Of a stretch of 64,000 bases of DNA, positions 1-64,000 are shown piece by piece (positions within the stretch are counted from its first letter, which is position 1; each line of letters starts with the position of its first letter). The position numbers and the translations under genes are program-made. The stretch spans positions 7,477,116-7,541,115 of the forward strand of contig RPFO01000080.1 in NCBI GenBank assembly GCA_009746045.1, written 5' to 3'. This DNA comes from Mesostigma viride. Its lineage: Eukaryota; Streptophyta; Mesostigmatophyceae; Mesostigmatales; Mesostigmataceae. The notes below the pieces were generated by a model. It made no database searches. It had not been told where the DNA came from and saw only the letters and a list, made by a program, of their open reading frames with translations.

Positions 1-82
1 CAAACTATGCAGGATGAGCGATGGGAGATGGGATCTATACCGATAGAACCATTACACACTTCTCAAAAGGCGAGCGCCCCAC

Positions 83-3000
83 CTTGGTGCTACCCTTGTC
101 CGTGTATGTGAAGCGCATGATGTGCAGGATGAGCAGCGGCGGAAGCTGGTCCAGTTTGACCGCTTTGGAGGCCGCCGTCTCGCCCCGGGACGAGGAACTC
201 CTGACAGGGTGACGAACGGACCAGCGAGAGATATAGGCAGATAGGCAGACAAGTTAGCAGATAGGCAGACATTGGCAGCTAGGCAGATAGGCAGATAACT
301 AAGCCTTACGGCCGATAGGCAGATAAGTTAGCATTTAGGAAGATATTGGCAGCTAAGCAAATAAGATAGCAGCTAGGCAGACAGGTCATCAGCCGCGGGA
401 CGAGGAGCTCCTGACGAGGACGATGAACGGACCAGGCGAGAGATTTAGGCAAGTAGGAAAATAGGTCATCAGCCGCGGGAGGAGCTCCTGAAGGATGGAT
501 GAGAGATAAAGGATGGATGAGAGATAAAGGATGGATGAGAGATGAAGGATGGATGAGAGATGAAGGATGGGTGAGAGGATGAGAGGAAGGAGCATGGAGG
601 ACGTGACAGAAGGAAGGATAACGGAAGACAATAAGGTTGCCTAGCGGCTAGCCATCAGCCAACGAGCTCCGGAAGATGGATAGGCAGATAGAAACCTGCA
701 CCAATACAGCTCCCATGTTGCCTATTTCCGCCTCTCTTGCCTGTTTCCGCCACTGTTGCCTATTTCCACGCACACCACAGACACACATTTCACACCGAGG
801 CCACGTTCCATCTCACCGGTATCCGTCGAGCTCCTCTTTTGCCTATTTCCACCTACACACACCACTCACACCCCATACACAGTTGCCAGTTTGTTGCCAG
901 TTCATGCTCTCTCACCGGTAGCCGTCGAGCTCCTCTTTCGCGGAGAAGTTTCGCAGCGCGTCTACCACGGTGCGCACCTGTGTGAACGATGCCAGGTTTA
1001 TAGCATCCCATGAGAGAGCAAGAATCCCCTTCGAGAGAGGACATCCCATTCGACAGAGAACATCCCATTAGAGAGCGATTGTCCCATTAGAGACAGAACA
1101 TCCCATAAGAGAAAGAATCGTTTTTCTCTGAATATAGTTTAATTAACGCATGCGGGAAAGATAAGGCCGCCATGCCTTGGCCTGGATGTGGAAGGCTGTC
1201 TGCGACATGGGCTGACTAATTCGATCTGTACAAAGGGTTTCCTGCTCGCCCGAATTTTCCTTGGATGACCCGGTTGTTTATAAGGGTCGGTGGCTATTAA
1301 TTAGCGGTCCGAGAAAATTAATTGTAGGTTTTATACGACTTCACTTGCAAAGATTCGTGTTTGGTTGCACCAGCTGAGGTTAGGTGGGGACCTGTAGGGT
1401 CGGCTGGTTGCTTACCGAATCTTTGGCTGATTTGGGTTATTTAGTGAGTCGTGATTAATTATTGTATAGTGGATTCGGACCGGCCCAAGGGGTCGATGGG
1501 CGCGTTTTATGTTTGTCAGTCTTGGGAACCTTGTACAACTACCTGTACGGTTAACGCACTAGCCTGGGGGTGCGTGGCCACGCTGTTTGTAGTGGCGTTT
1601 TTCAGCACTGTTCAGGCCGGTGTGTGACGCATGCCGGTGTTAATTAATTTAGGATGATGTCAGCTTGTGTGTCGGCGGGCCATGCCTTAAGCAAGCTAGG
1701 CAGGCAATGATCCGCAATTGTTTCTTTGACAATGGCGGCAATGGCCGCCTGTGCAAAATTGCACATTCTAGCGCGGGTTGCATCTGTCTTGTAGCCGAGG
1801 CAGATGGTGGCATGCACAACCGCTAAGTTGTTCGACCAAGCATAGTATAGTTGGTCGTGCAACGGAAAGAAAATTTAAATTTACCCCCATGTCGTTTTCC
1901 CCGGCTGCGGGTCTTTTTGACATGGGCGAAGGATGGGGCGCTACTCCGGCGGTTTCGCCAGCTTCGGCGGAGCTGTTTATAAGTTTCTAAAACAGCTCTA
2001 GTGTCACATCGCAGGCTTGCCACCTTGCGATGGTGCGTGGGACGTGACCTGGACTCAAAAGGTCCCGAACCAGGTTCCTGTCAGCAACGACCTTTTTTTG
2101 TCATAAAATATTTTTTGTGGCGGCAGGTCAGTTGTCCAGCTGCCCCTGCCGAGGAGGGGTGGTTGGGGACAATAGGAGCCGCGCGAGAGTTGCGCTCCGA
2201 AGCTAGAAATTTCCCTATTGCGAGACTCGAGTTGGGGAGGGCGTCTCAGGGAGGCGAGGCTACGCCAGACCTTTGTCGTTCCTTTTCGTCTCAGCACCTG
2301 CTGCGCGGCTCAGTCTATTATGGTGTCGTAAAACCTCTTTCCTTTTTGGACGGTTCCGGAATTGCGAAATGCTGGCTCTTTTTGAGGGCTTGCTTTTGGG
2401 GTGGTCACCGGCTTGTGTCGCATTGTAACCAGCGGGCCCCTGCGGGGGTTAATATAGCCTAGCGCGGGCTGAGTCGCCATTTAAGATGTTGCGACACGCT
2501 CTTTCGCGCACGGTGGTCATGAGTTTAATCGGCGCAATGGGGTTGGCGCCAGGGGGGGTAATTGGGTGGAGGCTTCTTGCTTCCGCGTGCGGATTGAGAA
2601 ACCTTAAGGCCACTGTTAACTGCTGCATTTGTGGCAGGGCTCCACTTATTGTATTCAATCAAATGCTGGTCTTCTTGGGAGCTGAGTGATCTTAATCGGT
2701 TTTCTCTGAATATAGTTTAATTAACGCATGCGGGAAAGATAAGGCCGCCATGCCTTGGCCTGGATGTGGAAGGCTGTCTGCGACATGGGCTGACTAATTC
2801 GATCTGTACAAAGGGTTTCCTGCTCGCCCGAATTTTCCTTGGATGACCCGGTTGTTTATAAGGGTCGGTGGCTATTAATTAGCGGTCCGAGAAAATTAAT
2901 TGTAGGTTTTATACGACTTCACTTGCAAAGATTCGTGTTTGGTTGCACCAGCTGAGGTTAGGTGGGGACCTGTAGGGTCGGCTGGTTGCTTACCGAATCT

Positions 3001-5421
3001 TTGGCTGATTTGGGTTATTTAGTGAGTCGTGATTAATTATTGTATAGTGGATTCGGACCGGCCCAAGGGGTCGATGGGCGCGTTTTATGTTTGTCAGTCT
3101 TGGGAACCTTGTACAACTACCTGTACGGTTAACGCACTAGCCTGGGGGTGCGTGGCCACGCTGTTTGTAGTGGCGTTTTTCAGCACTGTTCAGGCCGGTG
3201 TGTGACGCATGCCGGTGTTAATTAATTTAGGATGATGTCAGCTTGTGTGTCGGCGGGCCATGCCTTAAGCAAGCTAGGCAGGCAATGATCCGCAATTGTT
3301 TCTTTGCCCTCCCTCCCACCCTGGAGGCTTCTTGCTTCCGCGTGCGGATTGAGAAACCTTAAGGCCACTGTTAACTGCTGCATTTGTGGCAGGGCTCCAC
3401 TTATTGTATTCAATCAAATGCTGGTCTTCTTGGGAGCTGAGTGATCTTAACATCCAATTAGCGAGCTCTCAGCATCAGCTGCAACCAGGGCAATTGGAAC
3501 TCAACAAAATGGCGGCATGGAAAAGGTATGGAGGCGAAATACGACAGCCCCAGCCATTGGTGGATGCGGCCACAGTCACTGGCCGATACAGGGACACCCG
3601 CAAGTACTAAAAAGAGGCTATTGACAGATCAGTCACGCCCACTAACGGAGTCCGAGACATTTAATAATAATAATAATAATAATAACAGTAACTACAAGAT
3701 GATGAAGAAGAAGGAGAGGAAGAGGAAGAAGAAGAGGAGGAGGAGGAGGAGGAGGAGGAGGAGGAGGAAGAAGAAGAAGAAGAAGAAGAAGAAGAAGAAG
3801 AAGAAGAAGAAGAAGAAGAAGAAGAAGAAGAAGAAGAAGAAGAAGAAGAAGAAGAAGAAGAAGAAGAAGAAGAAGAAGAAGAAGAAGAAGAAGAAGAAGA
3901 AGAAGAAGAAGAAGAAGAAGAAGAAGAAGAAGGAGAAGGAGAAGGAGAAGAAGGAGAAGGAGAAGGAGAAGAAGAAGGAGAAGGAGGAGAAGAAGAAGAA
4001 GAAGAAGAAGAAGAAGAAGAAGAAGAAGAAGAAGAAGAAGAAGAAGAAGAAGAAGAAGAAGAAGAAGAAGAAGAAGAAGAAGAAGAAGAAGAAGAAGAAG
4101 AAGAAGAAGAAGAAGAAGAAGAAGAAGAAGAAGAAGAGGAGGAGGAGAAAGAAGAATAGTAATAAAAGTAACTGTAAAGTCACACCCACTAACCAAGTCA
4201 GAGTAATAAAATAAATTAAATAATAGTAATAACAATACTCTAATGGTGAAGTCACACCTACTGAGTCAGAAACATCCACTGGCGACTAATCATAATAATC
4301 ATAATCATAATAATAGTCATAATAATAACAAGCAATGTTGATGGTATAGTCACACCCACTAACCGAGTCAGAGACGACGTCCAGGTGTAGGACCATGAAA
4401 GGTTGCACCACGGCGGATGCCTTGGCACCTGCCCGCCGCCACGTGATTGCCACAAACAATGGCAAAAGCCGAAGCGAGGCGATTGCAGGCAAGGACATCC
4501 CGAAGATATAGTGAGCAAATATGGCCACAGGCACCAAAAGTTTCAAAGAACAGGCACATCAACCCTCCAGCAACCAAGCCAAAAAGAAGAGCGGAAGCGA
4601 GGTACGAATAACGTGAACGCACATGTCTGCAGGCACGCCAGGGTGTTGTCGGCATTTTCACACCTGGCAGCGCCGAAAGCCACCTCACAACAAAACAAAC
4701 GACGTACTATAGATCACCTTATGTGTTTTGAGACCCTACTCACTATACCATGGAGACCCTACTCACTATACCATGGAGACCCTACTCACTATACCATATT
4801 ATGGGTGGAGACCCTACCCACGTTGCGTGGAGATGCTACTCAAAGGATGACCCTACAATGCCTGATCACGATGCCGCGCGCTACACATAAGACCCTTCAG
4901 GAACAAGGACCCCTGATGGCTGTCACGACAAGCTGTCACGTATGACCCCACCCCACACACCTAGCAACCGCATGAGGCTGCGCGCGTGCGTAGGTGGCCT
5001 GGCCCTACACCCCATCATGTGATTCCTGACTAGACCTTGAACCGCGCTGCAAAAGCGTGAATACTTCCCCATGTTACCCCCATGGAACCCCCCATTACGC
5101 CCGCATCACCCCCATACTACCCCCATTAATTAAGAACATATCTCAATTGGGAGAATATATAACACATGACCCCCATGTTACCCCCATATTACCGGACGAG
5201 CGCACGATGCTGCGCGCGACGCCTCCAAAGAGCCGCGAGATAATGCTGTGCTCGTACTCGTGCTGGTGGGTGACGGCGGTCAGGTTCTTGCGCCCGCCGC
5301 CCTGGTGGGGGGCACAAGGTATGGGAACAAGTGCCCACCACAACACCCACGGGGACAAAGACCCCGAAGACGAACCATGGGGCACGGAATCCCACAGGGC
5401 CAGGGACACGGGAGAGGGAGG

Positions 5422-5510
<89 letters not shown>

Positions 5511-8500
5511 AATGAAGGGAAAAAAAAGATAAGAGGAAAAACATAGGCGTCGCGACCAAAAAATGTGCCAAGCGACAAATGACGTAAAGAAGTAAGCAGT
5601 GTGACAGATGATGCGGACACGCAAGAGGCGCACATGCACGCGGAGAAAGCAAGAGGCCAGGCCATGACAAGGCAGCGCGCCGTGCGATTCATCAACAGTA
5701 ATAATAGCAATATTAATATTGTTGATCTTTTATTGATACTATTAATCATACTACTATTAATACTAATAATATTATTGCGTGCGCTTACGAATAGGCATAA
5801 AGATTAAAGGCTCGCATGCAGCGCATGCTGGCAGCCAAGCGACCTGCTCTAGTCGCAAGGCAGCCACATTTTGTGTGATGGGATTTCCGCTTCCAAGTGA
5901 AAATGCTGATACGGATTAGCATGTAGGGATTTATCTAGTAGTGGATTCTAGCTGCCTCACAAGTAAGGATGTAGGGCTGAGTTGATTCCAGCTTCCTTAC
6001 GGGTTAAAATGAAGCTCTTGTTGCCGCCGCAGCCCTGACGAAAAATAATGGGTTTCGAGGGGTATGAGACCCCAACATCTCCATTCGCCCCCGCCCAGTC
6101 TGTCTGTGTGCTGTACAAGTGCTGCATGTAACATATGTGCTGCACATTTGGATAGCCCTTATCTATAGCCCTTCGATATTTGTATAGCCCTTATCGATAG
6201 CGTGGGCAAAGGCTCGTTGTCTTAGGGAGCACCTCACCCACACCCACACTCCCGACCATTCTCCTGCCATACCGCGCATGCGCTGCGTGAGGAACGTTTG
6301 GGTGAGGAATGTTGGAATGAGGAGTGTTGGGGTGAGGAATGTTGGAATGAGGAGTGTTGGGGTGAGGAATGTTGGAATGAGGAGTGTTGGGGTGAGGAAT
6401 GTTGGAATGAGGAGTGTTGGGGTGAGGAATGTTGGAATGAGGAGTGTTGGGGTGAGGAATGTTGGGGTGAGGAATGTTGGGGTGAGGAATGTTGGGGTGA
6501 GGAGTGTTGGGGTGAGGAATGTTGGAATGAGGAGTGTTGGGGTGAGGAATGTTGGAATGAGGAGTATTGGGGTGAGGAATGTTGGAATGAGGAATGTTGG
6601 GGTGAGGAATGTTGGAATGAGGAGTATTGGGGTGAGGAATGTTGGAATGAGGAGTATTGGGGTGAGGAATGTTGGAATGAGGAATGTTGGGGTGAGGAAT
6701 GTTGGAATGAGGAGTGTTGGAATGAGGAGTGTTGGGGTGAGGAATGTTGGAATGAGGAGTATTGGGGTGAGGAATGTTGGGGTAAGGAATGTTGGGGTGA
6801 GGAATGTTGGAATGAGGAGTGTTGGGGTGAGGAATGTTGGAATGAGGAGTGTTGGGGTGAGGAATGTTGGGGTAAGGAATGTTGGGGTGAGGAATGTTGG
6901 AATGAGGAGTGTTGGGGTGAGGAATGTTGGAATGAGGAGTGTTGGGGTGAGGAATGTTGGGGTAAAGAACAGACGAGCGGTAGATAAGGAGAGTTTAAAT
7001 GGGAGGGCGGGGGGGGGGGGGGACAGGCAGCATAAGTAACACACAACAGGCATGGGAAATTTGGCCCTGGTCACCATTGATCCAGCTAGGCTCCATCCCA
7101 ACAAGGTAAGCTGTACAGGCGGAATACGTAACTCTTCTGACCATCACCTGCTCCCACTCGCCGTCCTACCTAGTAATCCATTAAATATGGAACTTTCATA
7201 AAAAGGTGCGAATGAGCTTCACAATATGGTGTGACTGATCTCACCATGACCTGCTCCCACTCTCCGTCCTCCTCCGCACTGCCGCCCCCTCTGGCCACCC
7301 CCTGGCCACCGCCGGCAACATCCCACCCCGCCCAGTCGCCATCCCCTCCTCTCCCACTTGCGCTTGTCACCGCTGCATCGCCGCCACCACCCCGGGCCCC
7401 GGCCCCAGGGTGCCGGCTGCGCAGGCGGAGAATCTCTTCGTGCGCCGTGTTGAGGAGGAGGGAGAGGAACTCCTGGGCATCTTCTTGACGCGTGGGCGCT
7501 GCGGCGTGGTGGGCGAACGTGCCACGTGTCGCGCCGCGGGTGCCTGGCGGCCCTGCTTGGCTGCAGAATTGTCAAGGATAGAAAACGTAGGTGCGATAAA
7601 AACCAAGGACGTGGAACCACAGGATAGCATCAAATGTAACTGTAAAAAAGAAGTAAATGAGAGGGACAACTCAATGAGACGGGGACAATATTCACCATGT
7701 TGTCACTCTCCGCCATTTGAAGGCCATCATTGATTCACTACAACGACCACGGGGCTGTGTGCAAGCTTGTGAAGAGATAATCCACAGAATAATCATACAA
7801 GGATGAAGAGGGCACCAACGCCACAATCACGACTCAAGTGTACAAGGATGGAGGTCTGGCTATAAAACCTAGACAATGCTGCACTGGCTCTTACACCCAG
7901 ACAGTATGTAGCAAGATAAGCACGCCTCACTGTGTGACCATTGCGCCAACACCCCACCATGGTACAATATAGTTGATAGCATGACCAAGGCATGACCAAA
8001 TTATATCTATTAGCACTGCATTCATTTAGTTATACCAAAAAGACGGCGCACTTCCCTCACCGAATTCCTTATTTTGTTATACCAAAAAGACGGCGCACTG
8101 CCCTCACCTAAGCCCTGATTTAGTTGTACCAAGAGACAGCGCACTCCCCTCACCGAAGTCCTTATTTAGTTATAACAAAAAGACGGTGCACTCCCTTCAC
8201 CAAAGTCCTTATTTAGTTACACAAAAAAAATGGCGCCCTCCCCTCACCAAAGTCCTTATTTGATTATACCAAAAAGACGGTGCACGCACCTCACCCAAAC
8301 CCTTAATCGTTATAACAAAAAGACGGCGCGCTACACCAAGAAGACTGTGCAATCGCCCCACCTGGGACCCTGGCCGGCGCTCGCGCGGTGCAGCGCGTCG
8401 GTGAGGTGGTGGAACATCTTGGGCGTGAACTCAAACCCGGTCTCCACGCGCTGGATCGTGTCACCTGGCGCGGCGCCGGGCCCGGATGGATACCCCTGCC

Positions 8501-11500
8501 TGTCCGCATGCCCGTCCTGCCCCAACCGCTGGTGCTGCGAGGACGGCGACAAGCTGTAACCATCGCCTGCACTCGCGAGCTGGTGAGCGGCACTGCCAGG
8601 AGGGCCCACGCGGTGCCTGCCATCCGCTGCCCCCGTTGCAACCCCCGCATTCCCTGACTGCTGGCGTCCCGCCCCCCGCCCCTGTGCTGTCATCGCTGAT
8701 GATGCTGATGACGCAGATGATGATGCCGCAGAGGCGGGTCGTCCGGGGGTGGACGATGCCGCAGCCACTCCTCCCCGGCTGGCGCCTCTTCCTGAGCTGC
8801 CGCCGTCGGGGGTCCCAGGCTTGGTGCTGGCAACCGCACCACGGCAAGTGTTGCTGTTGGCGGTGGAGGCGCCGGGGACTTGGTTGTTCGAGGCATCACG
8901 ATCGACGGCTGATGCGGACGACAGCACTTGGAACGCGCTGGCCAGCGCACAAAGGCCATGCAGGGTGGGGCAGTCCTCCTGCGCAGGCAAGAGCGGCATC
9001 CACAAAAACAAAACGCAGCTTTATAAATAAGATAGCTATAGAGAAAATTGATCAAATTAATCATTAGAAAAAGCATGGGATAAACAAGCCAGGCAAGGTA
9101 GCGAGCAGATTCTGAGGGTTTGATCAAGTACAATCGCTCAGGTTTATAAGATGTTACTAGGACCAGAGTGACCGACTACTTCACTACCTGGTGAGCCTAC
9201 TTCTAAACCCCGTAACAGCCTAGACATTCTTATGTTTTCTGATATGCTGCAGCTACATGGCCAACCCAACTCATAGCTTCTACACTTTCTTCCTTCCATC
9301 CCTTTCGGATTCCGCAAGGCCCAAGTCTGCCGTCAAACAGATGGCCTGTAAACAGAGGTGGGCAGATTCCTATCTGAACTTGTTCAGGATCTGACTCGTT
9401 CAGGTCGCGTTGCTACCCTTTGTGTTCCATGCGCTGACGGACCCGCCGTCGAGGCCCACTTTATGACCAGACATGTGCCAACGCACTGTCGCACTGTTGT
9501 GTTGCACAACGCACTGCCGCAGTAGCACCGCTCGTGACGTCACCAGCAGCAGGCGCGATGATGCGAACATGATCATTGTATATAAATGAATCATGTACCC
9601 CCGCATTGCGAATATGACACTGTTGACACTGGTCTCAGGAAACCGTTTGCTCTTTGCTCTGAAACGGGTTCTCATATATATACATACTACTATATATATG
9701 TTTGTTCTAGAAACCAAGGCGAAAAAACCACAGAACATGTGCACTAAACCATATGGCTACATATAAGTGCATTCACAACCAGCATTCATCCACAATCGTT
9801 CCCAAGCTCGCTCAATACCACGAATAGGGAACAAGCTCGTCACAGTCTATTTTGTGTTGGTTCCCAAGCACGCTCAATACCACGAATAGGGGACCAGCTC
9901 GTCTCAAACAAACAAACCACAAAGACACATAGTGTCTATTCTCTACCTACGGTAGTGTCTATCCCTACATAGGGTACAGTCCATCCCTACATAGGGTACA
10001 GTCCATCTCTACATAAGGTCTTGACATCGCACCCACCGGAACTGCTTGCGTCCGCAGGTGCTGCAGCAACCCCACAAAGGGGGGGCACGCCAGCAGCGCT
10101 TGCACCGTCTACAAGGACAGGACAAGGGGGCAGCCGGCAACAATTTCAGGGACAGGAACGTATTCAAGGTCACGGACAGGACGTGGGGGCGTGTCACAAA
10201 CACTTTCTAGGCCAGCAACAACTTTAGGGACAGCAGCAGTCACCGCGCCAGGGATGTATTTGAGATAAGGGACATAATATGGGCAGGTCACGAACAACTT
10301 TAGACCAGGAAACATATTACAAAGGCCGGGGACATGCCAGGGTGGCGCAGGGTCTTAGAGACGCCGGGGGGAGGTAGTTTAGGGGAGGATACCCATGACA
10401 AGAGCCAGAGATATTTTATTCCTTAACCTATGTACCTGAAACGTATGTACCCTAGACAGCATAGTGACTAACCTTCTCTCGGACCGTCCATCGGCCATCA
10501 TGCGAGTCCCCTATCTCTTTCCGGGGAGATAACAGTATAAGTGCTTGTGAGATAACAGTATAAATGCTTGTGAGATAACAGTAGAAGTGCTTTTGTGGCC
10601 AAACCCCTCTCTAGGCCCATCCATCAAGGCATTCGCGACTCACCGCACTCAAAAAGCAGGAGTTGCCCACGTCGACAACCCCATATACATCACTACGGCT
10701 TTGCAAGGCAGCCCCCTACCAAAGGGGGTTGGCTTGCTAGCATGGTACATGGCTATCACCACCCCCTTCTCTAACTCTCCACTTCTTTAAGAACCTTACA
10801 CACGTCATGGCTATCACCACCCCCTCCTCCAGGCCCATCCGCTCTTACTTCAGTTAAAGAAAATATATTCAATTGTGTTCAGGCATACTAGTTTGCTACG
10901 CACCGCGTTCAGGAAGCACGAGTTGCCCACGTTGACAAACCCCCTGGGCTTGTAGTGCACGCGCCCCAGCGCCCCATCCTCCATGCACGCATACAAGCTC
11001 TCCACCAGCGCCGCCGCCTTGGCATCCGTGCTAGCTGCCGCCGCCGCCGCGGCAACTGCCACGCTGTGCCCGCCCCAGGGGGCCACCACAGTATTCTGGG
11101 TCGGTGGATACCCGGGTGCGGATGGGCTGGCTGTTGATGTTGTGGGCGCGATCGCGGTGGCTGGGGTTATGATACCGAAGAGGGAGGATTCCAGACGCAG
11201 GAAGATTCCAAGGATTTCACAGGGGTGGGTGTCAGACTCGGACAAATGGACAGTGACTGGGGTTGCGGTTCCAACGAGGGGCGGGTGTCAGGCATCGGGG
11301 GGTAGATATATGGATGTAGATGCCCGCAAGGACAAGGGGAGAGAGAGGGGGGCGCAAGGGGACAGAGAGTGGGAGACAAGGGGACAGAGAGTAGGGGGGG
11401 GGCAGAGAGTCAGGGGAAAGGGGGCAGATCAAGGGGGGGGGAAAGGAATGGATGCCAAGTAAAAGGGACGGATGTCAAAACAAGAAGGATGGGTGACAAA

Positions 11501-14350
11501 TACAACGGACAGATGTCAAAATGAAAGGGATGGATGGATGTCGAGTAAAACGTACGGATGTCAAGTAAACGGGATGGGTGACAAGTAAAAGGGACGGACG
11601 TCAAATAAGAAAACGAATGTCAAATAAAAGGGAAGGACGTCAAATAAGAAAACGAATGTCAAATAAAGGGGACGGACGTCAAATAAGAAAACGAATGTCA
11701 AATAAAAGGGACGGACGTCAAATAAGAAACGAATGTCAAATAAAAGGGACGGATGTCAAACAAGAAAACCAATGTCAAATAAAAGGGACGGACAGCAAAT
11801 AAGAAAACGAATCTCAAATAAAAGGGAAGGACGTCAAATAAGAAAACGAATGTCAAACAAAGGGGACGGACGTCAAATAAGAAAACGAATGTCAAATAAA
11901 AGGGACGGACGTCAAACAAGAAACGAATGTCAAATAAAAGGGACGGATGTCAAACAAGAAAACCCATGTCAAATAAAGGGACGGACAGCAAATAAGAAAA
12001 CGAATGTCAAATAAAAGGGACGGATGTCAAATAAGAAAACGAATGTCAAATAAAAGGGACGGATGTCAAATAAGAAAACGAATGTCAAATAAAAGGGACG
12101 GATGGCAAATAAAAGGGACAGATGTTTAAAAAAGGGATGGATGTCAAACTGTGGTTATGAACAAAGGGATGCGACAAGAGGCAGTGGTTGTGTTCAGAAC
12201 CAGGGAAGGGCAATCAGTGAAACTTAAATGGATTGCCATAGATGCTGCGCAACCAACAGGGTGTTACCAAACCGGTGCCCTTAGCCCACAAGAAAGCCCT
12301 TCACAACCCCCAGGATGACACATACCCTAGTCCGTCGTGAAGCACTTTTACCCATCATACCCCCATGCTTCTCCTGCAAAAGGCAGGATCCAGTGGGCCC
12401 CGCGTCCATACTGCCTTCATCTCCGAACCGTTCTAACCGCTTCTTGCAACTCTCACGCAAACCAAGCATCCTCCCAAGAGCGAATCCATCCATAAACCAC
12501 TAAGACCCACCTGGGCGGCCATCCGCCGCATTCACTCCCTCCACCGACCCAGCTCCCTCCTTCGACGCAACAACGGCAACATTTCCAGCGTCCGTCACCA
12601 ACGCAGCAGCCGCACCACCCACGGCCGCAGGAGCACCGGAACTCCCGTTAGGAGCAACCCCTGTCGAAGCTACTGCAGCCCCATCAGCCCCCCCCCCGCT
12701 GGGCCGGTTAGGAGCAACACTGCTGGGCCGGTTAGGAGCACCCCCTGCTGAGCCTAGAACGGCATGGGCGGGTTCCCGGGGCGATGGCCTGGCACGGGGG
12801 GACCCAGCCCCCGCCGCCATCGCATACGCCACTGGCATCCGCGGAGCAGCCGAGGGAGCAGGAGGGGGCGCAGCCATAGCTGCTATCTCGGTGCCTTGTG
12901 AAGTGACCCCAGTAGCTGCCGAGGCAGGCGCAAGGGCAGGGGCAGGAGCAGGGGCAGGTGCGGGGGCAGGGGCTCCCATGGCTCCGGATGCCAGAATTGA
13001 CGGGGCATCGCTCGGGGCTGCTGATTGCTGTGGTGGTTGTTGTTGTTGCTGCTGCTGCTGCTGCCCCTGCTGCTGCTGCAGGTGTTGCTGCTGCTGTGAA
13101 GATTGCTGTAGATGTTGTTGCTGTGGATGCGGTTGATGTGCTTGTTGGTGTTGCTGCTGCTGTGGATGTTGCTGTGGGTAGCCTGGTTGTTGCGTGTGGC
13201 CCGTACTGGGCTGCTGCGCGAGCGGCCCTCTTTGTGCGGCCGCTGGTGGTGGGTGGACAGTGCCCCCGTGTGCATGGGGGGCCGCGGGCTGGGGCCGCGA
13301 CGCGGGTGTGAGAAGTGCTGCCCAGGACTTGGGCTTTGGGGGCTGGGCCGCGGGGAGGGCGGCGGTGGGGGTTGATGTGGGGGCAGTGGCTGTGGGGGGG
13401 GGCGGTGGGGGTTGATGTGGGGGCCAGGGCAGGGGCTGATGCAGGGCCAGCGGCACCGGCGCCGGCGGGGGCAGGGGCGGGGGCAGGGGCTGGCGGATGC
13501 CGTGGAGATGCCCCATTAACAGCCGTTGAAGTCACATGGCCAAGAGCGGGGGCCGGGGCGGGGGTGGGGGCCGGGGCAGGGGTGGGCGTTGGGGTGGAGG
13601 TGGGGCGGGGGCGAGGGCGAGGGCAGGGGCGGGGGCGGGTGTGGGGTGGGGGCGGGGCGGGGGGGGGCGGGGGCGGGGCGGGGGCGGGGGCGGGGCGGGG
13701 CAGGGGCGGGGACGGGGCGGGGACGGGGCGGGGCGGGGGCGGGGCGGGGCGGGGCGGGGGCGGGGCGGGGCGGGGGCGGGGGCGGGGCGGGGGCGGGGCG
13801 GGGGCGGGGCGGGGGCGGGGGCGGGGCGGGGGCGGGGCGGGGGCGGGGCGGGCGGGGGCGGGGCGGGGGCGGGGGCGGGGCGGGGGCGGGGGCGGGGGGG
13901 GCGGGGGCGGGCGGGGGCGGGGGCGGGCGGGGCGGGGGCGGGGGCGGGGGCGGGGGCCGAGGCTGGGGCGGGGGCAGGGGTGGAGGCTGCAGCGGCCCAG
14001 GATGGCACGAAAGCTGGCGCGCTGGGTGACAGAGTCGATGCTGCCACCCTTGCTACTGCCGGTGCCGATGGAGCTGATTGAGGTGATGGCTTGGCTTGGC
14101 CCGCTGCCGGTGGTTGGTGGGCGGGGGTTGATATGGGATGTGATGGTGCTGATGGTTGGTGGGCCGGGGGGGGATTTGTGGGTCCTCGGGCGGGCCGTCG
14201 AGATGACCCCTTAGGAGCCCCCCTAGCGGGCCCCGTGGGTGCACCCATTGAAGGCCCTGGCGGGGGGCCGGCTGTGGCCGTTGAAGGGGGGCGCGCCAGC
14301 TGTCCTCCCCTTGTTTTTCGACCTCTGGCCACCGGCGCGGGGGACGCTAC
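83..14350 (-). CDS. USP10-type ubiquitin carboxyl-terminal hydrolase, C-terminus off window
   Basis: Cysteine protease that removes ubiquitin from proteins. Supported exons, 5' to 3' on the minus strand: up to 14350 (N-terminal, end unclear), about 13500-12511, 11160-10904, 10108-10013, 8978-8362, 7560-7245, 5301-5193, 4428-4364, 977-916, 200-83; phases agree from 12511 onward. The Cys box is GFVNVGNSCFLNA then TVQALLACPPF; next come FEFTPKMFHHL, RQEDAQEFLSLLL, a Gly/Glu-rich insert ending DGEWEQVM, LFGGVARSIVRSSG, ASAVVQPFMVLHLDV, RTVVDALRNFSAKEELDGY and LPPLLILHIMRFTY. These match USP10/UBP24 in order, including the USP10 features PKSWAALL (near 13312-13337) and a PAM2-like LSPSAPAFVPSW (near 14000-14040). 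The catalytic His region must lie left of base 83. The first exon and the join inside the G/C-rich tract 13500-13990 are not resolved. The intron between exons 4364-4428 and 916-977 contains a 2.3-kb duplicated repeat. Confidence 0.85.
1112..2695. repeat. Long direct repeat, full copy (about 1.58 kb)
   Basis: First of two adjacent direct copies of an unidentified AT/GC-mixed element inside a USP gene intron. It begins TTTTCTCTGAATATAG and ends GAGCTGAGTGATCTTAA. Bases 1112-1727 recur at 2699-3305 and bases 2567-2695 recur at 3322-3450, nearly unchanged; 1728-2566 is present only here. A TATA-like TTTATAAGGG lies near 1270. No coding motif was recognised and no TG..CA ends were seen, so it could be an LTR-type or other non-autonomous element. 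Confidence 0.8.
2699..3450. repeat. Second copy of the long repeat, internally deleted
   Basis: Direct copy of the 1112-2695 element missing about 840 bp of its middle. The left part (2699-3305) and right part (3322-3450) are joined by a short C-rich linker (CCCTCCCTCCCACCC) that is absent from the full copy. The two copies abut within a few bases. Confidence 0.8.
3660..4150 (+). repeat. TAA then AGG/GAA trinucleotide array
   Basis: A short TAA run, then AGG, then almost pure GAA triplets with a few GGA interruptions. The array sits between degraded copies of the exon 4364-4428 donor edge in the USP intron. The long Lys-rich or Leu-rich readings through it are not genes. Confidence 0.95.
4726..4800 (+). 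repeat. Short tandem repeat, about 21-22 bp unit
   Basis: The unit GACCCTACTCACTATACCAT is repeated about three times, followed by a diverged copy, in the USP intron upstream of the exon at 4364-4428. Confidence 0.8.
5420..5508 (+). repeat. GA dinucleotide array
   Basis: An essentially perfect GA run of roughly 90 bases in the USP intron beside the exon at 5193-5301. Confidence 0.95.
6296..6967 (+). repeat. 15-bp minisatellite with 30-bp higher-order unit
   Basis: Alternates GGTGAGGAATGTTGG and AATGAGGAGTGTTGG with sparse substitutions. The 15-bp period is a multiple of three, so it stays open in several frames; these readings are by-products. It lies in a USP intron. Confidence 0.95.
8036..8345 (-). 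repeat. Tandem repeat resembling an exon end plus splice donor
   Basis: About six to seven degenerate units of some 55-60 bp containing GCGCACTCCCCTCACC and AGTCCTTATTTAGTTATACC. Read on the minus strand each unit gives GGACTTTGGTGAGGGGAGTG, resembling the end and donor of the adjacent USP exon whose 3' edge is at 8362. Confidence 0.75.
10632..10685 (-). repeat. Partial copy of the USP Cys-box exon end and donor
   Basis: Reads on the minus strand as a degraded GFVNVGNSCFLNA segment followed by GTGAGTCG, about 220 bp downstream of the real exon end at 10904. It has a stronger-looking donor (GTGAGT) than the real exon (GTGCGT). No matching upstream acceptor was identified. Confidence 0.75.
11455..12135 (+). 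repeat. 39-bp minisatellite
   Basis: Units built from ACGAATGTCAAATAAAAGGG and ACGGACGTCAAATAAGAAA, about 39 bp, with length variants toward both ends. It lies in the USP intron between exons 10904-11160 and 12511 onward. Confidence 0.9.
12136..12510. other. Intron sequence with no recognised feature
   Basis: Remainder of the USP intron up to the donor GTGGGT, which reads on the minus strand at 12505-12510. No gene or mobile element recognised. Confidence 0.5.
13020..13160 (-). repeat. CAG-rich (polyglutamine-coding) tract
   Basis: CTG-rich on the plus strand and CAG-rich on the coding strand of the USP N-terminal exon, giving Gln-rich runs interrupted by His and Pro. It lies between the PKSWAALL motif and Pro/Ala-rich sequence, so it is probably translated. 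Confidence 0.7.
13536..13970 (+). repeat. GGGGC-type G-rich array
   Basis: Dense GGGGCGGGGGCGGGGC units. On the USP coding strand this reads Pro-Ala or Pro-Arg repeats between the PAM2-like segment and the PKSWAALL segment. Both flanks are in the same frame, separated by an in-frame TGA near 13532, so it is either partly intronic or the site of an unrecognised splice. It has strong G-quadruplex potential. Confidence 0.85.
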
Positions 14351-16888
14351 CTGCAGGGTTGAGAAGTGGCTCGAAACGATCGTGCGGGTGCAGCGTTGTG
14401 GGAGGGTGAGCGCGTAACAGGGGGGCGGTAGGGCAGGGTGAAAGGGGGCGGTGACAGGGGAAGGTGACAGGGCGGGATGAGTGGGGATGATGCAAGGGGG
14501 TGAACGGAGGGGTGCAAAAGGAACCTTGGGGGGGGGGGGGGGGAATGGGGTGGAGAAGGCCTTAAGTTGGGTTGGCTTAAGTTGTGTTCCCGCCTTAAGT
14601 TGGGTCGCATAGGATTTCGGCATTCTAAGTTCAAAGTAGTTCATAATAGTATGTTTTAGTATACTTATTTCAAATTAGTACAATGTAGTAGAGCCACTCA
14701 CACCTTCAGTTGGGTTGGCCCCTCGAAAACCTCGAACCCAACTAAGGCGTGAATGACTGTACTGCACTGATGACAAAGAGGAGGTAGACAGCACTAGAAT
14801 AAGGTGAAGACTACCGATCATTAAATGGTTTCTTTGTTCCATCGTCCGCCCCTACGTAAGTAGCTTTCAAGGCCAGAGGCCAGAGATGTCAGAACTGAAA
14901 TACCCCCCTAATGTTGTTATGCCGCCCTAATGCTATCCATAAACGCCATCATCAAGCTAAGGTCCATTTTCCAATCCACTAGAGCGTCCAGTTCCAAAAG
15001 CAGCGTGGAATGTTTCCCTTCATTACTAACGGTGAAACTCTGCCACGGGGCACAAGGGCGTGACGTTGAATCAAATGTACCTGACCAGGTATGGCTGCCA
15101 CATTCTGGGCCGCCGGGTTTCGCTTGTCGACGCCTAATTCCGATTGTATTTCCCCCAAAGCAAGAGAGCCGAATTCGATTAACTGCGCAGCAATCAATAG
15201 AAACAAGCGAGTTGCGACCATGCCAAATACGTCGTGGTAGGAGAAAGCGCGTCAAGACACGGCGATGACACCCGTAGGGCAAACTCAGCGTGCATCGACA
15301 TATCAACACGTTGCACACATTAGATCAAACACATATGAAACCAGTGGCAGCCAGTGTCGGCCAGTTTCTATAAACGTACAGGAGTGTCCATTATCAAGGA
15401 GCGAACAACGGTGACCACATGTGTGCAATTTCAGCGCTCCCCGGGAATGACTCTGACACAGCTCAGAAGCGTCGACTTTCCGTCAAAAATCGCCTGCAGC
15501 TTGAGCTGCTAGAAGGCAAACACTCCTGCAACCGTCTAACGAGTTCGGTATGCTTGGTATCCCCTACAAACAATTGATGTCAATGTTAGTATTGAGCCGG
15601 CGAACCTCGTGTGGTCTTGTGCCCAGCTGCAATATTCAGGTGCAGTGATTTTCCTGCCTTTTTGCCTGCACGCTATCAACACAGACCACAGATTCCTGCG
15701 GGTCTCGCTATGTGTTCACGGCGGGCATGTTAATATAATGAAGTAGACTAGCTACCGTGACGGCAATTATTAGGGCAGCAGTCGGCTCACTCGGCTGTCA
15801 TCAGCTTCTGTAACCGGTCGTCTGGAAGAGAGAGTTTTACTGTACACTCGCAGAATGCGGCTTGAGTAGTGACCCGACAAGATGCCAGATGGACGTCTGC
15901 CGGGAACGCTGGAATCAATAAACGTGATCAGAATTGCAACCAATCAAATAAGTTCACAATAGTGAAAATTATCACGAAGTATCACATTACTAGTACGAAG
16001 TCACCAGGGATAAGATTTGGATCCTGCATCGTACAAGGGTGCGAATTCCGATCTGTTGTGATCCTAGGAATTGCACAGTACAGTAAGAGTCTGACACCCT
16101 GTACACTCGGGCACTAGTCAAATACATATGAAAGACCGACGGGAATCACTCGGCCACTACACAGTACCATAAGAATGAATCTCTGCTGCTCGTGTGCGGC
16201 GTGGGACACAACATGTACAACAACAACCCTGTAACAGTAGCGCAGTAGTGTGGAGACCGGAGTGGATTGCTTAATAATTTCATTATTCGCACGTGAAGTT
16301 TTTATTACGCACGCAAGGGAAATCTATCGCAGGGCCAGCAGGGCTATTACTTTCGTGATAACAGCTACTGACACCAGTGATGTCGACAAGTGCTTTAGTG
16401 CCCGGGAAATGGAGTGACCATGCAATGCAGAAAAGGAAAATATTATAAAGGAAGGAGAGTAGCCGTCGGATATCTAAACTACGCCATGGATATCTAAAAA
16501 TGTGGCTTGCACACTAGCCAACCGTGGGGATTTTACTAGGAGAACAACAGGTTGGTAACCCCCCTACGATGGCAAATATCGCACCAGGTGGCGAGACACT
16601 TTTCTTGCAACCTGCAATTACACCATGCCTGCCAGGCAGGAATTCGGACATCCTGTGGCCTTTCCCCTGCGTCCATGTGGCATTGCCAGTTAGCTGGATC
16701 TGTGTCGTTTAGCTAGAAATGCACGAGAAGGGGGCAGGTTGACATTCTGGACGGCCAACTCAGTGTCGTGTAGCCTCGCTTCATATCCGACTGGCGGACA
16801 AGCGATGTTCTCATCTGTAAAGCAAACTGAGTGACACAAGCAAAGCCTACTCATCTGGCGGGGGATTTACTTCGAGCCTCGTACGCGG
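14351..16888. other. Divergent intergenic region, USP gene to GT29 gene
   Basis: Contains a poly-G run near 14526-14545, copies of an 18-bp TIR-like motif (14560-14765) and otherwise AT-balanced sequence. A minus-strand reading at 14979-15221 begins with a hydrophobic signal-like stretch (MVATRLFLLIAAQLIEF), but no partner exon or family was recognised. The promoter of the GT29 gene, and probably the first exon of the USP gene, should lie here; I cannot place either. Confidence 0.5.
14700..14765 (+). repeat. TIR-like palindromic repeat, copy 1
   Basis: CACACCTTCAGTTGGGTTGG and AACCCAACTAAGGCGTG face each other, followed by AATGACTGTACTG. The same structure with the same trailing sequence occurs at 54079-54152. 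Extra half copies (CTTAAGTTGGGTTGG, CCTTAAGTTGGGTCG) lie at 14560-14612. Likely termini of a small DNA transposon or MITE. Confidence 0.7.
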
Positions 16889-19800
16889 ATGAGGCAGCTA
16901 AATTTAAAGCTGAAGCTCAAAGAGCGTCAACGTAGGTGTGCCTATTTTTTTGCTCTCGCAACATTCCTGGTAGCAACGGGGCGCTTTCTACTATCCGGTC
17001 ATGCGCCCCTACCGACGTGGATCGACATGCATTTCAGATACCACAACTGCAGTGTTGTGGGTAATGACTCGTCCATGCGGAACAGCAGCCTGGGGCATCT
17101 CATCGACTCCGCTGCCGTGGTCTACAGGATGAATTTCGCTCCCGTAAGTAACTGCCTATCATATCGTTGTCCTGCAGCTGCAGCAAGTGGCAGTTTTGCA
17201 CCAAGGCAGCTCTCTTGGGCAGGCACAACCACATTTTCATAAGCTCATAACAACTGCCCAATTCAGCGGGGGGGAACACGCTTTCGAATGTGTGGCGCTA
17301 TTTCCGTTCTAGTGTCTGCAACGGTTAGTTCAACCAGATGACTGCGTCTATGGCCATGCAGAGTCCACGTTGTTAGTTGCGTTGCCTCCTCGAGGTCTCC
17401 TGGAAGAAACTTGCCAGCTTATTATATCGACTGCTTGCATTACATTCCCCTTGAAATAGGCTCTTACCGTTTGTTGATTCTGGCACACCAATTCTGGCCC
17501 ATCCCCTGTTCTATTGTAGTGGGCCCCTACGCTATATAACTCCCTATGTGGCATCTACGGCTTGCCCCTTCTAGTATTTACGCAGAGTGCTCCCTGCACT
17601 ATGTGGCTAAGCCTGGTGCACAGCCAATAATTAAGAGCATAACTCCGTTGGGAGCTTACGTAACACATAGCCCTGAGAGGGGGCATATGGTTTGTAATAC
17701 ATTCTGAGCTACAACCTGCAGGTGGTACACAGCCATGGTGTCTGCCAATTATACCTATTATTACTACTAGTATTATTATTGTTATTATTATACCTTGATC
17801 CAATTCAGTATACCTAACTTAATCTAATGCAGCATACCGGCGTTGTTGTAGACCAGAACTCTATACACGGCTACCAGTCTTCTCTCTATCTCCTTTCACA
17901 CAGATTCCGCATTATTCCCCCATCCGCATTTCGTTCTGCCTTCCACTACCATCTTCCTTGGAATCTATTTTTTGATCTGATCGAAACCTATTCTTGATCC
18001 CCGCCCCCCCAGATCGAGGGCTACGCTACCGACGTGGGCCGCCGCACGCACACCATGTGCATCAACCCGGAGAAGTTCCGGGTCCACATGAAGACCAACC
18101 CGGAGCGGCTCAAGGGGCCCGCGGCGCGGCAGGGGCCCCGCATCATTGTGGTGGGGGAGACGGATGACGAAGGTATGTCGATGAAGGACAGGACTAAACT
18201 ATTATTTACTCTGTGGCTAGTATTTCCTGTATGTATGCGTCAGGGGGGGGCGCATCAATGTGGGGGGCAAGACCGACCACAAAGGTATATTAGTCACGGG
18301 CTAAACCATTCATTCTAAAATAATACTACTTTCATGTATGTATCAGGGGGTGCCACGTTGTGTAAAACCTATCATGCGTTACTCGAGATGTTAAAATGAA
18401 CATGAGCTCTTATTTATTGAATGATAACGCGTATAGGGACCATAGCCATGTCCGTTTTCCCTTGCCGTTGGGTCAGGCACCATGCTAGCTGAGGGACTGC
18501 AACGCACATTGTGGCTTGCATTTATGCCACTCATGTCGGCTACTCACAAAACAGCAACTTAACGACTAACTTCATAATCGTACAGTCCAACTGTCTTTCT
18601 ATCGACTTAGCTAACATTATGGCTAGCAAACTATATGCCAGCGCATCATGTGCGGTGCATATCGTACTTCATGTCAGACGCAATATTAAACACGAAACCT
18701 TGGGCCGTGGAAGGTACCATCGGCACCTGAATTGCGCAAAGTACTGTGCCGGAAATTATAACTTCGGCATGCTATAACTTTTGCTATGCTGCACTATTTT
18801 CAGTGCTATAAATTGTGCCGGAAAGCTCACGGCAAGCCCTACCTAGCCTCTTTAATTATGGCCAGAAAGACGGCAGGCGGGTGCGATAAGTAGCGACGCA
18901 ACCTCCGTTTACAACATGATGGCCAGATATTTAAAATGTAAACAGGTAGTTGTGCACACAGGGTAACATTTTCCCTTGACGCCCCCCTAGCTGAACTAGC
19001 CACCACTATGGTATGATCCTAATCGTGTTAACCCCTCTGAGCTTAGGTAGGGCTTGCCGGGTACAATTTACAAAGACCCTAGCAACCCCCCTTACCGGGA
19101 AGCCGTGCCATGGCGAACCAATGTCGCAAACATTGGAACGTAAAGGAGAGGTGCATGGGCACAAAGGTACCACCGCGCGAAACAAGGCGGCCCTCGCTAT
19201 GCGTTCAAACAGTTGAGCAAGAGCCACACGTGTGCTTTTTAGAAGGGTTGAGCAATAACCGAATGTGGGCTTTTGGACATGGGGCTGAGCAATAAAACCC
19301 TGAACCGATGCTTTTGCCATTGACGGGGTAGCAATAACCGGCTGAAAACGAAAGCCGGCTGGAAATGTGTGACGTTCGGGCTTGGACTCTGGCTTCTTGG
19401 CTCTATGCCCTTGGCTTCTTGGCTTTAGGCTCTAGGCTCTAGGCTCTAGGCTCTAGGCTCTAGGCTCTAGGCTCTAGGCTCTAGGCTCTAGGCTCTAGGC
19501 TCTAGGCTCTAGGCTCTAGGCTCTAGGCTCTAGGCTCTAGGCTCTAGGCTCTAGGCTCTAGGCTCTAGGCTCTAGGCTCTAGGCTCTAGGCTCTAGGCTC
19601 TAGGCTCTAGGCTCTAGGCTCTAGGCTCTAGGCTCTAGGCTCTAGGCTCTAGGATCTAGGATCTTGGCTCTTAGCTCTTGGATCTTGCACTGAGCACTTG
19701 GCTTCTCAGTACTTGGCTTCTCAGCGCCCAAGGGCAAAACACGTGCCTCTTCAAAACAAATCCGGTTTCAAAAGACATCTGGGCCGGATTGACAAAACTA

Positions 19801-22800
19801 TTGCTGTATATACTACGATTTTAAATGCGAAAAGTTTGCACAAAGCCTTCCGCAAACTGTTGCCGCATGCGAGTAGCGTTTCGCGGCGACCGCGATTTGG
19901 GGGTCAACCGTAGGGGTTCCCTTACATGCGTGAAGTTGGCTTGGTTGCGTCCACTGGTTGCGCGACAAAGTTTGTCCCATTTGTGTCCATTGGGCCAAAC
20001 TTTTGTTGTCAGACGGGAACCAAACAAACCACGACCATTTTTTGGCGGAAATACGTGGTTCCGCTCGTAACGTACGTAACGGTAAAACGGTAATTCTTTC
20101 GCGAGTAGCTGAGCGTCGGAGCGAGCCAAAAATGACATTGGCCTAGGTGTTTGGAACGGATTAGGGAAACTGGCAAGGAGCGGACCGATTCAAGGGGTAT
20201 TGGGTGGTAACTTGCTGGCAAAAAGCGAGAAAGCTGACGGACGTACCTGACACAACGAACACTTGCAGAGTGAACAAATCGAGTTGAGCGTGCAGTGTTC
20301 AGAGACATCTAGGAGGAACTCAACTTATCTCAACTCAAGTCGAAGACATTGAGCCGTAATGTAAACTTGTTGTCGTCGACTAACACGGAAGGTATCGCCG
20401 AATAAAAGCCCTTGGTGTTACGGCCCTAACCCGTGTTTGGGCGTAACAATTCCTAAAATAAATTAGTTTGGTCAGTCGAAAGTCATTTTGAGATCGTTTG
20501 AGACTTTCGATAGTAATTATGTTAGATTCAGGGACTTGGCCGAGTTATTCCATCAGTCGGCCCAGGTACCCGGGGCTTTACCTTCGGTTTGGTGTGTTTA
20601 TTGGTCTGCACCCGGGACTACCAGGTACTAGCTGGGGTGCCAGACTGGCGGATACCATGCGTAAATCTATGGCTATTATTGCGTAGGGGTTGCGACACTA
20701 GAGGTCCGGCCCACAGCTGGCCCGCTGACGTCGCACAGCCTAGGACAAATGTTGTAGGGGGCAATGGCTTCCGCATCTTTGGTTTGGAATGAAATCGACT
20801 TGAGTAAAACTCGTCTGCCAAACCAGGGGTCACATCTGGGCTGCACTAATGCCCTTTGTGCAGCCCATGTAAATGCACAATTTATCTAGTTGTGCATTCA
20901 GGGCCTAGCTAGTATTTCCGCTCACTAGCTAGAATTCAGGGCTACATTCCCGTAGTCCTCGCGGATAGCAGATTCCGGGTCCACACAGGCGTAACTCACG
21001 CTAGACTAGAATCTTTCGGAGTCGCTGGTGCGGCTTGTAACACTGGTATCGGAGGTTTCGTCTAGGGCCACCATAGCTCGTACAGAGCGTTGGCAGGGCC
21101 TCGTGGGATATCACCTGACGTGAATCGGTGATCTGCACCAAGACGACCTGCTGCCCGGAGAGCGCAGTCGTAGGACGCCATCACGCAGTATAGGCGACCT
21201 TAATCGACGACGTCCTCGAGCTGTGACGCAGTTTATAGCTAGAAAATAGGACCTACCCATCGGCTGGCAACGCCCTAAGAGTCGGGCTTTGACGGCAAGA
21301 AACGCAGATAATATCGCATCTGCAACAATTAGGTGGGCACGCAGCCCATGGTGGTTGTAGGGCGCGCAGCAGCCTTATTGCCCGCTCCGTCCCTCCTTTC
21401 TCTGCACGCGTAGAGCGGTGTTATGTGCTCCCAGCCCGGTTTTCTTGTCGTCGGGCTCATCGTAGGTTGGTACATGGCGAGCGGCCACGTGCTGGTCAGC
21501 ACGGATTGCGGGGTGGACCGTTGCGGCGGAATTCTCGTGTCCAGGCACCCGCCGCAACGGTCCACCCCGTGGTAAAGCATTTTAATAAACCATTGCGCTC
21601 GTCCGACCTGTGTTATCCTGATGAAAGCGCGGAATTTATTGCATTACTGGGCAATTTCTCTGCTTGAGTGTGGTCGCAATTGCACGCTTTTGGGTTGTAT
21701 TGGTCGCTTTATCGTGATTCGTGTGAACAGTGCTCATATCCTGATTCACGTACTGATATAATGTCGCAGCCGGTAGCCGACTTGGAAGCTCTACACGCAG
21801 CCGGAGTCAAGGTCATCGACCGGGCCCGGGCTCACGCCAAATCCCGGGAATATAAGGCGGACAAGAAGAGCAAGGGCACGGAATTCAACGAGAAGGCTAG
21901 GGCAGACCAGCAGGCACGGCGAGATAGGCTGAAGGCGGGGTGTGTGGCGGGGGATCCCATCTCCCTAGCCAAGCGCGTCCACGTACAGGTCGCCTTTATT
22001 ATAGTTCCTGCGCTGCCTAGCATTGTCTGCGTTGCGCTTGGCTAGGGAGATGGGATCCCCCGCCACACACCCCGCCTTCAGCCTATCTCGCCGTGCCTGC
22101 TGGTCTGCCCTAGCCTTCTCGTTGAATTCCGTGCCCTTGCTCTTCTTGTCCGCCTTATATTCCCGGGATTTGGCGTGAGCCCGGGCCCGGTCGATGACCT
22201 TGACTCCGGCTGCGTGTAGAGCTTCCAAGACGGCTACCGGTTGCGACATTATATCAGTACGCGAATCAGGATATGTGTTATGCATTCCCGCGCAGTATGC
22301 CTTATCCTAGTTGGTGCCCGCGCTTGGTCGGCATATTGTTGGTGACCGTCATAGGTGACCGCTATGCTGTGTAGCTCTCATGTCCCACACAACCTGCTGC
22401 CCCCTCCTGAAGATGCCACTTTTACATGCCTGCAGCAACCCTGCCCCTTGTTGGGAGCTCATGCAGATTCCCCCGCCCCCCTTCTCCCCACCCTGCACAT
22501 GTGCACATACTGTCTCCTGATCTTTTAAACAAAGCTACCTTCTTCTGCTGACCATCGCCACCGACAAATGTTGAATCAATCTTCCGCGCAACCTGTCCGA
22601 CAACTATGCCCAAGAACTCGCCCAACTATGTGGCAAAGTCTCATGCCAATCTCTTTTGAGACCTACCGCCTTGGACACCTAATGCACCCCTGCATCCTCT
22701 CCGTGCACCCCTGCGCTCCCAGGCAGCTACTCAGCATGTGCCTCCGATAAACCCCCCGATAAACCCTCAATAAACCCCTGATGATCCCCGCAACTAACCC

Positions 22801-24989
22801 CTAATCAATTAACCCCTTATCAACCCCCCAATATACCCCCCCCTCCTCCCCCCCCCCTCCCCCGTGTAACCCCCTACTGTCCCAGGCGGCTACACGGTGC
22901 CCTGCGTCGCCCGCTCCCCCGGCGGCCGCTGCACGCGCCACGACGCCAGCACGGTCGCGCGCAAGATGCCCCCCCGGCTGCAGGCGGCGGCGGACGCCAT
23001 GCTCGACAGCGTGCGGCCGCTGACAATGCTGGCGGGCGTCCCCGGCGACCCGCACCGCCACCGCAGCGTGCCCACGACGGGCTTGTACTGCATCCTCGTC
23101 GCGCTGAGGGAGTGCCGGAGCGTGGACGTGTATGGGGTCGGGGCGGGCACGATCAATCATCGTGATGTCGGGGACTTGGAGTATTTCAAGGACCAGCATT
23201 TCCGGGGGTGGGACGCGCGGCATGACGTGGAGGCCGAGCGCGCGGTGCTTCGCGTGCTGTCGTCCAAGTGGGTCATTTTTTGCCGTTTTCTACCCTATGT
23301 ATTGAGTAGACTGTCTACCGAGTAGTACCCCTGGGTAGGTAGGTGCTTTCCCTGCTGTCCTCCATGTAAGTCTGGTAGTCAGCCTAGTAGTAAGTCTGGT
23401 AGTCAGCCTAGTAGTAAGCCTAGTAGTTTATGGTGTCTATTTTTGGGCTTTACTGACTACTGATAAGTACCCATGGGTGGGAAGGTGCTTGGCGTGCTGT
23501 CGTGCAAGCGGGTGCCTTGTTCTGTCGCTTCTTGGCATTGTATCCGTGCATTGGTCGTGTGTGTCAACATGTGCGTGCGGTCGTGCATGTGGGCCATCTG
23601 TTCCCCTATTCGCAGTTGATGTCGTTAGCAGCCATCATTCGTCCCCACTGCCGTCATGCTTATTATTGCATCGCCACCTCCTGCTGTGCCAGTGGTTACG
23701 TGCCCCCCTCCCCCTCCCCCAAGCCTCGGAAGCCCTTTCTGCTGTGCGCTATCGTCCCCGTGGTGTTTTTTTTTGTTCTCTCTGTTTCCGTGCATTATGG
23801 GCATGTGTTGTGTGGATCGTGGGTGGGTATTGCTGATGATGGTGGTGGCTGTCGTCCAAGCGCGTGCTTTGTTTTGTTGCTTGTAGTAGTATTTATTCAT
23901 GTTGTTGACCTAACTGTTTTTATTGGTTGTACTGTCACTATGCGGCCTGACATCGTCCAAGCAAGTGCTTGGTCCCTTGGCTGTTCTGCTGGTACGTGTA
24001 GGATGCTGATGGGTTGACGTTTTTTGCGGTTTGTCATTCTGTGCGTGCTGTCGTTCAGTTGCATCGTCCATTCCCATTTTCCTGTTGATCGAATAGGACC
24101 GGGCAAATTAGGGGGGGGGGGTTTAAGCCTGTGCTTACTCGGGTGCTTGCTTGGTTAGCAGGAATAGTGGGTGATGGTATGCTTTTGGTGGCAAGAAGGT
24201 AAGGAAAGGGAACGTTCCAGGGAGGAATGATCCTGCCAAAAATAAAGGTATCTCCCGATTTTCTGGCCTGCGCTGGTTGTCTCCTTGGTATCGTTGGTGA
24301 CATGGCAGTGGCAAACCCTTCCGCTGCACCTGTACAAATGGTGTGTTGTTAGGTGATTCCACTTGCCAACATAGTCCACACCGGTTGCGTGTTTGTACCC
24401 TTCTAACGCTGCCACTGTATTTGCATGCCCTGCTCCAAGTGATGCATTCGATAGGTTTTGCACCAAGTCTACTAGTGCTGAAGCTTCTATATGTAGTCCA
24501 GGGGTGAAGCTCTCTATTATTTGTATCTTTTATGTCCCAGAGGAAGGCTTGTCGGTGGACCTGCTTTCTTCAATTGCTGTGCTTGTTTCTGAAATCTTGC
24601 CTCTTGTGAGTTGCTGCACCTTGCTACTTGGGTTTCATACATTCATGTTGGCTCAGAATGCCTTGAGTACCGGCTTCTTCTTGGATGTAATATGGTATCA
24701 CTACAAAGTATTGAGTATTGACTTTTGACCTCTTACTGCTTTTTTGCCCGAATAACATGTCCGCCGTCACGTGTCTATTAATTAATTAATTAATTAATTA
24801 ATTAATTAATTAATTAATTAATTTTTAATTGATTAATTAATATGTCCCTCCATTTCATGCAGATTTTGGAGCGCCATGCTACCCTTCCGAACAGGCGAGC
24901 TGCGGTGGCATAATCCCATTGAAGGGGCTATTGGTGTCAACGAGGATCTGTTTAGCGGGGCACCCTGCACCAGTGGGATCGGGTGCTAG
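16889..24989 (+). CDS. GT29 sialyltransferase-like glycosyltransferase
   Basis: Predicted Golgi type II membrane glycosyltransferase of 307 residues. Exons 16889-17143, 18013-18172, 22886-23267 and 24863-24989 (stop TAG); all junctions keep phase. The start ATG gives a basic tail (1-16) and a membrane segment (about 17-36). The L motif begins at C54 (CSVVGNDSSMRNSSLGHLID..VYRMNFAP) and continues across intron 1 into GYATDVGRRTHTMC. The S motif is PTTGLYCILVALREC..VDVYGVG (about 201-224); a VS-type HDVEAE follows at 251-256. The stem is very short. Green-lineage GT29 members exist although sialic acid is doubtful there, so the donor sugar is unknown. Intron 2 (4.7 kb) carries an LTR relic and a foldback. 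The last exon is chosen by phase only and is the least certain. Confidence 0.85.
17560..17740 (-). repeat. Dispersed repeat fragment, copy 1
   Basis: In intron 1 of the GT29 gene. Its minus-strand reading (HMPPLRAMCYVSSQRSYA) matches a plus-strand reading at about 52600-52755 (HMPLLRDMCYMYSQRRYV), with nucleotide similarity over about 90-150 bp in inverted orientation. The conservation suggests a fragment of a coding mobile element; the family was not recognised. Confidence 0.65.
19424..19655 (+). repeat. CTCTAGG heptanucleotide array
   Basis: About 33 nearly perfect 7-bp units in intron 2 of the GT29 gene, fading at both ends into CTTGGCT/GGATCTT variants. It has the period of plant-type telomere repeats but not their sequence. 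Confidence 0.95.
20416..21042 (+). mobile_element. LTR of a retrotransposon (627 bp)
   Basis: Starts TGTTACGGCC and ends CTTGTAACA, giving the TGTTAC..GTAACA terminal inverted repeat typical of LTRs. One base later comes TGGTATCGGAGG, close to the initiator-tRNA-Met primer binding site of plant Copia/Gypsy elements. No second LTR was found downstream, and the internal region is only short sequence running into a foldback, so this is a truncated or rearranged element. It lies in GT29 intron 2. Confidence 0.75.
21044..21056 (+). promoter_or_regulatory. Primer binding site
   Basis: TGGTATCGGAGGT directly follows the LTR. It differs by one substitution over the first 11 bases from the TGGTATCAGAG signature complementary to plant initiator tRNA-Met. 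Confidence 0.65.
21509..21569. repeat. Perfect 21-bp hairpin
   Basis: Arm 21509-21529 (CGGGGTGGACCGTTGCGGCG plus G) is the exact reverse complement of 21549-21569, with a 19-base loop. It lies in the internal part of the LTR element, 165 bp before the larger foldback. Confidence 0.9.
21735..22275. repeat. 242-bp-arm inverted repeat (foldback) containing a gag-like reading
   Basis: Arms 21735-21976 and 22034-22275 are almost exact reverse complements around a 57-base spacer. Both arms encode, outward to inward, the same basic helical peptide beginning MSQPVA and ending DPISLAKR (Lys/Arg/Glu/Ala-rich). Its place after an LTR and primer binding site suggests the start of a gag region that was inversely duplicated. 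The right edge shows no second LTR. Confidence 0.9.
24763..24842 (+). repeat. TTAA microsatellite with LINE-like junction
   Basis: GTCACGTGTCTATTAATTAA followed by about 12 TTAA units, ending just before the branchpoint region of the last GT29 intron. The same junction occurs at 49833-49855 after a LINE fragment, so this may be a 3' tail of a 5'-truncated insertion. Confidence 0.65.
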
Positions 24990-26617
24990 TGATGGCATTT
25001 GTAGTGGAGATGCAGTTTGATCTCCACAATTGGGGGTAACACAGCAAACTGCTACTGAAACTAAGTAGTATACTTCCCTGCGCTGTGCCTTGGAAAAAGA
25101 AGAGAGATCGAGTCATGTGCGCAAACGCAATGATGTGCTTGTATTATGCCGAAATCTGATCAAATGAATGTGGGCACAATTAACAATGCTTGGTATCATG
25201 GAGCCATGCAACCATGCATGGACCCCGGGGCGGACCCAACCTCAAACATGGCAAGTGAAACTTTGATCCAGGACCACCAGAAGTGACTCGTAGAAGTCCT
25301 TGACTAACTTCGAGTTGTCTCCTGGAAGTTGTGCATTGCACAGAATTACATTTCATCAAACGTTGCATCAAAGAAGCAAATTGCTCAACGGAAAACAACG
25401 TGCAATTTGTTCAAATGTGTCTATTCTAAACCGGGGCCAGTAAAATGCCCTAATTCTGCAGGCCGGGTTTCCACCTACATGCGACATTTGGCTCTACGTA
25501 GTGGGTTGGCCCAGCCTCCAGAAAAGAAGTTGGCTCATGCCAGTTTCTCTACAGCAGTATCAAGCTAGTATGTGTGCACGTACGTACACGCATAAGTCGA
25601 CGACTATGCATGGAGAGACTATACTATACCAGTACATTTCCGTCAACTGGGCACATGTATGCAGACGTTGCATGCATGGCGCCGGTGCCACTTCCATGCA
25701 ACGGATCTCATAATTATAATTAACTGTGTGCAACATTCCCAAGGCTGCATTCTCATAATTCAATCATGTTCAACTACAAAGACTTGCGAATATATGGGGA
25801 CTGCGATCGGCCATATATTAATTAATGAATGAATGAATTAAACTCGTGCTCCCGTTGGGGAGTCACGGAGCCATATACTTTCTGGCATCTGGGCTGTTGA
25901 CTATATACTATATTCTGACGACAGATCTGCAGGCCGGCAGTAAACATGCACATGTTTTATCATCGATCAGGGGCACGGACTGATGCAAAAAATATTTAGT
26001 AGTATGCCAATAAAACCAGTTGCATTTCTTGACAACGAGACAACCGGCATGTAAGCATGATGACTGAGTAGCCAGATACCACAAGGACTCCGACTCCATC
26101 CGTCATTGTACTATAGGTAGCCACGCTACAGGCCTACATGCACGCGTACTCTTTGCCGGATTAAACACATGGGTGGACCATAAAAACAGCGCGTACATGC
26201 AACGTTTCCATCAGTGCTGGCCCCTAAGCCTCTAGGATGTTCACGAACATTTCAGTCGATCTTAGACACATGGCAAGCTTGCAATAGGCATCATACTGCA
26301 TGCCCATGCGGCCAGCATAGCAAACTAGCTGCATGCATATACATCCAGATCTTACTATAGTCTTGCATGCATATACATCCAGATACACATCCATAGCATG
26401 ACCTCGAGGGTTCATGATTTGGGACGTGCTTGGATGACTCGACACAATTGTTTGCACATCCAGCTATAACAGATCGACAGGATGATAACTTAATAAGATT
26501 GGACATCCATCCAGGTCGATCCTCGTAAACACTGGAAAAAGCCTTTAGGACTGTATGGGCCCGCTGCAAGGCCGCGCATCTGCCCAGATAACCACATGTC
26601 GGGCACACAAGTTTCCG
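24990..26617. other. Intergenic region between convergent genes
   Basis: Separates the GT29 stop from the kinesin stop. It contains a TTAATGAATGAATG run and a copy of the hairpin-like repeat at 25845-25873 (GTGCTCCCGTTGGGGAGTCAC), and otherwise AT-balanced unannotated sequence. No gene supported. Confidence 0.5.
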
Positions 26618-29600
26618 TTACTCTTCAGCTCTCAGCATGGCCAGGTGCATGGCACCTACATCAATTTTGCTCGGCACATCACCGCTAATGCCAACACTGC
26701 CGTCCTTCTTGGCGTCTCCTCGTTGGACAGGTTGGCTACTGTCGGCCGCAGCGTGGTGATCAGCTGGCAAGTGAAAGTCCGGCACGCGTGCCGCCGCCTC
26801 CGCAGACCTGGGGGAGCAAACAGCATCAGCCCGGGCAGGCGTGACGCCCTGCCTGCGCATCTGCCGGTGCAAGATGCAGACCTCCTGCGTCAGCATGTCG
26901 TTCCGCATCCGCAGTTCCTTGTTCTCCCTCCACACGTGCGTGAAGGAGGCGGTGAGGTCGGAGACATCCGTGGAGAACAGCTCCTGGCACTCGATGGACA
27001 AGACAGTCCGGATCAGGTCATCCATGGTACCGCTCGTGACTAGTTGACCAGGGGTGGGTGCCACGATGCCTGGTGGACCCTGAGACAGTTCCAGGTCTAG
27101 GAACGGTGTCTCTACGAGCTTGTCGGTCAGGCTCTCCATGCACAGCCTTAGCTCCCGACATTCCTGCACATAGGCACCATTGGGGAAGCATCCAGGGCAT
27201 GGATTGTCATGAGCACCTTGCAAAGTGAAAGCTCCCCCTCTGATGGCCATAGTCATTATCCTGACCAAGCAGACTGCGCTATGCGACGAGCCAGTTCTCA
27301 CAAACTAGGGGTTCATGTACGATAATTTGCCTCGCTAACAAAGACGACCCTTGCCTCGGAAGCCAAGCCGCCAACGTGCACATTTGGTATAATGGGCTTT
27401 GAGTTTATTTGACTACTGACTGACGACGAAGCCACGACGACTAAGCGACTACTAACCAGCGATGGTGACATAAGTGAACTATAATAGCACAGCAACTTGA
27501 TGGACATGCTAGGGGCATCGATCCATGCAATCCAGGTACCCATGCTTCACTCTGCCTGACAATCCGCACTTAAAACCTTTGAAAGTGCAGCACCCTTACC
27601 TGCTCAAGCTGCTCCTCCCTCGAAGTGGTTGGAGCTTCCGCATCGATGCAGTGCAGTCTGCTATCCTCATCAGCACTGGGCTCGGCTTCGCTCCCTGGAC
27701 GAACATGCACCGCAGACGTAGACAGCAGATTGCGAGAGATACAGCCCTCAGTAATACCTGAGCATATGTAAGTTCTAAGTAAGCGTGGCCGCAAACCCTC
27801 TTCATTTTTCTCAGGTCAGAGCGGGCGATCGCCATTTCTACACCTACTGCAAAGGACTCCTTCCTTCAAGGGTGGTTTTCCTGTGTGACACGCCCTATCT
27901 ACTTTTCAGGTCAGCCCGGTCTCCTCTAGGTCTCCATCAGTTCCCTGCTTTGTAAAGATGATTGGTAAAAAGCAAAATGGGAACTGGAGTCTGGATATTG
28001 ACTGCTGTTGTGATGGTGTCATGGAACTTGCTACTGAAACCTCTTTCACTCCAAAGCATTACATAAATGGAAAAAGCACAAAGCGTGGTACCAATAAAAG
28101 AATCCTCAACCCCTAAACAGAACGAAAAGGAAGGAGGGCGTCCTAGCTTCTCTCACTGCCTCAAGTGGGCAGGCCACAGAGGACTCTCTCTGCATCATGG
28201 TGCAGGCCCAACACCCAGGCATACATAGCCAGAACAACACGTGCGAGCCTCTACCTTAATCAACAAAGCTATCAAAATTAAGCTTCTTCTTTACACATTA
28301 ATCAGCAAAAGTAACATCTCAGCCTCAAGAGGCTTGTTTGCACTACCATCCCAGATCTATCATAGTTCCATAACAACTGCCCACAGTACAATGAAACCTA
28401 TGGGGTTCACTAACCTGCGCTGATATGCGCCTGGAGCGCCACCACCTGCGCCTGCAGGGACGCGATGGTCTCCTCTGCCTTCTGCAGGTCCTGCTGCCAC
28501 CGCTCGGTGCTCTTCTCCACATTTATCACTGGCTTGCACACCACGTTCTTGGCCCTGGCCAAGAGGAAGTGGAAAACTAAACGCAAGCACGTTGATACAG
28601 TTAACTGAAGAAAATAGAAACTGGCTCAGGCAGTCAAATTTGAGTCAGGGGCAAGCTTAGGCAAATAAAAAAGATAGGGGCACGCATAGGCAAATCAAAT
28701 CAATACCTTCATCCTCTCTTTTCTCGACCCAGGACAAAGAAAGATATTCAATGGGTATTGGTCACAGTCGCGAACATGGGGCAAGTACAAACTTGAGCGA
28801 CCAGTTGAGGATGAACACGCGCGACTAGTTGAGGATTAACATGGTCGACTAGTTGGGGATGAACACGAGCGACTAGTTGAGGATGAACGCGAGCCACTAT
28901 TTTGAGCTGGATGCTTAAGATGTTCATCCAGCTCAAACTGGTCGCTTAACGGTTAAGATAATGTTCATCCAAAATCAAACTGGGCGCTTAAGATGTTCAT
29001 CCAGCTCAAACTGGTCGCTTAACGGTTAAGATAATGTTCATCCAAAATCAAACTGGGCGCTTAAGATGTTCATCCAGCTCAAACTGGTCGCTTAAGATCT
29101 TCATGCAGCTCAAACTGGTCGCTTAAAATGATGTTCATTCAGCTCAAACTGGTTGCTTGTGATGATGTACATTCAGCTCACACTGGGCGCTCAAGATGTT
29201 CATGCAGCTCAAACTGGGCGCTTAAGATCTTCATGCAGCTCAAACTAGTCGCTCGTGTTCATCCGCTTATGGGCATGTGGGCATTGAATTCAGAACAAGT
29301 AGGGGTAAGCTGTGTTTGCAGAGGGTGAAGTGATGAAGACGCAGGAGACCAAGCCGCAATTGAGCCCATTATGGCATTTCTATGAAGACCAAGCCAAATC
29401 ACTTAGCCCAACTAACACGGTTTTGTAGTGGAAAAGTAGGTCATATCCTTAATGATATTTACTTGTGATAGAAGGTCCCGTTTCGCGCAGTCTCTAAAAC
29501 TGATTTCTAGCCAGTGCCAACACAATACCAATGCGCAGTCAAGACCACAAGCTTCCTGAACCAGCCACCCCAGTGGCAGCAAACACTAAGATTATCACAC

Positions 29601-32600
29601 CTAGACTTTCCCGCGTTCACATGGGTTTAGCACGGACACAATGTGGCCAAGTGTTCCTCGGGATGGTCACACAGCCCAGCCCTTGTAGAGTGAGATTGTG
29701 GGTTTAAAGTTTAACGTGAGCAGATGTAGAGACTTGCCTGGCGCCAAAGCGCAGCGTGGAGAGCGTCTCGGCCACCTCTGAGCTGCTGGGGCTCAGGCAG
29801 CACAGCAGCGTGGTCTTGGAGTTGCCGCCCTGTTCCCCGCGACGTTGTCCAAAGCAAGAGACAATAAAAGTGAGGAACACGCAAAGAAACGAAGGAAGAA
29901 TGGCAAGGGCCTATGGAACGTGAGGGGGAAAATGAGGAAGAAATGCGAGGCAACAATAATGCATGTCATGTGAGATAACATGGCACAATGATACAAGAGC
30001 AGCTGTCACACACAAAAAAACTTAAGCTACGTTCTGGGATCCAGGAAACAGGGTCAGACTCATGCATTCGCCGACTCTGCATTTTCAGAAAGGCAAGGAC
30101 ATGCATGGGACATTGAAAGATGCTGATGAATTTTCCTGGAAATAGCATCATTGACCCAAACACTGATTTCCAGCCCATGCAGATATAGACAGCAAGTACG
30201 TGCCCCCCACCATATCCCAATTTGGTGTTGTTTTTTTACATCGTTGACATTCGACAAGGCTATACGCTTGTCAACAGCAAGTCTATAGAAAACAACGTTC
30301 ACATCAATGAAACATTATGCACATAATGAAATGGGTATTCCTATATAGGACCATTCATGAATATGTCCCCGTCCATGCCTGAAAGAGATGCCGAGCGCTG
30401 ACCCAAGGGCATATATTGAGTAAAAAGTCCACCACTTTACCGAAATTGCTGGTGAACTGTGCAGATGCCAGCTCATACTTGAAATGCACGTCATAATTTC
30501 GGTTTCAATGCCCATGAACCCAGAATACCATACATCTCTTAATCGCCATACTCACCAGGGACTGCTGGAGACACCTGCACGGTGAAAATTCAGTAAGCAG
30601 GAAGACAACGTGCATGAAAAACACAAGGTTAGAAAAGCAGACAAAGGAGTCGTCCTAGCTGCTGGGTAGCACACGCAGGGCAGAGACCAAGCATTCTCCT
30701 GCGTATAATTAGCATACTATTCAATCACTTTGACGTTGCGTGTAAAATTGTAATATTGGAATGTCGGCTAGTCTCAAAGCACCTGGCCTTAGGGTGTCGA
30801 GTCCATATCATGCATCATATGGCCCATTCCGTTGATTACTTTCTCAACAAAGCCACTTCTCATCATGAGCAAAACAGCAGGCTATCCTTCCGCAAGTAAA
30901 TACGAGAATAGACAAAGCAGCAGGCACGGAAGCAGTGCTTGCAATGAGGTAGCTGACAAGCCAAACCAAACTGGACTTGCTACCCAAACCCAACAGGACT
31001 AAGACTTCATAACGTCACTTCTGCAGCACTACGCACATCTGCCTATGTGCAACTAACAAATGACTAGCTATTCTAGCTTAAAAAAAAAAAAAAAAAAAAA
31101 AAAGCTCGTTCATATACTCTATGCCCATCTTAACCAAGATTCAACTGACCTTGTCAGCTTGGAGTCCCTGTATGGGATATGTGTGCTGCGACCTGAGACA
31201 GCAAACATGAACAAGTCATTGATCACAAGCACCGTCCAGGTGTTAGCAATGCCCAAAACTCATCTATATGCCAGAGAAACGCATGTGCTGCCATATCCTA
31301 TCATATGCTACCATGTGATCACTTGATACCTGGCACTGGAAGCCATCAATGACATGCAACATGGCCAAAGTATTATCACCTGCCTTATATCACGGGCTAC
31401 TAGCAAAGTTGCATTGCTGGCTACCAGCAAACTTGCCATCTGATGGACTGCATGGACATGCTGGCCTGATGGCGCTAGCTCCGCTTCTATTATTGACCCT
31501 TTCACGAGCAGAGTCATTCAAAAGGCATTTATCAAGCAAACAATACTCTACTCGGGCTGCCATGGCATGTCGTTGGGAAGTACGATCAGGATGAACGTCC
31601 CTTCTAAACTTCCCACCTGTTTGGGAGCACCTATAAGGCACGGGGCAATGACTCACCGCCGGATAACCCCGAGATAACGTTCTCATAAGCAGATAGACTC
31701 TGGTTGATGTTGGTGGTTTGCCGCATCCATCACATATGTGCTACAGTATAACCTACCCCATCCACCACCCAGTACCCACCATCCGACAGCCCTGAGATCA
31801 CGTTCCCGAGTGCGGATAGACTCTGGTTGATGTTGGTGGCCTCCAGCAACGTGCTGCCTTTCGCGCCTGTCTTCTTGCACTGGGGACCCACGGGCAGTGG
31901 CCAAGCGCAGGGCAGTATCCGAAGGAGCAGGCATATAGCATTTTAATGGTTGAAAGAGATTGCAAATGTTTCCTGCTCATTAATCGAGGTTGATTTGAAG
32001 GCCATTAACATCCAGTAGCTTCAGATGACTCCGTTTGGACATGATGGAGCTCACTTGGGAATGCTTTGCGCCCTTTACAACGTAGGGTCGCTGACCATCC
32101 TTGCCGCTGCACAGTAGCAGGCCCCAAGCTTGCTTGCTCGGCCACGCAAAAATGGCCACAAAGTTTGGGGTCTCATAAACTTTATATTGTCTTGTCAGAG
32201 CCAGATGCCAGGCAGTATGTGGAAGTAAAATCGAAAAAGAATGGCAGGGTATCCCCCAGGCAGGGGCCCAGTTGCTCTATTTAAGAATAATATATAAAAA
32301 ATAGGTAAACCAATAATCATAGTAATAATGGCAACTCACTTTTTCTTCTCAATCTGGCATGCCTTACCTTCTCACTCCCTGCCAGATCCACCATGTAGAG
32401 CCGCCCCGTGGTCACCATGCCGTCGTTGCGGTTGATGGCCTGGCACATGATGATGAAGATGACGTGCGAGCGGCTGCTCTTGGCATTCATGTCTACACTT
32501 GGAGAATTTTGATGTACATGGCACCATCAGTGTGGCCAAGCAAGATGGGCTGGTCAAGGGAAAACCGGCTATAAATAAACATCATTTTGACGAAAGATAT

Positions 32601-35054
32601 GCACCAAGATATGGCTTGGGACATGGTTTCCCACACTAGATTTTATATTAAATTTAGGCAACTTAAGGTAACTAAATTTAGGCAGTGTGTACTGCTTGAG
32701 TTTCAAGAGAACTTTTTACCCCTACTGCGGACATGCAATGCCGCTGCATGTCCAAGAGAACTGACGCCCATTCACATAGAGCCCACTCATAGACCTATGA
32801 CAACTTTCTATTCTCCTCACCCTCCTACCCATCCAGCCCACCCATACAAAGGAAAATCCCTACAATACCGAGCTTCCCAATGGCACTTCATCTGCGGCAC
32901 ACCCAAGAAGCCTGCAGCATGCTGGCCTCCCCAGGAACGGAGAAAATTTAAAACGACCGATCGTCAAAAAAGAAACAAAATTGATTAAGAGGGACTAACA
33001 AGAATGAATAACAAGGCACCACATATAAACACAAAATGTCAACCATTGTCTCCTATATTATTTGGCCAGCGGGAGGATACTTGTGCTGCTCGTGGAGCGC
33101 GCGGCCGTGCACCGCCGGATGAGCTGCAACAGCTCCTGGCTGTCTTGCACGGGGGCCTGCAGGGGGCACGGGCATGCAGGGGCCATGCAGGCCATTGCCA
33201 GCGAACAGCATTTTGAGCCAGATACAGATTACAGCCATAAGCAAATTTAGCTTCAAAGAAGGCTACTGTCAGGAAGCAGAAATGCATTGCCTGGTTACCA
33301 CAAATACCATGACAATCCATTACGCAAGGATGCAAACAACACCATGCTCGACAACGCAGGTATGCCAGATTGCCACACCACAACACCAACTGACCACTGA
33401 TTAGGACCAAGATATTCACTGCAACATGTTGGATTCCAGGTCATGCGGTTCAAGCCAGCGGGAAACGCGCAAGGTGACCATGCTACAAGAATTCCCACAC
33501 CATTGGATTTGGATTCCTACCATGTAGACACATGTTTTTTTGCAGAGCTGATGACATGCAAGGGCCGACGACTGCTTTTGGAAGCTTCACTAGGCTTTCC
33601 CGCTTATCAACGAAACTGGCACAGTTGACATAACAGCGTGTGGCAAAGGCACGGAGGTGAGATATTGATGCCAATTTAATTTCAGCGGAGCACACACCTC
33701 GACAGCCCCAACTATATTGGCCCCAGCATTCTTCGATTCCTGCACTTGGAGGTTGTCGTTCTCTGGGCGCATCAGGTCCTTGATCTTTTCATTGTAAATT
33801 TCAACCTGTCATAACCCGGAACATGGCACAACGTCAAGCTTTTTTCCAGCTAATTCCACGGAAAATTGCAGCAAGGAAGTTAGCATCAGCAGTAACAAGA
33901 AGCCCTTCAGTGGCAGCAACCAAGCAACAGCACACAGGCAGGGACTTTCTGGCAACGCATGTATGGTGCTCCCAGGCACCACAGCAACTTGACATGAGCA
34001 CTTGATACTAGAACTACTTGCCTTACACGTGCATTTGCCATGGCTACACCATTTTAAAGCCATTCTGCGAGCTGTGGCTTACCGCAGTAAGTTTAATTGC
34101 CGTGACAACATTCTTCTCAGCAGCCATGGCTTTGGCTCCAGCAAATATGGCCGAGCATGCCCTGGGAATGATTCCCAGCTGGGAGGGCACTGTGAGGTCC
34201 CCCTGTCCTTCCACACACACAGGTCAAGAAAGGTAGATGTGTGGGTGTCCATAGCAGGTGATGTGGTTAGAAGCTGCAGAATTCAAAATATCTTGATTAT
34301 CGAATGAGGCAGCATTTCAAGTAGTCAAGAACGCCCAGCAAAGAAAGACTGATAGTAGAAGACAGCCACAAAACCTGGAATGAACGTACCAATGCGGAAT
34401 GCGTCTTCCCGCTGCCAGTTTGACCATACGCCAAAAATGATCCATTGTATCCTTCCAAACAAGCTGGGCACAGTGGGGCAGATGGGATCGGCATTGAACA
34501 ACAGCATCTTTTGAAAGGTCAGGCAGCTTGCCTGGGGTAGATTACAAATGCAGCTAAAGTCGTAATGACACAGCAACGTTCACAGTCACACATAATCCAC
34601 TTTGCAATCTGAAAGGTTATCCGATGGCATGGGACTCGCGTTTGCTGCTGCTAAAAGAAAAATTATATTCAAGGCTCTTACCTTCTACTGCTTCTGAAGC
34701 GACGTAGTCGAAAACTGCGGGACCAAGAGGACCGGAATGGCGTTTAGGAATCAAGATTGAAATATGTGAGCCCACTTCGAAGTAATGAGAGTATGCAATT
34801 AGCGAACCTTAAACGCAGCATGACCCTGGTATGGAATTTTGTCGTTCAAAGCATTAAATCTCGTTACCTTCTTGTTGAGTTGCAGTTTCCCCGAACACGC
34901 AATCAAATGCGAACAGTGACGCCTCGGCAGCATCATCATGGAGCGTGAGAGTTTGCCGATCAACTACAGTAACGGCGGTGGATGAGCCAAGCTCAACTTC
35001 CCGTTTGTTCCGGGGACGAACACGGATTGCAACAGTTACGGTCCCGCGATCCAT
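26618..35054 (-). CDS. Kinesin-1-like heavy chain motor protein
   Basis: Microtubule motor of 606 residues. Exons on the minus strand: 35054-34868, 34714-34682, 34463-34390, 34202-34083, 33805-33698, 33156-33081, 32492-32368, 31879-31780, 31192-31150, 30574-30556, 29829-29738, 28554-28415, 27757-27600, 27163-26618; phases join throughout. The motor starts [17 protein letters not shown]-loop GQTGSGKTH is at 87-95, then [11 protein letters not shown], switch [11 protein letters not shown] (about 200-209) and switch II DLAGSEK (235-241). [33 protein letters not shown] and [21 protein letters not shown] follow; the linker suits kinesin-1. The short tail has coiled-coil segments ([39 protein letters not shown]). 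Oddities: exons of 33 and 19 bases, GKTHSAL where GKTHTM is usual, and a GC donor after the exon at 29738. The tail is shorter than animal heavy chains. Confidence 0.88.
28745..29265 (+). repeat. Degenerate tandem repeat, about 30 bp
   Basis: Repeats of ATGTTCATCCAGCTCAAACT followed by GGTCGCTTAA, preceded by an inverted set (GACTAGTTGAGGATGAACAC). The opposite orientation of the two halves makes the block partly self-complementary. It lies in the kinesin intron between exons 28415-28554 and 29738-29829. Confidence 0.8.
31081..31103 (+). repeat. Poly-A run
   Basis: Some 23 consecutive A in the kinesin intron just left of the exon at 31150-31192; pyrimidine-rich on the transcribed strand, downstream of that exon. 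Confidence 0.9.
31652..31716 (-). repeat. Partial copy of a kinesin exon 3' end with donor
   Basis: Reads [19 protein letters not shown] then GTGAGTC on the minus strand, matching the real exon at 31780-31879 ([19 protein letters not shown] then GTGGGT). It lies about 65 bp downstream of the true donor. It could be used as an alternative exon only if an acceptor exists in the short gap, which I could not support. Confidence 0.85.
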
Positions 35055-36425
35055 GACGCACTTCGCTATTTCTGTGAAGAGGACGGCGAAGCAAAGCAAG
35101 TGGTGAACAACTACGCTGGAAAGAAGGAAACGCAATGCGGAACTGCGGTAAGCTGTCTGCAGGAGTTCCAATTCTTGCAGCGAAAATCTTTTGCACGTTG
35201 AAGCTGAAAAAAAAACAAGAGAACTCGTAGGAATATACCGTTCCCTGTTTTCCCAACACAGTATGAAAAGCGAGAAGAAACCATAGTATGGAGCAACTTA
35301 CATTCTTCACTAACAAGATTTTTTTTCCCAAGGCAATATAATCAATAGCGAAGAAGAGATTATAATGCGCTACGAATATGATCTATATAGTGCATTTCCA
35401 CTGCTGTTTTAAGCCGGGCAACTCCCTGACCTGAAGCTTCAGGCCAGCTGGCCTCTTCCTAAAAAAATCCACACGATCCTTGTTAGCTCGACATTATCTC
35501 AGCCACGAAATGCAAGGTATAAATCCCGAAGGTTAATGCACGACCTGAAACGGGAATTCTGCAGCAACGTCGGGGGGGATAAATAATTTGTAGAGTCACT
35601 CGTGAAACTCGGTGCTCGGGCAATTTTCAATGAATTCGCTATGTACTGTGCCATGGACTTCGTGCACCGCCCGTCGGACCAGAAAGGCCGAGTCCAAGGT
35701 CTGCTAGTGTCAAGTGTCAACAATGTGCCAAACCCCCGCGCCGCCCCCAACGTCCAGATTGCCGCGAAATATCAAGATTAGATAGATATTTCGGGGAAAT
35801 GGGTATATTTTATTATCCAATTATGGACCAGAGAGGTGAAAGGGGAAATGAGTATCAGCGAATCCTAAATGAAGGTGGAAATATCAAGATTCAAGCCTGA
35901 TCTGGTGGTCAGGGAACTTGCACCGTACGCGTGGCTAAAACACTGCTCGGCGCTCACGACCAAGATGTCACGTCTCCAAGCTGGAATATCATTGATACTC
36001 TGCACGGCCGCTTGATAAGGATGTCGTACGTGGACTCGTGGTCCGCCATCAATCATTTAGAAATTTCTACGAAAAGTTTCGATGGTTCAACTAAAACTAT
36101 GGACACGTTGAACGCCTGCCGATCTCTGTTACTAACGCTTGCCTTCCGTTTCGGCGTCGCGTCGATGGTCAGTCCCGCATCAGTGGCAAAGAGATGCCAC
36201 GCCATTTTGGTGGCAGCAAAACCCACAGGCAGTAACAGGCAGCAGCGCAGCAGGTAGCAGGCCAGCAGCACAAGAGCGTGATAATGCTAGCGCGGTGCCT
36301 AGCTATGGGGGCCATGTCACCAGCCCGGCTGGCCGCGTAGGTTTAGGCCTAGCAAATTCTAATTGAGCGGGCAGTTTTTGAAAACACTTATGCCTATAGG
36401 CCCCCTGATTTTTTAATCCCTAGCC
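35055..36425. promoter_or_regulatory. Shared divergent intergenic region, kinesin and stromal peptidase
   Basis: The 1.37 kb between the two divergent start codons must hold both promoters. No clear TATA box or known motif could be placed with confidence. Minor readings here show no family resemblance. Confidence 0.45.
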
Positions 36426-48340
<11,915 letters not shown>

Positions 48341-49124
48341 GGCCAATGCCCTATCAGCCATGCCTGCCAGCTGAGGCGTCCCAGACCAGTCCTCGCAAGC
48401 TATGATGAGTTTGGTTGGGATGATGGCCGGATTCCCATGTGTCAAAGAGACAACCAACGCAGGCCAGAAGTACATAGCCTTTGCAGGGATCTGCTCGCAG
48501 GCTCCAGGCAGGCGCACGGTGCCGAGATCAGAGGGATGCATCCGACCAGATTACCCAGCCAGGTGGCCATATTAAATACCGGGACGGATTACGAGGGTGC
48601 AGCCAGGTCGTTGGCAAGCTGGCACCGCTGTGATTTCGATGGTTTTGTACAAATATGCCAGGACAAGCCGGTGATCCGACACGGGTGTCCCGCATGGGTG
48701 CCCACACAGCATGCATGGCATGAAAGCGCCTCCTGAGCATTGCACAGCCGAGGGCGCAAAGCCCGAGCACGATTTGCGGATGTGATGTGGCAAATATCGT
48801 CACCTGCTAGACTTGCTCAGCATTCGGATTTGCAAACCCAGTCAAATTAGCCCGTCCGATTTCCCCAACTGACAGCAGAAATTATAGGCATGCTCGTAAA
48901 TAGCATTGTGCCACTAGGTTGTGTGAACTGCATCCTGTGAATTCTGACAGCAAAGGTGTTTGAGAGACGATGTGGCAAGCGATGATGCTTCGTTTTCAAG
49001 TCCGGTTGGAGAGCAAGTAAATACTTGTGCTTGCCCATAAACACTGGGTGGGCATCGGTCGCAGAGTTTCCAAGTTGTATTATTCTAAGTACAATTTTGA
49101 TTATTGTATCCCCAAATGCTCCAT
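48341..49124. other. Intergenic region, no gene recognised
   Basis: Downstream flank of the stromal peptidase gene. Several short open readings without family resemblance; no clear polyadenylation signal identified. Confidence 0.5.
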
Positions 49125-49800
49125 GACCACCGCCGCTGGTGGAGCAACCCCGCCCCACCCCGAATCGTTGAGCGTGCCCACTTCAAGGTCGTCATTCTGA
49201 CGATCCTGACCTACGGCGCCGAGACCTGGACACTGACGCAGGAGCTGGAGCAACGACTCGACGGCAACGTCACCAAGAGGCTGCGCAAGGCCCTTAACAT
49301 CCCCTTTGGTTTGCACATTAGTAATGAGGATTTGTACGCTGATTTGCCCTATGTTTCCCACATTATTAGGCACAGGCGCCTGGCCCTAGCCGGGCACCTG
49401 GCCCGCACCGATCAGCTAGGTAGACACATCATGCAGATAGCTACTAGCTCAGTGGCACCAAGCCCGCCCAGCCTGGGCGAAATGTCCTCACCTGGCGTGC
49501 CCCAGGCCGCGCGCGGCAGGGCCGCCACCCGTGGACTTTTCGTGATAGACTCGGCATGGACATGTGCTACACTAGACGTGACGGGCTCACACCCGGGCAG
49601 CCTCCTGGTTTGTCTGCAATATGGAGGCAGATAGTACGCAAGGATAGATGGCAAGTAGTGATGAAGGAGACCACCCCCAAGTCTGTGGGGGCTCCGCGTG
49701 TGACCGCGTATGGATTCATAGCGATTCGGGCCGAGGTGCCCACACCCCTGCAACTTGGACCTAGATAGCTTACACCATCCATTCCATCCCATGTTCGATC
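49125..49800 (+). mobile_element. Non-LTR retrotransposon fragment, reverse transcriptase C-terminal part
   Basis: The reading FKVVILTILTYGAETWTLTQ, then KRLRKALNIPF, SNEDLYADLPYVSHIIRHRR and LALAGHLARTDQL is the C-terminal segment typical of LINE reverse transcriptase proteins. A second frame continues with GLSAIWRQIVRKDRWQVVMKET, so the frame is broken near 49560-49600. The catalytic domain is absent (5' truncation). It is followed by a short 3' tail and TTAA-rich sequence. Confidence 0.8.
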
Positions 49801-49832
49801 CCCTCCCACTGAGGACTTATGCTCACGTGACG

Positions 49833-49978
49833 CAGTCACGTGTCTATTAATTAATTCATTAATCCCCAAATGCTGCACTGTGCGCTCAAGGTGAATGTAC
49901 ATGAAGGTGCAGGAACTAATTAATTAATTTATTAATTAGACTCGTGCTCCCATTGGGGAGTCACGGAGCATTAACCCC
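49833..49978 (+). repeat. LINE 3' junction, TTAA repeats and hairpin-like repeat
   Basis: GTCACGTGTCTATTAATTAA (also at 24763), a unique stretch, a second TTAA run and GTGCTCCCATTGGGGAGTCAC with CGGAGCATTAACCCCGATGG, directly abutting the GATG array. Confidence 0.7.
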
Positions 49979-52210
49979 GATGGATGGATGGATGGATGGA
50001 TGGATGGATGGATGGATGGATGGATGGATGGATGGATGGATGGATGGATGGATGGATGGATGGATGGATGGATGGATGGATGGATGGATGGATGGATGGA
50101 TGGATGGATGGATGGATGGATGGATGGATGGATGGATGGATGGATGGATGGATGGATGGATGGATGGATGGATGGATGGATGGATGGATGGATGGATGGA
50201 TGGATGGATGGATGGATGGATGGATGGATGGATGGATGGATGGATGGATGGATGGATGGATGGATGGATGGATGGATGGATGGATGGATGGATGGATGGA
50301 TGGATGGATGGATGGATGGATGGATGGATGGATGGATGGATGGATGGATGGATGGATGGATGGATGGATGGATGGATGGATGGATGGATGGATGGATGGA
50401 TGGATGGATGGATGGATGGATGGATGGATGGATGGATGGATGGATGGATGGATGGATGGATGGATGGATGGATGGATGGATGGATGGATGGATGGATGGA
50501 TGGATGGATGGATGGATGGATGGATGGATGGATGGATGGATGGATGGATGGATGGATGGATGGATGGATGGATGGATGGATGGATGGATGGATGGATGGA
50601 TGGATGGATGGATGGATGGATGGATGGATGGATGGATGGATGGATGGATGGATGGATGGATGGATGGATGGATGGATGGATGGATGGATGGATGGATGGA
50701 TGGATGGATGGATGGATGGATGGATGGATGGATGGATGGATGGATGGATGGATGGATGGATGGATGGATGGATGGATGGATGGATGGATGGATGGATGGA
50801 TGGATGGATGGATGGATGGATGGATGGATGGATGGATGGATGGATGGATGGATGGATGGATGGATGGATGGATGGATGGATGGATGGATGGATGGATGGA
50901 TGGATGGATGGATGGATGGATGGATGGATGGATGGATGGATGGATGGATGGATGGATGGATGGATGGATGGATGGATGGATGGATGGATGGATGGATGGA
51001 TGGATGGATGGATGGATGGATGGATGGATGGATGGATGGATGGATGGATGGATGGATGGATGGATGGATGGATGGATGGATGGATGGATGGATGGATGGA
51101 TGGATGGATGGATGGATGGATGGATGGATGGATGGATGGATGGATGGATGGATGGATGGATGGATGGATGGATGGATGGATGGATGGATGGATGGATGGA
51201 TGGATGGATGGATGGATGGATGGATGGATGGATGGATGGATGGATGGATGGATGGATGGATGGATGGATGGATGGATGGATGGATGGATGGATGGATGGA
51301 TGGATGGATGGATGGATGGATGGATGGATGGATGGATGGATGGATGGATGGATGGATGGATGGATGGATGGATGGATGGATGGATGGATGGATGGATGGA
51401 TGGATGGATGGATGGATGGATGGATGGATGGATGGATGGATGGATGGATGGATGGATGGATGGATGGATGGATGGATGGATGGATGGATGGATGGATGGA
51501 TGGATGGATGGATGGATGGATGGATGGATGGATGGATGGATGGATGGATGGATGGATGGATGGATGGATGGATGGATGGATGGATGGATGGATGGATGGA
51601 TGGATGGATGGATGGATGGATGGATGGATGGATGGATGGATGGATGGATGGATGGATGGATGGATGGATGGATGGATGGATGGATGGATGGATGGATGGA
51701 TGGATGGATGGATGGATGGATGGATGGATGGATGGATGGATGGATGGATGGATGGATGGATGGATGGATGGATGGATGGATGGATGGATGGATGGATGGA
51801 TGGATGGATGGATGGATGGATGGATGGATGGATGGATGGATGGATGGATGGATGGATGGATGGATGGATGGATGGATGGATGGATGGATGGATGGATGGA
51901 TGGATGGATGGATGGATGGATGGATGGATGGATGGATGGATGGATGGATGGATGGATGGATGGATGGATGGATGGATGGATGGATGGATGGATGGATGGA
52001 TGGATGGATGGATGGATGGATGGATGGATGGATGGATGGATGGATGGATGGATGGATGGATGGATGGATGGATGGATGGATGGATGGATGGATGGATGGA
52101 TGGATGGATGGATGGATGGATGGATGGATGGATGGATGGATGGATGGATGGATGGATGGATGGATGGATGGATGGATGGATGGATGGATGGATGGATGGA
52201 TGGATGGATG
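49979..52210 (+). repeat. GATG tetranucleotide array, about 2.23 kb
   Basis: Some 558 uninterrupted units; I saw no substitution. Four-base period over an open repeat gives 740-750-codon readings (MDGW or HPSI repeats) in several frames, which are not genes. Both flanks carry the same hairpin-like repeat ending ACCCCGATGGATGG. Confidence 0.98.
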
Positions 52211-52227
52211 AATTCATTAGTTAATTA

Positions 52228-52290
52228 AACCATGGTGCTCCCGTTTGGGAGTCGGTCACGGAGCATTAACCCCGATGGATGGATGCCGGA
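52228..52290 (+). repeat. Hairpin-like repeat, copy at right edge of GATG array
   Basis: GTGCTCCCGTTTGGGAGTCG, then GTCACGGAGCATTAACCCCG and ATGGATGGATG. It matches 49948-49990 with a small insertion, and more shortly 25845-25873. Confidence 0.75.
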
Positions 52291-52559
52291 TGGGTACTGT
52301 CACGCAATCCTACCGTTCTAAGCTATCTACAAGCTATCTACTGAAACAGTCCTATAACTATGGTGCCCGTGACCCTAGTAGGGGTATTGTCTAGCATGCC
52401 TCCCACGTGTGCTTAAACGCGCGGCTTCCCCACTGCTGGATGGATGGATGGGTACGTGTACGCAATCTTACCGGTCTTTCAAATTAGACAAGCTCTGCCT
52501 ATGCAGAGAGATACTCTCTGGCAGCTGAGAAGCCATGCCCTAGCCATTGTTTAGCCACG

Positions 52560-52760
52560 ATTGATCTTCCACCCTCTGTCCGCACCTCAGGTGCTGGAAT
52601 ACATAGTGGTGCATGCAGATGCACTTTGTGCACCCAGAGCAGGCGTAGTTTATGTACACCCTACCCTTGCAGGAAGTAGCCCAGAATGTTTTAAAAGGCA
52701 TATGCCCCTTCTCAGGGATATGTGCTACATGTACTCCCAACGGAGATATGTTACAATTTA
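52560..52760 (+). repeat. Dispersed repeat fragment, copy 2
   Basis: Plus-strand reading SSPECFKRHMPLLRDMCYMY is similar to the minus-strand reading at 17560-17740. Probably a fragment of an unrecognised mobile element. Confidence 0.6.
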
Positions 52761-53199
52761 GTTTTATTTAATTTTTCCGGTCTGTTCTATCTAGGTACAA
52801 ACAATCCTACTCTATCTATTGTGCCCCAGACCCTAGTAGGGGTCTTGCCTAGCATGCTTGCCGCGTTTGCAAACACGCGGCTTCCCCACTGCATGGAGGG
52901 GGGTCGCGGTTGTCCTCTATAACCTGAGCCCACTTGGCCTTGTCCATCATCTTTTTCCAAATCACGGAGAGTCCTCATATGATAGGCTCCCCATGTCCTC
53001 TTCTAGCTGCTCTTTGAAAGTGCGGGCCTTGCAGCGGCGTCTAGCATTGCTGGGCCCGTCCCACGTGACTGAGGAAGTGCCTGCCAGGCTGAGCAGGTCG
53101 CAGCCCTAGCTGCGGAGGGGCCACGTGATGTGTCTACCTGGTTGGTGCGAGCTAAGTGCCCTACAACTAGCTGCAGGCGCCGCTGCTTGATGGTGCTGC

Positions 53200-53520
53200 C
53201 TAACTAGTGGCATGCCTATAGGTACAATTAGTTCTCCTTGCGAACGTGAGCAGCATAGCCCACACGCGGACGTGAGCAGCATAGCCCACATTTACACGTA
53301 AAATTGACCGCGGCATGTTGGTGACCGTGCCGTCCAGCTTTTCGGCAAGGTCAGCTGTGAGGGTCCATGTCTCGGCCCCATACGTGAGAACAGGAAGGAC
53401 CAGGACCTTAAACCGGTCCTGTTTCTCTAGCTTGCCCAAGGGCTTGTGCCACAGGGCCCTGTATTGGCGTAAAGCGTGCCAGGCGAGGGAGATACAGTGG
53501 TCAACGTCGGCCTAGCTCGC
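53200..53520 (-). mobile_element. LINE reverse transcriptase C-terminal fragment, opposite strand
   Basis: Minus-strand reading DRFKVLVLPVLTYGAETWTL then ADLAEKLDGTVTNMPRSILRVNVGYAAHV matches the same protein segment as 49125-49800 but with different sequence, so it belongs to a related copy or family. Truncated on both sides. Confidence 0.75.
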
Positions 53521-55092
53521 AGCTGGGGAGTAAGCTAGGTACCCAACAACTTGACGCGGTATTGTATACATGGCCGGCAAACGGCTTCAGTCATGCTGTA
53601 GTCGGTTCAAAGGCGGTCGTCACATTTGAACCCATCATAAATGCGACCCAACAACTAAGTAATGGCCAACAAAACTGATGATAAGGACAAATGGAACGAA
53701 CTGTTTTCGGGCAACGGGGCAGCGTCCAACAAAAAGCAGAAACGAGACACCACAGGCGAGAAGGCGGGTCGGGCAAGGCCAAGCAAGCTCTCAAACCAGC
53801 AACACGGCACTGTTTACGATTACTCATAAATGAACGCGCATGCCCTATGAAGCACACCAAGTTAGGCCCAGGTTTGGCTAGCACTACCGTGTTGTGTGGG
53901 GCTTCACCTGACGGCTACAGCCGGTTTGATGACTTGCATGCATCCTAGTTTCGACCCGAAATACGACCTTCAATGGGGGTGCAGTTCGATCGGCCTTGAT
54001 GACGAGAGTTATCAAAAGACACCCTAAAGTCCATCAGCAGGGTGGGGGGTCGCAAGTTACGGTTACTTAACGCCTTAAGTTGGGTTCACGCCTTAAGTTG
54101 GGTTGACCCGAAGAAACCCTAGAACCCAACTTAAGGCGTGAATGACTGTACTGAGCCCGACGCATGGCACAGAAGAAAGCATGGCGGCTAGGAAATATGC
54201 GCGTACGCCGTGCATGCATGTACCGGTGTGTGCATGTGCACATATATTATGCATGCCTGCTTGATCCTTTTACTATGCATATATAACTTAGTAAGAGTAG
54301 CGAGTGCCACGAGCCACGAGCCACACGCGCACGAGGCACGAGATAGCCATGGCTGACGGCGTCGCCTGGAGAGCGAAGTTTCACGTTTGGGCTCTAAATT
54401 TCAATGCCGGGACTATCACAATCGATTCGTCTCTCTAAGACACACATATATTATCCACCATCAAGTGCGAGGTCGCGAATGCCGGGCCGCCCTCGATCTA
54501 CTCACCCAACCACCGCCCCGACATTACCGTGCTTGACTACCACGGGCAGGGTTGCCACCTGCTCATTGATGTCTCCGTGCATGGCTCGGCCGCTCTCCGG
54601 TCGCCACATCCTCCCGGGGCGGCTGAGTGCACCACATCCTCCCGATGCCGGTGCTGCTGCCGCTGTGGCTGAGTGCGACAAGTTTGCCTCCTACGGCAAT
54701 GTGGGGCCCCACCGGGTCATCCCCTTTGTCCTGGAGGGGTTCGGGGCCATGGGCCGCAAGGCAGCGGAGGTTTTCCACGAGTGCTGCCACGGCGCCGTGA
54801 AGACCGCCTCGACCTCGAGGGTCAGACCGCCCCGTGGTCCATGCCCGCACGTGGTCCTCGTATTGGCGGCAGCGCCTGTCACTCGCCCTCACTTGCACCG
54901 TGGCTGATGTGTCATTCCGCCGCATCCGGGCCGACTTTGTCGCGACCCATGCGGTCTAGATCCCTCCCAGGCCTGCAAGGTGGGCCAGCAGCGATGTTGC
55001 AGCGTATCGTAGTTTTGCATGTGATGTAGTTAGTTGTACCTTATGCAGCTGGCGTGATCCTTGGATGTCCGTGTCAGATTCCTATTAATTTC
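53521..55092. other. Intergenic region with TIR-like repeat and no supported gene
   Basis: Open readings at 54404-54907 and nearby have no recognised family and mixed composition. The TIR-like palindrome at 54079-54152 is the only structured feature noted. Confidence 0.45.
54079..54152 (+). repeat. TIR-like palindromic repeat, copy 2
   Basis: CACGCCTTAAGTTGGGTT and AACCCAACTTAAGGCGTG are exact 18-base inverted repeats about 28 bases apart, with a half copy just upstream (GCCTTAAGTTGGGTTCACG) and trailing AATGACTGTACTG as at 14700-14765. Confidence 0.85.
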
Positions 55093-55407
55093 TTAACCCC
55101 TAAACCGTCCTCGTGCCGATTTTCGACTGCGAGTTTTTCTCATGCCTCACATTCGGCATGAGTTTGTGCGCCCTGTAGGGATTTGGCGGGAAGGTTTTGG
55201 CCGGAACCAACTAGACCACCGAAAAGATCTAGATTCACTCTATCCGTAGGACACTTGTCTGACCGTATTTGACCACCGTATCAGGGTGGAAACCCTGGTC
55301 AAAGTCAACAGGGTACCCTGGTGCATGCAGGTTTGGGCGGTAAAAAAAATTGACAAAAACGTACGAAAACGAAGGATGCGAAAAAAGGGGGGAGCGCGGA
55401 CGTAGAC

Positions 55408-56700
55408 ATGGCGGACGAAATGCAGGCAGATATACGGACTTTCAAGGTAAAGAAGGGCATTTTCATGGCAGTGCCTGTGGAAAAATTCGGACTAGACTGG
55501 GCGATAGAGCAGTATGGGGAAAAACACAGCGAGGTACGTTTGCCGGGCAAGGTAGTGACAGTGAACAGGTCCGGAGATGGTGCACGGTGCTATTTCCCGG
55601 ACGACAAGCTCACGTACCCATTCACCCGTGAGCAGATTTTCATATATTCGTGCAGCTCAGATGAGTACGAAGCTCTAGTGAAAGAATGCGCAGCCAGGAA
55701 GGTCCCAACGGCAGGTAGCAGTGACGATGATAGCGAGCAGGGCCAGGATAGCGATTCTGACGCCGGCGAGGACGACGACGACAAATCCGAGGATATCGAG
55801 CTGCCCACACCGGTCAAGCGACGCGAGCCGGGGAAGCGCGCTGTCGGCAACCCGAAGAAGAACCCAGCCATCAGCCACGCCCCGAAAAGGCGCCGTCAGA
55901 CCAAGGCGGCGGCCAGCGAGAGCGTTGTCTCGGACGCTTCCGATGACGACTTTGTTTACCAGAAGGGTGCGGAGGGTCCGGTGCCGAGCGGTGAGGCTGA
56001 GCTCGATGATTCGTTTTTCCTAACGACACTCCTGCCACTGAGGAGCCAGCCGAGACTGTCTGGAAATCTGGTTTCGGCAAGCCAGGTGTGTTTCCTTTTC
56101 CCGATACTCCGGTGCTGTCGCCGATGACGGGTACCGCCTGCTATCAAAACCTTTCCCCTGCCCAGCTCAAGTTTGGGCCCCTCGGGCTGTTCTCCCTTTT
56201 CTGGTCCCAACGTGATGTCGTGGCCAAGATTGTCAAGGAGACCAACGACTATGCTGAGCTCAAGGGGGCGGGCAAGCCAGGTGAGCGTGAGTGGCACCCC
56301 TTAACAATGCATGAGATGGGCAAATTTCTGGGTGGAGCAGGTGCTGTGCCAACTGTGCTGCGCGCAAGGCAGGAAGCACAAGACCTCGGTCATGTGCGAG
56401 CACTGTGACATGGCGTTCTGCAGCAACAGCGAGCGGAACTGCTTCGGCCTCTTCCACTCCGGGCAGGTGGAGGGGCTGGACTTCAACGTGACGAAGCAGC
56501 GGGTATGGCAGCGCCTCTCCCAGCGTGGCGAATGCGCCAAGAATTTCAAGGGCGCCACTACCACGAGGGGGCAGCAGCCACCACCCGGAAGCTCAAGGGG
56601 GTGGCGCGGCGCCGCCATCTCAGGGCGGAGCATGTCCGCCTGGGATATAGTCCTACGGAGGCTGACTAAGAATGCTAGCATTTGTTGCCTACGTGGCATG
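55408..56700 (+). pseudogene. Broken piggyBac transposase
   Basis: The reading from ATG 55408 (MADEMQADIRTF) has an acidic Asp/Ser/Glu-rich linker and a basic KRRRQTKAA stretch. It loses frame at a T-run near 56016-56020. The next frame continues with the piggyBac N-terminal domain (FSLFWSQRDVVAKIVKETNDYAE .. WHPLTMHEMGKFLG). Near 56325-56335 that domain is cut off and a third frame enters the C-terminal Cys-rich finger (CQLCCAQGRKHKTSVMCEHC .. FCSNSERNCFGLFH). The DDD catalytic region between these is absent, so no active transposase can be made. Confidence 0.85.
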
Positions 56701-57129
56701 GCGTTTGGCCTTTCCTGCCCGCGCTCATGCGCGCCGTGTATCACCATGGGCCGGCATGGTTTGAAGTGTGTGTTATTGTTTCATGGACCCACCTGTGCAT
56801 GTGTTATTTGGTTTCATGTTGTTAGCCTGCATGGGTTATTGTTTCATGGTCATGTCTTATTAGCTTTCATGTTTATGCATAACTTGTGCAGTTTGAAAAT
56901 CTGCTCCGTGATGGTCACAGTGCCACCTATTTCTAGTTGGCAATTTTCAGTGTTACTGCATGCATGGTCCCTTGGTCACTAATTTATCTAGGAGTGCTGG
57001 GATGTTTTGACTTTGTGTGCAAGGTCCATCATGCATGTAAAAATAAGTACCACAGTATCAGCGGGTCTGCAAGCATTTACGCTTATTGTGGCATATATTT
57101 GTGCCACATAGGCTGGAATAAACATAATC

Positions 57130-57625
57130 ATGCATGTTTCATGCTTACCTATCATTTCCATGTTCAAAACTGCACTAGGATGTTTATTCTAGCCCCCCCA
57201 AACTGGTGACTCAAAATAGTCACCAGCTATTTTTAGCATTATCTTGTGGGTCCCTGGGTGAAACAAGACATGTAAGTGTTTGGATGTAGTGCTTGGGTAC
57301 AGTTGCAGTCCCCCCTGAAATACTAGGGTGAAATCCAAGGTATACGTGCTCCATCATGCATGATAAGGTTGTGAACCCCGTACTCGCGGCCCGCGCGTAG
57401 TCGTCTCCAATCATATCCGGCAGGGACCTGTAGTGGTTATGGCAGGTATTGGTGGCACACAGGTTGGAATAAGTGTTAGCATGCATGTTTGCCCATACTC
57501 CATGCTTACCTATCGTTTCCATGTTCAAAACTGCACTAGGATGCCTATTTTAGCCCCCAAAAACTCGCGACTCAAAATAGTCACCAGTTATTTTTAGCAC
57601 CAGCTGATGGGTCCCTGGGGGAGTT
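57130..57625 (+). repeat. About 120-bp direct repeat inside the piggyBac element
   Basis: 57138-57260 and 57500-57622 share CATGTTCAAAACTGCACTAG, ACTCAAAATAGTCACCAG and TGGGTCCCTGGG with scattered changes, 360 bp apart. Confidence 0.85.
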
Positions 57626-57956
57626 ACAATTTTTAGTGTTTGTATCCCATCCTAACTAAAAAATCTATCTACAAAACCAACCCCAGGGTCAACTCATCGA
57701 GGAAAGGGGTCTATCATCCATTATAAGGGTGTCACCGCGCGCACTCACCGTACCCCCCTGAGGGGGGGGCTATTTATAGAGCAGGGGGGGCTAGCACTGG
57801 GACCACCCACTATACCCCCAGGTGGGCCCTAATATGGTTATGCTTGGTTCCTAGTATGGTCTAGAAAAAATAATTAGGCTGAATGGGGGCACCTGTGGCA
57901 TACTGTGCAACTCATGACTCATTTTAGTCACGAGTCAAAGACGGTTGAGGGGTTAA

Positions 57957-60129
57957 GGGTTCTTCTTCTTTTCCGGGTTTTCCTTATGTTGCATGCCCCT
58001 CTCACCTCCGTAACTTATCATTCTCAATGAATATATATTATCCCGAAGCTATCACGCAATATTATGACTATAGCCAAAACGTTGAATCCTCTACTACGCA
58101 ATCAACGCAGCCTGGCGACTGCGCTGAGCCCTGAAAATACATCTGCAGCTCCGGTTCAGTGCAGCTAGCTTTGCCCTCCAGTCCGGAAGGCAGCGGTGCC
58201 GCTAGTCATGCAAGCACTGCATGGTGGTACTAGCCCGCCAGGGCACTGCATGGGGGCCGGGCCGGCCCTAGGCCCCCCGGGCTCGCCTCGCCATTGGCCT
58301 CGCCTGAGCCCAAGCGTAGTCGCCCTGAAGAACCGAGATGAAACCAGATCAACTTTGACATCAACCGGCCCGGCTTTTTTCAAAAGGATCCCCAGGCTTC
58401 ATACTCCTGCAACACGTGAGCACTTTATGGGTCGCACGCCTCGCTTAATTGAACTGTGCAGGCACTTCCGCCACTGAAGGAGCCGCCTCCGCGAGGGTAG
58501 CGGGGGGTTCTCCTTTAACCCCTGAATGGGCAGAAATACTGCCGATGCATCGGCTGTAACTTCACAATTTTGCAAACCAGATGCCATCCAACCCACCCAT
58601 ATCCAATGGCTGTCCTTGGGGGCCAAGCATGTCCATGAGTTGCCCTTCGGGTTGGTATATCACAACCTTACATATATGCAGGGTAGGCCATGTATAACTG
58701 CCGTCAAAGTCAGGGGGGTCAAGACGAGCGTTTTCATTTTTGGTAGAATGTGCATTTTGAATTATGTTGTAAGAGCTAGGCACCTACCACTTCAGGGATG
58801 ATAAACAATTAGTTGCTGAACAGTTTGAGCCATTGGGGTCATCATTTGGGCGGGTATACCAGCACTTACACCCAGTACAGCCCATAGGGGTACCGTTGGT
58901 AAAAAGCAACCAAGGGGGTAGGAGTGGGCATACTACCTACTAATACCTACTAATATGGCCCCCAACCATGCCACACAATACATTTCCCTTCCACAATGAT
59001 GGGGAAACATAACTGCATCATCACACTGCCCTTACATGGCACCTGTGTGCAGGTGCCACCTTGTCCATGCACGAAGGTAACGTCGTACGGATACCCTACG
59101 CAAGGCATGCATTCTAGGAGGCAGCCACCAACAAACTAGTGATGTTAAGCCTATTTCAGCTTGCCCTAGCAAGGATAAACTAGGCCTAAGCTGCTATAGC
59201 TTGCCAGGTGATGGCCAGCACACCTGGTGGCACATGCTGACAATGGGAAGCTTCTACTCACCGGTTACATGCTTGATGATGCCACAGAGACCAGCCAACT
59301 GCCTCACACTCATGCAATATGTGTGTGGGAAATGTATAAGAAACATATATGGAGGTATTCAAACCCATACAGCCTCTAAAACTTATCACCATCACCCTGT
59401 GGCAGGTCAACTGACTGAGGGAAGCATCTAAGAATGGTGTTTTAGAAAGGGGCCAGGCCAGGGTCAAGAAAGAGCATGAATAATGCAAAAAGAATGTGCT
59501 ACACAAGCTAGAACGTATATATAAACGTCAAACATCGATAGGAAAACGATGATTAAGCTTTACCAGGCATGGATGGCGTTACCTTGGCCCAGGCGGTGGC
59601 CGCAAAATGGCGCATTTCGGCACACCAAAGTTGTGCAGCATGGTCGCTGGATTCGGCGATTTCTGGCCACCCTTGCACGTTTACGACTACTATGTATCAT
59701 AAAAAGTACAAAGAAACCAATATATCCTTTAAAATACGCCGGAAAGGTATTGCTGTCAACGTTTCTATCGTCCGGCCTGATCGCAGTTTTTTCCAGCAAG
59801 AACGCTGCCGACACCTATCAAATGGCATTCCCGCGAACCAAAAATTGGCCTGTATCATCTTTAGGACGTATAAAATCAATTTCCTGCACATCAGTCCGGC
59901 GCAGCGCCGGTACCACCCCGGTAATTCCCGCGCGAAAGTTGACGAAATTCGGTGCGCGCGTGCAATGTTGACTGAAATTCGGTGTGCACGGCTATGGTGA
60001 CGCGAAAATTTATTGCGAGCTGATTACGCAACCATTTTGGACGTTATTTCGCTTGTTCGGACGTTGATTACATAAGAAAAAGTATCGTACATTAAAAAAC
60101 CTGAAAAACAGTTTCTTTTTTTTCTGCAG
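57957..60129. other. Intergenic region, no gene supported
   Basis: AT-balanced sequence with scattered short readings lacking family resemblance. No repeat of note seen. Confidence 0.4.
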
Positions 60130-60580
60130 CGAGGGCACGTGGGCAGCAGGCGGGCGTTTTGCACACCAACCGGCCCGACCCGTGTGTGTGCAAGGTAAGA
60201 CACAGACAGGAAAAACATGCTCTCAGCGGTCATGAACACATTCTACCAGTTCCTAACATCATTTCAAAGAAACCCAGCGATGGATTTCCCTTAATTTTGC
60301 GTTTCCGATTTTTACGCCCCTTCCGCGAAAAAGTGAGAATTATAGGAGCGCTGACAGGGGCAACACTGCATGTCGTGCTTTTAATCGCTTTTACGTCTTT
60401 TCTTGCAGCTATATGACTTCCCTTGGGCGCAGCAACATCGCCCGGTGTTTATCCTGCGGGCGGGGCTTGCTGGCCCCGTCCGGAGTGTGCTCGGGGTGCG
60501 GGAAAAACCACAGCTACTGGTTTATAACGTCGACAACCCCCCATTTTCTGGTCATTAACCGGCGTATTCTTGTGGTTTAA
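60130..60580 (+). CDS. Possible two-exon zinc-ribbon protein fragment
   Basis: A good acceptor (TTTTTTCTGCAG) precedes 60130-60194, followed by GTAAGAC; the next acceptor (TTTTCTTGCAG) opens 60409, running to TAA 60578-60580. Joined in phase, the reading carries CLSC and CSGC ten residues apart (CX2CX10CX2C), a zinc-ribbon pattern. A competing frame (LYDFPWAQQHRPVF) is also open, so the assignment is tentative; the 5' part was not found. Confidence 0.3.
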
Positions 60581-60896
60581 GCTTCCGGCGACGGGCGAAA
60601 AGAGCTCTTACCATGACGGCATGCTCTGGGGAGGCGTTCCGAGAAGGACTGGGGCGGGCAGGCAAATTTACACGCGACAGTGCCCGCACGTCGCCTGCGC
60701 ACCCCGGCGTACAAGGCAAAGCGCAGTGTTTCCCTCCTGGACGGCCCATCGCTGCCTTTGCCGGGCGGCATGTTGGGGAGGCGGCTCCTTCTTCCTTTCT
60801 TACCGCCCGTTTCATAGTTCATACCCCGTGAGTTTCCCAACGGAGGCGTGTTAATGATGAGCGGCTGCATGCATGAATGAACGGGTGTATGAATGA

Positions 60897-63299
60897 GGGA
60901 GGGGGAAGGAGGGAGGGAGGGAGGGAGGGAGGGAGGGAGGGAGGGAGGGAGGAGGGAGGGAGGGAGGGAGGGAGGGAGGGAGGAGGGAGGGAGGGAGGGA
61001 GGGAGGGAGGGAGGGAGGGAGGAGGGAGGGAGGGAGGGAGGGAGGGAGGGAGGGAGGGAGGGAGGGAGGGAGGAGGGAGGGAGGGAGGGAGGGAGGGAGG
61101 GAGGGAGGGAGGGAGGGAGGAGGGAGGGAGGGAGGGAGGGAGGAGGAGGGGAGAGGGAGGGAGGGAGGGAGGGAGGGAGGGAGGGAGGGAGGGAGGGAGG
61201 AGGGAGGGAGGGAGGAGGGAGGGAGGGAGGGAGGGAGGAGGGAGGGAGGGAGGGAGGGAGGGAGGGAGGGAGGGAGGGAGGAGGGAGGAGGGAGGGAGGG
61301 AGGGAGGGAGGGAGGGAGGGAGGGAGGAGGAGGGAGGGAGGGAGGAGGGAGGGAGGAGGGAGGAGGAGGGAGGGAGGGAGGGAGGGAGGGAGGAGGGAGG
61401 GAGGAGGGGGAGGAGGGAGGGAGGGAGGGAGGAGGGAGGGAGGGAGGGAGGAGGGAGGAGGGAGGGAGGGAGGGAGGGAGGGAGGGGGAGGGAGGGAGGG
61501 AGGGAGGGAGGGAGGGAGGAGGGAGGGAGGGAGGGAGGGAGGGAGGGAGGGAGGGAGGGAGGAGGGAGGGAGGGAGGGAGGAGGGAGGGAGGGAGGGAGG
61601 GAGGAGGGAGGGAGGGAGGGAGGGAGGAGGAGGGAGGGAGGGAGGGAGGGAGGGAGGGAGGGAGGGAGGGAGGGAGGGAGGGAGGGAGGGAGGGAGGGAG
61701 GGAGGGAGGGAGGGAGGGAGGGAGGAGGGAGGGAGGGAGGGAGGGAGGAGAGGGAGGGAGGAGGGAGGGAGGGAGGGAGGGAGGGAGGAGGGAGGGAGGG
61801 AGGGAGGGAGGGAGGAGGGAGGGAGGGAGGGAGGGAGGAGGAGGGAGGGAGGGAGGGAGGGAGGGAGGGAGGGAGGGAGGGAGGGAGGGAGGAGGGAGGG
61901 AGGGAGGGAGGGAGGGAGGGAGGGAGGGAGGGAGGGAGGAGGGAGGGAGGAGGGAGGGAGGGAGGAGGGAGGGAGGGAGGGAGGGAGGGAGGGAGGGAGG
62001 GAGGAGGGAGGGAGGGAGGGAGGGAGGGAGGGAGGGAGGGAGGGAGGGAGGGAGGGAGGGAGGGAGGGAGGGAGGGAGGGAGGGAGGGAGGGAGGGAGGA
62101 GGAGGGAGGGAGGGAGGGAGGGAGGAGGGAGGGAGGGAGGGAGGAGGGAGGGAGGGAGGGAGGGAGGGAGGGAGGGAGGGAGGGAGGGAGGGAGGGAGGG
62201 AGGGAGGGAGGAGGGAGGGAGGGAGGGAGGGAGGGAGGGAGGGAGGGAGGGAGGGAGGGAGGGAGGGAGGGAGGAGGGAGGGAGGGAGGGAGGAGGGAGG
62301 GAGGGAGGGAGGGAGGGAGGGAGGGAGGGAGGGAGGGAGGAGGGAGGGAGGGAGGAGGGAGGGAGGGAGGGAGGGAGGGAGGGAGGGAGGGAGGAGGGAG
62401 GGAGGGAGGGAGGGAGGAGGGAGGAGGGAGGGAGGGAGGGAGGAGGGAGGGAGGGAGGGAGGGAGGGAGGGAGGGAGGGAGGGAGGGAGGGAGGGAGGGA
62501 GGGAGGGAGGGAGGGAGGGAGGGAGGGAGGGAGGGAGGGAGGAGGGAGGGAGGGAGGGAGGGAGGGAGGGAGGGAGGGAGGGAGGGAGGGAGGGAGGGAG
62601 GGAGGGAGGGAGGGAGGAGGGAGGGAGGGAGGGAGGGAGGGAGGGAGGGAGGGAGGGAGGGAGGAGGGAGGGAGGGAGGGAGGAGGAGGGAGGGAGGGAG
62701 GGAGGGAGGAGGGAGGGGAGGGAGGGAGGAGGAGGGAGGGAGGGAGGGAGGAGGGAGGGAGGGAGGGAGGAGGGAGGGAGGAGGGAGGGAGGGAGGGAGG
62801 AGGGAGGGAGGGAGGGAGGGAGGGAGGAGGGAGGGAGGGAGGGAGGAGGGAGGAGGGAGGGAGGGAGGGAGGGAGGGAGGGAGGGAGGGAGGGAGGGAGG
62901 GAGGGAGGGAGGAGGGAGGGAGGGAGGGAGGGAGGGAGGGAGGGAGGGAGGGAGGGAGGGAGGGAGGGAGGGAGGGAGGGAGGGAGGGAGGGAGGGAGGG
63001 AGGGAGGGAGGGAGGGAGGGAGGAGGAGGGAGGGAGGGAGGGAGGGAGGGAGGGAGGGAGGGAGGGAGGGAGGGAGGGAGGGAGGGAGGGAGGGAGGAGG
63101 GAGGGAGGGAGGGAGGGAGGGAGGGAGGGAGGGAGGGAGGGAGGGAGGGAGGGAGGGAGGGAGGGAGGGAGGAGGGAGGGAGGGAGGGAGGGAGGAGGGA
63201 GGGAGGGAGGGAGGGAGGGAGGGAGGGAGGGAGGGAGGGAGGGAGGGAGGGAGGGAGGGAGGGAGGGAGGGAGGGAGGGAGGGAGGGAGGGAGGGAGGG
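60897..63299 (+). repeat. GGGA array with GGA interruptions, about 2.4 kb
   Basis: GAGG tetramers broken at irregular intervals by single GGA triplets, which shift the frame and create very long Gly/Arg/Glu or Pro/Ser/Leu readings. Entirely purine on the plus strand. Not coding. Confidence 0.98.
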
Positions 63300-63303
63300 T
63301 ATG

Positions 63304-63598
<295 letters not shown>

Positions 63599-63619
63599 CT
63601 CTGCTTAGGCGTTGGAGCA

Positions 63620-63879
63620 CACGCATGCACTGGAGGAAGGGGGTGATGAAAACCCAGACCAACTGTCGCACCCACCCCTCCACCTTCACCAAGCGTAAGG
63701 CCAAGCGTGCCATGGGGGTAGGGTAGCTGACGCAAGTCACCAACGTCAGGGTGCTCACCAGGCTGGTGGATGAGAAGATGGGGGGCAGGCCCCTGTCAGA
63801 TGCAGAGAAGAAGAAAAGGAAAAGGATGCAGCAGGGCCGTGAGAACGTGCCCCCGGGTGTGGCATTAGCCACTATATAG
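63620..63879 (+). pseudogene. Lys/Arg-rich coding remnant, broken by a stop
   Basis: The reading [18 protein letters not shown], a stop at 63724-63726, then [20 protein letters not shown] and [15 protein letters not shown] to a final TAG. The composition looks like real coding sequence interrupted by one stop. The family was not recognised; a transposable-element origin is plausible. Confidence 0.35.
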
Positions 63880-64000
63880 CTAGCTAGCTGGCTAGAGCTG
63901 TGTTATTAATGCATTGTACTATAGGCATGTGCCCCCAAGTATGCCTTCCTGCATTGTAAATATGATGCATAATGTAATGATGTGTTGTTTGGAACCTTCT

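Follow-up and report, generated by a model that had tools for sequence, protein, structure and literature searches.

Direct copies of exon-intron junctions inside the introns of Mesostigma viride genes

Genes, repeats and junction copies of the window

The 64,000-nucleotide stretch of Mesostigma viride DNA analysed here, hereafter the window, holds the gene for the chloroplast stromal processing peptidase (SPP, family M16) together with a USP-like, a kinesin and a GT29 gene. Ten SPP exons were placed by tblastn with the full Mesvir1 Mv07330 record, and their joined translation, which has a Pfam M16 match, is identical to that record; we take the Mesvir1 records to stem from an assembly of a strain other than NIES-296. 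The USP-like label follows an earlier reader and a PF00443 match to the left of the window, the GT29 gene has a Pfam PF00777 match, and kinesin family matches lie at 32353–32508 and 34396–34479. In the excerpts of the genome report that we draw upon (PMC6947507), the strain NIES-296 assembly is described as 442 Mb built from PacBio and Illumina data and an optical map, with a mean intron length of 1142 bp for the species and repeats filling 30.1% of intron space.

Tetranucleotide satellites extend over 49979–52210 (GATG, 558 units, 100%) and 60895–63299 (GAGG, about 620 units, 93%). Two 613-bp direct repeats at 1116–1728 and 2694–3306 (99.8% identical) are separated by about 965 bp and accompanied by a second pair of 129 bp, identical to each other (2567–2695, 3322–3450); together they resemble a short non-autonomous LTR element, located in or next to the USP-like gene. 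The segment 21735–22275 is a 541-bp palindrome (92% inverted self-repeat) with one short coding-like stretch on both strands. Two further coding-like pieces, at 49143–49304 (+) and 53308–53511 (−), have in common the string LTYGAETWTLT, which we take to be typical of LINE reverse transcriptases.

A first-pass annotation had proposed that introns of four genes in the window carry degraded copies of the adjoining exon edge and its splice site. Such copies are real, and most of the places named were confirmed (Table 1). The six copies assigned to 42236–42700 resolve into an array, which counts seven copies with the real junction and whose last copy has GT changed to CT; the two assigned to 44224–44440 are 95-bp units within 44291–44448, followed by a degraded third; and that at 41290–41344 is a single donor copy. 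The acceptor-side copies placed at 46180–46745 were likewise recovered as exon 8 edges, and the kinesin (31652–31716) and USP-like (10632–10685) copies are clear. Three claims held in part. One copy stands within 45680–45912 and a second, near 45880–45912, is weak; in the GT29 gene, where copies had been listed over 23340–23960, the first two are clear and further ones up to 23960 weak; and the USP-like segment 8036–8345 is a minisatellite with a likely donor in its first unit and an exon part that is almost nil. The copies in SPP introns 1 (39876, 39934), 5 (43236) and 8 (46931, 47114) were absent from the earlier list.

Table 1 Genes and junction copies in the window
Feature	Coordinates	Strand	Remarks
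SPP gene	36426–48340	+	tblastn, exact joined translation, Pfam M16
SPP exons 1–5	36426–39700, 40465–40541, 41152–41235, 42094–42235, 43118–43177	+	
SPP exons 6–10	44082–44223, 45491–45592, 46724–46782, 47405–47565, 48282–48340	+	
Exon 1 end and donor copy, SPP intron 1	39876–39910; 39934–39952	+	second copy shorter
Exon 3 end and donor copy, SPP intron 3	41293–41349	+	single
Exon 4 end and donor, six further copies, SPP intron 4	42289–42704	+	73–79 bp units
Exon 5 end and donor copy, SPP intron 5	43236–43261	+	
Exon 6 start copy, SPP intron 5	43907–43922	+	acceptor side, AG lost
Exon 6 end and donor copies, SPP intron 6	44291–44552	+	95-bp units at 44291 and 44386; degraded copy 44515–44552
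Exon 7 start copy, SPP intron 6	45388–45413; 45280–45305	+	with AG; second copy weaker
Exon 7 end and donor copy, SPP intron 7	45722–45759	+	single, GT changed to AT
Exon 8 acceptor-edge copies, SPP intron 7	46175–46674	+	at 46175, 46453, 46623
Exon 8 end and donor copies, SPP intron 8	46931–47140	+	46931–46946, 47114–47140
USP-like gene, exon end and donor copy	10632–10682	-	real junction 10904/10903
USP-like gene, 47-bp minisatellite, donor-like units	8024–8329	-	starts at likely donor 8362/8361
Kinesin gene, exon end and donor copy	31650–31711	-	real junction 31780/31779
GT29 gene, exon end and donor copies	23342–23513	+	23342–23372, 23484–23513; real junction 23267/23268

Alignment of introns to their flanking exons with shuffled introns as the yardstick, the check suggested along with these claims, was run on the SPP gene. 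With microsatellites masked, we compared the 40 exon bases beside a junction with that junction's own intron, at a threshold of 13. Direct own-intron copies of the exon edge scoring at least 13 were found for 11 of the 18 junctions (donors 7/9, acceptors 4/9); the 1800 shuffled controls had their 99% point at 12.0 and peaked at 14.0; the acceptor copy in intron 2 is a borderline case (score 13, shuffle p 0.03). The other 7 junctions, 2 donors and 5 acceptors, had no copy above threshold. None of 144 comparisons of SPP exon edges with other introns of the gene reached 13 (maximum 12.5), nor did any of 18 with the own intron inverted (maximum 11.5). In the SPP gene model the outermost donor and acceptor are used in 9/9 introns and all copies are skipped, from which we infer that splicing would take the outermost site.

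Frequency in the genome sample and the excess at donors

Outside the window, we sampled places of the kinesin motor family and the CCT chaperonin, picked blind to repeats and forming part of all places matched for these families. Junction positions were set by reading frame and splice motif; some CCT target stretches are shorter than 250 bp, and all donor copies in this sample lie at least 25 bp downstream of the real donor. Before counting, we set aside 7 of 26 pairs of neighbouring exons whose junction was unclear, 4/20 donors and 2/20 acceptors of one batch on their motif score, and L023, L080 and L082, which are second copies of other loci. At a score of at least 13, an own-intron copy accompanied 25 of the 74 donors (kinesin batches 8/19, 6/16 and 6/20; CCT 5/19) and 6 of the 54 acceptors (CCT 1/17), which supports genome-wide, within this sample, the earlier suggestion that a systematic local duplication takes in junctions and adds intron length. 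With SPP included, exon-edge copies were present for 32/83 donors and 10/63 acceptors. The copy rate is higher at donors both with and without SPP (Fisher p = 0.003 in each case), the size of the asymmetry being uncertain because the acceptor rate varies by batch (0/19 and 5/18 in the kinesin batches).

The wrong-intron control, SPP included, gave 24/1880 matches, a count that excludes 20 kinesin donors (the 6/20 batch) and may be inflated, since homologous exons in the sample would add such matches; the inverted control over all sets gave 1/146. That chance similarity, low complexity or assembly error accounts for the copies is hardly credible. The masked, exon-only queries hold against the wrong-intron, inverted and shuffled controls, the copies differ among themselves and are thus not collapsed or repeated reads, the exon positions match a separate gene model, and one gene is carried by two contigs at 99.95% identity (L022/L023), even though the window is rich in simple repeats, long arrays are open to misassembly, and the inner windows of SPP exon 1 gave 16% direct and 17.5% inverted matches, values that therefore represent the noise floor for window scores in GC-rich exons.

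The process need not be aimed at junctions, intron interiors being rich in local direct duplications too: among 40-bp windows from SPP intron interiors, 41% are matched by a local copy in direct orientation and 2% by one in inverted orientation. A 30-bp window test was pooled over the 83 donors and 63 acceptors, with bootstrapping by locus. At threshold 13, direct copies were found for 0.40 of donor-spanning, 0.15 of acceptor-spanning, 0.24 of interior and 0.04 of inner exon windows, the respective fractions being 0.235, 0.066, 0.159 and 0.014 at threshold 18 and 0.076, 0.025, 0.120 and 0.000 at threshold 24. Donors exceeded interiors at thresholds 13 and 18 (bootstrap share at or below zero 0.0065 and 0.047) and did not at threshold 24 (0.91), while acceptors fell below interiors at all three (0.018, 0.022 and 0.005). 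Point coverage by ungapped repeats gave 22/83 donors, 3/63 acceptors and 0.172 for interiors, a borderline donor excess (0.27 vs 0.17, bootstrap −0.02 to 0.20). Point coverage and window tests replaced a slide-the-cluster null, which had yielded 22/83 donors against 6.5 expected and 3/63 acceptors against 3.65; the strength of that result was rejected because donors lie near the stretch edge, where long clusters cannot slide, and the replacing tests give a weaker donor excess. Duplication coverage at random loci was excluded as a background, L002 and L017 being all N, L003 75% N and L008 25% N.

The donor excess bears on an alternative that we regard as unlikely, namely donor-targeted mutation, whereby a transcription or splicing hotspot at the 5′ splice site would copy about −30 to +10 or beyond downstream at a much higher rate than the rest of the DNA, for example through an R-loop or a stalled fork at the G-rich intron start. 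Donor windows above interiors at threshold 13 are in keeping with such a hotspot, as are the G-richness of intron starts (0.44 G in the first 20 bases vs 0.28 at 200–300) and of donors with copies (0.39 vs 0.33, p = 0.037); the failure of donors to exceed interiors at threshold 24, the borderline point coverage and the similar GGG counts (p = 0.10 and p = 0.17 in two tests) are not. G runs as a cause appear weak, with p = 0.09 and p = 0.037 for G fraction in two tests. We likewise consider it unlikely that the 5′ splice site is a genome-wide mutational hotspot in Mesostigma, at which the last 15–45 exon bases and the donor would be copied downstream again and again and introns would grow from the donor end.

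Anatomy, locality and splice signals of the copies

Of 35 donor-copy measurements 34 were used, one being misplaced and left out; they represent 31 of the 32 counted donors and three donors from other genes of the window. The exon part spans 13–55 bp with a median of 29.5, a measure that tops out near 55 bp, in the data and in the simulation described below, by how the stretch was cut; an exon part this narrow is a further point for a donor hotspot. Median values are 16 for the intron part and 104.5 for the lag. Among the freshest copies, the units are 38–155 bp long and follow one another in flush tandem, and clean head-to-tail arrays occur in SPP intron 4, in SPP intron 6 (95 bp), at L027 (four like units counting the real junction) and at L024 and L044 (70 bp); junction copies outside arrays are single or spaced. 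With a tolerance of 15 bases, 12/34 copies abut the next unit.

The remaining 22/34, which are not flush, and an intron part of at most 16 bp in 56% of measured copies would suit a non-tandem origin, through templated filler at DNA breaks, reverse-copied pre-mRNA or a mobile element. Such an origin is nonetheless highly improbable: inverted copies are nearly absent, arrays run head to tail, and units are confined to their own locus, eight of them searched in 356,747 bases being found only at the own locus, a paralogue or a homologous exon. Moreover, simulated tandem decay gives similar intron parts (at most 16 in 31–67%) and flush fractions of 48–68%, though the observed 35% is lower. A search for relatives in prokaryote and viral contigs found none, as expected for an alga.

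The paralogues L024 and L044 carry the same array of 70-bp units at a shared donor position, and past it their introns are 0.45 alike. Units are 1.00 and 0.94 alike within a gene vs 0.84–0.87 between genes; the array is therefore probably older than the divergence of the two paralogues and has since been homogenised or renewed, so that in this one pair we observe concerted evolution within an array. In the first donor array of both L024 and L044, the third unit is partial: beyond its exon part it retains roughly ten bases from the start of the intron, as though units were trimmed at their intron side. At L048, a duplicate of a kinesin acceptor lies 59 bp upstream; the two are identical over the final 12 bases of the intron and the first 21 of the exon, which makes them a good test case for acceptor choice.

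Conservation was profiled over 51 copies at 29 of 67 scanned donors. Identity to the real donor on the exon side is 0.78 at −20 to −11 and 0.86 at −10 to −4, and on the intron side 0.82 at G+1, 0.88 at T+2, 0.88 at +3 to +6 and 0.54 at +7 to +12. The GT is kept in 38/51 copies, and conservation of GT above the flanking bases was not seen in these 51 copies. Twenty-one intact-GT copies lie 38–252 bp downstream of the real donor, with no frame preference (lags mod 3 of 6/10/5); twelve meet a stop in every open frame, and use of the copy would cause a frame shift or stop in all but 4 of the 21. In 15 of the 21 the U1 match at least equals that of the real donor, and the mean match is 6.76 for copies vs 7.05 for real donors (p = 0.014); U1 match alone therefore hardly separates the real site from the copy.

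The retained GTs and the copies that rival their donors in U1 match could point to decoy or regulatory splice sites maintained by selection, for instance for slower splicing or as alternative donors, and selection for decoys had been one of the two causes put forward in the first-pass annotation. We judge this very unlikely. Identity at G+1 and T+2 does not rise above the flanks (0.86 and 0.88), the U1 match of copies is lower on average, and few copies can be read in frame without a stop. The lack of GT conservation and of frame preference instead argues for tandem duplication that is tolerated.

Probable tandem duplication, neutral simulation and known systems

The copies are local, direct and inside their own intron, and usually hold exon and intron bases together. 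We consider it reasonably probable that they arise by repeated tandem duplication of about 40–150 bp across the junction, which is probably tolerated because the exon's outermost site would still be the one spliced. Slippage or unequal exchange would make the units, perhaps aided by a G-rich non-template strand inside the donor. A copy downstream of the real donor would be mostly silent, whereas copies that precede the real acceptor, or that contain a long stretch of exon, may more often be spliced in and so be removed by selection; the frozen exon side would keep old donor copies recognisable. Most likely, the genome duplicates strongly, the copies are a by-product that is tolerated, and splicing acts as a filter that donor copies with a short exon part would pass and in which acceptor copies and long exon copies would tend to vanish.

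To set these data beside a neutral process, tandem duplication was simulated with frozen exons and the interior level matched to that observed. A first parameter set gave 0.29 for donors, 0.27 for acceptors and 0.37 for interiors; a second was adopted for its interior level of 0.24, the value seen in the data. At this setting, windows at threshold 13 gave 0.20 for donors and 0.22 for acceptors, and exon-edge copies 0.26 for donors (0.20 in a rerun of the same settings) and 0.25 for acceptors, so that the observed exon-edge rates of 0.39 and 0.16 lie on either side of the simulated ones. Exon parts longer than 45 bp make up 4/34 observed copies vs 53–64% of simulated ones with 85-bp units and 32% with 45-bp units. 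The donor excess had been considered as an ascertainment effect of frozen exons; this is insufficient alone, because the simulation lacks a donor excess. The same absence is a point for the donor hotspot, and the excess over simulation, the short exon part and the slight G-richness together leave room for a true one.

Several points run against tolerated tandem duplication as formulated above. The neutral simulation predicts equal donor and acceptor rates, unlike those counted, and far more long exon parts than were measured. Acceptor copies with their AG unchanged occur (L048, L050 and, in SPP, 46453 and 46623), and the contig pairs described below give no sign of copy-number instability over their aligned parts. 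Silent downstream copies also sit poorly with mammalian test systems, where splicing often favours the intron-proximal donor when two are equal.

The first-pass annotation knew of no described system of this form. The amphioxus 'mirages', reported for Adh3, the globins BflGb6 and BflGb9, troponin C and PGBD5, match it in the portions of the literature consulted (PMC3087553, PMC3902484), where, as in Mesostigma, minisatellite-like tandem repeats run across intron-exon boundaries, 5′ and 3′. Both also have, going by those portions, splice signals in many of the repeats, units that range from tens of bases to about 160 bp, and homogenisation within an array. From the local, direct, tandem copies and the duplication-rich interiors, we therefore regard the Mesostigma copies as mirages of the amphioxus type and not as functional decoys: junction-spanning direct repeats, tandem arrangement and presence at both boundaries, more often at donors, are all observed. 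As far as those sources describe it, Mesostigma differs in being a streptophyte alga, in the 34% of donors affected outside the window, in the donor bias and in the many copies that are old and degraded; copy-number instability and RNA evidence are reported for amphioxus, and the Mesostigma copies are known from sequence and gene models.

In potato RdRp, as the extract at hand relates (PMC4974935), one boundary-crossing tandem duplication made a new intron, whereas in Mesostigma the intron pre-exists and the copy lies within it, beside the real junction; an intron bounded by two copies of one exon stretch, the hallmark of such gain, was not encountered among the introns examined. With ordinary intronic minisatellites the copies have in common local direct repeats, arrays and apparent homogenisation; they differ in that the first unit is the real junction, so that selection on the exon pins part of the array. 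Junction-spanning minisatellites are already known as amphioxus mirages, and we found no report, in the open-licence literature searched, of junction copies being common in an alga or plant. The new elements are the streptophyte setting, a frequency of roughly one in three donors sampled, the bias towards donors, and exon parts that fall short of those in neutral simulation. What had been a lancelet curiosity of few genes is common and countable in this alga, where junction duplication represents one route of intron growth; the donor-acceptor asymmetry yields a testable rule, and the 21 intact-GT cases form a natural experiment on spliceosome choice between near-equal donors.

Some contig pairs carry the same gene twice and may be haplotypes: C2 and C622 (L022/L023, with the identity given above), and C887 and C1641 (L079/L080 and L081/L082, 96.5% and 98.8% identical). 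No gain or loss of a whole unit was seen where these pairs align. One CCT intron shows a difference of about 3.2 kb between C887 and C1641.
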